A stretch of DNA of 64,000 nucleotides from Cymodocea nodosa. Its lineage: Eukaryota; Streptophyta; Magnoliopsida; Alismatales; Cymodoceaceae. The notes beneath the pieces were generated by a model that saw only the letters and a list, made by a program, of their open reading frames with translations, made no database searches and had not been told where the DNA came from. The stretch is taken from positions 5,605,501 through 5,669,500 of the forward strand of contig CM072345.1 of assembly GCA_036874045.1 (NCBI GenBank), read 5' to 3'. The position numbers were made by a program, and so were the translations under genes. This document shows positions 1 to 64,000 of the stretch, piece by piece (within the stretch, counting starts at the first letter, position 1; each line of letters starts with the position of its first letter).

Positions 1-385
1 AAAGATTCAAACTGTTGGTTCGTGGCTTCAACCTAAAAGCTACATTCAGTTGTTGGTTTGAGTTTTGACCTGAAAACTCTAGAGGTTGGTTTACTGAAGT
101 TTTTACTTGAAAACTTCTGTGTTGTTGGTTCTTGCTTTGACCTGAAAGCAAGTGTATAAGTGTTGAAACACTTAGTGAAGCCCAAGTGAATCTTGGGGGT
201 GGACTAGCCAAGTTGGTGAACCACCTAAAACTTGCTATGTGTTATCTTTCTTTACTGCTTTGCATTCGTTTAAATTCATCTCATTTCACTTCTATTTGAA
301 TCATTTGTTTCAACAATCAAAAGAACTTAAAAATTACACACTTTCACCATTCACCCCCCCTTTGGTGAGTCTACCGATCCTAACA
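1..385 (+). repeat. 3' part of a family A (Sirevirus-like) LTR, copy A3
   Basis: The stretch matches the last ~385 bases of the family A LTRs at 7304-7688, 16440-16824, 55438-55822 and 62300-62685. It includes the tandem hairpin block (about 12-165) and the terminal GATCCTAACA. The LTR begins left of the window. To its right lies integrase sequence of element E on the other strand, so this LTR was inserted into E. The first flanking bases are ATACT; the matching duplication would be outside the window. Whether it is a solo LTR or the end of a full element cannot be told from here. Confidence 0.9.
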
Positions 386-870
386 ATACTAGGTAAACCT
401 CTAACTAGATTCTTTTTAGACAGCTTTTGTAACAATTTTAAGTTTGAGTGTCCTAGCCTTCTATGCCATAAAATGACTTCATCTGATTTTACAATTAAGC
501 AAGCGTTGTCTTTAATAATATCAGAATGCAAATTTAGAATACAAACAGATCATTTCTTGTATGCAGTGAATAAAGTTTCGTTTGTAGACATGTCCATAAT
601 TTTACAGGAATCTTTTTCAAAAATTACTCTATAAATCTTCATTAAAACAGGAACACTCAATAAATTAAAACCTAAGTTTTCCACTAATAAAACATTATTT
701 ATAAAACATTTCTCAGTTACCTAAACCTTGCCAGACCCAAGGATATTTGTTTTTCTTTTATTTCCAAAGGTAACTTGTCCGTTCTTGGTCTTTGTTATTT
801 CTGTAAGTAATCGTATATCTCCAATCATGTGGCTGGATGCTCTACTATCCATTATCCATTTTGATTTGTG
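386..870 (-). pseudogene. Protease and integrase-start remnant of element E
   Basis: On the minus strand a Copia protease signature (WIMDSRASSHM, near 828-865) is followed by a typical Copia pre-integrase motif (LWHRRLGH, near 450-480) and the usual downstream (K)NLVRGLP. In an active element the aspartic protease would cut the Gag-Pol polyprotein and the HHCC domain would begin the integrase. The remnant stops where the A3 LTR begins. It is a fossil with several breaks. Confidence 0.8.
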
Positions 871-925
871 TACCTACAAAATAGTCAAAAAGAGATTTTA
901 TCTCTTGGAACCCATTTTGAGTGGG

Positions 926-2894
926 TCAAAGAATTTTATAGAGAGTCATATCAAAATAATCCATATTTTTAGACTTCAACTTATCTATTTTCTGATAATT
1001 ATTTTTGCGTTTCTTTCTCTTAGTGTTATAATTATCAGAATATTTATCTCCATGTAAACCAAAGTTGAAATTTTCATTTTTGACATTATTTGATTTCCAA
1101 TATCCAATATTTTTTAAATATGAAGAAAATTGATCAAGAATATTAAAATTTTCAAATGTCTTAGCTTGATTTTTCTGAAAATTTCTTTTAAAATTCTTAC
1201 GTCGTGTGTTATCATCTGTATGCTGCATTTTATCAACTCGCACATTTTTCTCCCTTTTTAATCACACATAGAATAGTTTTTCTCTTACTATTCTTAGTAC
1301 TAGAAATAAAGACATTATTTTTGGTAGTACCATCATGCAATATATAATTTTCAGAAGATGCATCGTGTAAACCAATACCATGTTTTTCTACATTTGATAT
1401 CTTACTACTAAGTTCATTTGTTAAAGTTTGACTATTATTCCATTTACTTAATATAGCCTTTTGATCGTAGACTTTAATCTTTAACACATCAATTTTTGAA
1501 TTTAAATCAGTAATAGTCAATTCCAGTTTTTCAATTTCATAGATCATTTTCTTCTTACAAGCAATTAAATTTTCACAATCAGCATGCAATTTTCTTTCTA
1601 TAGTAGTGAACTTTAAAATTTCTTATGCATGCCTTTGATTTTCTTCCTTAAATTTATTCAATGTAGTGTTCAGAAAATCAATCGTATTTTCAAATTCATC
1701 TAGCATTTTCCTAGTGTCCTTTCTTTCTATTTTGACTTTTTTATATTTTCTGGCCAATCTATTGTATTCAACAAGTAATCCATCAAAACTATCAAAATTA
1801 GCATTTTGATCAAAGGATACCTCACTGGATTTTGCCATAAAGCATACATTTGCCAGATTTTCTTCTGAATCTGATGTTGATGAGGATTCGTTGTCTAATG
1901 TTGAATCCTTTGTTTCTTCACTTTGTGAAGCTGAAGAGTCATCCCATGTCACTTTAAGCCCCCTTCTCTTTCTAAATTTCTTATTCTTGAAATTCCTCCT
2001 CGAATTCTTCTTATCTTTCTTAAGAGGACAATCAGTTTGAAAGTGACCCGGCCTGTTGCACTTGTAGCATATACTTTTGTCTTTTGTGAATGACTTCTTC
2101 TCCATATCTCTAGATGTCTTTGTTGACCTGAAGTTCCTACATTTCTTCAACAGATTTCTAAATTTTTTGGTCAACAATAGTAAATCATCATTAGAATCAC
2201 TAGTGACTTCTGAGACTTTATCAGCCTCAAAAGCCAAATCACTTCTAGGATTTTTCCCTTTTGGATCTAAATGTTGTACTTCATAGGCTGTCAGATTTCC
2301 TATGAGATCATCGAGAGTATATGTATTTAAGTCTTTTGACTCTTCAATAGATGTTGTCTTTTGAGCCCAAATTTTAGTTAAAGATCTAAGGATCTTTCTT
2401 ACCAAGTCTTTTTCCATGAATTTCTTGCCTAAAGATTTTAATGAATTTACAATCTCAAGAAAACAGGAAAACATGTCAGAGATACATTCATTTTCGTGCA
2501 TTTTAAAAAGCTCATATTTATGTACTAACATATTGATCTTAGATTCCTTGACCTAATTAGTACCTTCGTTGGCAACTTCTAATGCATGTCATATCTCATA
2601 TGCAGTTTGATATGTAGAAACTTTATTAAATTGATCATGAGATAAAGCACAAAACAAGATGTTTAAACCTTTAGCATTCGGTGTCATTCGCTCCTTTTCA
2701 TCAAAAGTCCAAGTATCATATGGAGTCGTAACTAACATTATAGGATTGCTAATTATATGCCATAATTTGAAATCGATTGACTGAAAGAATATTTTCATCC
2801 TATATTTCCAGTAGTCATAATTGCTACCTTCGAACATAGGAGGACGATTAGTGGTCTGTCCTTCAGTCATAACTAAGATTTCAGAATTATCCAT
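926..2894 (-). pseudogene. gag remnant of element E
   Basis: The N-terminal part carries the Copia gag signature FEGSNYDYWKYRM (2820-2860), matching family A gag (FEGSNYNYWKNRM). It continues with the UBN2-type capsid region, a CCHC zinc knuckle (CYKCNRPGHFQTDC, near 2028-2072), an acidic Ser-rich stretch and a long Lys/Glu/Asn-rich coiled-coil tail down to about 926. Gag would form the cytoplasmic virus-like particle and bind the element RNA through the zinc knuckle. The length fits Sirevirus-type gag, longer than in C1. It is broken, with a few breaks. Confidence 0.85.
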
Positions 2895-2983
2895 TTTAAA
2901 TAGATGATCCGAAGTAAATGATAGGAAAAACCAATTCCTAAATAGAGAAATGAAGGCTTTCCGGATGTTTTAAACAGTTTAAA

Positions 2984-2996
2984 TACTCTGATACTA
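2984..2996 (-). other. Decayed primer-binding site of element E
   Basis: Read on the minus strand this is TAGTATCAGAGTA, two changes from the initiator-Met primer site TGGTATCAGAGC. It lies two bases inside the LTR end (GATCCTACA), as expected for a 5' LTR and primer-site junction. Confidence 0.75.
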
Positions 2997-2998
2997 GT

Positions 2999-4216
2999 TG
3001 TAGGATCATCTGTATCACAAGAAGGGGGGTGAATTGTGTCTTTAGTAATTAAACTAGTGGATAAAACAAGAGTACAAAACACTCGTAAGATGAAATTCTA
3101 TTCTTTTATTTCAAGACAGAATTTACAATATCTTTTCAGCTCAATTCCCTTCTTGACGGTTTTGATCTAGTAATTTTTGATATACAATTCAAATAGGAAA
3201 ACAAAGCTCTTTTTCAAAACTAATTTTGAATTGTATAAAACCTGATCTTTATGCACACAGCTCTTTTCTTTCTCTTTGCTCAGCTTCTGTATCTCTTCTT
3301 CTCTAGTTGTCGAATTTCCAGACTTCTTACGTTTGCAGCTCCTTTTCTAAAATTGCTTGGAATTTCGAACTTCTTCTAATGTTGGAGAACTTTTCAGAAT
3401 ATGAATATTCAAACTTAACTTTTCAGTTAGGGATCTAGATTGAATATTCAGACTTTGTTTTTTTTTTGAGATTGAGATCCTCTATTATAATGTAGCTCGT
3501 ACTCTCTATTAGTAGTCGAATTCTGTTGTCTTTCACGTTCAGCATGTTCATCCACTTGATCCACAATCCATAATTCACGTACTAATTTTCTCTTTAATCT
3601 AAATTACTTTCTATTTAAATTTCCACTTTCTTCACTAACTATTTGAGTTTCCACAATCTCCACTCGTAGATTCACCGAAACTTTATCTTCCTGGAGTCTT
3701 GTAGAATATCTTCTAAGTCTTCTATTTAGTCGAACATTTATCCTTTAACTCCTGTAAAAACTCGAATACTTATCCTTTAACTCTTCGAGTTTTTGCACCT
3801 GCAAAACACGTGACTAAACAAAGAAACTTATCTGTTCGTTAGTCCTTTTATAAAACTCGAACAGTTATCTATCCATGCATATAAAAACTCGAACAGTTAT
3901 CTAACTATTCGATTTTTCATTACTGAACACACATGGAAAACATGTGACAACTTAAAACATTAAAAACACACATGTAGATAACTTAACTATACGAGTTTTT
4001 AACATAAAGTATTCGACAAAAACGAAACGTTAACTATCCGAAAGTTTAACTATTCCAAATCTAGCTCTCCAGAAATCTTTAATTTATCCGACATAAAAAT
4101 GAAACTTTTCGATAATCTGTTAACTATTATACTTAGAGAAATATACTTAGAGAATATTATGTAAACTTATTTAAATACGTTAATAAAGCATATATCATAA
4201 AAATTAAATACCTAAC
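2999..4216 (-). repeat. 5' LTR of element E
   Basis: On the plus strand the LTR runs from TGTAGGATC to ...CCTAACA. About 1.2 kb. Its upstream (U3) half, at higher coordinates, is dense in CTCGAATAGTTA-type words and their reverse complements (3720-4080), and contains CACGTG-like sites. Short runs at its ends resemble LTR B, so E and B are related but distinct subfamilies. The other LTR of E is outside the window, so age cannot be judged. Confidence 0.8.
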
Positions 4217-4295
4217 AAAGGTGCTTTATTGAGTTATATATATATATTTCATAATTGAGTTAATATGGTTTTGTCATCATCAAAAAGGGGGAGAT
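4217..4295 (+). other. 3' tail and polypurine tract of Copia element B
   Basis: About 80 bases of AT-rich 3' untranslated sequence end in AAAAAGGGGGAGA (4282-4294) directly before the LTR start TGTTAAG. The same tract precedes the 3' LTRs of A1 and A2. This fixes the orientation of B as plus and shows the following LTR is its 3' LTR. The rest of B is hidden behind the E insertion and lies outside the window. Confidence 0.85.
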
Positions 4296-4611
4296 TGTTA
4301 AGTATTTTGTTTTGATGATGTGTGCTGAATGAAAGTAATCATATTTGCTAAATTACTATTGCTTATGAAAGAAAATTAAGAACATCAATTAATACAAAAA
4401 AAGTTTACAGATATAAATACCTGTCTATATTGGATCTTAAATTATATTGTTAAATAACTAGTCGTTTCGTTGCAGTAATTTCTCATTTAACTAAATGTTA
4501 AGTTAACGTGTGTTTTTTTATTGAAATGCATATGTTTTAAAGTTATATTTTCTGTATCATGAATAGTGCACGTTTAGACAACTCGTTAAGTTAGAGTGTT
4601 ATTTGTATAGA

Positions 4612-4728
4612 GGTCACGTGAGAACTCGTTAAGTTAAAGGCTTAAAGGTTAAAATAGGTCACGTGAGAACTCATTAAGTTAAAGGCTTAAAGGTTAAAAT
4701 AGGTCACATGAGAACTCGTTAAGTTAGT
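4612..4728 (+). repeat. 45-bp tandem repeat inside LTR B
   Basis: Three units starting at 4612, 4657 and 4702 repeat with a 45-base period. Each begins GGTCACGTGAGAACTCGTTA or a one- to two-base variant, combining a CACGTG site with the CTCGTTAAGTTA word. The repeat is in the upstream part of the LTR, where promoter control elements are expected. The third unit is partial. Confidence 0.85.
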
Positions 4729-5356
4729 GTTGTACACGTGGTGAAATTAAAGGTTACGAATGTTATATTGTATCATGTGAGTTGCATATGTTTAACTCGT
4801 TAACATAACTGCACGTGTTGAGTTGCTATATTGAACACTAAGGCAACGTGTTAGGTTAGCCTTATAAACTTAAGTTATTATTATTGCACATGGTAATATT
4901 CTTATTATAAAAACATTTGTTTATTACTAGTTCATTGAGTTATCTATAACACAACAGAATTGGTTCGTTGAGTTATCGTAACACCATGAAGCTTGTTCAT
5001 TGAGTTAGCGTAACACCATAGACTTAGTTCGTTGAGTTAGTTACAGTACTTGTCACATGAGTTGGCACATGAGGAACTCGTTAAGTTAGAAACGTTAAGT
5101 TATATATCTACTTGTTTTACTCATTTAATTAACATTAAAGTAACGACGTCTTATTACACTTGATGAAAAATTTTATACAAGAAAGTTTATTTTGCAGGAA
5201 ATTTTTCAGAGATCTAAGATTGATGACTAAAGAAAATTCGAAATGTAAACATGGGTCAGAATGTGTGTATTTTGATGAAGGAAAAAGAGAAGACGTGAAG
5301 AAGTGGAAAATTAGTACTAATTAAACGTGGAGGATATGCATGAAAAAAAGATATAG

Positions 5357-5365
5357 TATAAAAGG
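5357..5365 (+). promoter_or_regulatory. Likely TATA box of LTR B
   Basis: TATAAAAGG lies about 1.06 kb into the LTR, between the word-rich upstream half and the purine-rich downstream part. In the solo B LTR the matching site reads TATAAAAGG with a nearby ATATAG. The transcription start is inferred, not shown. Confidence 0.55.
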
Positions 5366-5826
5366 CATAGAATTCTCATTGATCAGTTATCCTTGCACAC
5401 CAAACAAAAAATCTTTTTAGGGATCAAAAACACATCTTTGGGGAAAAGCTCTCAGATGAAAGAAAATTTAGTGAAACAAAAAATGTCAGATTTATGTCAC
5501 TGAAGATTTGAAGTATTAGGAGAAAGCAAATTTAGTGAAGTGGAGAAAGTAAATTCAATAAAGTAGAGAAAGACAAGATATTTGTCACTAAAGAATTGCT
5601 GAAGAAGAAAAAGAAAAAGAAAGATCTCAAAAAAAGAAAAAGAAAGATCTCAAACAGGGAGAAATATTTTTAAATTCTGCAAATTAGTTTTCTTTGTTTG
5701 CAGTTATGAAATTGTATAGATGAAACATGGTATTGATATATAATTGCATCTACAATTTTTGAGGAGAATTGAATTGTATATTGTAATTGAAACCTTGAAT
5801 AAAAATGATTTTATGAAAACAATGTT

Positions 5827-5903
5827 AGATTGGGTTTTTAGGCGGCACTAGAGAACTTGTTTAGTTCCCCGGCAATGGCGCTAGAAAACTTGTTTGTCTT
5901 GTT
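5827..5903 (-). repeat. G1 left (3') LTR, terminal piece before A1
   Basis: Matches the start of the right LTR at 37567-37645. It contains a second, internal primer-site-like sequence, CCCCGGCAATGGCGCTA (5867-5883), followed by AAAACTTG as at the true primer site. The LTR continues at 16830 after element A1 and its TTGTT duplication. Confidence 0.9.
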
Positions 5904-7688
5904 TGTTAGAACCCGAGTATTTTGATAATGCAAAACCTATGTGAGGAAACATATTGTATTTCATAGTTAAGTCTGTACTACATTAGATTAGAAGGTTGTT
6001 AGAACAAATTCCAAGCAGATGAACAGATCAAGAAGGTTCCAGATGATAATACTTTCAAGATACAGCAAAATCGGACAGTTACAGGTTCAAGTATTCGAAG
6101 AGTAAAAAGCAGCAAGACTATCAGGCAGTTAGAAGGATAACTATCCGAATTTTACAAAGCCTTCGGAGAGTTATTTAATCAGACAGTTAAGAAGATTGAA
6201 TGATCGGATAGTTAAGGAGTTAACTATCCGGAAGCTTAAAGGACTTTTCGGAGAGTTACAAGTATAACTATCCGAAAGTTAAGTCATTCAATAAACCACG
6301 TGCAGAAATATAGAACGGAAGCTTAAAGGACTTGTCGGAGAGTTAGATAACTATCCAAGTTTTCTTTTTGGAGAGTTAGATAACTATTCAAGTTTTTTGG
6401 TAAGTTACAAGCATAACTTTCCAGAACTTAAGTCATTTTATTACGCACGTGCAAAATGGAAAAGCCGACAGTTGAAAGCTTAAAAGGGAAAATCGGAGAG
6501 TTAGATAACTATCCGAAATTTCAAAGAGAGTTTCGGTAAGTTACAGTTTAACTATCCGAAACTTAAGTCAGTGAATTTCCCACATGCAGAATTCTAGATA
6601 GATGCTCAAATGGGTTTTCGGAGAGTTAGAAAGATAACTATCCGAAATTTCAAAAGAATTTCGGTGAGTTACAGTTTAACCATCCGAAACTTAAGTCATT
6701 GAATTTACCATGTGTAGAATTCCAAAGAGTGGCTCAAATAAGTTTTCGGAGAGTTAGAGAAATAACTATCCGAAATCCTGAAGCATTTTGGTGAGTTACA
6801 GAGAGCCTTCCGAAACTTAAGTCAGCCCTTTTTGCACGTGCTAAATTAAAGAAATCGGAAAGTTGATAGAGTCAAACTATCCAACAAGTATATAACTGTT
6901 CGGTGAGTTACAGTTATAAGTATCTGATTGAATGACAGCTCACATTTAAATATTCTGGAATCCTACCTAGCAGTAAAGGTTAAGTGATCTTTCGGTGAGT
7001 TACAGATACTCTTTGGAGAGTTGCATAGCTAACTATCCGAAAGAACAGGAAAATCGGTAAGATATCTTGAAACGATTTTCTGAATGGTCACTTGCCGTAT
7101 TGGGACTTGAGGCTAATCAAGTACAATAGAATACATCCGTTAGAGGAAAATATGATCGTTGTACATATCAGGTATATATACAAATACAGACAACGAAGAT
7201 AGGTGAGCTACACTCCAAATTCCAATCACATTCAAGTCTGCAAACAGTGAAGAATATTCAGAAGATCTACTGTAGAAAAAGCTCTTGCGCCAAAACTCTG
7301 ATTGAAGGTTTAAAGTTGTTGGTTCGTGGCTTTAACCTGAAAGCTACATACAGTGTTGGTTTGAGTTTCGACCTAAAAACTCTAAAGGTTGGTTTATTGA
7401 AGTTTCGACCTGAAAACTTCTGTGTAGTTGGTTCTTGCTTTGACTTGAAAGCAAGTGTATAAGTGTTGAAACACTTAGTGAAGCCCAAGTGAATCTTAGG
7501 GGTGGACTAGCCAAATTGGTGAACCACCTAAAAAATTTACTGTCTGTTTCTTATCTCTGTTGATTTGCATTCTATTAGTTTCATCTCATTACATTTCTGT
7601 TGAATCATTCGATTCAACATTAAAAGAATTTTAAAAATACACACGTTCACCATTCACCACCCCACTAGTGAGCCTATCGATCCTAACA
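5904..7688 (+). repeat. 5' LTR of A1
   Basis: 1,785 bp. The upstream part (about 6050-7060) is a degenerate tandem array of roughly 125-155 base units, each with paired words such as TTCGGAGAGTTA and TAACTATCCGAA, the palindrome CTTAAG, and often CACGTG. A clear stem is CGGATAGTTAAGG followed by AGTTAACTATCCG (6205-6230). A TATATATA box lies at about 7173-7180, followed by the hairpin block and a conserved end. Confidence 0.95.
7316..7476 (+). promoter_or_regulatory. Tandem hairpin array in the family A leader RNA
   Basis: Four tandem units of 35-40 bases each begin GTTGGTT and hold a hairpin with loop close to ACCTGA. Stems are GTGGCTT/AAGCTAC (7326-7347), GAGTTT/AAACTC (7363-7382), GAAGTTT/AAACTTC (7399-7420) and CTTGCTTT/AAAGCAAG (7434-7455). 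A fifth, AAGTGTT-GA-AACACTT, follows at 7461-7476. The block lies between the TATA box and the primer site, so it should be in the 5' leader RNA, where packaging or dimerisation signals are usual. In the solo family A LTR (39140-39320) the stems differ but still pair. Function is inferred. Confidence 0.7.
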
Positions 7689-7690
7689 TT

Positions 7691-7702
7691 TGGTATCAGA
7701 GC
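7691..7702 (+). other. Primer-binding site of A1
   Basis: TGGTATCAGAGC, a perfect match to the complement of the plant initiator-Met tRNA 3' end, two bases after the 5' LTR. Confidence 0.95.
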
Positions 7703-7740
7703 AAGGTTAATTCTTCACAAGATTTAACCATCTAGATTTA

Positions 7741-9270
7741 TGGCTCAATTTGCTGAGGGACAAAACATCCACAGACCTCTTCTATTCGATGGTTCCAATT
7801 ATAACTATTGGAAGAATAGAATGGAGTGCTTCCTTAGGAGTTCAGATGTTAAACTCTAGAAGACTGTTGTTCTTGGAACTACACTTCCAACTAGTGATGT
7901 GACAAACTGGTCTGAGGAGGATGAGAAAATCATCCAGTTGGATGCTAGAGGGCTGAATGCCATTTATTGTGCACTAACTGCTGATCAATATAATAAGATA
8001 TCTACATGTAAATCTACTCATGAGGCTTGGAAAATCCTTCAAGTTACTTATGAAGGAACAAGCCAAGTCAAGGATACAAAAATCAGTATTCTTTTAAGAA
8101 AACTAGAACTATTTAAAATGAATGATAATGAAAACATAACTGAAATATTTTCTAGATTTACTGAAATCATTAACAGTCTGAAAGGCTTGGGAAAGGAGTT
8201 CTCTTCACGTGAACAGGTACAAAAGATCTTGAGGAGCTTAACTGTTGAGTGGAAACAGAAGTTCACATCTATTCAAGATTCCAAGGATCTCAACAATTAC
8301 ATAGTTGAAGAACTGTTGGGCAATCTTCTGGCCCACGAAGCTCAGATGAAGGACTGAAAAGAGCAAGGAGCTGTTGAAAAGAAAGCTGAAAAGAAAAAGG
8401 AAATGACATTTCCATCCATAGAGGAAGTTCTAAGCTCAGACAATGATGAGATCATGTTGTTGGCAAGGAACTTCAGAAGGTTTATGAAGAAAAAGAATAA
8501 GTCCCGCTCTTCTAAAAGAACGGTCCCTACATGTTTCAAATGTAAAAGGCAAGGGCACATACAGACCTTCTGTCCATTTCAGACAGAAGAGGATCAAGGA
8601 GATAAGCAGAAGAAATTGAAGGACAAAAAGAAGATGGCTCTCAAAGCTACGTGAGATGACAATAGCTCTTCATGCTGTTCATCAGATTCTGAAGAAGAAG
8701 CAGCAGCCAATGTTTGTTTTGCAGCACAAGAGGTATGTTCTACTTCCTCTAGTTCAGAAAATGAACATGATGAGTTAGACATAAACAGTCTTCTATCTAT
8801 TGTAGATAATTTATATGTGAAGTGTAGAGATTTTAAGAAAGAAATTAAAAGATTAAATCATTGCTTAGAAAATTCATTTGCTGAATTAGAATCAACTATA
8901 GTTAAAAATAGAAATCTAAAATCAAATTTAGATAAGTGCAGTTGTGATAACTGTGAATTAAAAGATGAAAATAAAAATCTATTAACTACTATATCAGATT
9001 TGAAAGATACTCAAGGACAAAAAGGATTAAATGAAATAATAGGATCTCAATGATCAAATGAGAATAAATATGGCCTAGGGTATGCTGCACCATAGGAAAT
9101 ACCTTATTGTGGTAGAGTGATTCAATCTTATAGAGATGGCACCACTATGTTTGCCATCAAACGAAGATCAAGTCATATGTGGCTACCAAGAGGCAATAGA
9201 TTTAATGTTTTAAGGACTAACTCTACTGGACCCAAGAAGATTTGGGTACCAAAAGCTTTAATTTCAGTAT
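7741..9270 (+). pseudogene. gag remnant of A1
   Basis: Starts MAQFAEGQNIHRP and shows the Copia gag signature FDGSNYNYWKNRMECF, a UBN2-type capsid region (7899-8357), a CCHC zinc knuckle (CFKCKRQGHIQTFC, 8532-8573), an acidic Ser-rich stretch and a coiled coil (8817-9050). The same gag is better preserved in A2 (55874-57412). Long gag with coiled coil is typical of Sirevirus-like elements. Broken, with several breaks. Confidence 0.9.
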
Positions 9271-9289
9271 GATTTGTAGGGTGACAAGG

Positions 9290-12200
9290 AGTTTCAAACA
9301 CATTCAACTAAATAGATTGTGGACAATGGATGCTCAAAGTACATGACAGGTAAGAAAAGCTTTCTTGACTTAGTTAAAAACTTAAGTTCAAGATCTGTTA
9401 AGTTTGGAAATAATGAAAAGTGTAAAATAACTACAATAGGAAATATTACATCTGAAAATGGTATAATTGAGAATGTCTTGCATGTAAATGGTTTAAAATA
9501 AAATTTGTTAAGTGTAGGACAATTATGTGATAAAGGCTATACTATTTCTTTTAATGCTAAAAACTGCTACATTATTGATCCTGCCACAAATGAAACAAAA
9601 TTTACTGGTATTAGAAATTGCTCAATATATACATTAAACTTTCCATGTGAAAATTCTGCAAGCAATTCCTGTTTGGTAGCAACTGGTGAAGACGATTGGG
9701 TGTGGCATAGAAGACTTGGTCACATCAGTATGAAGAATATCAGAAAGCTATCCACGGGTGATCTTGTTAGGGGTCTGCCTAAACTCACTTTTAAGAAGGA
9801 TAGAGTGTGCAGTGAGTGTATGCTAAGGAAGCAGAAGAGAACTGCTATTCACAGCAAAAATGTTGTGTCCACCAAAAGGCCATTAGAACTACTACATCTA
9901 GATTTGTTTGGTCCTTCTCAAGTATCAAGTCTTGGGGGTCGAAAATATACCTTTGTTATTGTTGATGATTTCTCCAGATTAACTTGGGTAATATTTTTGA
10001 CACATAAAAATGAAACTTGCAATGAGTTCAGGAATTTCTGCATAAGAGTTCAGAATCAGAAGGAACTAACAGTGAAGAAAATTAGAAGTGATCATGGAGG
10101 TGAATTTGAAAACTATGATTTTGAAAACCTCTGCAATTCATTTGGAATTCTGCATGAATTCTCTTGTCCTAAAACTCCTACTCAAAATGGAGTTGTGGAA
10201 AGGAAAAATAGAACATTACAAGAAATGGCTAGAACTATGTTAAATGCCATGGATCTACCTAAATTTCTCTAGGCAGAAGCTATAGGAACAACTTGTCACA
10301 TTTCCAATAGAACTCACATTAGATCCACATTGAATAAGACACCCTTTGAAATTTGGTTCAATAAAACTCCAAATGTTGGCTATTTTAAGACATTTGGATG
10401 CAAATGTTTTGTCTTAAATACAGGAAATGCTAAAGACAAGTTTGATGCTAAGTTTGAACCTGCCATACTCGTTGGTTACTCCTCGAGAAGCAAAGCTTAT
10501 AGAGTATATTTTGCTAAAGATAGAAGAGTGGAGGAAAGTATAAATGTTCAGTTTGATGAAGATCTGATCTAGAATTTCAAAAAGTTGAAGATTAAATATG
10601 ACAGTGAAAATGAATACTTTGAAGATGATAACTGCAAGCAGAAACTCAAATCACAAGTGTCAAACCAGAATCTCCACAATAGATTTCAGAATCTTGATAG
10701 TTGGAAGTTTAGATCTGATCATCCCGAGGAACAAATTATTGGAAATATATCTAAAGGGGTACAAACTAGGAGCAAAGCACAAGATATCTGCAATTTTTGT
10801 GCATTTGTGTCAAAAATAGAGCCAAAATCAGTAGATGAAGCATGTAAGGATACCTATTGGACTATGGCTATGCAAGAAGAATTAAATCAGTTTCAAAAAA
10901 ATAATGTTTTGGAACTAGTAGAAAAACCTACAGGAAAATCCATCATTGGAACTAAATGGATTTTCAAAAATAAATTAGATGAAGAGGGTAATATTCTCAA
11001 AAATAAAGCTCGATTAGTTGCTCAAGGCTACAATCAGTAAGAAGGTATTGACTATGAAGAAACTTTTGCTCCCATAGCCAGAATTGAAGCTATCAGAATG
11101 TTGCTTGCTTTTGCAAGTAGTATGAAGATAAGATTGTTTCAAATGGATGTGAAAAGTGCCTTCTTAAATGGAGAAATTCAGGAAGAAGTGTTTGTCAAAC
11201 AACCTCCTAAATTTGAAGATGAATTTAAGCCAAATCATATCTTCATACTAAGAAAGGCTCTTTATGGTCTAAAACAGGCACTGTAAATGCTTTTATGTGT
11301 TATTAAAATAATGGCAAAAGCGCAAATTTTACATTTATAACCGCAAGCGCACGGTGTCCATTGTAATAAGCATGTGCAAGTATGGGTCGAATCCACAAGG
11401 AGTTTGTCTTAAATAATTTTATTAAAATGATTGTTTGATAAAACATCCACTCTATTAATTCTACAATTAAAACTCTAATTACATGCAATTAAGTTACAAT
11501 TTACAGAAATACAATAAAGATTTCAAAGGTAGCATAAAACTTGTTAATTCCTAGAGCTAATAGCTAGAAAACTCAAGAAAATCTTAAGTTCACGTTTCTG
11601 GAATCACAAAAATTAGTCCGAATTCTAACTCTTCTTCCTTCCAACCTGGACATTGAAAAATCCAGAGAAAATATTGGTTGGAAAGGTCATCGAGTTATCT
11701 TTAAAATGGCAGTAATTTCCAGGAATAATTCACTCTAGGTTGCTGCCAAAATCGGATATACAAACAGTGTACAAAACAATTCTGAAAACTTTCCAAAAAC
11801 ACATCGTTGGTGTAAAAATCATAACTCAATCAACTCTTCATGAAACACCACGAAATCACCGCGCCTTGAAAGATAACTCGTTTCTCTAATCAGGAAAATT
11901 TACAGGAAAACATTTTGGAATGCACAAAAGCAAGGCAACACGAAAGCGTTGAGCACAATTTCTGTTGCTCGACCAGTAAAACAGAGCAGATGCTACCTTC
12001 GAAAGAAAAATTGAAAAACTAAAGAAATGCATTCTAAAAAATTCCAACAACACTACATACGTATTGTACACTTAAATTACTTACAAAAAAACTATAACAC
12101 GACATATAACTCTGAGAAATCAAATCGTACAACATACAACAAAATGGAACATGCACTGGAATTTATAGCAAACAGGATATACACGCATTCACAAGGTTTA

Positions 12201-14549
12201 AGAGTTAGTTTTATGCACAACATTCACATATTCACATGAAGCAACTATATTCCATGAGATCTAATCTAAAACAACTATTTAAATTAAAGAAATAAAGATT
12301 TAACAAAGATCCTAAACATGCATACATTTATAAATTAAAAATACCTAAATACTCATACACATTTGATATGAAAATATGTTTACAAGTATGAGGATCTCTC
12401 CCTTCTCTTTTACCTTTAATTCATCCACTTCTCTTCAAGAATTTGATCCCTATTTGATGATGAACTACTTTGTCCGCTCCTCTACAAGGGTGTCACCACT
12501 TGCAAATCACGTCTAAAGGGGAACCGCCTATGTTTGCTTTGGAGAAAATGGGTTGGACGTCCTCAATCCACTTCCAAGATATACGGATTTGTTAGCTTTC
12601 CTCTCAATTTTGATGCTTCCTATTACCTCATCTTGAAGATCACGTCCCAAGCTATTCCAATGCTGCACATGTGCCTCCAATACCACCGATTTCACCCGTG
12701 GAGGTCCTTCCGTATGTCAGCTTGGAGTGGAGAGAAGGAGGTCTTCTAATATGAGGGGGAAGGCGCCTAAGCTCACCAATGTTGGAGGAAAACTCTTCCA
12801 AAATCTTGGGTGGAAGAGGATGGACGAAAATTGGAGTTGGAGTTCTTGCCCTTGCGTGGAGGAGAAAGAGGAGATCATCTTTCCTTTGGCCAACCATCGG
12901 CCAACCATCCTCTTTTTCTTTCCATTGTCATCCATCTATGGAAATATTTCAAACACCTTCCAATTTGTGGCATCTAATTTAGGCAAGCTTTAATCATTGA
13001 TTGATTGATTGGTGGATTGATTTGGAGTTTGAATTGGACGACCATGAGTTGCTGATTTCCCATGATTTAATCCAAGGATCCACGTCCTCACCTATAACAA
13101 CTCAAAAGATAACATTAAATGCATATGCACATTACACATAAATTGCTACACAATTATAAAGCAAAAATGAAATGTGCATAATATATTGCTTGCTCAATTG
13201 AGGATTATTTGATTTCATATCTTAATGATAATTCTTTTAATATATGCATGAAATCAATATATAAATTACTTATATCTACACATGGGCTAATTGACTAGGT
13301 GTTAATTTAATAAAGGATAAATTTGTGCATTATTGACTATTTAACCAATAAAACATGCATAGTTCCAAAATATGATTTTCATGTAATCTTTCATAAGAAC
13401 ATATATAATGATGACTTATAATCCTTAATATGCATGAATTAACATATATAAAATGCACAAATTGATACTTTACAGGCACCTAGAGCATGGTATGAGAAAT
13501 TGAAAAAGTTTTTAACTAGAAACAATTTTTCTATAAGCAAAGTGGACAGCACTTTATTTATCAAAACTTTTGATGTGCATATGTTGATTGTACAGATATA
13601 TGTTGATGATATAGTCTTTGGAGCCACTTCAGAAGATCTTTGTCATGAATTTCAGAATTTGATGAAAAATAAATTCGAAATGAGCATGATGGGAGAATTG
13701 AAGTTTTTCTTGGGATTACAGATTCATCAAGTGCATAATGGTATCTTTGTCAACCAAGAAAAATACTGCAAAGAAATGTTGAAGAAATTTGGTTATGAAA
13801 ACATCAAATCCGCAAATACTCTAATGAGTTCAAGCATTAAAATAGAAATGGATGATTCAAGTGTTGTAGTGGATCAAAGGCAATATAGAGGTATGATTAG
13901 ATCCCTGTTATATTTTTCAGCTAGCAAGCCAAATATTATGTTCAGTGTATGCTTATGTGCTAGATTTCAAGCATCACCAAAGGAATCACATTTGAAATCA
14001 GTCAAAAGGATTTTCAGATATCTACAATGAACAAAAGATTTTGGATTATTCTACTTAGTTGACAATAGTTTGATTTTAACAAGCTATAGTGATGCAGATT
14101 ATGTAGGTAGTAGATCTGATAGAAAAAGCACCAGTGGTACTTGCCAATTACTTGGATGTTCTTTAATCTCATAGTTCAGTAGGAAACAAAATTGTATAGC
14201 TTTATCTACTACTGAAGTTGAGTATATTGCAGCTTGATTGTGCTGTGCACAAATCCTTTGGATGCAGCAAACTCTAGCAGATTATGGACTGAAAATTCAG
14301 AATTCAATCATATTTTGTGATAACAGCAGTGCAATTAGTCTATCTAAGAATACAGTACTTCATTCCAGAGCCAAGCATATCGAGATCAGACATCATTTTC
14401 TGAGAAATCATGTGGAAAAAGGGAACATTTCACTTAAGTTTGTACCAACAGAAAATCAACTTGTAGATATTTTCACCAAACCTTTAAATGAATCAACTTT
14501 TAATCATATTAGACGAAATCTAGGAATATGTTCTTTACAAGATATTTAA
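9290..14549 (+). pseudogene. pol remnant of A1 (protease, integrase, RT, RNase H)
   Basis: Domains in Copia order: protease motif near 9316-9350 (DNGCSKYMTG), integrase start WHRRLGH (about 9703-9723), CSECML zinc pair, catalytic integrase core with IVDDFSRLTWV and PTQNGVVERKNRT, then reverse transcriptase (FQMDVKSAFLNG near 11137; YVDDIVFG near 13599) and RNase H ending near 14549 (ADYG...TKPLNES). The RT region is split by the solo Gypsy LTR at 11282-13474. Closely similar to A2. Fossil with about ten breaks. Confidence 0.92.
11282..13474 (-). repeat. Solo Gypsy LTR (G-related) inside A1
   Basis: Ends are TGTAAA...TTTACA and it is flanked by a perfect GGCAC duplication (11277-11281, 13475-13479), restoring a continuous RT region on either side. 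2,193 bp with no coding domain. Near its left end it shares with the G1 and G2 LTRs the line CGCAAGCGCACGGTGTCC, ...CAAGTATGGGTCGAATCCAC, a conserved block in this type of Gypsy LTR, in the same orientation, which is why I place it on the minus strand. It is a related but different family. A solo LTR implies loss of the interior by LTR recombination. Confidence 0.85.
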
Positions 14550-14649
14550 ATATTTTTCTTTCATCAAGCTCACCATATGGGAGCTTGTTTTTTGCTAACC
14601 AACTCGTGTAGGATACAGTCAAAATCAGTTTTACAGTCCTCACCTTTTT

Positions 14650-14925
14650 ATATAATGACAAAAAGGGGGAGAAGAATTTGGAAATTTGTCAAGTATATGG
14701 TCACTTACAGTATTTCCAGCAAGAATTGAAAGAGAAAAACTCAGCACACAGATAGGGGGAGAAGTCTGCTCAAAGTCAGGGGGAGGAATCTCTCCTCGTC
14801 AGTATAGTTTTGATAAATTCCTGTTTTATGTTTCTCTGTGTGACTAAATGTATAGAAATACACTAGGGAGTGAAATACATGTAAATAATTGTAAAAGTTT
14901 TTGTCATTATCAAAAAGGGGGAGAT
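14650..14925 (+). promoter_or_regulatory. Multiplied polypurine signals upstream of the A1 3' LTR
   Basis: Four related purine tracts occur in this 3' untranslated stretch: AAAAAGGGGGAGAAG (about 14663), ATAGGGGGAGAAG (about 14753), CAGGGGGAGG (about 14778), and the tract adjacent to the LTR, AAAAAGGGGGAGA (14912-14924). The same pattern recurs in A2 at 60614-60884. Repetition of the polypurine tract upstream of the 3' LTR is a described feature of Sireviruses; the last copy is the expected plus-strand primer. Confidence 0.85.
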
Positions 14926-16824
14926 TGTTAGAACCCGAGTATTTTGATAATGCAAAACCTATGCGAGGAAACATATTGTATTTCATAGTTAAGTCTATAC
15001 TGCATTAGATCAGAAGGTTGTTAGAACAAATTCCAAGCACATGAACAGATCGAGAAGGTTCTAGATGATAATACTTTCAAGATACAGCAAAATCGGACAG
15101 TTACAGGTTCAAGTATCTGAAGAGTAAAAAGCAGCAAGACTATCGGGCAGTTAGAAGGATAACTATCTGAATTTTACAAAGCCTTCGGAGAGTTATTTAA
15201 TCAGACAGTTAAGGAGATTGAATGATTGGATAGTTAAGGAGTTAACTATCTAGAAGCTTAAAGGACTTTCCGGAGAGTTACAGGTATAACTATCTAAAAG
15301 TTAAGTCATTCAATAAACCACGTGCAGAAATACAGAACGGAAGCTTGAAGGACTTGTTGGAGAGTTAGATAACTATCTGAGTTTTCTTTTCAGAGAGTTA
15401 GATAACTATTCAAGTTTTTTGGTAAGTTACAGGCATAACTTTCCAGAACTTAAGTCATTTTATTACACACGTGCAAAATGGAGAAGCCGATAGTTGAAAG
15501 CTTAAAAGGGAAAATTGGAGAGTTAGATAACTATCCGAAATTTCAAAGACTTTCGGTAAGTTACAGTTTAACTATCCAAAACTTAAGTCAGTGAATTTCC
15601 CACGTGTAGAATTCCAGATAGATGCTCAAATGGGTTTTCGGAGAGTTAGAAAGATAACTATCCGAAATTTCAAAAGAATTTCAGTGAGTTACAGTTTAAC
15701 CATTCGAAACTTAAGTCATTGAATTTACCACGTGTAGAATTCCAAAGAGTGGCTCAAATAAGTTTTCGGAGAGTTAGAAAAATAACTATCCGAAATCCTA
15801 AAGCATTTCGGTGAGTTACAGGGATAACCTTCCGAAACTTAAGTCAGCCCTTTTTGCACGTGCTAAATTAAAGAAATCGAAAAGTTGACAGAGTCAAACT
15901 ATCTGACAAGTATATAACTATTCGGTGAGTTACAAGGATAACCTTCCGAAACTTAAGTCAGCCCTTTTTGCACGTGCTAAATTAAAGAAATAGAAAAGTT
16001 GACAGAGTCAAACTATCCGACAAGTATATAACTATTCGGTGAGTTACAGTTATAAGTATCCGATTAAATGACAGCTCACATTTAAATATTCTGGAATCCT
16101 ACTTGGCAGTAAAGGTTAAGTGATCTTTCGGTGAGTTACAGATACTCTTCGGAGAGTTGCATAGCTAACTATCCGAAAGAACAGGAAAATCGGTAAGATA
16201 TCTTGAAATGATTTTCTAAACGGTCACTTGCCGTATTGGGACTTGAGGCTAATTAAGTACAGTAGAATACACCCGTTGAAGGAAAATATGATCGTTGTAC
16301 ATATCAGGTATATATACAAATACAGACTACGGAGATAGGTGAGCTACACTCCAAATTCCAATCACATTCAAGTCTGCAAACAGTGAAGAATATTTAGAAG
16401 ATCTACTGCAGAAAAAGCTCTTGCGCCAAAACTCTAATTGAAGGTTTAAAGTTGTTGGTTTGTGGCTTTAACTTAAAAGCTACATACAGTGTTGGTTTGA
16501 ATTTCGACCTAAAAACTCTAGAGGTTGGTTTACTGAAGTTTCGACCTAAAAACTTCTGTGTAGTTGGTTCTTGCTTTGACCTGAAAGCAAGTTTGTAAGT
16601 GTTGAAACACTTAGTGAAGCCCAAGTGAATCTTAGGGGTGGACTAGCCAAATTGGTGAACCACCTAAAAAATTTGCTGTGTGTTTCTTATCTCTGTTGAT
16701 TTGCATTCTATTAGTTTCATCTCATTACATTTCTGTTGAATCATTCGATTCAACATTAAAAGAATTTTAAAAATACACACATTCACCATTCACCCCCCCT
16801 CTAGTGAGCCTATCGATCCTAACA
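14926..16824 (+). repeat. 3' LTR of A1
   Basis: 1,899 bp, 114 bases longer than the 5' LTR. The excess is accounted for by a direct duplication at 15822-16049. Otherwise it aligns end to end with the 5' LTR at about 96% in the first 260 bases. Followed by the TTGTT duplication and then by the continuation of the G1 LTR. Confidence 0.95.
15822..16049 (+). repeat. 114-bp direct duplication in the A1 3' LTR
   Basis: The block starting GGATAACCTTCCGAAACTTA at 15822 recurs at 15936. Each copy contains a GCACGTGC site and a TTCGGTGAGTTA word. The 5' LTR has a single copy. The copies differ by a few bases. Confidence 0.9.
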
Positions 16825-16829
16825 TTGTT

Positions 16830-18824
16830 AACTTCTGTTTGTAACTTAGTTAATTTGTCTTTATGCTTATCAATAATTCCTTTTTAGAAGTCAACAAACA
16901 ATCTTTCACACAAATTAGATATTAATTCCAATTTGTATTTTAACTACAAGTGCATAGTGTATATTGTATTTGTGTGCAACTATAGGTTGATCCCATAGAG
17001 AATTAAGCAAGAATTGTGTACTGTTCCGTTTTTAATAATGGAATTTATATATTCAGTAAGCACTCCATTGAGTTATAGCTAACTCAATGAACTAATCTCG
17101 TGGAATTGAATTAACTCAACGAAGCTATCTATCCAGTTTAATACTGCTATTTATAGAGGAATTCGGCCAACCATTGGGCGGTTCCACAGATTGTAAATGA
17201 CATCAATTAAGCTCTTTAATGCTAATTAATATTAGATTTATCATTCAGCAACACTAACATTCAGATATTTCAAACAATAACCATTAAAATCTTTAAGTAT
17301 TAGGAACGATTCAATTTTAGTAAACTATAAAACTATTTTCTATTTTCTAAATTAAACAAACATGAAACATTCACAACACTAATAATGATAACATTAATCA
17401 TGATACAAAACAACACTCAAATACTAACTATAAACATAGATAAGTTGTTATTGGTATTTTTGTTTTGATATGATCATGAAAATGGGCGAAAGGTGAAATG
17501 TAAAAGTAATATCTATCGATAGTAAAAGCTTCCGTCACTACATGCGACGCGATTACACTACTGAAAATTTAACCACTTACAATTTTGTCTCCTCTCCACA
17601 TAGAATCACGAGTCTAGAATTGCAAGTTGATCTCCTCTTCAGCATACTGGCATCAACCCGAAACCAAGGCTAGAAGCTTTACAATCTCTCTAGATATCAG
17701 TCGGTGTTTGGTGAAAATGACTTCCCTTCTCGCGACACGGTCACTCCTTACAGTGGTTGTCAAGCATTATGTTTGGCTCAGAATCGACTCGACATCAGGA
17801 AAGTATTCTCACAGACCTCTGTTGGTTGGTGATTATGGTCATGGTGGTGATGGTAGTGTGGAACTTCAGGGAACTTCTGTCGCTACCTGCAGTTAGCGCA
17901 ATCCTCCTCCTCTACATACACACTAGCCACACTCTTCTTCTTTTTTCTCCTTTTCTTTTATATTTCTTAGTAGTAACTGCTTCTGCTTTGATGATCGTTT
18001 GGATTTCCTTCATTCATATTAATGATGGTGATTTCTTCTTCCTTCCACGAGCAATTTCCTGTGTGATATGTGCAATCGTGGTTTTCCTTCGAATGTCCTG
18101 TTTCTAGAACTGCTACAGTGGCATATTAGAAAATAAATGGTCCGTGGAGTTATAGATAACTCAATGGACTTACTTCGTTGATTTAACTATAAAACACGTG
18201 CACTAAAGAAATAAGCTGCTAACCTAACGCGTTACCTTAGTGTGTATTCATGTAACTCAACGCGTACAATTATGCTAACTTAACGAGTTATACATGTGCA
18301 TCTCACGTGATATACTAAAGCATTTAAATTCAACACATGCATAATTCTAACTTAACAAGTTCAAATATTTTGGATACTTACGAACCTAACTATCCGATGC
18401 TTAGATGCATTTCAGATAATTAACAGATAACTTACCGAAAATCCACTTAAGTCATGCATTGTAGTTTCAACATGTGTAATCCAAGAAATAATAAAATATT
18501 CTTTAAGCATTTAAAACATAACTATCTGGTACATTAAACATAACTCTTTAAAATAACAGAAAATTTGGACACTAAAGAGTTTCACAACCTGCAATTTACC
18601 GACAGTTCATAAATGTACTAAATTAACGCTAATTTCCTGGAATTATGTAGATTCTTTCATTAAAGCATATAACAGTGCAATTATAACATAATGGCTTAAT
18701 TTTCATATGATAAGCTAAAAATTACAATTATAACATAATGGTTTAATTTTCATATGATAAGCTAAAAATTATGTAATTAACCATCATTTAATCATTAACA
18801 TTATGCACTTTTTTATTCTAAACA
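16830..18824 (-). repeat. G1 left (3') LTR, main part
   Basis: Continues the piece at 5827-5903 and matches the right LTR 37646-41038. It holds paired words (about 17065-17130 and 18139-18180), a poly-T-rich centre, and a U3 block (about 18180-18370) that aligns to the solo LTR of Copia element B. It ends ...TCTAAACA and is directly followed by the polypurine tract, showing it is the 3' LTR of a minus-strand element. Confidence 0.9.
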
Positions 18825-18837
18825 CTTCCCCCATACT
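18825..18837 (-). promoter_or_regulatory. Polypurine tract of G1
   Basis: On the minus strand AGTATGGGGGAAG directly precedes the LTR start TGTTTAGAAT. This is the typical Athila-type polypurine tract (AAGTATGGGGGA-like). Confidence 0.85.
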
Positions 18838-20041
18838 TAAATTTTGCTAGTTCCTTAGCAAACTAAGATCTAACTAATTAGTCTTTCTAAAGTGCTAGAT
18901 TTAATTCTTCATTTCATTCTTCTTCAGAATAATAAATTAGATTACTATATAGATATTTTGTATGCTTCAGTAATCTATTTTAACTTTGTTTTCTCCTCTT
19001 CAACCTACAAATAAATTTAGAATATATGTAAATTACATACAAAATATATGATTAAGATAAGTAGAATAAAGAATTGTATCTCAAATAAACAACTTCAAAA
19101 GTCTATTCTAGATTCATACTTTAGCAATTTTAGATAACAGAACATATACTCAATTCAGAAGATATCTGTATTTCAAAAAACACTTATGTCTTTTCAAAAC
19201 AGTATATGCATATTTGTACTTTAAAAGTTAATTTGACAAGCTTGAATCATACAAGAGCTTTCTAGTGTACCCATGTATCGAGCTTTCAGTCAACAATCCC
19301 AGATTTGATCAAGATCTTAGGTTGCCAGATTTAAAGAGTCCTTTTTCAGGTCAACAATCCTTACATACGTATCTGCTCAAGTACAAAAGGCTCGTGATCA
19401 AACAAGTCAATAAACTCTCAAAAATTCTCTTTTTTTCCTCTTTTTTTTTTTCTTTTCAACACAGTATATGTATGTATTTCATTAATACAGATGCAATGAA
19501 ACACAAATCTCGTATATTCCTACTCTTATTATTTACTGAAAATATGAATCCATATCAATAAGCTCATACTTTTTCTATAGTTTAATAAGATCTACACATA
19601 AATCATTCTACAAGTTTAATTAATCAAATTAAATGTATCATTGATCATATGTATTTCTTTTAATCCAAAAATCAGCATTTCAGCTCTTTCAGGATTTCAG
19701 ATAATTTACTCAGTTTCAGTTAAACATTCTGATTTCTTTCTTCTTCTTTTTTTTTTCTTTTTTTTATAAAATTGTGAAACTGTTAAACTCATAAATTTCA
19801 GCAAAAATATAAGATACTATATCTAGATTTGTATGAGTAGTAAAATTTGTAGCATCTTATATAAGATTATAAATATAACATTTCAGTAGTTACAGTTCTT
19901 TAAAAATTTTGCAATTTCAATTATCGGATAGTTATAGCAACTTCATCAAAATTTTTCAATTTCTAATTGAAATAGAATTGATAGCAAGAAGAATTATGCC
20001 AAAAAAGTTTGCTTGGACTGACACGTTTATTCCATTTGTTA
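18838..20041 (-). other. Non-coding 3' region of G1
   Basis: About 1.2 kb of AT-rich sequence between the F-box gene and the polypurine tract. It has T-rich runs near 19429-19455 and 19741-19765. I see no protein similarity, no paired-word array and no other repeat family in it. It is likely the 3' untranslated part of the element. Confidence 0.6.
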
Positions 20042-21123
20042 CTACTTTTCAATCATGTTATTAAAGTGTGATTCTGTTTCAATGCAGTCTATTTTCCTTT
20101 TTAATTTGTAAACTTGCAATATGTTATCAATACTAAATATAAGTATATTTCCATTAATGAAATGAAATGCAGAAAGAGATCCTCTTTTGTTCCAAGATAT
20201 TATAGCTATTTCTATTTCTACATCTATTTCAATATATTCCTCTTCCCACTTCCATTCATTTAGGTCTTTTATAATCCATATTTGAAATTTCTTCAATTCA
20301 TCCCACCATCTTATCAAATATAAAGTAGGATCATCATATTCATTATATCACATTCCTAATTGAATTTTATCATATTCTGTAGATGGTGGTTTAGCTATAT
20401 CACTTGGTATAGGTAATATTTCTATAAAATCATCATAATTGTCTATGCTTACTATGTATAAATCAGATCTAAATGCAATTGATATATCTGTGACTAGATA
20501 TATATATATCCATCAAGTATGACATGCATGTTGTTAATTAATGCTTTCTGTCCTAGATATATCATAATATTTTCAGTCCAAGATCTATTCAGAAAATTAT
20601 ACACACTTAAGCATAAATCTTCATCCTAGTTTCCAGTTGGTCTCCAATAATATAATTTTTTAGGAATGGTCAAAAAATTTTCAGAAAAGATTAAAGATGA
20701 CCCACAATTTTCAAATGGTACTTCATATCTGTTAAATCTTCCTATATTCCATTCTTCTCTTGTGATAGGATTTCTAATCAAAATATTAGGTAACATAATT
20801 GCATACCTTGGTTTGGTTTTGTATATAATTAATCCTTCATCCATCCCCATAATATGATCTATTCCTTCTAATGTATTGGGTGGAATTCCAATAGTTTCGT
20901 CCATATTCAGATATTCATAGCTGATTGAACTACGATTAAATAACTTCCATAAAAATCCATCTCTAATCTTAGTCATCTTTGCAGCTTGTAGTTTATGAAA
21001 ATATTTTTCTCTGACATAGTCTTTGATTTCCTTTGACACACAACACAATTTGCATAGATCTTTAGCTAACAGGTTACTCAATATTTCCCTTAGTGCATCC
21101 AATGGTAATTTCATCAATTCCAT
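20042..21123 (-). pseudogene. F-box gene carried within G1
   Basis: The N-terminus is a clear F-box: LPLDALREILSNLLAKDLCK then LCCVSKEIKDYVREKYF (residues ~5-42), matching the family pattern LP.DL..EIL..LP.KDL...CVSK. About 70 residues on, GLIIYKT and ILIRNPITREEWNIG fit the start of an F-box-associated repeat domain (typical LWNPxTRE). A downstream piece (20042-20317, WIIKDLNEWKWEEEYIE) fits the later part of the same domain. F-box proteins are substrate receptors of SCF ubiquitin ligases. The gene lies in the element's own orientation between gag and the polypurine tract, with a paired-word array just upstream. As it stands it is broken, with a few breaks. The substrate is unknown. Capture from the host is inferred. 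Confidence 0.8.
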
Positions 21124-21185
21124 CTGTTGTGATTCTGTATGACATAAACAAAAATTAACAGAGACAAAATCAACATAGCTACTTC

Positions 21186-21252
21186 ATACCCTCATGGAGT
21201 TAGGTCATAACTCAACGGATTAAGTTTGTTGAGTTAAGTAATAACTCTACGA
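21186..21252. promoter_or_regulatory. Paired-word array upstream of the F-box gene
   Basis: Contains CATGGAGTTA, TAACTCAACGGA, TTTGTTGAGTTA and TAACTCTACGA within 65 bases, about 65-130 bases upstream of the F-box start. These are the same words as in the G1 and G2 LTRs. Confidence 0.65.
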
Positions 21253-21539
21253 TACTACTAACTATAATTAAACTTATATTTTTTTATATTTTTCTACTTA
21301 CTATATTATACATAGTTACTTCAGTTATGATGTTTCATTCGGTTACCCTCCTAGAGAAGGTATCAATTTCATTAACAGTTCTACTAATAGGGTTAGGTAC
21401 TGCTTACATTGGCAATTCTCCAGTAGGTCTAACTTCTATTGATTCTTTCTGTCTAGGGGGTATATTTCTATTTATATTTTGATTTTGAATTGCAGCATTT
21501 CCAAATACAAAATCTAGACGATTGTTTAATTGTTGAATT

Positions 21540-22620
21540 ATCTTTTCTAACTTTTCTATTCTAGATCCTTATTCAATCAATGCTTCATAACTTATATTTT
21601 TGTCATTTATATTTTCTCCTACCTGGAAATTGTTGTTTCTCCAAGATAAATTCAGGTGATTTCTCCAATTAGGGTTATAAGAATTTCCAAAGTTATCTTT
21701 CTGGTTTCTAGCATAAATAATATCTAAATCATTAACATTTGCACTCTTTTCTACTAGTTTTTGATTTAATGATAACTCTTCTATTTTCTTTGTTAATTCA
21801 GTTAATTTAACTTCAAGCATAATGCTTGAATCTATTTCATGCATTCCCCTTGGCAATATTCTTTTATTTACAATAGCTTCAGCTAAGTTTTCCCACTGTG
21901 CAGTTCTTTTTGCAAAGTTTTCTAAGTATGCCTATGCTTCTTCACTACACAATTTTAAAAATCCATTCTGACAAGTAGATTCTAATAAAGATTTCGTTGA
22001 AACATCTATGCCTTCATAAATTATACCTATCAATTGTGCTTTACACATTGCATGATGCGGACATTAAGTCAATAAATCTTTAAATCTTTCAAAATATTTC
22101 CAAAATGATTCTCCTTGTTTTTGGCTACACATTAATATTTTCTTTTTCTTTTTAATCGTTTGATGTGTTGGATAATATTTTTCCAGAAAAACAGAACAAA
22201 ATTCAGTCCATGTAGAAATTGAATCAGGCGACAAAGTATATAACCATCTCTTAGCTGTGTCTTTTAAAGCAAAAGGGATATATCTAAGTTTAATAGCATC
22301 TATACTCATATTCGGCATTTTCATCATTTGACAAACTTCATTAAATTCTTTAAGAAAATAATAGGCATCCTCTCTTTCTAATCCATGAAAATGTGGCAAT
22401 TGACTAATATAATTAGATTTCAATTCAAACCTATCTCCCTCAAAGTTTGGCAATCGAATACATGAAGGTTCATCAATTAATTCAAGATACAAAATTTCCC
22501 CTAATAGTTTCTCTACTAGAGCAATCATATCTCCGTTCTCTTTTAAAGAAAGGTTAGCTAAACCCCTAAGGATTTCGTTAAAGTCCAATTTAGAAAATCT
22601 TTCAGTACATCTCTATGTTG
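21540..22620 (-). pseudogene. Gag capsid core of Athila type, displaced downstream in G1
   Basis: The frame 22588-22064 carries a Retrotrans_gag domain: LPHFHGLEREDAYYFLKEF, then AKRWLYTLSPDSISTWTEF and FLEKYYP. It continues with the usual tail (21856-21569) including NSYNPNWRNHLNLSWR, which matches the Athila gag pattern YNPGWRNHPNFSWR. Gag would form the particle. Normally this lies directly after the primer site and before protease, but here it lies between the env-like region and the F-box gene, while the 5' frames of both G1 and G2 lack it. A paired-word array lies upstream (23030-23215). Broken, with a few breaks. Confidence 0.85.
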
Positions 22621-23639
22621 AATAATCCTGTGTAGGTGTTCTTACTAATCATTTAGTGATAGGAGAACGAATCCATGTGCTCATAAACTCTTAACATAAA
22701 ATAAAATAATAGAGGATTAATTACGTACCAGTCTAAAGCTTTATATTCAGTAGATAGTTGTTGACGGATGAAGTTAAATCAGCTACTTCTCCTTCTAGTT
22801 CCCCAACGAATTTTCTTTTCTCAAATGTTGGTAACTTGTAAACAACATCCTGTTCTATATTTATAATACATGTCCATAAAGCAAATGAATCTCGTTGCAA
22901 GAACGTGTCTTGTAACGTGTAGTATGGTTCCTATTTTTATGGGTACGTGTGCCACTTCTAATTTCAAATTACAATAACCGCTAAACCCACGAAGTTTTGT
23001 TTGTGGCTAAAAGAATAACCGTTTAGCTTAATCCACGAACTAACATCGTTGAGTTACAGATAACTCAACGAAATAACTTCAGTTACTACTGCTAACTCCA
23101 CGGACTAACTTCGTTGAGTTACAGATAACTCAACGGAGTGACCTTATATTATATTATTGACCTCGTGGAGTTAAGGTTAACTCAACGGACTTACTTCGTT
23201 GAGTTAACACTTAGCAACCTCTAAGTTTACTCCTCGTATTAACTTCTATACTTTTCTTCTCTCCTGCATTTTTCCAACTTAAATAAAATTAAATACATGT
23301 CATTAATGCAGCATTCTAATTAAAACTCATTTACATCTAAACATTATATAAATATTTAACTTATAGTTCATTTCATGTTGTGTAGAATTTTATATTTTAC
23401 TTGGCAGCATGTAGATATTTTCAGGCATTAATTAGTTATTGTGCCTTTAATCTTATCATTCAGCAGATTACATAATGTTCAAACAGTTATTTAATATTCA
23501 AGATAGTTCATCCAATACATCATTCTCAAACACAAATGCAAAAACATCTGATAAACATACATTCATTTATATGAATAGTGTATATTACAATCAGTTAGAT
23601 ATTTTTCATACAAATATATACAATTACAAGTAGACGAAC
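22621..23639. other. Intergenic region of G1 with paired-word array
   Basis: About 1 kb without coding signal. At 23040-23215 there are at least four hairpin-capable pairs, such as CGTTGAGTTA...TAACTCAACG (two copies, with CAGA between arms), CTCGTGGAGTTA...TAACTCAACG, and TTCGTTGAGTTAAC. Similar pairs occur in the LTRs and before the other accessory frames. The rest is AT-rich and featureless. Confidence 0.7.
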
Positions 23640-24090
23640 AATACAATTTTAATCTTTTCTCCTAAGTTCATCTATTTCCTTCTAGAGATTTTCTAATTGT
23701 TGCTCTTATTGGTTAATCCTTTCTATAGCTCCTGTAATTCCTCTAAAAGGTTCAGCAATCTCTACAGCTATATAATTTTTGTATTCTTTCACTGAAATAG
23801 TTCTTGATTTGATATTTTTAGATGCCCATTTTGTGAAATCAATACAGTCCACCATCAATAGTGGAATCAGATCTCCATAAAATAATTTCTTCTTTACTAT
23901 TTTCAGCTTGGAGACAAAAACTACAAACCAATTTATCTGAATTCTGTTCACAACTGCATATGTGGCCTACTTGACAAATTGACTCAGTTCTATATCATGG
24001 CCTTGTCATTGGTAGACATTCTTAATTAGAATGTTTGCTATCATGTGTGCTGTACCATTTAGCTACTTTAGTCTATTTACTAACGGCACA
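23640..24090 (-). pseudogene. C-terminal part of env-like frame of G1
   Basis: On the minus strand, NRIQINWFVVFVSKLKIVKK and LFYGDLIPLL resemble the plant 'putative plant transposon protein' domain (Pfam PF20167) found in Athila env-like frames. The assignment is from memory of the pattern. The frame ends near 23640 in a run rich in Glu/Leu. Its upstream side is cut at 24090 by an LTR of the same family. An inverted copy of the same domain lies at 24889-25222. Fossil. Confidence 0.55.
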
Positions 24091-24888
24091 TGTTTGGATT
24101 TTCCCAGCACTACACTAGAAAAACTTGGATTTGTTACTTCTGTTTTACTTAATTAATTTATCTTTATGCCTATTCTTTCTTTTAGAAGTAAACAAACAAC
24201 CTTTAATACAATTTAGATATTAATTCCAATTTATACTTTAACTGCAAGTGCACAGTGTCTATTGTATCAGTGTGCAAGTACAGGTCGATCCCACAAGGAA
24301 TTGCTAATGAATTTGAGAACTGTTCGTTTGTTAACAATCAAATTTATATATTCAATAAGCTCTCCGTTGACTTACAGTTAACTCAACGGACTAAGTTTGT
24401 TGACTTATGGATAACTCAGCGAACTAACCTCGTGGACTTAAGTTAACTCTACGAGCTTGACTTTTCTTTTTAATACTACTATTTACAGAGGAATTCAGAC
24501 AACCATTGGGCGATTCCACAGATTGTAAATAACATCAATTAAGCTCTTTAATGCTAGTTAATATTGGATTTATCATTAAGCAATACTAACATTCAGATAA
24601 TTCAAACAGTAACCATTAAAATCTTTAAGTCTTTTGAACGAACCAATTTCAGTAAACTGTAAAACTAAAATAAACATAAAATAATCACAAAACTAATACA
24701 GATAACATTAATCACGATACAACACAAACAATACAACACTCAAATACAACATACAAACATAGATAAATTGTTTTTGGTATTTTTGTTTTAATATGAACAT
24801 GGAAATGGGTGACAGGTGAAATGTAAAGTAATCTCACTTGACAGTAAATACTTCCGACACTACTTGCAACGCGATTACACCACTGAAA
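24091..24888 (-). repeat. Truncated 3' LTR of G2
   Basis: Begins at a genuine LTR end (TGTTTGGATTTTCCC, compare TGTTCGTGTTTTCCC at 31869) and aligns with 31869-32660, then stops near 24888 inside the LTR. It lies in env-like sequence of G1 on the left and abuts an inverted env-like segment on the right. It keeps the paired words CCGTTGACTTA...TAACTCAACGG. Confidence 0.85.
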
Positions 24889-25222
24889 ATTAAATATTTG
24901 GTTTAAAGAATGAAGGAACAAAAATTTTGGAGGATACAACTACAGTTGAATGGACTGAGCAGCAAATTAAGGATTGTTTAGCTATCAATCCTGGTGTGCC
25001 ATTATTAAACAGATTGAAGCATTTAAATGGTAAAGCACACATGGTAGCTAACATTCTGATTAAGAATGTCTATCAACGACAGGGCCATGACATAAAATTA
25101 AGTCAATTTGTCAAATGGGCCACGTATGCAGTTGTAAATAAGATCCAAATAAATTGGTCTGCAGTTTTTATCTCCAAGCTTAAAACAGTAAAGAAGAAAT
25201 TATTTTATAGAGATTTGATTCC
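24889..25222 (+). pseudogene. Inverted segment of env-like domain
   Basis: On the plus strand: IFGLKNE, WTEQQIKDCLAINPG, LNGKAHMVANILIKNVYQRQ, FVKWATYAVVNKIQINWSAV, LFYRDLIPLL. This is the same domain as on the minus strand at 23850-24090 and, diverged, at 53540-53800. Its direction is opposite to the rest of the element, so this piece has been inverted or re-inserted. It begins where the truncated LTR stops. Fossil. Confidence 0.7.
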
Positions 25223-26441
25223 ACTGCTGAGGAGTTTCTTGCTCTTCAGTGGAATCTGTGAAATTATTTTTGTCCAAATGGCTTCTTTCAGCCTCTTTAT
25301 TTTCTACTCTTTCTTCTTCCTCCTGACTAACAATCTGTTCTATTACTGTTCTTTTTGATTCTGTAACAGATTGGGATGGAGTCACGGGCAATTCAGTTTC
25401 TACCCTAATTTCTGTTTCTTCTTGTACAGGCTGCAAACTAATTTCAGCCTAATTTTTTTCTTTTCTTTGCTCCTCCTACTCCTCCTTAGATTCGGATAGC
25501 AGGTTAATAAAAATCTGCTCCATAGGCCCTGTAAAAATTGGTACTTCAGATTTAATTTCTTTATAATCAGGCACTTTTTCTTTTTCTTTCTTTTTTCTGA
25601 TTAGTTGTGCCTGTTCTTCCTCTTCATCTTCTGAAATTAAATCTACAAAAATAGGATCTGCAGGCTTTCGAACCACAGGTACTGGCTCTTCCTGTTTAAT
25701 TCTTCCAATAATTGTTGGTCTAGAAGGACCAGCTTCAGCTTCTCTTACAGCATCTCTAACAGCAGTTCTAGTAGTAACTTCTTGATGCTATTCCACTTTA
25801 ATTTTATATTGGGCTTTCAACTTTTCTGTAGCCCTCTTTTTGTACAGTGCATGAAACACCAGATGTGCTTTAGCCACTGCCAAATCTTCTGATTCTCCTT
25901 GGTTTTTTCCGACTTGAACTAGTTCTGCAAATTCTCTTATTTCTTCTTTAGTCGAAGGCCCCATCATTTCTGCTCGTGTCAATGGCTTAAATGGTAGAAC
26001 TGAAGGTCCAAACTACTGCTCCTCAGGAACAGGTCTTTCAGCAGTTGGTTCCTCTCGTTCTTCAGTTGCCTCTTCATTTGCTTTCCTTTCTTGCTCCTAG
26101 ATCACCCGTTTAGCTTGTGTACAGATTCGTCTTTTGAACCAGAGTCGGGACTTACACTGGATTAATTCTAGGGCAACTTCATTACTTAGCCTTATTTGTC
26201 TTTCCTTGCTTACAGCTATTTCTGTTGCTATTCTGATTCGTGTTTCCATTATTTGAGGTATTCGTATTTCTATATCTACTAAATCTCTTCTCAACTTGAA
26301 AAGTTCTGATTCTACCTTCTGTAGCTCTTTCTCTCTTGTCGTATTTCTGATCTTCTACTATGTGTGCCACTCTTCTGATTCCTTCAGAAATTCTGATGTA
26401 TCAACAACATCTTCCCAGAATTCAGGCGTCATCTTCATCAT
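25223..26441 (-). pseudogene. N-terminal part of env-like frame of G2
   Basis: Starts near MMKMTPEFWEDVV (26441) and is followed by low-complexity, highly charged sequence: Arg/Ile/Glu-rich (26097-26370), then an acidic run (DLISEDEEEEQAQL, near 25600) and Glu-rich segments to 25223. In its place after integrase it corresponds to the third, env-like frame of Athila elements; function in the family is not established. Broken, about six breaks. A paired-word array lies 190 bases upstream. Confidence 0.55.
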
Positions 26442-26628
26442 CGTGGAGTTACACAACAGCACGTAATCGCTTTGATTTCTACTGTTTTAGATTCTAAATG
26501 ATTTGTCGGATAATGCCCCCAAAACCCTAGGTTTTAGTTTAAATAAGCACTAAGTTTAGGCAGGTAATCGGGTCATTTCTCGAACCAACTATTACTATTT
26601 TATCTGCGGTCTTACCTACAGTACTCCT

Positions 26629-26726
26629 TTGTGTTACAAGTAACTCAACGGAATAAGCTCGTTGACTAACTCAAGACTTAACGGAGTAAGCTCGTTGAGT
26701 TAAGCGTAACTCAACGGACTCCCCAT
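26629..26726. promoter_or_regulatory. Paired-word array upstream of env-like frame
   Basis: Within 100 bases: GTAACTCAACGG, CTCGTTGACTAA, CTCGTTGAGTTA, GTAACTCAACGG. It lies about 190-280 bases upstream of the frame start at 26441. Confidence 0.65.
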
Positions 26727-26778
26727 ACAAGTGAATATAATAATAAAAATATTACAAAGAATAGTTTTTCTTTTTTTA

Positions 26779-27056
26779 CAGGTTTAACCGATACTATGCT
26801 TCGGTCAGACCTAAATATTTTTTATTTTTTTATCTTTCTTTCGGTTGAACCGATACTATGTTTCGGTAAAACAAAATTTTTTTCTAAAAATTAATATATA
26901 ATTTTTTTTTTTCCGGTTTAACCGATACTATGCTTCGGTAAAACCAATATTTTTTTAATGTTCCGGTCATACTGATGCTATGCTTCGGTCAGACCTAAAT
27001 ATTTTTTAATTTTCCGGCCATACTGATGGATCCAGTCGGTTGAACCGCAACTATTT
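26779..27056. repeat. Hairpin-forming repeat array between pol and env-like frame
   Basis: Five or six diverged copies of AACCGATACTATGCTTCGGT separated by T-rich spacers. Flanking bases extend each into a stem, for example GGTTTAACCG pairing with CGGTAAAACC across an ATACTATGCTT loop (about 26916-26947). Later copies are changed (CATACTGATGCTATGCTTCGG). Not seen elsewhere in the window. Confidence 0.8.
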
Positions 27057-27078
27057 TTATGTTTTATAAATATTTTTA

Positions 27079-27100
27079 ATATATATATTATATATATATA

Positions 27101-27131
<31 letters not shown>
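27079..27131. repeat. AT dinucleotide repeat
   Basis: A run of about 50 bases of alternating AT with two interruptions, immediately downstream of the integrase end of G2. Confidence 0.95.
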
Positions 27132-27152
27132 AACATAAAAACTGATTTCTTA

Positions 27153-30100
27153 CTAAGTAAAACTTGAGTAGTCCTCTACTCTGATTTCTTCTATAATTCC
27201 AAATGAGCTTTTTGGTGTTTTAAGAATAGGTTTAAGTCTTTGTCCATTTACTTTAAATATATTCTGATTTTTAGGATTTTCAATTTCAATAGCTCCATAA
27301 GGATAAACATTCCAAACTATGTAAGGTCCTGCCCATCTAGATCTTAATTTTCCTAGATGGTTATGGAGTCTAGCCATATAAAGTTATACTTCTTGTCCTA
27401 TTTCAAAGTTTTTAGGAATAATTTTTCTATCATGCTAGAATTTAATTCTCTCTTTTTCTCTTACAGTCTTTGAATAAGGTTCATTTCTAAATTCTTCTAA
27501 TTCAATTAGTTGCATTTTCCTATTTTCAGCAACTTGATTTAAATTAGTGTTCAGAGTTTTTAATGCCCAATAAGCTTTATGTTCTATTTCAGCAGGTAAA
27601 TGACAACTTTTTCCATATACTAGCCTAAAAGGTGACATACCTAAGCTCGTTTTATAAGCAGTTTTATAAGCCCAAAGTGCATCAATCAATCTATTAGCCC
27701 AATCTATTCTAGTAGGATTTACTACTTTTTCCAAGATTAATTTAATTTGTTTGTTTGCACTTTCTACTTGTCCACTTGTTTGCGGATGATATGATGTTGC
27801 AATTTTGTGGTTTACTCCATATTTCTTCATTAAGGCTTCAAAACTTCTATTACAGAAATGAGTTCCTCTATCACTGATAATAGCTTTACGTATTCCAAAT
27901 CTGGCAAATATATTTGTTCTTATAAATTGTATTACCACTTTGTTATCATTAGTTTTTGTAGGAATAGCTTCTATCCATTTAGATACATAATCCACCCCCA
28001 ACAATATGTAATTAAATTGATTAGATATAGGAAATGGACCCATAAAATCTATTCCCCACACATCAAAGATTTCAACCTCAACAATAGGATTTAGAGGCAT
28101 CATATTCCTCTTTGATATTCTTCCTATTTGTTGACATCTTAAACAACTTAAGCAATATTTATGAGCATCTTTGAATAGTGTTGGCAAATAAAACCCATAT
28201 TGTAGAATTTTTGCAGCAGTTTTCCCTGAACCAAAATGTCCTCTACAAGCTTGGTCATGACAGAAAGACAATATGCTCGAATATTCAGTTTCTGGAACAC
28301 ACCTCCTTAAAACTAGATCAGGACATTTCTTAAATAAGTAAGGGTCTTCCCAATTGTAATATTTTACTCTTGAGAAAAACAATTTCTTATCCCGTCTATT
28401 CCAATCCTTAGGTGTTAAACCAGTAACTAAGTAATTAACTATGTCTACATACCAAGGCATTGTGTTGATGGTCATTAATTGTTCATCAGGAAAATTATCC
28501 TTAATTTCAATATTTGATTTTTCTATTTGTAATCTTGATAAATGATCTGCTACTACATTCTCACAACCTTTTTTATCTTTAATTTCTAGATCGAATTCCT
28601 GCAATAATAATATCCATCGGATCAATCTAGGTTTAGTTTCTTTTTTCTTTATTAGATGTTTTAGAGTTGAATGATCCGTGTATACTATTACTTTAGCTCC
28701 AATCAAATATGATCTAAACTTTTCTAAAGCAAACACAACAGCTAATAATTCTTTTTCAGTAGTTGTGTAATTAACTTGAGCATCATTTAAGGTTTTGCTT
28801 GCATAATGAATCACTCTAGGAGATTTTTCTATTTTCTGTCCTAACACTGCTCCTACAACAAAATCAGAAGCATCGCACATTAATTCGAATGAATGGTTCC
28901 AATTAGGTGCTTGAATTATAGGAGTTGAAATTAAGCTAGTCTTAAGTCTAAAAAATGCTTCCTTGCAATTTTTATCAAAGTTAAATGGAACATCTTTTAA
29001 TAGATTAGTTAAAGGTCTAGCTATCTTGCTAAAGTCTTTAATAAATCTTCTATAAAAACCAGCATGTCCTAGAAATGATCTAATGTCTTTTACTGATTTA
29101 GGTTCTAGTAGATTAGAAATTACTTCTATTTTAGCTTTATCTACTTCCAACCCTTTTTTAGAAACAACATGCCCTAAAACTATTCCTTGTTTAACCATGA
29201 AGTGACATTTTTTCCAATTTAAAACCAGATTTTTTTCCACACACCGTTTTAATATTTAGTCTAAATTGCTTAAACACACTTCATATGAGTTGCCATATAC
29301 AGTAAAATCATCCATAAATATTTCTAAAAATTCATCAGTCATTCCAGTAAATATGCCCTGCACACACCTTTGGAAGGTAGCTGGTGCATTGCATAATCCG
29401 AATGGCATTCTTTTAAAAGCATAAGTTCCATTAGGACAGGTGAAAGTTGTTTTCTCTTGATCCTCTAATGCTATTGAAATTTGATTATACCCTAAATACC
29501 CGTCTAGGAAACAAAAATATTATTGCCCTGCTAATCTTTCCAGCATTTGATCTATAAAAGGTAAGGGAAAATGATCTTTCCTAGTCACAGCATTCAGCTT
29601 TCTATAGCCTATACATACTCTCCAGCCTGATTGAATTCTAGTAGGTATAAAGTCTTGACTTTCATTCCTAATAACTGTTAATCCTGATTTCTTGGGAACT
29701 ACATGGATTGGACTAACCCATGAGCTATCAAAAATCGGATATATTATATCATTATCTAACCATTTAACTATTTCCTTCCTGATTACTTCCTTAAGGTTTG
29801 GATTTAATCTCCTCTCAGGAATTCTAACAGGTTTAGCATTCTCTTCTAAATATATGTGGTGACAGCATAAAGTTGAACTTAACCCTTTTATATCAGTCAT
29901 AGTCCATCTTATTGCTTCTTTATAACTTTTTATTACCTCTTTTAATTTAGCTATTTGATCCTCTTTCAAATCTGAAGCAATAATGATTGAATAGGTCCGT
30001 TTATCTTCTAGAAATATATAGGTTAATTTAGGAGGTAAAAGTTTTAATTCTAGATGCTGCCCATCAGAAGCTAAAGCTCCTAATTGAACATCATCATTTT

Positions 30101-31709
30101 TTAAATTAATTTCTTCCTAATCTCCTTCTATATTTATGCTTTCACTTTCTTCTAAAGTTTCAAAATTGATTTGCCTATTTAATTCTTCTTGAATCACATC
30201 ATCTAACATATCTCCTTCATCCTCTAAAAAGTCTATGGTATGTAAGGACATTTCTAACTCCTCAAACCTTTCTGGTTTGAAAATATTTAATTAAGTATCC
30301 TCATTACCATATGCTAATTTCATTACTCCAGTTTTACAATTTATAAAGGCCCTTGATGTTGCTAAAAATGGCCTTCCCAAAATTAAAGATGTATCACTAT
30401 TTTTATGCTTAATTTGTTGGGAATCCAAAATTACAATATCAATAGGATATATAAAATTCTTGATTTTAATTAAGGCATCCTCTATTTTTCCTCTAAGGTA
30501 TCTTATACTTCTATCAGCCAATTGAATAACCGTACTAATAGGAGTTAAGCCTTCTAATCCTAAGGATGCAAATATATCACTTGGCATAACATTTATACCT
30601 GCACCTAAGTCTATTAAGGTTCTTTCTAGAATGGTATTTCCTATGGTGCATGATATAACAGGGATTCCAGGATCAGATAACTTTTTAAGAATTTGTGGCA
30701 GAAATAGGTAACTACTTTGCTCAGCTAAAAAGACCTTTCTAAGAACTTTTCGCTCTCTTTTCTTAGTACACCAATCCTTCAGAAATTTAGCACAAGGTGG
30801 AATATTCTGCAATAGATCTAACAAAGGAATGTTAACTTGTACTTTTTCAAAAATTTCTCTTATTTTTTCTTGTTTTTCAGGAATTGTTTGTTGTAATCTT
30901 TCAAGATAGGGTGCAAAAGATTTTGATTTCAAAGACTCTTTTTCTTTCAGTTGATTTGTTTGATCATTTTTAGCTTCAATTACAGATTCAAATTGTTCTT
31001 CAGTGATTTCTAGATTTTCAGCTATTACATTTTCATTATCATTTTGATTTTTACTCTTGTCCACCTTCATATCATTTTCATTTTGAGTTCTTGGTGGTAT
31101 ATCATTTCCAAATCTTAATGTTACACATACATCTTCCAGATTTTCGTTACTTTCATGATGTTTTTGTATATCATTTTCGTGATTATGATCTTCAATTGTT
31201 TTTAGTTTTAAAGTGCATTCTTTAAATTCTCTTACATTTGTGTTTTCTGTTTGTTGTATATTTTACAAGTTGTGCAGGTTTATAACATTATAATTTTCAT
31301 TGTCCTGTTGTAAAACTTGTATTTTCATTGCATTTTTATCTAATGCTTTTAATTTTGTTTCCAGATAATCTAATTTCATTGCATTCAATTTTTGATCAAT
31401 TTTCTTTATGGCTTTTTCAGTTTTGTAAATTATATCCTGTTTAGGTTCTGAATATGCCTCCTTATAGTTTAATTGGTTGACTTCTTGTTGTTGACACACC
31501 AAGTATTCCAGTTTGTCCAGATTTTGCTCTATACTATGCTCCAGTCTGTCATAGCTATCCCAAACTTCAATGTCTCTCATCATATTACACATTCTATACT
31601 GACCATCAGTTGGGTAAACTATAGGATTCTCATACTCGGCTCTATTATATTGAGGATAATTCATTTGTTGTTCATGGGATCTATCAATCTGTAAATGTCT
31701 CAATTTCAA
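27153..31709 (-). pseudogene. Pol block of G2 (gag-tail, protease, RT, RNase H, integrase)
   Basis: From high to low coordinates: a Gln/Asn/Lys-rich coiled frame without a capsid core (31709-31263), the region FLKDWCTKKRERKVLRKVFL, protease with LIDLGAGINVMPSDIF (about 30580-30620; DLGAG is usual in Athila-like elements), RT (from about 29900; catalytic part near 29300), RNase H ([16 protein letters not shown], near 28850), integrase zinc finger ([10 protein letters not shown]...[11 protein letters not shown], near 28120-28260), core [10 protein letters not shown] and a C-terminal part with GKLRSRWAGPYIV and FKVNGQRLKP (27377-27153). Fossil with about eight breaks. Confidence 0.92.
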
Positions 31710-31844
31710 ACAATCAGAAATCTTTAAGCATAAGCATATGCCATATTCTCAATTACAGAAGAAAACACACAACTCTAACTATTAAAATGAAACAGCTCTA
31801 ACAGTTGCTTATATCTATTCAATTCAGTTCAATTCAATTCAATT

Positions 31845-31861
31845 CCCCAGCAACGGCGCCA
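31845..31861 (-). other. Primer-binding site of G2
   Basis: Plus-strand CCCCAGCAACGGCGCCA equals the 3' end of plant tRNA-Asp (CCCCGGCAACGGCGCCA) with one change, so the minus strand can bind that tRNA. A tRNA-Asp type site is known for Athila-like elements. Confidence 0.9.
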
Positions 31862-31868
31862 TAAAACT

Positions 31869-33722
31869 TGTTCGTGTTTTCCCAGCACTACACTAGAAAA
31901 ACTTGGATTTGTTACTTCTATTTTTACTTAGTTAATTTATCTTTATGCCTATTCTTTCTTTTAGAAGTAAACAAACAACCTTTAATACAATTTAGATATT
32001 AATTCCAATTTGTACTTTAACTACAAGTGCACAGTGTCTATTGTAGTAGTGTGCAAGTACAGGTCAATCCCACAGGGAATTGCTGACGAATTTAAGAAAT
32101 GTTTGATTGTGAACAATTCAAATTTATATTCAATAAGCACTCCGTTGAGTTACAGTTAACTCAACGGACTAAGTTCGTTGAGTTATGGATAACTCAACGG
32201 ACTATCCTCGTGGACTTAAGTTAACTCCACGAGCCTATATCTTCTTTATAATACTGCTAATTACAGAGGAATTCGGCCAACCATTGGGCGATTCCACAGA
32301 TTGTAAATAACATCAATTAAGCTTTTTAATGCTAGTTAACATTGGATTTATCATTATGCAATACTAACATTCAGATAATTCAAACAGTAACCATTAAAAT
32401 CTTTAAGTGTTTTGTACGAACCAATTTCAGTAAACTGTAAAATTAAAACTAACATAAAACAATCATAAAATTAATACAGATAACATTAATCACGATACAA
32501 CACCAATAATACAACACTCAAATACAACATACAAACAAAGATAAATTGTTTTTTGGTATTTTTGTTTTGATGTGATGGGCGAAAGGTGAAATGTAAAGTA
32601 ATTTCACTTGACAGTAAATACTTCCGACACTACTTGCAACGCGATTACACCACTGAAAATTGAACCACTTACAATTCTGTCTCCTCTCCCTATAGAATCG
32701 CGAGTCCAGAATTGCAAGATGATCTCCTCTTCAGCATACAGGCATCAACCCAAAGCCAAGGCTAAAAACTTTACGATCTCCTGAAATATGAGTCGACGCT
32801 TGATGAAAATGTCTTCCCTTCCCGCGACGCGATCACTCCTCATAGTGGTTGTCAGGCACTATGTTTGGCTCGGAATCGACCCGACATCAGGCAAGTATCC
32901 TCACAGACCTCCGATGATTGGTGATTATGGTGGTGATACAATGGTTGGTGTGATACTTTGGAGAATCGCCGATATTGTCTGCAGAAAGCTCGGTGCTCCT
33001 CCTCTGTATACACTGGCCGTCAATCGATCACACTCTTTCTTTTTTTTCTTCTTTTCTTTTATATTTCTTCAGTGGTAACTACTTCTGCTTGAATGGTCAG
33101 TTGGATTTCCTTCCTTCAGATCAACGGTGATGATTTCTTTCTCCCTACGCGATTGAATTCCTACGTGATACGAGCAAACGTGGTTTTTCCTTCCAACTGT
33201 CTGTTCCTACAACCACTATAGTGGCATATTAGAAAATATATAGTCCGTGGAGTTACAGATAACTCAACGGACTTCCTTCTTTGATTTAACTATAAAACAT
33301 GTGCAAAAATAACAACTTAAGTTTATAACGCTAACCTAACGCGTTGCCTTAGTGTATTTTCATGTAACTCAACGCGTGCAGTTATACTAACTTAACAAGT
33401 TATAACGTAAGTAAATCTACCAGCTCTCAACACGTGTCAGTAGCAATTTAAACATAAAATAACATTCCGGAGAGTTACAAGTATAACTATCCGATGCTCA
33501 GATGCATTTTCGGATACTTAAGAATTTCACAACCTGCAATTTACCGACAGTTCATAAATATACTAAATTAACATTAATTCCCCAAAATTAAGTAGATTCT
33601 TCAATTAAAGCATATAACAGTGCAATTATAACATAATGGCTTAATTCTCATATGATAAGCTAAATATTATGCAATTAACCATCATTTAACCGTTAATAAT
33701 ATGCACTTTTTCATTCTAAACA
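31869..33722 (-). repeat. 5' LTR of G2
   Basis: 1,854 bp from TGTTCGTG to TCTAAACA on the plus strand. Contains paired words CCGTTGAGTTA-CAGT-TAACTCAACGG, TTCGTTGAGTTA-TGGA-TAACTCAACGGA and CTCGTGGACTTAA...TAACTCCACGAG (32140-32235), another pair at 33243-33275, and a U3 block (33317-33400) alignable with the Copia B LTR. Directly beyond 33722 is integrase sequence of G1. Confidence 0.92.
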
Positions 33723-36700
33723 CCCACACATCAAAGATTTCAACATCAACAATATGATTAAGAGGCAGCATATTCCTCTTTGATATTCTTCCTATTTGTT
33801 GAAACTTTAAACAGCTTAAACAGTATTTATGAGCATCTTTGAATAGTGTTGGCCAATAAAATCCACATTGCAAAATTTTTGCAATAGTTTTCCTTGAACC
33901 AAAATGCCCTCCACATGCTTGGTCATGGCAGAAAGACAATATGCTTTGATATTCAGTTTTTGGAACACACCTCCTTAAAACCAGATTAGGACATTTCTTA
34001 AATAAGTATGGGTCTTCCCAATAGTAATATCTCACTCTTGAAAAGAACAATTTCTTATCATGTCTATTCCAATCCTTAGGTGTTAAACCAGTAACTAAGT
34101 AATTAACTATGTCTGGATACCAAGGCATTGTGTTGATGGTCATTAACTGTTCATTAGGAAAATTATCCTTAATTTTAATATTTGATTTTTCTATTTGTAA
34201 TCTTGATAAATGATCTGCTACTACATTCTCACAACCTTTTTTATCTTTAATTTCTAGATCAAATTCTTGTAATAATAATATCCATCGGATCAATCTAGGT
34301 TTAGTCTCTTTCTTTGCTATTAGGTGTTTTAAAGCTAAATGATCCATGTATACTATCACTTTAGCTCCAATCAAATATGATCTAAACTTTTCTAAGGCAA
34401 ACACAACAGCTAACAACTCTTTTTCAGTAGTTGTGTAATTAACTTGAGCATCATTTAAGGTTTTGCTTGCATAATGAATCACTCTAGGAGATTTTTCTAT
34501 CTTCTGTCCCAACACTACTCCTATAGCAAAATCAGATGCATCACACACTAATTCAAATGGATGGCTCCAATCAGGTGCTTGTATTATAGGAGTTGAAATT
34601 AAGCTAGTTTTAAGCTTGAAAAATGATTGTTTGCAATTTTTACCAAAGTTGAATGGGACATCTTTTAATAGATTAGTTAAAGATCTAGCTATTTTGCTAA
34701 AATCTTTAATAAATCTTCTATAAGATCTAGCATGTCCTAGAAATGATCTAATATCTTTTACTAATTTAGGTTCTAGTAGATTAGAAATTACTTCTATTTT
34801 AGCTTTATCTACTTCCAACCCCTTCTTTGAAACAACATGACCCAAGACAATTCCTTGATTAACCATGAAGTGACATTTTTCCCAATTTAGAACTAGATTT
34901 TTTTCCACACAGCGTTTTAATACTTGGTCTAAATTGTTTAAACACACTTCATATGAAGTTCCATAAACAGTAAAATCATCCATAAATATTTCTAAAAAAT
35001 CTTCAATCATTCCAGTGAATATGCCCTGCATACACCTTTGAAAGGTGGTTGGTGCATTGCATAATCTGAATAGCATTCTCTTAAAAGCATAAGTTCCATT
35101 AGGACAAGTGAAAGTCATTTTCTCTTGATCCTCTAATGCTATTAGAACTTGGTTATATCCTGAATACCCGTCTAGAAAACAAAAATATTCTTGCCCTGCT
35201 AATTTCTCTAGCATTTGATCTATAAAAGGTAAGGGAAAATGATCTTTCCTAGTTACAACATTCAGCTTTCTATAGTCTATACACACTCTCTAGCCTGATT
35301 GAATTCTAGTAGGTATTAAGTCTTGACTTTCATTCCTAATAACTGTTAATCCTGATTTCTTGGGAACTACATGGATTGGACTAACCCATGAGCTATCAGA
35401 AATCGGATAAATTATGTCATTATCTAACCATTTCACTATTTCCTTCCTGACTAATTCTTTAAGGTTTGGATTTAATCTCCTCTCAAGAATTCTAACTAGT
35501 TTAGCATTCTCTTCTAAATATATGTGGTGACAACATAAAGTTGAACTTAACCCTTTCATATCAGTCATAGTCCATCCTATGGCTTCTTTATAAGTTTTTA
35601 CTACATCTTTTAATTTAGAAATTTGATCCTCTTTTAAATCTGAAGCAATAATGATTGGACATGTTCGTTTTTGTTCCAAAAATATATAGGTTAATTTAGG
35701 AGGTAAAGGTTTTAATTCTAACTGTTGCCCATTAGAAGCTAGAGCTCCTAATTGAACATCATTAATTTCTTCTTGATCTCGTTCTACATTTATGCTTTCA
35801 CTTTCTTCTAAAATCTTAAAATTAAGTTGCCTATTTAATTCTTCTTGAATCACATCATCTAGCATATCTCCTTCATCCTCTAAAAAGTCTATAGTATGTA
35901 AGGACATTTCTAACTCTTCAAACTTTTCTAGTTTGAAAAGGTTTAATTGAGTATCCTCATTACCATATGCTAACTTCATAATTCCAGTTTTACAATTTAT
36001 AAAGGTCCCTGATGTTGCTAAAAATGGTCTTCCCAAAATTAAAGATGTATCACTATTTTTATGCTTAATTTGTTGGGAATCCAAAATTACAATATCAATA
36101 GGATATATGAATTTTTTGATTTTAATTAAGACATCATCTATTTTTCCTCTAGGGTATCTTATACTTCTATCAGCTAATTGAATAACAATCCTAGTAGGGA
36201 TTAAGCCTTCTAATCCTAATGATGCAAATATATCACTTGGCATAACATTTATACCTGCACCTAGGTCTATTAAGGTTCTTTCTAGAATGGTATTTCCTAT
36301 GGTGCATGATATAACAGGGATTCCAAGATCATATAACTTTTTAGGAATTTGTGGCAGAAATAAGGAACTACTTTGCTCAGCTAAAAAGACTTTCCTTAAA
36401 ACTTTTCTCTCTTTTCTTAGTACACCAATCCTTAAAAAATTTAGCACAAGGTAGCATTGTCTACAATAAGTCTAACAAAGGAATGTTAACTTGTACTTTT
36501 TCAAAAATTTCTCTAATTTTTTCTTGTTTTTCAAGAAATGTTTGTTGTAATCTTTCAGGATAGGGTGCTAATGATTGTGATTTAAAAGATTCTTTTTCTT
36601 TCATTTGATTTGTTTGATCATTTTTAGTCTCATTTTTTGATTCAGACTTTTCTTCATTGATTTCTATATTTTCAGATATTATATTTTCATTATCATTTTG

Positions 36701-37180
36701 ATTTGTGTTCTTACCCATCTTTATATTACTTTCTTTTTGAATTCTTGATGGTATATCAATTCCAAATCTTAGTGTTATACATACATCTTTCAGATTTTCG
36801 TTACTTTCTTGATGTTCCTGTATTTCATTTTCTTGATTATGATCTTCAACTATTTTTAGTTTTAAATTGCATTCTTTAAATTCTATTGCATTGGTATTCT
36901 TTGTTGTTTGTATGTCTTGCAAATTGTGTAAATCTATAACATTAAAGTTTTCATTTGTATTGTCCTGTTGCATAAATTGTAATTTCATTATAAACTCGTC
37001 CAATGCTTTTAGTTTTCTTTCCAAATCATCTAATCTCATTACATTCAATTTTTGATTGATTTTCATTATAGTTTTTTCAGTTTCGTATATAATATCAATT
37101 TTAGGTTCTGAATATGTTTCCTTATAGTTTAATTGGTTGACTTCTTGTTGCTGACACATATATTGATCTAGTTTGTCCAT
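33723..37180 (-). pseudogene. Pol block of G1, cut in integrase
   Basis: Order from high to low coordinates: Gln/Lys/Asn-rich frame without capsid core (37180-36461), containing CITLRFGIDIPSR, which corresponds to the conserved ITLRSG motif between gag and protease; protease (LIDLGAGINVMPSDIF); RT including CIDYRKLN and FLEIFMDDF (near 34980); RNase H ([16 protein letters not shown]); integrase zinc finger ([10 protein letters not shown]...[11 protein letters not shown]). It stops at 33723, where the G2 LTR begins; the remaining integrase of G1 is not found elsewhere in the window. Closely similar to G2 pol. Broken, with about three breaks before the cut. Confidence 0.92.
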
Positions 37181-37542
37181 GTTTTGTTCTAAATTACGCT
37201 CCAGTCTATCATACCTATCCTAAACTTCATTGTCTCTCAACATATTACACATTCTAAGCTAACCATCAGTTGGGTAAACTATAAGATTCTCATACTCAGC
37301 TCTATTATATTGAATATAATTCATCTATTGTTCATGTGCTCTAACCATCTACAACCGTCTCAATTTCAAATAATCAGAGATGTCGTGACCTTCCAATCTG
37401 TAGAATTCACATATGCTAACTATAAGTTTCAAAAATCTTTGAGCATAAGCATATGCCATATTCTCGATTATAGAAGAAAACACACAATACATCTCTTACT
37501 ATTAAAACGAAACAGCACTTAGAGTTGCTTAGCTACTCAACT
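37181..37542 (-). other. Leader of G1 before its first frame
   Basis: About 360 bases between primer site and the first long frame, clearly aligned with the G2 stretch 31500-31844. It shows weak traces of the same coiled frame but no capsid domain. No other feature seen. Confidence 0.6.
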
Positions 37543-37559
37543 CCCCAGCAACGGTGCCA
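37543..37559 (-). other. Primer-binding site of G1
   Basis: Plus-strand CCCCAGCAACGGTGCCA, two changes from the plant tRNA-Asp 3' end, seven bases before the LTR end TGATTGGG. Confidence 0.88.
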
Positions 37560-37566
37560 AAAAACT

Positions 37567-38960
37567 TGATTGGGTTTTTAGGTGGCACTAGAGAACTTGT
37601 TTAGTTCCCTAGCAACGATGCTAGAAAACTTGTTTGTCTTGTTAACTTCTGTTTGTAACTTAGTTAATTTGTCTTTATGCTTATCAGTAATTCCTTTTTA
37701 GAAGTCAACAAACAATCTTTCACACAAATTAGATATTAATTCCAATTTATATTTTAACTACAAGTGCATAGTGTATATTGTATTTGTGTGCAAGTACAAG
37801 TCGATCCCATAGAGAATTGAGCAAGAATTGTGTATTGTTCTATTTTTAATAATGAAATTTATATATTCAATAAGCACTCCGTTGAGTTATAGCTAACTCA
37901 ACGAACTAACCTCGTGGAATTGAATTAACTTAACGAAGCTATCTATCCAGTTTAATATTGCTATTTACAAAGGAATTCGGCCAACCATTGGGCGGTTCCA
38001 CAAATTGTAAATAACATCAATTAAGCTCTTTAATGCTAATTAATATTAGATTTATCATTCAACAACACTAACATTCAGATATTTCAAACAGTAACCATTA
38101 AAATCTTTAAGTATCAAGAACGATTCAATTTCAGTAAACTGTAAAACTATTTTCTATTTTCTAAATTAAACAAACATGAAACATTCACAACACTAACAAT
38201 GATAACATTAATCACGATACAAAACAAATAATACAACACTCAAATATTGACTATAAACACAAATAAGTTGTTTTTGGTATTTTTGTTTTGATATGATCAT
38301 GAAAATGGGCGAAAGGTGAAATGTAAAAGTAATATCTATCGACATTAAAAACTTCTGTCACTACATGCGACGCGATTACACCACTGAAAATTTAACCACT
38401 TACAATTCTGTCTCCTCTCCCTATAGAATCACAAGTCTAGAATTGCATGTTGATCTCCTCTTCAGCATACTAGCATCAACCCGAAACCAAGGCTAGAAGC
38501 TTTACAATCTCCTGAGATATGAGTCGGTGCTTGGTGAAAATGGCTTCCCTTCCCGTGACGCGATCACTCCTCACAGTGGTTGTCAGAAATTGTGTTTGGC
38601 TTAGAATCGACCCGACATTAGGAAAGTATCCTCACAGATCTCCGATGGTTGGTGATTATGGTCATGGTGGTGATGGTAGTGTGGAACTTTAGGGAACTTC
38701 CATCGCTGCCTGCAGTTAGCACGGTCCTCCTCCTCTACACACACACTAGCCACACTCTTCTTTGTTTTTTCTCCTTTTCTTTTATATTTCTTAGTAGTAA
38801 TTGCTTCTGCTTCGATGATCGGTTGGATTTCCTTCGTTCATATCAACGATAGTGATTTCTTCTTCCTTCCACGAGCGATTTCCTACGTGATATGTGCAAT
38901 CATGGTTTTCCTTTGAATGTCCTATTTCTGTAACTATTACAGTGGCATATTAGAAAATAA
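37567..38960 (-). repeat. G1 right (5') LTR, first part
   Basis: Aligns with 5827-5903 plus 16830-18140. It includes the LTR-internal primer-site-like CCCTAGCAACGATGCTA (37607-37623). About 5% different from the left LTR over the first 380 bases, mostly C/T and G/A. Interrupted at 38961 by a solo family A LTR. Confidence 0.92.
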
Positions 38961-40392
38961 TGTTAGGATCGATAGGCTCACTAGAGGGGGGGTGAATGGT
39001 GAAGGTATGTAAGTTTTGATTCTACAAAACAGTGAGATTAAATGAATTAAAAGCAAACAAACCAGTAAGAAAATAACACACAGCAAATTTTAGGTGGTTC
39101 ACCAACTTGGCTAGTCCACCCCCAAGATACACTTGGACTTCACTAAGTAGTCAAATACATACAACACTTACTTTCAGGTTGAAGCAAGAACCAACACTTA
39201 GAGCTTTCAGGTATAAGCTCAATAACCAACCTTTCTTTCTCGAGCTTTCAGGTTGAAGCTCTCAACCAACAATGAGTTTTCAGGTAGGAACTCACAAACC
39301 AATAGCTTTTAATTTTTCTATCAAAGTTTTGGCACATAGAGCTTTTTTGCAGTGAATCTTTAAGAGTATACTTGACTGTTTGCAGACTTGAGAGTGTATC
39401 TGGAATTTTGTGTAGCTCACTATATATTGTATGATCGTTATATCTATGTGATCTTCTCTTAAACTTCTTATATATATATACCAAAAGGTATAACGATCAC
39501 ATTTTTCTTCCAACAGATATATTCTACTATACTTGCTAAATAATCAGACCTAAATATGGTAAGTTACCGTTCTGTCTAATGTTCAGTAAGTAACCTTCCG
39601 ATTTCCTTTGATTTTTGAATGGTTATATGAATAACTCACCGAAAAGTGTCTATAACTTATCAAAACTTCACTTACATCCTGTTGTCTGTGTCACATGAGG
39701 ATTTTAAGTTGTTCACGTGAGGTGTCAAGTGTTCGGAGACTTGTAGTTTTAACTTACCGAAAAATTCTTGACTTCTGGATAGTTAACTATAGTAACTCTC
39801 TGATTTTTCTTTTAAACTTCCGACTGTTGTCTCTTTAATTCTGCATGTGTGTAATAGGATAACTTAAGTTTTGGATGGTTATACCTATAACTCACTGAAA
39901 TCCTTCAAATTTCGAATAGTTATCTTTCTAACTCTTTGAAAAGTCCTTTAAGCTTCTGTTCTGGATTTCTACACGTGTTTAATTGAATGACTTAAGTTTC
40001 GAATAGTTAGCCTTTCTAACTTTCCGATTTTCCTTGAGTTTTCGGATAGTTAACTCCTTAACTATTCAATCATTCAACCAACTGCTTTTCACAACTCTCT
40101 AAAGGCTTTATGATTTTGGATAGTTATTCTCCTAACTGTCCGACAATGTTGTTACTGCTTTAAATTAACTCTTCGGATACTTAAGTCTGTAACTCACTGA
40201 AGATTAACTTTCTTTCGGATACATAAGTCTGGAACTGTCCGATTTTCTATAGCTCTATAGTAGCACATTCTGGAATTAACTACGTCTTGTTTGTCTACCT
40301 TCTGATCTTTTGCTGCACTGACATAATTGTAAAATACAATATGATTCCTCACACAGGTTTTTTTGCATTATCAAAATACTTGGGTCCTAACA
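38961..40392 (-). repeat. Solo family A LTR in the G1 right LTR
   Basis: 1,432 bp, TGTTAGGATC...TCCTAACA, flanked by AATAA on both sides (38956-38960, 40393-40397). The intact site is seen at 18121-18146 in the left LTR. A diverged family A subtype: the hairpin block (39140-39320) has other stem sequences, and the paired-word region has fewer units. No interior remains, so it is a solo LTR. Confidence 0.92.
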
Positions 40393-40397
40393 AATAA

Positions 40398-41038
40398 ATG
40401 GTCCGTGGAGTTATAGATAACTCAATAGACTTACTTCGTTGATTTAACTATAAAACACGTGCACTAAAGAAATAAGCTGTTAACCTAATGTGTTACCTTA
40501 GTATGTATTCATGTAACTCAACGCATACAGTTATGCTAACTTAACGAGTTATACATGTGCATCTCACGTGATATACTAAAGCATTTAAATTTAACATATG
40601 CATAATTCTAACTTAACAAGTTCAAATATTTCGAACACTTACGAACCTAACTATCCAATGCTCAGATGCATTTCGGATAGTTAACAGATAACTTATCGAA
40701 AATCCACTTAAGTCATGCATTGTAGTTTCAACACATGTAATCTAGGAAATAATAAAATATTCTTTAAACATTTAAAACATAACTATCTGGTACATTAAAC
40801 ATAACTCTCTGAAATAACAGAAAATTCAGATACTAAAGAGTTTCATAGCCTGTAATTTACCGACAGTTCATAAATGTACTAAATTAATGCTAATTTCTTG
40901 GAATTATGCAGATTCTTTCATTAAAGCATATAATAGTGTAATTATAACATAATGGCTTAATTTTCATATGATAAGCTAAAAATTATGTAATTAACCATCA
41001 TTTAATCGTTAATATTATGCACTTTTTCATTCTAAACA
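40398..41038 (-). repeat. G1 right (5') LTR, second part
   Basis: Resumes GGTCCGTGGAGTTATAGATA as at 18139 and runs to TCTAAACA. Contains the U3 block shared with Copia LTR B (about 40455-40625). Followed by ATGTC, the G1 target duplication. Confidence 0.9.
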
Positions 41039-41136
41039 ATGTCTCGATTTGTTTTTGAGTTTTGAAATTTCAATTATAATCCAAAATGTTGAAAAACAAA
41101 ATTCACCCCCCTCTTGTGTAGCCATATGATCCTACA
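41039..41136 (+). repeat. 3' LTR of element B, final part
   Basis: Completes the LTR started at 4296: it matches the solo B LTR at 44983-45085 in reverse and ends TGATCCTACA. The next bases, AGAGT, would be the B target duplication, whose partner lies outside the window. Confidence 0.9.
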
Positions 41137-43025
41137 AGAGTATATAATAAATCAACAAAAACCATTGAGGAAACTCTACATGTGAAATTTCATGAAAATT
41201 CTCATTTGGATTTTAGATATGCTGAAAACTTTGATCTAGAAATTCTCCCAAAATTGGTACCAAATGATGTTGACAGAGAAATTGAGAGATTATCTAATGG
41301 AATAAGAAATATAAACTTAAATGATGAAGATTTAGAAGAAAATAATGTCATACCTATAGAAAATGTGGAACAACATAGAAATTGGCATTATGCTTCATCT
41401 CATCCTATTGATTAGATAATAGGTGATCCTAATCAAGGAGTTAGGATTAGGTCATCAATAGTCAACATTTGTGGTGCTTATTCATTTGTTTCCTTACTAG
41501 AACCTAAGAAAATTGAAGATGACTTAGAAGATGAATTTTGGTATTTAGCTATGCAAAATGAGCTAAATCAATTTATAAGAAATGAGGTATGGGATCTAGT
41601 TCCACCACTTGAAAATCAATCCATAATAGGAGTAAGGTGGGTATTTAGAAACAAAGTAGATCAGGATGTACATATAGTTAAAGCTAGGTTAGTTGCTCAA
41701 GGTTACAAGCAAGAGGAAGGAATTGACTATGATGAAACATTTGCTCCTATTACTAGACTAGAATCAATACGAATTTTGTTAGTACATGCTTGTTATATGG
41801 ATTTCAAATTATATCAAATGGATGTTAAGACTGCTTTTTTAAATGGATATATAAAAGAAGAAGTTTTTGTAAAACAACCTCTAGGTTTTGAGGATTCAAA
41901 ACATCCCGAGTATATTTATAAGCTTAAAAAGACACTATATGGCCTTAAACAAGCCCCTAGGTCTTGGTATGAGTGATTATTTAAATTTCTTATGGAAAAA
42001 GAGTATTCTATGGGAAAGGCAGATCACACTCTTTTTATCAAGAAAGTCGAAAAAGATATATTGGTAGTTCAAATCTATGTAGATGACATTATATTTGGTG
42101 CAGCAAATGATAAATTAGTTGAGTCTTTTTCAAATGACATGACTAATCAATTTGAGATGAGTATGATGGGTGAACTATCATTTTTTCTAGGCTTACAAAT
42201 TAAGCAGTTAGAACAAGGTACTTTTATTTCACAAGAAAAATATACTTGAGATTTATTAAAGAAGTTTGGATTAGACAACACTAAAAGAAAGAATACACCA
42301 ATGAGTACTATCACTAAGTTGGATAAAGATGACTCTGGAAAAACTGTAGATATAAAACAATATAGAAGTATGATTGGTTCGTTACTTTATTTAATAGCTA
42401 GCCGACCAAATATTATGTTTAGTGTGTGTACTTGTGCTAGATATCAATCTAATCCTAAAGAATCACACCCACTTGCTGTTAAATGAATTTTTAAATATCT
42501 ATTAGGAACCATCAATTTCAGATTGTTTTACTTTAAACACAATTCTTTAAATTTAATAGGCTATAGTGATGCTGATTTCGTAAGATGTAAGTTTGAAAGA
42601 AAAAACACTAATGACACTTGTCAATTATTAGGAAATTCCTTAGTATCATGGTTTAGCAAAAAGCAAAATTGTGTAACATTATCTATAACTAAGCTGAATA
42701 TATAGTTGTTGTACTTTGTTGTGCTCAAATCTTATGGATCAAACAAACTTTAAAAGATTTTAATTTAGCTTATGAACCAACTAAGATTTTCTGTAATAGT
42801 AGCTCTACAATAAGTTTGTCTTAAAATCCTATCTTACATTCACGAGTTAAACATATAGAAGTTCGACATCATTTTCTAAGGGATAATGTTATAAAAGGAA
42901 AAATAGTATTAAATTTTGTTCCTACCACAGAACATATAGCAAATCTATTTACAAAACCCTTAAATGAGAATACCTTTTCAAAATTATGATTAGAACTTGG
43001 TATCTATAGGTTATCTGATGTTTAA
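41137..43025 (+). pseudogene. Copia element F: RT and RNase H remnant
   Basis: Starts inside the linker between integrase and RT (ETLHVKFHE). Then RT ([30 protein letters not shown] near 41821, YVDDIIFG near 42077, MSMMGELSFFLGLQIKQ) and RNase H (GYSDADF..., ending near 43025). Closest in style to Sirevirus-like families A and E. The 5' part of F lies left of the window beyond element B, which inserted here. Broken, about eight breaks. Frame D downstream may be the env-like third gene of this same element. Confidence 0.88.
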
Positions 43026-43634
43026 ATTGTCCTATTCATTACATAATATTTTGGTTTGTTACAAAATAGCTTTAGAATTTAATTTCTTTATTAAAAAAAA
43101 ACTCAAAATATCTGTTTTCGAATTATTATTTACTAATAGTTAAGAATTTATGAAATTCTGATTTTTATTGAAGTCAATTTATTTAAGAAAAATTCAGAAA
43201 AGGTTACTTAAGGAAAGTTGATTTAATTCAATATGAGTGCCAACTGTATTTTTGTTACTTATATATATGCTATTATAGAGATTTTAACTAGAAAATACAT
43301 AGAAAATATGTACCATTTATTAAAGAAAACTTATTAGCATATTGTTAGAAAAATTAAGTCTTGTGATTGCCTCTTATTCAATTTACTATCTTGTTTTATT
43401 ATTTGTTTGCAATTACTTAAGTAATTAAGTCCGTTAGGGGATCTTAAACTCTAGTCACTTGAACCAACTAGTTTGGGATGTGCTGACTAAAAACTCATTT
43501 TATAAGTAATTCAAATTCTATTTAAAAAAAAAGAAGGTTACTTATTCTCACTTATCATTGAGTAACTAGTTATCTTTCCCGTAAGCAAGAGATTGTGATC
43601 ACGTAAAAAGATGATATTGTGGGAGGTAATACAT

Positions 43635-43653
43635 AAAAAAAAAGGGGGGGGGG
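43635..43653 (+). repeat. A9G10 homopurine run
   Basis: Nine A followed by ten G, preceded by GGGAGGTAATACAT. Could be a polypurine tract of F, but no LTR start follows directly. Confidence 0.6.
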
Positions 43654-43933
43654 CAATGTACTCAAGCTTAGTTCATTTTACAGGTGTTATAACAATTCTG
43701 CCATAATCTATACATATAATCTTTGTTATTATCTATTCTTTACACATAATATAATGCATTTATTTTCTTAAGTTTGTGTACTCATTATTGAATTCTTTTA
43801 AGTTACCTGAAGGTATATCTCTATGAATTTTCTTTTGTAAACTGAATGAAATAAAAGTCAAAAAGTCTAAATTGTTAAATCTACTACTTATTTCTGTATT
43901 TAAATTTAAAAAATAAAATAAAATAGAGAGACT

Positions 43934-44202
43934 CAAATCTATTTAGGGCTTGGCAACCCACTTAAGTACGTCATTTTGAACTTAAATGGCAAATCTATTT
44001 GGAGCTTGGTAACCCAGTTTAAGTATGTCATTTTGAACTTAAATCACAAATTTATTTAGGGTTTGGCAACCCACATAAGTCATCCATTTTAAACTTAAAT
44101 GACACATCTATTTAAGGCTTAGCAACCCACTTAAGTCAGCCATTTTGAACTTAAATGACAAATCTATTTGGGACTTGGCAACCCAATTTAAGTATGCCAT
44201 AG
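43934..44202. repeat. 56-bp minisatellite, five copies
   Basis: Units start at 43934, 43990, 44047, 44103 and 44159. Each reads roughly CAAATCTATTTAGGGCTTGG then CAACCCACTTAAGT and CATTTTGAACTTAAATG. The copies differ by 5-10 bases, and the last is partial. Confidence 0.92.
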
Positions 44203-44389
44203 TTTCTCTTGACTACATTTATGTGGGGGAGTAAACAATGACAAACAATGGTAAATTTAATCAAATGCAAAAATTCTAGAACTTATACTGATAAAAAGTT
44301 AGACTCATTCAGTTAATTTAACATAAAGTTATGTATTTCACTTGAATTCAGCTATTTTATCTCACATATCGATAACTAACCATCCGAGT

Positions 44390-44860
44390 TTTTTGTATTG
44401 TTATGTTTTACTCTTCTATAAACTCGAATAGTTAGATTTCTCTCTAAGTTTCTATTTTAAATTCTTATATTTCATCTTTTTAAGAAACTCGAACAGTTAT
44501 GCTTAAGTCTTTGACTTTTTCGCATATCCATTTAAGAAACTCGAATAGTTAACTTAATATTATTATATTTTTTATGAAAGACTTAAAATATGACAATAAC
44601 TATTCTAGTTTGTCATATAGTTATGTGCTTTACTACTCATAAAACTCGAATAGTTATCATAAGTCTTCGAGTTTTCTCATTTTTACTTACCCAGTAGTTA
44701 TTTTCTTTACACGAACAGTAACACTAAGTCTTCTACTTTTATAGGTGGTAAAACTCGTACAGTTATTGTAAGTATTCGAGTTATTTATTAGTAACAGATC
44801 TTATATTTATGACTTCAATGATTGAATCTATTTATCCGTTTATAAACTCGAAGAGTTATA
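44390..44860. promoter_or_regulatory. CTCGAATAGTTA word array upstream of frame D
   Basis: ACTCGAATAGTTA or close variants (centre AAT, AAC, AAG) appear near 44417, 44481, 44536, 44641, 44751 and 44844, plus a reverse copy near 44600. The array ends about 100 bases before the frame D start. Confidence 0.7.
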
Positions 44861-44964
44861 AATGTTTTACTGACAACCTTTCGTGTTTCTACCTTGGTAA
44901 AACCCTAGTTTCACAATCTTTACTTCCACTAAGTTCTACAGTGAACAACGAAGATAAATCGACA

Positions 44965-47335
44965 ATGTCAGGACATGGACGATGTAGGATCGTATGGTTA
45001 CACAAGAGGGGCGTGAATTGTGTATCTTTAATAATTTCTAAAATATAATAGAAACTTTAAAACTCAAAAACAAGTCGAGACATTGTTTTCATAAAATCAT
45101 TTTTATTCAAGGTTTCAATTACAATATACAATTCAATTCTCCTCAGAAATTGTAGATGCAATTATAACTCGATACCATATATCATCTAAACAATTTCATA
45201 ACTACAAACAGAGAAAACTAATTTTCAGAATTTAAAACATTTCTCCTTGTTTGAGATCTTTCTTCTTCTTCTTTCTTCTTCAGCAATTCTTCAGTGACGA
45301 ACATCTTGTCTTTCTCTGCTTCACCGAATTAGCTTTCTTATGATACTTCAAATCTTCAGTGACGAAAATCTTACCTTTTTATGCTTCACTGAATTTTCTT
45401 CCACTTGAGAGATTTTGCCCGAGAAGGTGTTTTTGATCCTTGAAAAAGATTTCTCTTTTGGTGTGCAGGGATGGTTTGATCCTTGAAAAGATTTTTCTTT
45501 TTGTGTGCAAGGATGGTTTGATCAACGAGAACTCTATGCCTTTTATATTGTATCTTCATTTCATGCATATCCTCAACGTTTAATCACTACCAGTTTTCCA
45601 CTTCTCCACGTCTTTTCTTTTTCGTTCATCGAAACACACACGTTCCAACCCACGTTTATATTTCCTTTAAACATCAGTCTTGGATCTCTGAAAAATTTCC
45701 TGCAAAATAAACTTTCTCGTCCAAAAGTTTTTCATCAGTGTAATAAGAAGTCGTTACTTTAATGTTAACTAAATGAGTAACACAAGTATATATATATAAC
45801 TTAACGAGTTCACCATGTGCCATTTCACGTGACAAGTACTGTAGCTAACTCAACGAACTAAGTCTGTGGTGTTATGCTATCTCAACGAACCAGCTTAACC
45901 TTTCTTTCGGAAGGTTAAACGATAACTCACTGAAAACAGTTTAAGTTTCGGATAATTACGGATGTAAGTCACCGAAAAACTCTTTATATGATAAAACTAG
46001 TGAGACACGTGTCAAGACCTGAAAACATGACTTAAGTTACCTTTCGGATAGTTACGACTGTAAGTCTCCGAAAAACTTTAACTCACCGATTTAGTAATAA
46101 ACAAATGTTTTTATAATAAGAATTTTACCACGTGCAAAAAAAACAACTTAAGTTTATAACGCTAACCTAATGCGTTGCCTTAGTGTTCAATATAGCAACT
46201 CAACGCGTTTAGTTATGTTAACTTAACGAGTTAAACATGTGCACCTCACGTGATACAATACAACATTCGTAACTTATAATTTCACCACGTGTATAACACT
46301 AACTTAACGAGTTCGTCTCTTCTTTTACTCACTAACTGAACGAGTTATCACGTGACTTATTTTAACCTTTAAGCCTTTAACTTAACGAGTTCTCACGTGA
46401 CCTCTATACAAACAAAACTCTAACTTAACGAGTTGTCTAAACGTGCACTGTTCATGATACAGAAGATATAACTTTAAAACATATCATGCTTTTTAATAAA
46501 ACCACACGTTAACTTAACGTTTAGCTAAATGAGAAATTAATGCAATGAAATGACTAGTTATTAACTTCAGATCCAATACAGACAAGTATTTATATCAGTA
46601 AGCTTTTTCTGTATTAATTGATGATTTTAATTTCTTTTCACAAGCAATAGTAATTGAGCAAATATGATTATTTTCATTCAGCACACATCATCAAAACAAA
46701 AATACTCAATAGACGAGGACGTGGTAGAATAACAAAAGTGTAGAAAAGAGAGATGGAACTTCAGAAGATAGAAAGTGAGATCAATGACATTTACTCAAGG
46801 TATACTTTTTCTAATGAAGTGCTACATGAAATTCAAAAAGTAGTTCAAGACGAGAAAAATTTCTATTGGAAATTTATTAGAAACTATGTTGACACAGTCT
46901 AGACTAAAATAGACTTAACTTTTTATGTTACAAATGTGGAAAAGAACATTACAACCTAATCCTGAGGTTGTAACACGTTCTAGACAATTACTTGAAAAAT
47001 TGGTACAGTCTATTACTTATTATGGAAAGAAATGGAGACCAATGATAGAAAATGTCAATAGGGAATTAGAATCTTTGTATTCCCAACATTATTTTCCCTC
47101 GGTTGTTTTAGACGAAATTCAAAAGTTTATTGATGAACAGAAAACTACCATTTGGAAAATAGGCCTTCGAAGTGAAGGACAAAAAGTTTATCAACTAAAA
47201 ATGGCAGAAGTTGAGAGCTTAAAACTCTATATTCTATTATTGCAACCTAAGCATCATGGTGAAGGACCATCAAGACTACAAGTGCCTTTAATAGGAGAAA
47301 TTAAGAAAACATTAGAACCTCCTTGTGATGCGTGT
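44965..47335 (+). pseudogene. Env-like frame D, N-terminal part (split by a solo B LTR)
   Basis: Begins at 44965 with MSGHGR and, after the solo LTR and its GACGA duplication, goes on at 46717 with Gly/Arg-rich sequence. It then shows a charged coiled-coil region (LQKIESEINDIYSRY near 46745) and a Lys/Glu/Leu-rich region (46925-47330). I recognise no enzymatic domain. Position downstream of a Sirevirus-like pol, with a later transmembrane-like segment and an Athila-env-like domain (see 52608-53814), suggests an env-like third gene. It may instead belong to another element. Fossil, several breaks. Confidence 0.5.
44983..46711 (-). repeat. Solo LTR of Copia family B
   Basis: 1,729 bp; TGTAGGATCG...CTCAATA (terminal CA decayed). 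Perfect GACGA duplication on both sides (44978-44982, 46712-46716). Same family as the LTR at 4296-41136, opposite orientation. It carries many TAACTTAACGAG words, and the block 46138-46320 aligns with Gypsy LTRs G1 and G2. Confidence 0.93.
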
Positions 47336-47694
47336 GTCTTCCATCAAGTATATGTATATGTCATTGTATATGGTTGTATTTCTTTGATAGTTTGTATAGG
47401 GGCAAACTTGTCTTTTGGGTATCACCCATCGTTGCCCCTATAAAAGGGGTCATCTTCATCCAAGGGAAGGCTAATAAGCCAAATCTCTAGATTTCGTTCT
47501 TCCCCTTCTTTGTACCAACAACCATACAGCAAGGAATCACGATAGATTGATCACCCATAGATGTACCCATGTTGGGAAACCATGTAAATTTGTTGTTCTT
47601 CAGAATTCTCCATTCGCATTCCTCTCATCCACATTGATCTCTTCTCCACACCACTCCTAGATGCTCCACGTTTGTTTGATCTTTCCGCACAAAA
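47336..47694 (+). repeat. 5' LTR of C1
   Basis: Starts TGATGCGTGTG, has TATAAAA at 47439-47445 inside the palindrome CCCCTATAAAAGGGG, and ends near CCGCACAA. Matches 52239-52607. Confidence 0.92.
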
Positions 47695-47696
47695 AT

Positions 47697-47709
47697 TGGT
47701 ATCAAAGCC
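47697..47709 (+). other. Primer-binding site of C1
   Basis: TGGTATCAAAGCC, one change from the initiator-Met site TGGTATCAGAGCC. Confidence 0.9.
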
Positions 47710-48232
47710 AAGTTGGACATCTCCAGGTTTGCATCTGAAGTTTCGAAGAGTTTCATCAAGGTTCAAGCCATTTCCGCAAGGGATTTCTCCATTGTTGTAA
47801 CTATCGTCATCATCAGCGCCAATCTGCACACTCCGACGCCAACTCGTGTGCCTTCCTCGTCCATGCTCCGTTGCATCTCAAATTTTGAGGACGTGTTGTA
47901 AGCTTCCTGAACTTCCTTCCTTTAAAATTTCGTGGTCAGAAGTTTCATATTCAGAGAGATACAGCAGGAGGTGTCTGACTAGTGCACAATAGTTTTTTGG
48001 ACGAGTGACTCTTTGATTGTCGGATTTTGGGCATTTTGTGATTGTGATTTTGTGCTTGGTTTGTACAAGTATTTGCTACTGTTTTGTGCTAAGTAGTGTG
48101 CTTGGCTTGTAGCTGATTGCATTTCATTGAAATCAGTAGTTTCAGTAGCATATTGTTGTTGAGATATTGCTTGCTATTGTGTACCTTACCGTAGAATTGT
48201 GTGTATTGCTGGTTGTTTGTTGATTTGAAAAC

Positions 48233-49070
48233 ATGAATACTTCGGGGTTGAAGATAGAAAAGTTTGATGGTAAGAATAGCTTCAGCTTATGGCAAATTAA
48301 GATGAAAGCACTTCTAAAGCAACAAGGTATTTGGGCTCCTTTAAATAAGGAAACTACTTTGAACAGAAATTCGCTAGAGTTTGAATTGCATGAGGAGAAA
48401 GCTCACTCCACCATCTTGTTGTGTTTGTCTGATGAAGTTATAATAGAAGTTGCTGATGAATCTACCTCTTTAGGCCTTTGGCAGAAACTTGAGTCATTAT
48501 ATATGACTAAGTCTTTAACAAACAAATTGTTGTTAAAGCAAAGACTGTTCTCTTTAAAGATGATAGAAGGTGTACCTCTCAAGCAGCATTTAGATCAGCT
48601 AAATGGTATTCTGATGGAACTCAAAAATATTGGAGTAATCATAGATGATGAAGATGCAGCTCTTATCTTGCTTTCTTCACTCCCATTGAGTTATGAAAAC
48701 TTTGTTCAATCTTGTGTAGTTGGAAGAGATTCAATTACATTGGAGGAAGTGAGGTCCAACCTTCATTCTAGGGAGCTTAGGCACATGGTGCATGGTAGAA
48801 ACGAGGTAAGTGGTGTTGGCCTCTCAGCTTAGCAGCAAGAGAATAGGGGAAGAAGCTAAAGACAAGGTGGAGGGAAGAATAGAAGTAGAAGCAAGTTGAA
48901 GGGCAAGTACTCTAAGGATACTTGCCATTACTGTAAGGAGAAAGGACATTGGAAATCACATTGTCCCAAGCTTATGAACAAAGGAAAGGCTACTGTGGTA
49001 GAAACCAGTTCTGCGTCAGGTGATGACTTTTCTCTTACAGTTTGTTGCAGTGCCTATTTTGATGATCAGT
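48233..49070 (+). pseudogene. gag of C1
   Basis: Starts MNTSGLKIEKFDGKNSFSLW, a typical Tork/Tnt1 gag opening, continues with the UBN2 region (LPLSYENFVQSCVVGRDSITL) and a CCHC zinc knuckle (CHYCKEKGHWKSHC near 48921-48964). Shorter than the family A and E gags and without a long coiled coil. A leader of about 540 bases separates it from the 5' LTR. Broken. Confidence 0.92.
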
Positions 49071-52000
49071 GGATTATGGACTTAAGAGCTTCACATCATA
49101 TGACTCCTACTAGGGAGTATTTTGACACCTACAAGCAGGTGGAGGGTGGTCAAGTGACCTTGGCCAATGATGATGTGTGTTTTAGAGTTGGTGTGGGCAC
49201 TATAAAATTTAAACTGCATGATGGCACAGTTAGAATTCTAGAGGACGTTTGACACGACCCAAAGCTTGGAAAAAGTCTAATCTCACTAATGGCCCTTGAT
49301 GCTAAGGGTTATAGATATACAGGTGGTGAGGGGAAGATCAGCATACTAAAAGGCTCATTAGTTGTTATGAAGGGAACCAAATCTAGTCCCTTATACATTC
49401 TGCAGGGCACTCCAATTGTTGGCGCAGCTACATCAACTATATTTGGTCAGTAGGATTTTTTTGTCATGTAGCACTTAAGGATGGGTCATTTGGGGTAGAA
49501 AGGAATGCAAAAATTGAATAGTCTAGGCAAGTTTGATGGGCACAAGGTTGCTTGTATTGACATGTGCAAGCATTGTGTTTTTGGTAAATAGAAAAGAGTG
49601 TCATTTGCACGTAGTCAACACAGCTCCAAGGGAGTTCTTGATTATATTCATGCTGATTGTTGGGGGCCTTTACGTCAGCCTTCTATTGTAGGTTTCAGAT
49701 ATTTTCTTTCTATCATTGACTATCATTCAAGGATGAACTAGGTTTTCTTTTTGACACACAAAAGTGAAGCTTTTACTAGCTTCAAGCATTGGAAGAAGTA
49801 GGTAGAAAACCAAACAAACAGAAAGGTAAAATATCTTAGAACTGATAATGGTCTTAAGTTTTGTTCTCAAGAATTTGATAACTTTTGTAAAGATGAAGGC
49901 ATTACACGGCATAACACCGTTAGGTATACCCCTCAGCAAAATGGAGTGGCTGAAAGATTGAATAGAACACTCCTAGAAAAGGCACGTTGTATGTTGTCTC
50001 ATGCAGGTTTGAGTAAGAAGTTTTGGGCAGAGGTTGTTAACACAGCTTCCTATCTAGTGAATAGATCCCCTTCCAGTGCCTTAGATGGGAAGATACCTCT
50101 TGAGGTATGGTTGAAAAGATCTGCTAGTTATTCAAAGATCAAAATTTTTAGATGTCCAGCTTACTATCATGTGAACAATGGCAAGTTGGAACCACGTGCC
50201 AAGAAAGGCATATTTGTGGGCTATGGTGTTGGTGTAAAGGGATACAGGATATATGATATTGAGTCTCACAAAGTAATATATAGCCGTGATGTTACTTTTG
50301 ATGATAATTCTCTTTTGTAGGAAATAAATAGACTAGCAGGTGAAACACCAGAAGTTGAGCACACCCTTCTTGAACAGATTGAGATAGATGACGCATAGCA
50401 GCCGTCTATCACTGATCAAGTTGAAATTAAAGAAACTTCATTTGAAACTTAGGAAAATGAAATTGAGGAGCAAGAGGTGGAGCAACCACCACCAAGAACC
50501 ATTGGCAAAGATCATCCTAGAAGAGACGTTAGACCTCCAATTAGATATGGCTACGACAATTTGGTTGCTTTTGCCTTATAGGTAGCAGTTGAGGTGGAGG
50601 ATTCTGTTGATCCACCTACATATGAAGCTGCAATGAAAGATTCAGAAGCTGGTCTTTGGATGTCTACTATGGAGGAGGAACTCCAATCTCTCCATAAGAA
50701 CAAGACTTGGGAACTGGTGAAACGTCCAAAGACTACAAATATTGTTGGTTGCAAATGGGTCTATAAGAAGAAGATTGGGACTCAAGGCAACGTAGGTGTG
50801 CAACACAAGGCAATATTAGTCGCCAAAGGTTATTCACAGCGAGAAGGAGTTGACTTTAATGAGGTATTTGCTCCTATTATACGTCATACATCTATTAGAA
50901 TTTTGTTATCTATTGCTGCAGCACAGAATTTAGAATTGGAATAGCTAGATGTAAAGACGGCCTTCTTGCATGGTGAGTTGGAAGAAGATATTTGGATGGA
51001 ACAACCAACAAGGTTTGTGGTGAAAGGCAAATCTGATTGGGTGTGCAAATTAAAGAAGTCATTGTATGGACTTAAACAGTCACCATGCCAATGGTACAAG
51101 AGGTTTGATGCCTTTATAGTTAAAGTTGGTTTTAGACGCAGCAACTATGATTCATGTGTATATGTTAAAACTCTTGATAAGAATACACATGTTTATTTGT
51201 TATTGTATGTTGATGATATTCTTATAGTTGCGAAGAATATTGAAGTGATATAGGAGCTGAAGGACACATTAAAATCAGAATTTGATATGAAGGATCTTGG
51301 TCCAGCTGGCAAAATTCTTGGAATGGAGATTAGGCGTGAAAGAAATTCTAGTAAGCTATTTTTGAATCAACAAAAGTATATTGAAAAGATCCTTAGCAGA
51401 TTTGGTATGGCTTCATGCAAAGCCATTAGCACACCTTATGACAGAAATGTCAAATTGTCATCTACGATGTGTCCACAAACTGATTCTGAAAAGCTTGATA
51501 TGCAACGAGTTCCTTATGCTCAGGCAGTTGGAAGTCTTATGTATGCTATGGTATGCACTAGGCCTGATTTGGCATATCCTTTAAGTGTTGTTAGTAGGTT
51601 CATGTCCAATCTGGGTAGGGAACATTGGAAAGCAGTTAAAAGGATATTCAGATATTTGAAAGGAACTCCAGGCGTTGACTTAATGTATGTAGCAGATCAG
51701 GGTTGTACTATGGCTGGTTATACAGACTCAAACTATGCAAGTGATGTTAACAGAAGGAGATCATTATCTGGTTATGTCTTTACATTTGCAGGTTCTATTG
51801 TGAGTTGGAAATCAACTCTTCAGCCTACGGTATCTCTGTCTACAACTAAGGCTGAATATGTGGCTATGATAGAAGCTACAAAGGAAGGGATTTGGTTGAA
51901 AGGCTTACTTGGAGACTTTGGTTGGCGCATTGATAAAGCTGATATCTTCTGTGATAGTCTTAGTGCTATTTGTCTCTCCAAAGATAATGTCTTTCATGAT

Positions 52001-52168
52001 AGAACTAAACATATTGATGTTAACTATCACTTCCTCAGAAATGAAGACAAGATAAAGATTATGAAAGTCAACACAAAGGATAACCTGGCTGATATGTTTA
52101 CAAAGGGCATTGCTGAAAGCAAGTTCAAGCATTACTTGGTCTTACTCAACGTCTATTGCTGCTGTTGA
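49071..52168 (+). pseudogene. pol of C1 (protease, integrase, RT, RNase H)
   Basis: Protease motif DLRASHHMTP near 49078; integrase zinc pair and core (TPQQNGVAERLNRTLLEKAR near 49930-49985); RT with LDVKTAFLHGELEEDIWMEQ (near 50946) and YVDDILIV (near 51207); RNase H from YTDSNYASDVNRRRSLSGY (about 51720) to VNTKDNLADMFTKG (about 52105). Order is the standard Copia order. Fossil with roughly eight breaks. Confidence 0.93.
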
Positions 52169-52238
52169 CCCACGCTGGGTCTTGGTGATCTATCACTTGT
52201 TTGTGGTGAAGATTGATGAAAGACAAGGTGGAGATTTG

Positions 52239-52607
52239 TGATGCGTGTGTCTTTCATCAAGTATATGTATATGTCATTGTATATGGTTGTATTTCTTTGA
52301 TAGTTTGTATAGGGGCAAACTTGTCTTTTGGGTATCACCCATCGTTGCCCCTATAAAAGGGGTCATCTTCGTCCAAGGGAAGGCTAACAAGCCAAATACC
52401 TAGATTTCGTTCTCCCCCTTCTTTGTACCAGCAACCATACAACAAGGAATCACGATAGATTGATCACCCGTGGACGTACTCATGTTGGGGAACCACGTAA
52501 ATTTGTTGTTCTTCCGAATTCTCCACTCGCATTCCTCTCATCCACGTTGATCTCTTCTCCACGCCACCCCTAGATGCTCCATGTTTGTTTGATCTTTCCG
52601 CACAACA
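52239..52607 (+). repeat. 3' LTR of C1
   Basis: Follows a purine tract (AAGGTGGAGATTTG) and runs to CCGCACAACA. TATAAAA at 52352-52358 inside the same palindrome. The end matches the C2 LTR terminus at 53815 in reverse. Confidence 0.93.
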
Positions 52608-53814
52608 CTCTTGAACAACCTAAAACACTATAGACATATAGTAGAAAAAAGAAGAAGACATTAGAATATTTTGGACTAACTACAGGTGTACAAGGCATAT
52701 TGCAACAAAGAGAAGAATTGTTGAAAAATGGAAAACTATGTTCTATTGCACAAGTTGGACAGAATTTTGTTTCAGGAATCCCAACAGATGTGACAAATAT
52801 CGAATTACAAGCATACACTTTAAGGTATTGTGTCACATTAGTGTATAATGTTTCTTTTATTACAATGGACAATTTTTCACATCATGCTACAAGCGAACAT
52901 TCTTTTCCTATGGAAAGAGAACATGTAGGAAATTTTGATGATATATATACAGATGATATCAATTTTGATGACATTTTTGATGACATAGACATTGAGTCTA
53001 TGAATTTTGAAGATATTTCATTTGAAGAGGAATGTACAAATATTTTTCCACTTACTATATCTCGGATAGAGATTTTTGATTTTTGGTATAGTTGCTTATA
53101 CTACATTTTATACATGTGGTTATGTCTGTTACAATATACAGTATATTTGTTGATAAATGTATACAATCAGCAAACTACACAGCTACAAATAGAATATGAC
53201 ATTGCTAATGTCTCAATTATAGAAATTTTAGAATCACAGAATGACTCTATTACACAGACAGATATAGAACATTCTTTCATACAGAGACAGTTGTTGTACA
53301 AACCAATTATAGAAATAAATGTTGCTAACAGATAGAGGAGTACACAGACTATTTATACTGATATACATATATTAGTTATTGATATGTTTCATGAAGATCA
53401 AATAGAGGAAACTTAGTAGATTATTGATACGAACTTGTAAGTTGTTTCCACTCACACTTAATAGTGGAAGAAGGTATTCCTATTTCAAATATATAAGAAT
53501 TCAATATATATTTAACTCCAGAATTACTTTATCAAGTACTTGGTCTGAAAAATGGAGTTAAATTATCAAAAAGAAAATAGGTTTATCAATTGGAATGGGA
53601 CATTAAAAGTTTAGCCAAAGATCCGACTGCCAACAATCAAATGAGATTACTAAATGATTTAAATGGCCAAGCACATTTTATTGCAAAAATACTGCATGCT
53701 TCACTATTTCAAAGGTTTGGTCATAGTGCAGAAGTTAGCAGATGCTATCTTTATGCTACATATGCGTTGATTAATCATATACATGTGAACTAGTATGATA
53801 TTTTTGTTTATCAT
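52608..53814 (+). pseudogene. Env-like frame D, C-terminal part
   Basis: The longest open piece (52700-53335) has an acidic stretch with repeated Phe-Asp-Asp motifs (about 52937-53030), then a strongly hydrophobic, transmembrane-like segment (FWYSCLYYILYMWLCLLQY followed by TVYLLINVY, about 53070-53165). Further on, 53590-53793 shows LNDLNGQAHFIAKILHASLF and LYATYALINHIHVN, a diverged version of the env-like domain of G1 and G2 (LNGKAHMVANILIKN...WATYAVVNKIQIN). Frame D is cut at 53815 by C2. Fossil, several breaks. Assignment as env-like is inference. Confidence 0.5.
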
Positions 53815-54057
53815 TGTTGTACGGAAAGATCAAACAAACGTGGAGCATCTAGGGGTGACGTGGAGAAGAGATCTACGTGGAAGAGAGGATTGCGAGTGGA
53901 GAATTCAAAAAACAACAAATTTACGTGGTTCCCCAACATGGGTACGTCCACGGGTGATCAATCTATCGTGATTCTTTGCTGTATGGTTGCTGGTACAAAG
54001 AAGGGGGAGAACAAAATCAAGGGGTGGTTTGGCATGGCATCCCTTGGACGTAGATGA
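53815..54057 (-). repeat. C2 3' LTR, outer part
   Basis: Starts TGTTGTACGGAAAG, the reverse complement of the C1 LTR end, and proceeds through the region matching 52375-52607. Breaks at ...GTAGATGA, where A2 begins; GATGA is the A2 duplication. Confidence 0.92.
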
Positions 54058-55822
54058 TGTTAGGACCCTAGTATTTTGATAATGCAAAACCTATGTGAGG
54101 AAACATATTGTATTTCACAGTTAAGTCAGTGCAGCATTAGATCAGAAGGCAGATAGAATAGATTCCATGCAGATGAATAGATGGAGAAGTTTCCAGATAA
54201 TACTGTCTTAAACTTACAAGAAAATTAGATAGTTATAGGTTTGAAGAGTAAGTTTAAAACAGTAGCAATACTATCGAACAGTTAGAAGAATAACTATCCG
54301 AAATTGTAAAGCCTTCGGAGAGTTATTTTATCAGACAGTTAAGGGGATTGAATGATCGGATAGTTAAGGAGTTAACTATCTGGAAGCTTGAAGGACTTTT
54401 CGGAGAGTTACAGGTATAACTATCCGAAAGTTAAGTCATTCAATAAACCACATGTAGAAATATAGAACGGAAGCTTAAAGGACTTGTCGGAGAGTTAGAT
54501 AACTATTCGAGTTTTTTGGTAAGTTATAGGCATAACTTTCTGGAACTTAAGTCATTTTATTACGCACGTGCAAAATAGAGAAGCCAGCAGTTGAGAGCTT
54601 AAAAGGGAAAATCGAAGAGTTAGAAAGATAACTATCCGAAATTTCAAGAGAGTTTCGGTGAGTTACAGTTTAACTATCCAAAACTTAAGTCATTGAATTT
54701 CCCACATGTAGAATTCCAAACAAATGCTCAAATGGGTTTTCGAAGAGTTAGAAAGATAACTATCCGAAATTTCAAAAGAGTTTCGGTGAGTTATAGTTTA
54801 ACCATCTAAAACTTAAGTCACTGATTTTCCCACGTGCAGAATTCCAAAAAGAAATGCAAATAAGTTTTCAGAGAGTTAGAAAGATAACTATCCGAAATCT
54901 TAAAGTGTTTCGGTGAGTTACAAGGATAACCATTCAAAACTTGAGTCAGCCTTTATGCACGTGCTAAATTAAAGTAATCGAAAAGTTAATAGAGACAAAC
55001 TATTCGACAAGTATATAACTGTTCGATGAGTTACAGTTATAAGTATCCAATTGGATGACAGCTCACATTTAAATATTCTGGAATCCTACCTGGCAGTAAA
55101 GGTTAAGTGATCTTTCAATGAGTTACAGTTATTCTTTGGAGAGTTGCATAGCTAACCATCCGAAAGAACAGGAAAATCGGTAAGATATTTTGAAACGATT
55201 TTTCTGAACGGTTACTTGCAGTATGGGACTTGATCCTAATCAAGTATAGTAGAATACACTCGTTGGAGGAAAATATGATCGTTGTACATATCAAGTATAT
55301 ATTCAAAATACAAACAACAGATATATGAAAACATACACAGCAAGCTACACTAAAAATTCCAATTACATTCAAGTCTGCAAATAGTGAAGAATATTTAGAA
55401 GATCTACTGTAGAAAAAGCTCTTGCGCCAAAACTCTGATTGAAGGTTTAAAGTTGTTGGTTCATGGCTTCAACCTGAAAGCTACATATAGTGTTGGTTTG
55501 AGTTACGACCTGAAAACTCTAGAGGTTAGTTTACTGAAGTTTTTACCTGAAAACTTCTGTGTAGTTGGTTCTTGTTTTGACCTGAAAGCAAGTGTAAGTG
55601 TTGAAACACTTAGTGAAGCCCAAGTGAATCTTGGGGGTGGACTAGCCAAATTGGTGAACCACCTAAAATTTTCCTGTGTGTTTCTTATCTCTATTGATTT
55701 GCATTATATTAGTTTCATCTCATTACATTTTTGTTGAATCATTCGATTCAACATTAAAAAAATTTTAAAACTACACACTTTCACCATTCACCCCCCCTCT
55801 AGTGAGCCTATCGATACTAACA
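54058..55822 (+). repeat. 5' LTR of A2
   Basis: 1,765 bp, TGTTAGGACCC...ATACTAACA. Has the degenerate paired-word array (54290-55160), CACGTG sites near 54565, 54830 and 54959, and the hairpin block (about 55450-55615). Confidence 0.95.
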
Positions 55823-55824
55823 TT

Positions 55825-55836
55825 TGGTATCAGAGC
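55825..55836 (+). other. Primer-binding site of A2
   Basis: TGGTATCAGAGC, perfect initiator-Met type, two bases after the LTR. Confidence 0.95.
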
Positions 55837-55873
55837 AAGGTTAATCCTTCATAAGATTTAACCATCTAGATTT

Positions 55874-57412
55874 ATGGCTCAATTTGCTGAAGGACAAAAC
55901 ATCCACAGACCTCCCCTATTCGAAGGCTCCAATTATAACTATTGGAAGAATAGAATGGAGTGTTTCCTTAGGAGTTATGATGTTAAACTCTGGAAGATTG
56001 TTTTTCTTGGAACTACACTTTCAACCAATAATGTTATGGATTGGTCTGACGAGGATGAGAAAATCATCTAGTTGGATGCTAGAGGGTTGAATGCCATTTA
56101 TTGTGTACTAACAACTGATCAATATAATAAAGTATCTGCATGTAAATCTGCTCATGAGGCATGGAAAATCCTTCAAGTTACTCATGAAGGTACAAGCCAG
56201 GTTAAGGATACAAAAATCAGTATTCTTTTAAGGAAACTTGAACTGTTTAAAATGAATGATAATGAAAACATAACTGAAATGTTTCCTAAATTTACTGAAA
56301 TCACTAACAGTCTGAAAGGCTTGGGAAAGGAGTTCTCTTCACGTGAACAGGTACAGAAGATCCTAAGGAGCTTAACTATTGAGTGGAAACAGAAGTCCAC
56401 ATCTATTCAAGATTCCAAGGATCTTAACAACTATACAGTTGAAAAATTGTTGGGCAATCTTTTGGCCCACGAAGCTTAGATGGACTGGAAAGAGCAAGAA
56501 GGAACTGTTGAAAAGAAAGCTGAAATGAAAAAGGAAATAGCATTTCCATCTACAGAAGAAGCTCCAAGCTCAGATGATGATGAGATCATGTTGCTGGCAA
56601 GAAATTTCATGAAGAAAAAGAATAAGCCCAGCTACTCTAAAAGAACTGTTCCTACATGTTTCAAATGTAAAAGGCAAGGGCACATACAGACCTTCTGTCC
56701 ATTTCAGACAAAAGAGGATCAAAGAGATAAAAAGAAGAGATTGAAAGACAAAAAGAAGATGGCTCTCAAAGCTACATGGGATGACAGTAGCTCTTCAAGC
56801 TGTTCATCAGATTCTGAAGAAGAAGCTGCAGCAAATGTTTGTTTTGCAGCACAAGAGGTATGCTCTACTTCCTCTAGTTTAGAAAATGAGCATGATGATC
56901 TAGACAGAAATAGTCTTTTATCTACTGTAGATAATTTATATGTGAAGTGTAGAGATTTTAAGAAAGAAATTAAAAGATTAAATCATTGCTTAGAAAATTC
57001 ATTTGCTGAATTAGAATCAACTATAGTTGAAAATAGGAATCTAAAATCAAATTTAGATAAGTATAGTTGTGATAACTGTGAATTAAAAGATGAAAATAAA
57101 AATCTATCAACTACTATATCAGATTTGAAAAATACTATATGTAAATTTACTCAAGGACAAAAAGGATTAAATAAAATAATAGGATCTCAACGTTCAAATG
57201 GGAATAAATATGGCCTAGGGTATGCTACACCACAGGAAATACCTTATTGTGGTGGAGTGATTCGATCTTATAGAGATGGCACCACTATATTTGCCATCAA
57301 ACGAAGATTAGGTCATATGTGGCTGCCAAGAGGCAATAGATTTAATGTTTTAAGGACTAACTCTATTGGACCCAAGAAGATGTGGGTACCAAAAGCTTTA
57401 ATTTCAGTATAA
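55874..57412 (+). pseudogene. gag of A2
   Basis: Starts MAQFAEGQNIHRPPLFEGSN with the Copia gag signature, followed by a UBN2-type capsid region (56072-56479), CCHC zinc knuckle (CFKCKRQGHIQTFC, about 56657-56698), Ser/Asp/Glu-rich run, and a long coiled coil with IKRLNHCLENSFAELESTIV (about 56960-57030). Better preserved than in A1. About three breaks. Confidence 0.93.
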
Positions 57413-57413
57413 T

Positions 57414-60400
57414 TTGCAGGGTGACAAGGAGTTTCAAGCACGTTCAACTAAATGGATTGTGGACAGTGGATGCTCAAAGCATATGACAGGTAAGAAAAGC
57501 TTTCTTGACTCAGTTAAAAACATAAGTTCAGGATCTGTTAAGTTTGGAAATAATGAAAAGTGTAAAATAACTGCAATAGGAAATATTACATCTGAAAATG
57601 GTATAATTGAGAATGTCTTGCATGTAAATGGATTAAAACAAAATTTGTTAAGTGTAGGACAATTATGTGATAAAGGCTATACTATTTCTTTTAATGCTAA
57701 AAACTGCTACATTATTGATCCTGCCACAAATGAAACAAAATTTATTGGTATTTGAAATTGCTCAATATATACATTAAACTTTCCATGTGAAAATTCTGCA
57801 AGCAATTCTTGTTTGGTAGCAATTGGTGAAGACGATTGGATATGGCATAGAAGACTTGGTCACATCAATATGAAGAATATTAGAAAGCTATCCACGGGTG
57901 ATCTTGTTAGGGGTCTGCCTAAACTCACTTTTAAGAAGGATAGAGTGTGCAGTGAGTGTATGCTAGGGAAGCAGAAGAGAACTACTCTTCACAGCAAAAG
58001 TGTTGTTTCCACCAAAAGGCCATTAGAACTGCTACATCTAGATTTGTTTGATCCTTCTCAAGTATCAAGTCTTGGGGGTTGAAAATATACCTTTGTTATT
58101 GTTGATGATTTCTCCAAATTAACTTGGGTGATATTTTTGACACATAAAAATGAAACTTGCAATGAGTTCAAAAATTTCTACATAAGAGTTCAGAATCAGA
58201 AGGAACTAATAGTGAAGAAAATTAGAAGTGATCATGGAGGTGAATTTGAAAACTATGAATTTGAAAACCTCTGCAATTCATTTGGAATTTTGCATGAATT
58301 CTCTTATCCTAGAACTCTTGCTCAAAATGGAGTTGTGGAAAGGAAAAATAGGACATTACAAGAAATGACTAGAACTATGTTAAATGCCACGGATCTACCT
58401 AAATTTCTCTAGGCAGAAGCTGTAGGAACAGCTTGTCACATTTCCAACAGAACTCACATTAGATCCATTTTGAATAAGACACCCTTTGAAATTTGGTTCA
58501 ATAAAACTCCAAATGTTGGCTATTTTAAGACATTTGGATGCAAATGTTTTGTCTTAAATACAGGAAATACTAGAGACAAGTTTGATGCTAAGTCTGAACC
58601 TGCCATACTTGTTGGTTACTCCTCGAGAAGCAAAGCTTACAGAGTATATTTTGCTGAAGATAGAAGAGTGGAGGAAAGTATAAATGTTCAGTTTGATGAA
58701 GATCTGTTACAGAATTTCAAAAAGCTGAAGATTTATAATGATAGTGAAAATGAATATTTTGAAGATGATAACTACAAGCAGAATACCATTTCACAAGTAT
58801 CAGACCAGAATCTCAACCATAGATGTCAGAATCATAACAATTGGAAGTTTAGATCTGATCATCCCAAGAAACAAATTATTGGAAATATATCTAAAGGAGT
58901 ACAAACTAGAAGCAAAGCACAAGATATCTGCAATTTTTGTGCATTTGTGTCAGAAATAGAGCCAAAATCAGTAGATGAAGCTTATAAGGATACCTACTGG
59001 ACAATAGCTATGTAGGAAGAATTAAATCAGTTCCAGAAAAACAATGTGTGGGAACTAATAGAAAAACCTGTAGGAAAATCCATCATTAGAACTAAATGGA
59101 TTTTCAAAAACAAATTAGATGAAGGTAACATTCTCAGGAATAAAGCTCGATTAGTTGCACAAGGCTACAATCAACAGGAAGGTATTGACTATGAAGAAAC
59201 TTTTGCTCCTATAGCCAAGATTGAAGTTATCAGAATGTTGCTTGCCTTTGCAAGTAGTATGAAGATAAGATTGTTTCAAATGGATGTGAAAAGTGCCTTC
59301 TTAAATGGAGAAATTCAGGAAGAAGGGTTTGTTAAACAACCTCCTGGATTTGAAGATGAACTCAAGCCGGATCATGTCTACAAACTAAGAAAGGCTCTAT
59401 ATGGTTTGAAACAGGCACCTAGAGCTTGGTATGAGAAATTGAAAAAAAATTTAACTGAAAACAATTTTTCTATAGGCAAAGTGGGCAGCACTTTGTTTAT
59501 CAAAACTTTTGATGTGCATATGTTGATTGTTCAAATATATGTTGATGATATAGTCTTTGGAGCCACTTTAGAAGATCTCTGTCATGAATTTCAGAATTTA
59601 ATGAAAAATAAATTCGAAATGAGCTTGATGGGAGAATTGAAGTTTTTCTTAGGATTACAGATTCATTAAATGCATAATGGTATATTTGTCAACCAAGAAA
59701 AATACTACAAAGAGATGTTGAAGAAATTTGGTTATGAAAACATCAAATCCGCAAATACTCCAATGAGTTCAAGCATTAAAATAGAAATGGATGATTCAAG
59801 TGTTTCAGTGGATCAAAGGCAATATAGAGGTATGATTGGATCCATGTTATTCCTTTCAACTAGCAGGCCAGATATTATGTTCAGTGTATGCTTGTGTGTT
59901 AGATTTCAAGCATCACCAAAGGAATCACATTTGAAATTTGTCAAAAGGATTTTCAGATATCTACAAGGAACAAAAGATTTCGGATTGTTCTACTCAGCTG
60001 ACAGTAGCTTGATTTTAACAAGCTATAGTGATGCAAATTATGTAGGCAGCAGATCTGATAGAAAAAGTACTAGTGGTACTTGTCAACTACTTGGATGTTC
60101 TTTAATCTCATGGTTCAGTAGGAAACAAAATTATATAGATTTATCTACTACTGAAGCCGAGTATATTGCAGTTGGATTGTGCTATGCACAAATCCTTTGG
60201 ATGCAACAAACTCTAGCAGATTACAGACTGAAATTTCAGAATTCAATCATATTTTTTGATAATAGCAGTGCAATTAGTCTATCTAAGAATACAGTACTTC
60301 ATTCCAGAGCCAAGCATATCGAGATCAAACATCATTTTCTGAGAGATCATGTGGAGAAAGGGAACATTTCACTTAAGTTTGTGCCAACAGAAAATCAACT

Positions 60401-60480
60401 TGCAGATATTTTCACCAAACCTTTAAATGAATCAACTTTTAATCATATTAGATGAAATCTAGGAATATGTTCTTTACAAG
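57414..60480 (+). pseudogene. pol of A2 (protease, integrase, RT, RNase H)
   Basis: Protease motif WIVDSGCSKHMTG (about 57453-57491, catalytic DSG kept), integrase WHRRLGH (about 57842), CSECMLGKQKR, core with RSDHGGEF and QNGVVERKNRT, RT with FQMDVKSAFLNG (about 59275) and YVDDIVFG (about 59539), RNase H with GYSDA-like SYSDANYVGSRSDRKSTSGT (about 60020) and HIEIKHHFLRDHVEKG. Copia order. Fossil with about six breaks. Confidence 0.94.
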
Positions 60481-60613
60481 ATCTTTAAATATTTTTTCTT
60501 CAAGCTCACCATATGGGAGCTTGTTTTTCTACTAACCTTCTCGTGCAGGATACAGTCAATATCAGTTTTTACAGAAACTTAGTTTTACAGTCCTCACCTT
60601 TTTATATAATGAC

Positions 60614-60884
60614 AAAAAGGGGGAGAAGAATTTGGAAATTTGGTCACTTACAGTATTTCTAGCAAGCACTGAAAGAGAATCATTAAAAGAGAAGAAAAAC
60701 TCAGCACATAGATAGGGGGAGAAGTCAGCTCAAAGTCAGGGGGAGGAATCCATTCTCGTCAGTATAGTATTGATAAATTCCTATTTTATTTTTCTCTGTG
60801 TGACTGATTGTATAGTAATACACTAGGGAGTGAAATACATGTAAATAGATGTAAAGGTTTTTGTCATTATCAAAAAGGGGGAGA
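60614..60884 (+). promoter_or_regulatory. Multiplied polypurine signals of A2
   Basis: AAAAAGGGGGAGAAG (about 60616), ATAGGGGGAGAAG (about 60713), CAGGGGGAGG (about 60738), and AAAAAGGGGGAGA adjacent to the 3' LTR (60872-60884). Same four-part layout as A1. Confidence 0.85.
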
Positions 60885-60885
60885 T

Positions 60886-62685
60886 TGTTAGGACCCTAGT
60901 ATTTTGATAATGCAAAACCTATGTGAGGAAACATATTGTATTTCACAGTTAAGTTAGTGCAGCATTAGATCAGAAGGCAGATAGAATAGATTCCATGCAG
61001 ATGAACAAATGGAGAAGTTTCCAGATAATACTGTCTTAAACTTACAAAAAAATCAGACAGTTACAGGTCCGAAGAGTAAGTTTAAAACAACAGCAATACT
61101 ATCAGACAATTAGAAAAATAACTATCCGAAATTCTAAAGCCTTCGGAGAGTTATTTTATCAGACAGTTAAGAGGATTGAATGATCGGATAGTTAAGGAGT
61201 TAACTATTCGGAAGCTTGAAGGACTTTTCGGAGAGTTACAGGTATAACTATCTGAAAGTTAAGTCATTCAATAAACCAAGTGCAGAAATACAGAACGGAA
61301 GTTTAAAGGACTTGTCGGAGAGTTAGATAACTATCCGAGTTTTCTTTTCAAAGAGTTAGATAACTATTCGAGTTTTTCGATAAGTTACAGGCATAACTTT
61401 CCAGAACTTAAGTCATTTTATTACGCACGTGCAAAATAGAGAAGCCGGCAGTTGAAAGCTTAAAAGGGAAAATCAGAGAGTTAGAAAGATAACTATCCGA
61501 AATTTCAAGAGAGTTTCGGTGAGTTACAGTTTAACTATCCAAAACTTAAGTCATTGAATTTCCCACATGCAGAATTCCAAACAGATGCTCAAATGGGTTT
61601 TCGGAGAGTTAGAAAGATAACTATCCGAAATTTCAAAAGAGTTTCGATGAGTTACAGTTTAACCATCCGAAACATAAGTCATTGATTTTCCCACGTGTAG
61701 AATTCCAAAAAGAAGTGCAAATAAGTTTTCGAAGAGTTAGAAAGATAACTATCCGAAATCCTAAAGCGTTTCGGTGAGTTACAGGGATAACCATTCGAAA
61801 CTTGAGTTAGCCTTTATGCACGTGTTGAATTAAGGCAATTGAAAAGTTAACAGAGACATACTATCCGACAAGTACATAATTGTTCGGTGAGTTACAGTTA
61901 TAAGTATCCGATTAGATGATAGCTCACATTTAAATGTTCTAGAATCCTACCTGGCAGTAAAGGTTAAGTGATCTTTCGGTGAGTTACAGTTATTCTTTGG
62001 AGAGTTGCATAGCTAACCATCCGAAAGAACAGGAAAATCGGTAAGATATCTTGAAACGATTTTTCTGAACGGTCACTTGTAGTTTGGGACTTGATCCTAA
62101 TCAAGTACAATAGAATACACCTGTTGGAGGAAAATATGATCGTTGTACATATCAAGTAAATATTCAAAATACAGATAACGGATATACGAAAACATACACA
62201 ACAAGCTACACTAAAAATTCCAATTACATTCAAGTCTGCAAATAGTGAAGAATATTCAGAAGATCTACTGTAGAAAAAGCTCTTGCCCCAAAACTCTGAT
62301 TGAAGGTTTAAAGTTGTTTGTTCGTGGCTTCAACCTGAAAGCTACATACAGTGTTGGTTTGAGTTTCGACCTAAAAACTCTAGAGGTTGGTTTACTGAAG
62401 TTTTTACTTGAAAACTTTTGTGTAGTTGGTTCTTGCTTTGACCTGAAAGCAAGTGTGTAAGTGTTGAAACACTTAGTGAAGCCCAAGTGAATCTTGGGGG
62501 TGGACTAGCCAAATTGGTGAACCACCTAAAATTTTCCTGTGTGTTTCTTATCTCTATTGATTTGCATTATATTAGTTTCATCTCATTACATTTTTGTTGA
62601 ATCATTCGATTCAACATTAAAAGAATTTTAAAACTACACACTTTCACCATTCACCCCCCCTCTAGTGAGCCTATCGATACTAATA
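60886..62685 (+). repeat. 3' LTR of A2
   Basis: 1,800 bp, with paired-word array (61120-62030) and hairpin block (about 62303-62475). Terminal CTAACA has become CTAATA. Followed by GATGA. Confidence 0.95.
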
Positions 62686-62690
62686 GATGA

Positions 62691-62818
62691 CCCCTTACAT
62701 ATATAGGGGAAATGGTTGGTGATACACAAAAGACAAGTTTGCCCTTGTACAAATTATCAAAGAAATACAACCATATATAAAGACACATACATATACTTGA
62801 TGGAAGACACACGCATCA
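62691..62818 (-). repeat. C2 3' LTR, inner part
   Basis: Continues the LTR at 53815-54057 after A2 and ends with the reverse complement of TGATGCGTGTGTC at 62818. The TATA region is changed here (CCCCTTACATATATAGGGG on the plus strand). Confidence 0.9.
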
Positions 62819-64000
62819 CAAATCTCTACCTTGTATTTCATCAATCTTCACCACGAACAGGTGATGGATCACCAAGACCCAACTTGGGTCAGCAGCAGCA
62901 ATAGACGTTGAGTAAGTCCAAGCAATGCTTGAACTTGCTTTCAACAATGCCCTTTGTAAACATATCAGTCGGATTGTCCTTTGTATTGACCTTCTTAATC
63001 TTTATCCTATCTTCATTCTTGAGAAAGTGATACTTAACATCAATATGTTTAGTTCTATCATGAAAGACATTATCTTTGGAGAGACAAATAGCGCTAAGAC
63101 TATCACAGAAGATATCAGCTTTATCAATGCGCCAACCAAAGTTTCCAAGTAAGTCTTTCAACCAAATCTCTTCCTTTGCAGCTTTTGTCATAGCCGCATA
63201 TTCAGCCTCAGTTGTGGACAGAGATACCGTAGGCTGAAGAGTTGATTTTCAACTCACAATAGAACCTGCAAATGTAAAGACATAACTAGATAATGATCTC
63301 CTTCTGTCAACATCACCTGCATAATCTAAGTCTGTATAACCATCCATAGTACAACCCTGATCTGCTGCATACATCAAGCCAACACTTGGAGTTCCTTTCA
63401 AATATCTGAATATCCTTTTAATTGCTTTCCAATGTTCCCTGCCCGGATTGGACATGAACCTACTAACAACACTCAAAGGATATGCCAGATTAGGCCTAGT
63501 GCATACCATAGCATACATAAGACTTCCAACTGCCTGTGCATAAGGAACTCGCTGCATATCAAGCTTTTCAGAATCAGTTTGTGGATACATCGCAGATGAC
63601 AATTTGACATTTCTGTCATAAGGCATGCTAATGGCTTTACATGAAGCCATACCATATCTGCTAAGGATCTTCTCAATATACTTCTATTGATTCAAAAACA
63701 GCTTACTAGAATTTCTTTCACGCCTAATCTCCAATCCAAGAATTCTATCAGCTAGACCAAGATTCTTCATATCAAATTCTGATTTTAATGTGTCCTTCAG
63801 CTCCTGTATCACTTCGATATTCTTCGTAACTATAAGAATATCACCAACATACAATAACAAATAAACATGTGTACTCTTATCAAGAGTTTTAACATATACA
63901 CATGAATCATAGTTGTTGCGTCTAAAACCAACTTTAACTATAAAGGCATCAAACCTTTTGTACCATTGTCGTGGTGACTGTTTATGTCCATATAAGGACT
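62819..64000 (-). pseudogene. RNase H and RT remnant of C2
   Basis: Reading from 64000 down: RT end (YGHKQSP..., QWYKRFDAFIVKVGFRRNN, then the YVGDI region near 63790), then RNase H (GYTDLDYAGDVDRRRSLSSY near 63340-63290, DIFCDSLSAICLSKDNVFHD near 63080-63110) ending near 62889, and a short 3' untranslated part with purine tract before the LTR. Very close to C1. Incomplete at the window edge; a few breaks. Confidence 0.92.

Follow-up and report, generated by a model that had tools for sequence, protein, structure and literature searches.

Paired copies of one gapped word recur in copia and gypsy LTRs of Cymodocea nodosa and may be sites for a host DNA-binding protein

Sirevirus-type copia LTRs and gypsy LTRs in a 64-kb window of Cymodocea nodosa DNA (the whole stretch analyzed, and the scope of every claim made here on the word) share the strict word YTCGNNNAGTTA. 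Its frame, YTCGNNNASTTA, leaves three central bases free and allows 64 centres. We propose, with a probability of about two in three, that these LTRs carry in U3 host-factor enhancer arrays of a kind known in Sireviruses, here common to Ty3/gypsy elements and probably exchanged with them, and that a putative host DNA-binding protein uses the word as its half-site.

The window holds 103 strict matches on both strands, compared to 0.64 expected and a maximum of 3 in 100 dinucleotide shuffles. A first-pass annotation of this DNA had noticed dozens of words where about one was expected, and the count bears this out. The shuffled-motif control that it proposed was run within the window: 1679 permutations of the word that kept its letters and its gap gave a median of 1 match and a maximum of 25, and 7 of them reached at least 10. 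The reversed and the complemented word had no match in the window. The annotation's central observation, one frame common to Sirevirus-type copia and gypsy LTRs, is confirmed far above chance in each set, as strict words number 56 in A, 5 in D, 14 in B, 5 in E1, 6 in E2 and 12 in G, each above its 200 simulated sets (maxima of 1-2). Chance was set aside as the source of the word, the permuted-word and simulated-set counts being far lower.

The gap is exactly three bases, since other gaps from 0 to 9 yield only 0 to 5 matches. The commonest gapped word of the form 3+N3+5 in the window is TCGNNNAGTTA (n=127); ranks 2-5 (55-67 each) are alternative cuts of the same arrays, and AAANNNAAAAT (n=54) follows them. 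The nine outer positions, described earlier as constant, turned out to be looser. One-step variants are enriched at the head (C at position 2, 20; A at position 1, 20), at the tail (GGTTA, 10; ACTTA, 11) and as CpG-decay forms (19 and 22, around 3 expected each), while changes at the last three positions total 9. The core of R2R3-MYB sites is TAACTG, or CAGTTA on the other strand. This candidate was rejected and the MYB resemblance seen in AGTTA/TAACT is weak, as the C required at the third centre base occurs in 5 of the 103 words and ACTTA tails are enriched too.

The LTRs and stretches concerned are the following.
5904..16824, plus strand: A1, Sirevirus-type copia element; LTRs 5904-7688 and 14926-16824, ends TG..CA, TSD TTGTT on both sides
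54058..62685, plus strand: A2, same family as A1; LTRs 54058-55822 and 60886-62685, TSD GATGA
38961..40392, minus strand: D, diverged solo LTR of the A lineage within a gypsy LTR; TSD TTATT, aligning over long segments with A LTRs at 68-71%, 5 strict words
4296..5825, plus strand: B1, 3' LTR of Sirevirus-type family B; AGGGGGAG-AT-TG junction in an inverted repeat, right boundary approximate
44983..46711, minus strand: B2, solo LTR of family B; TSD TCGTC, 8 strict words
2999..4284, minus strand: E1, 5' LTR of family E; PBS-like TAGTATCAGAGT past the LTR end, 5 strict words, upstream boundary uncertain
44240..44984, plus strand: E2 stretch, which probably belongs to the 3' LTR of a copia element; 6 strict words, boundaries uncertain
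31869..33722, minus strand: G1, 5' LTR of a gypsy element; PBS TGGCGCC adjoining, A-type, TTA-type and TTG-type modules
16825..18730, minus strand: Ga, gypsy LTR stretch adjoining A1; 77-94% identity to other gypsy LTR stretches, G1-like modules
37621..41038, minus strand: G2, gypsy LTR copy split by solo LTR D; five strict words (37894, 37926, 40537, 40672, 40689)
20800..26800, no strand assigned: gypsy-related stretch; five strict words outside LTR intervals (23061, 23110, 23162, 23195, 26691)

Families A and B show two features of Sireviruses. The polypurine tract AGGGGGAG is followed by an AT/TG junction at 14916 and 60876 (A) and at 4286 (B1), and the junction with the 3' LTR lies in an inverted repeat, CATTATCAAAA..TTTTGATAATG in A1 and A2 and CATCATCAAAA..TTTTGATGATG in B1. 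The linker holds four copies of the tract in A1 and four in A2; for B1 one was seen. A1 has its PBS, TGGTATCAGAGC, at 7691, and its segment 11281-13472 has no match in A2. Among 14 internal ORFs of at least 70 aa in A2, those of at least 100 aa line up as a single gag-pol-like run that stops interrupt, A2 being one broken copy; one of three scanned ORFs has a Pfam match (RVT_2) and the remaining ORFs were labelled by eye. The 5' and 3' LTRs carry 15 and 12 strict words in A1, none of them more than 1.26 kb from the start of its LTR, and 13 and 16 in A2. B1 has 6, four of them CTCG-TTA.

A copia gag (PF14223, 1623-2552) supports E1, and the copia element to which E2 probably belongs has RT-like sequence (41548-42967). 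Gypsy RNase H and integrase, in support of G1, lie at 27435-29255 (PF17917, PF17919, PF17921, PF00665), and at 33682-35289 PF00078 precedes RNase H and PF17921. The G elements have RT and RNase H before integrase, in gypsy-type domain families, as in Ty3/gypsy. The PBS TGGCGCC (31855) may point to the Tat/Athila lineage. G1 carries 2 strict words (11 with the CG-relaxed spelling), Ga 3, and the LTR fragment 24088-24894 of the gypsy-related stretch 2.

Strict words fall inside the LTR intervals in 98 of 103 cases; these intervals cover 20.5 kb of the 64 kb and were set by hand, that of E2 being drawn around its own six words. The internal regions of A1, A2, G1 and G2 (21.3 kb) and a separate copia element (5.3 kb) contain neither strict nor CG-relaxed words. 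Several observations count against our explanation. When CpG-decayed forms are allowed, words appear in the interior of A1 (2), A2 (1) and G2 (1), and in 46711-54057 (2), 41041-44300 (1) and the gypsy stretch 25301-31865 (7); one CG-relaxed word lies in 18731-20799. TATA-like matches also occur within the arrays, and the A2 3' LTR has none. In favour of the explanation, in three gypsy copies a TATA box stands 12 bp past the end of the last dyad, which amounts to one observation because the copies are homologous.

The predominant unit in the window is a dyad, word-N2-7-inverted word. Among 284 relaxed words, tail-to-tail pairs at gaps of 2-7 number 82, compared to 14, 5 and 10 in the other orientations, in line with the earlier remark that words often lie near their own reverse complement. 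Spacing within dyads varies from 2 to 7, which counts against our explanation. Family B words outside an A-type block, present in B2 and absent from B1, are mostly single, yet they keep the frame. The arrays are accompanied by the G-box CACGTG, found 37 times (2.9 expected; maximum 10 in 60 simulations). Of these, 34 lie in LTR intervals and 31 have a CG-word no more than 60 bp away; the zones so defined take in 15% of the window. Against our explanation stand the absence of G-boxes from the E2, G2a, 24088-24894 and 20800-23400 stretches and the fact that those of family A recur with tandem units. Proximity controls at the same distance were mixed (GTGCAC 5/10, ACATGT 10/29, CTCGAG 0/3, GACGTC 0/2, TCTTAAGA 0/1); AGTTAACT was near a word in 11/11 cases and overlaps the word itself. 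CACATG/CATGTG is only mildly enriched (50 vs. 26.7, maximum 44).

By sequence comparison, one U3 module is homologous between family B and gypsy LTRs (best E around 1e-30, identity 69-85%, mostly outside the words). Its best-matching copies are listed here.
46161..46314, minus strand: B2 copy of the shared U3 module; 154 columns, 77% to 18218-18362, E around 1e-30
18218..18362, minus strand: gypsy copy of the module shared with family B, matching 46161..46314

Between these two copies, 23 of 24 positions are identical in words and 96 of 121 outside; over the module comparisons, identities outside word positions are 75/90, 78/93, 96/121, 98/125, 86/118 and 91/119. Orientation relative to transcription is the same in the B and gypsy copies. 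Apart from the module, copia-gypsy LTR matches are short and fall mostly on words. On exchange, the module end gives a mixed signal. A 9-base stretch there is common to G1 and B and missing from Ga and G2b, which could be explained by deletion; in substitutions, the G1 module end is nearer to Ga (76/91) than to B (78/100, 79/100). The homology probably arose by exchange between copia and gypsy elements.

The three central bases had been read as family-specific, and a cross-tabulation with family had been proposed. Within the window, the association does hold: mutual information between centre and family is 1.23 bits for the 103 words (shuffled mean 0.47, 0/5000 as high) and 1.55 vs. 0.88 (0/5000) for a reduced set of 54 words, drawn from all gypsy stretches and a single LTR of each family, although related copies are not independent and the shuffles are not clean probabilities. 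The first base (Y) is likewise linked to family (0.49 vs. 0.08). Exclusiveness does not hold. GAT occurs outside family A in B (46043), E1 (4031) and G (40672), TTA in G (18276, 40537, 37926) and TTG in B (4964, 5028, 45846), while family A has two CTCG-AAT and one CTCG-GAT. The centre also differs by arm in A, where words running with the element have G or A as their third centre base (33/33) and words running against it have T (23/23). When A1 is compared with A2, divergence in the centre is like that in the flanks (identity 0.88-0.94 vs. 0.91-0.93), with 0.95-0.99 identity at the outer positions. When A is compared with D, identity is 0.70-0.83 at outer positions, 0.65-0.70 in flanks and only 0.40-0.70 at CG positions. 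As a test of selection this is weak, because words were picked as intact and their tail is AT-rich. With types crossing families and sharing due in part to homology of whole modules, the idea of a family label is not supported; the centre seems to record how modules descended and not to be a label that is read. It is improbable, in our judgement, that paralogous host factors or their dimers read YTCG-N3-ASTTA dyads by centre, as a real specificity code, and that LTR families of both superfamilies trade modules to switch the factor, and with it the tissue or stress, to which they respond.

In the explanation that we prefer, a putative sequence-specific host protein, most likely a transcriptional activator binding as a dimer, would read the word as its half-site, and binding would activate transcription. 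Several LTR families would thus carry the word in U3 as an enhancer, in dyad arrays or as single words, with G-boxes. The module may have moved between elements by template switching, gene conversion or insertion of LTR pieces. The centre would be a tolerated spacer, its family bias coming from a few founder modules that were duplicated and later exchanged. That two superfamilies have the same paired word, with some promoter pieces apparently traded, suggests that one plant regulator is tapped. A host factor as reader had been raised by the first-pass annotation and is plausible on the sequence evidence.

Descent could account for much of this with no factor at all, if a few ancestral repeats were tandem-duplicated and copied between LTRs. 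Family A words do sit in longer repeated units, its arms keep one asymmetry, and the B-gypsy homology extends well past the words. We nevertheless consider descent alone unlikely: between families the word stays while flanks differ (A against the B2 block, 43/48 identities in words and 14/26 outside, a comparison leaning that way by construction as words were chosen as matches), the single words of B keep the frame without being the A dyad, and the company of CACGTG is left unexplained unless copied along. Readers encoded by the elements themselves, matched to the family centre, have a precedent in the VANC anti-silencing proteins of Arabidopsis VANDAL transposons. Like the LTRs here, VANDALs have short repeats with a family bias in their non-coding parts; they are, however, DNA transposons coding for their own reader. 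The association of centre with family would fit such readers. Centres cross families and diverge like flanks, and A2 shows no further ORF of at least 100 aa beyond its gag-pol-like run, which leaves this proposal of the first-pass annotation unsupported for A; we find it hardly credible.

Two further readings concern the dyad and its CpG. RNA or cruciform hairpins, with small-RNA consequences, might be the selected unit, the dyads being near-palindromic; the available part of one study describes the palindrome regions of maize Sirevirus LTRs as small-RNA hotspots (PMC5311732). Arm centres in G match at 47/60 positions (34.7 shuffled, 2/2000 as high) and are identical in 10/20 dyads, an excess that may reflect mixed module types. 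Elsewhere pairing is not clearly above shuffled levels (A 66/141 vs. 63.1, 267/2000 as high; D 11/24 vs. 10.5; E 9/15 vs. 10.6) and identical centres are rare (A 2/47, D 0/8, E 0/5, B 0/2), so hairpins appear quite improbable. We judge it very improbable that the word is a silencing target, recognized by a host repressor or methylation-guiding factor. It contains CpG by definition and its decayed forms are frequent, which would fit methylated DNA, but a silencing target would be expected to disappear, and the A LTRs have built up 12-16 strict copies each.

The arrays resemble the RM boxes of Sireviruses (Bousios et al., 2010; PMC2829016), which, in the available part of that paper, also occur as many palindromic copies per LTR, mostly in the upper half, before the TATA box and with CpG. 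A CGG-CCG core is found in 12 of its 13 listed motifs. The A dyads read TTCGG..CCGAA, and the Osr9 motif TTTTCGGACWTRTCCGAAAA resembles their outer part; the core is missing from the words of B and E (CTCGTTA, CTCGAAT), and the YTCG-N3-AGTTA frame is in 0/13 listed consensus motifs. RM boxes are called there Sirevirus-specific with respect to classic copia elements, whereas the frame found here is also in gypsy LTRs, with a shared module. Plant LTRs are known to be bound by host factors through short motifs, HSFA2 on ONSEN and WRKY on EVADE (PMC12786077, available part); there the factor is known, while ours is a candidate only and one word spans LTRs of two superfamilies. The same source describes RNA recombination at strand switch within the ONSEN family, a similar route for swapping promoter pieces; here the partners would be a copia and a gypsy LTR. 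Among the literature matches listed, titles and abstract openings named no word or module common to copia and gypsy LTRs, the available part of PMC9744471 had nothing on cross-superfamily exchange, and a search with six exact 12-base words turned up 8 papers, with plant retrotransposons in no title. In viral contigs the dyad pattern occurred in 4 stretches, taken as a raw count, and an RT search there returned a single pattern match but no relative. Two further searches gave 7965 and 7863 hits; among the 120 listed for each, every named species is a plant, and identities reach 67% in one (66% for the best named, Citrus sinensis) and 64% in the other.

If enhancer modules move between copia and gypsy elements, an element's promoter would evolve partly apart from its coding body. 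If they are traded, unrelated elements of the same genome could end up under a common host regulator. The motif, the dyad and the module are concrete handles for finding the candidate regulator.

The strict word YTCGNNNAGTTA, 12 bases with a three-base centre, has 103 matches in the window, whereas 100 dinucleotide shuffles averaged 0.64 and never gave more than 3. Permuting it into 1679 words with letters and gap unchanged gave a median count of 1 and a top count of 25 in the window, which confirms the claim of the first-pass annotation that the word lies far above chance there. The reversed and the complemented word had no match in the window, and gap lengths from 0 to 9 other than 3 gave just 0 to 5 matches each. 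What we say of the word, its frame and the module below applies to this window of 64,000 nt.

Nested LTR retrotransposons make up most of the window. Among the protein matches listed, the relatives with a species name belong to plants and the highest identity is 67%, which points to plant DNA. Four of the elements and solo LTRs have identical 5-base target duplications:

5904-16824, A1, family A element (Sirevirus-type copia)
54058-62685, A2, family A element
38961-40392, D, diverged solo LTR of the A lineage
44983-46711, B2, solo LTR of family B (Sirevirus-type copia)

In families A and B the junction is AGGGGGAG, AT/TG, with a surrounding inverted repeat, the type described for Sireviruses by Bousios et al. 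(PMC2829016). E1, a family E copia LTR, is located ahead of a copia gag, and E2 is probably part of a copia element's 3' LTR. The G elements carry RT, RNase H and integrase domains of gypsy type and a TGGCGCC primer site adjoining the LTR. About 2.2 kb of A1 (11281-13472), probably a nested insertion, have no counterpart in A2. Inverted repeats of 231 bp (85%; 23860-24090 and 24995-25225) flank a gypsy LTR fragment.

Fourteen hand-drawn LTR intervals totalling 20.5 kb, with that of E2 set around its own words, hold 98 of the 103 strict words; the remaining five lie in gypsy-related DNA (23061-23195 and 26691). By set, we counted 56 in A, 5 in D, 14 in B, 5 in E1, 6 in E2 and 12 in G, with simulated maxima of 1-2 (200 sets each), word copies inside one LTR and LTR copies within a family being non-independent. 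Neither strict nor CG-relaxed words were found in the internal regions of A1, A2, G1 and G2 or in a separate copia element, C (47323-52605); 18731-20799 holds a single relaxed word. The LTRs of element C are 370 bp, 95% alike and word-free. Its sequence recurs in opposite orientation around A2, as an LTR piece just before it (53804-54057) and directly after it (62685-64000, matching 51057-52368 at 92%). A 233-aa open frame without Pfam match occupies 52634-53335.

The first word lies 166-287 from the LTR start in A, D, B and E1. In three gypsy copies a TATA box follows 12 bp past the end of the last dyad (two words tail to tail); other LTRs have TATA-like matches inside as well as after the arrays, so the main support for placing the arrays in U3 comes from how far the first words lie from the LTR start and from the parallel with Sireviruses. 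As the first-pass annotation stated, palindromic repeats are known in Sirevirus LTRs: the U3 motifs described in PMC2829016 are palindromic and repeated like the words here, but differ in sequence.

Relaxing the word to CG, TG or CA plus an [AG][GC]TTA tail gave 284 matches in the window. Tail-to-tail pairs at gaps 2-7 numbered 82, against 14, 5 and 10 in the other orientations, which bears out the proposed pairing with the reverse complement. The two words of a dyad stand 6, 2 or 5 bases apart in A, usually 4 in G (12/20), 6 or 7 in D and 2-5 in E; family B has two dyads, its other words being single. The outer positions, said to be constant, come close to that at the TTA end (9 changes altogether), but specific changes are enriched elsewhere: a C in position 2, an A in position 1, the tails GGTTA and ACTTA, and CpG decay (19 and 22 decayed forms, about 3 expected each).

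Centres follow family in part. Centre and family are associated (1.23 bits vs 0.47 shuffled over 103 words; 1.55 vs 0.88 over 54), with 0/5000 shuffles as high in either case, but types are shared between families: G also contains GAT and TTA, B contains GAT and TTG, E1 contains GAT, and A contains CTCG-AAT. The first base is also family-linked (0.49 vs 0.08). Dyad arms differ throughout in centre in A (33/33 and 23/23) and in D (2/2 and 3/3). The A, D and E dyads give no support for hairpin selection, while in its favour the G arms match above the shuffled level (47/60 vs 34.7). Between A1 and A2, identity is 0.88-0.94 at the centre, 0.91-0.93 in flanks and 0.95-0.99 at outer word positions, the last not independent of the selection of intact words. 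Given the family crossing, the arm differences and a centre identity near that of the flanks, we take the centre to be a spacer in which module descent is recorded.

A U3 module is common to B and gypsy LTRs and runs the same way with respect to transcription in both.

Module pairs between B and gypsy LTRs (identities outside words)
B2-Ga: 46161-46314 and 18218-18362, 154 columns, 77%, E about 1e-30; 96/121
B2-G1: 78/93
B2-G2b (piece of G2, which D interrupts): 91/119
B1-G1: 75/90
B1-Ga: 98/125
B1-G2b: 86/118

Module identity reaches 0.91 between B1 and B2 and 0.96 between Ga and G2b; B-G pairs range over 0.69-0.78, and G1 compared with Ga and G2b gives 0.66-0.69, the start of the G1 piece aligning poorly. 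In the last 100 bases, G1 and B share a 9-base stretch absent from Ga and G2b, whereas by substitutions G1 is nearer Ga (76/91) than B (78 and 79 of 100). B2 contains an A-type block, including ACTTAAGT and a G-box, that is absent from B1. Over 33 bases G1 matches an A dyad at 94% identity, reversed relative to transcription. On these alignments, exchange between elements would be the simplest reading of the shared module. Among the matches listed, we found no description in the open-licence literature of a frame common to copia and gypsy LTRs, nor of a module shared across superfamilies.

The G-box CACGTG occurs 37 times (2.9 expected), 31 of them no farther than 60 bp from a word, and the palindrome ACTTAAGT 31 times (2.45 expected), 21 within that distance; this territory covers 15% of the window, and short control words within it were mixed (0/3, 5/10, 10/29, 0/2, 0/1). 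Both cluster with words across 3807-61819, in most word-bearing LTRs. Together the three look like a composite enhancer, not a lone motif. A reader coded by the elements themselves, as the first-pass annotation suggested, is unlikely in family A, since its longer internal ORFs make up one gag-pol-like run; the hinted MYB core also fared poorly, TAACTG being in just 5/103 words. Short dyads of fixed frame, arrayed with G-boxes in several LTR families, have the look of enhancers bound by host factors, and we infer that a host protein binds the word and activates. Host-factor control of this kind is described for the plant LTRs of ONSEN and EVADE (PMC12786077).
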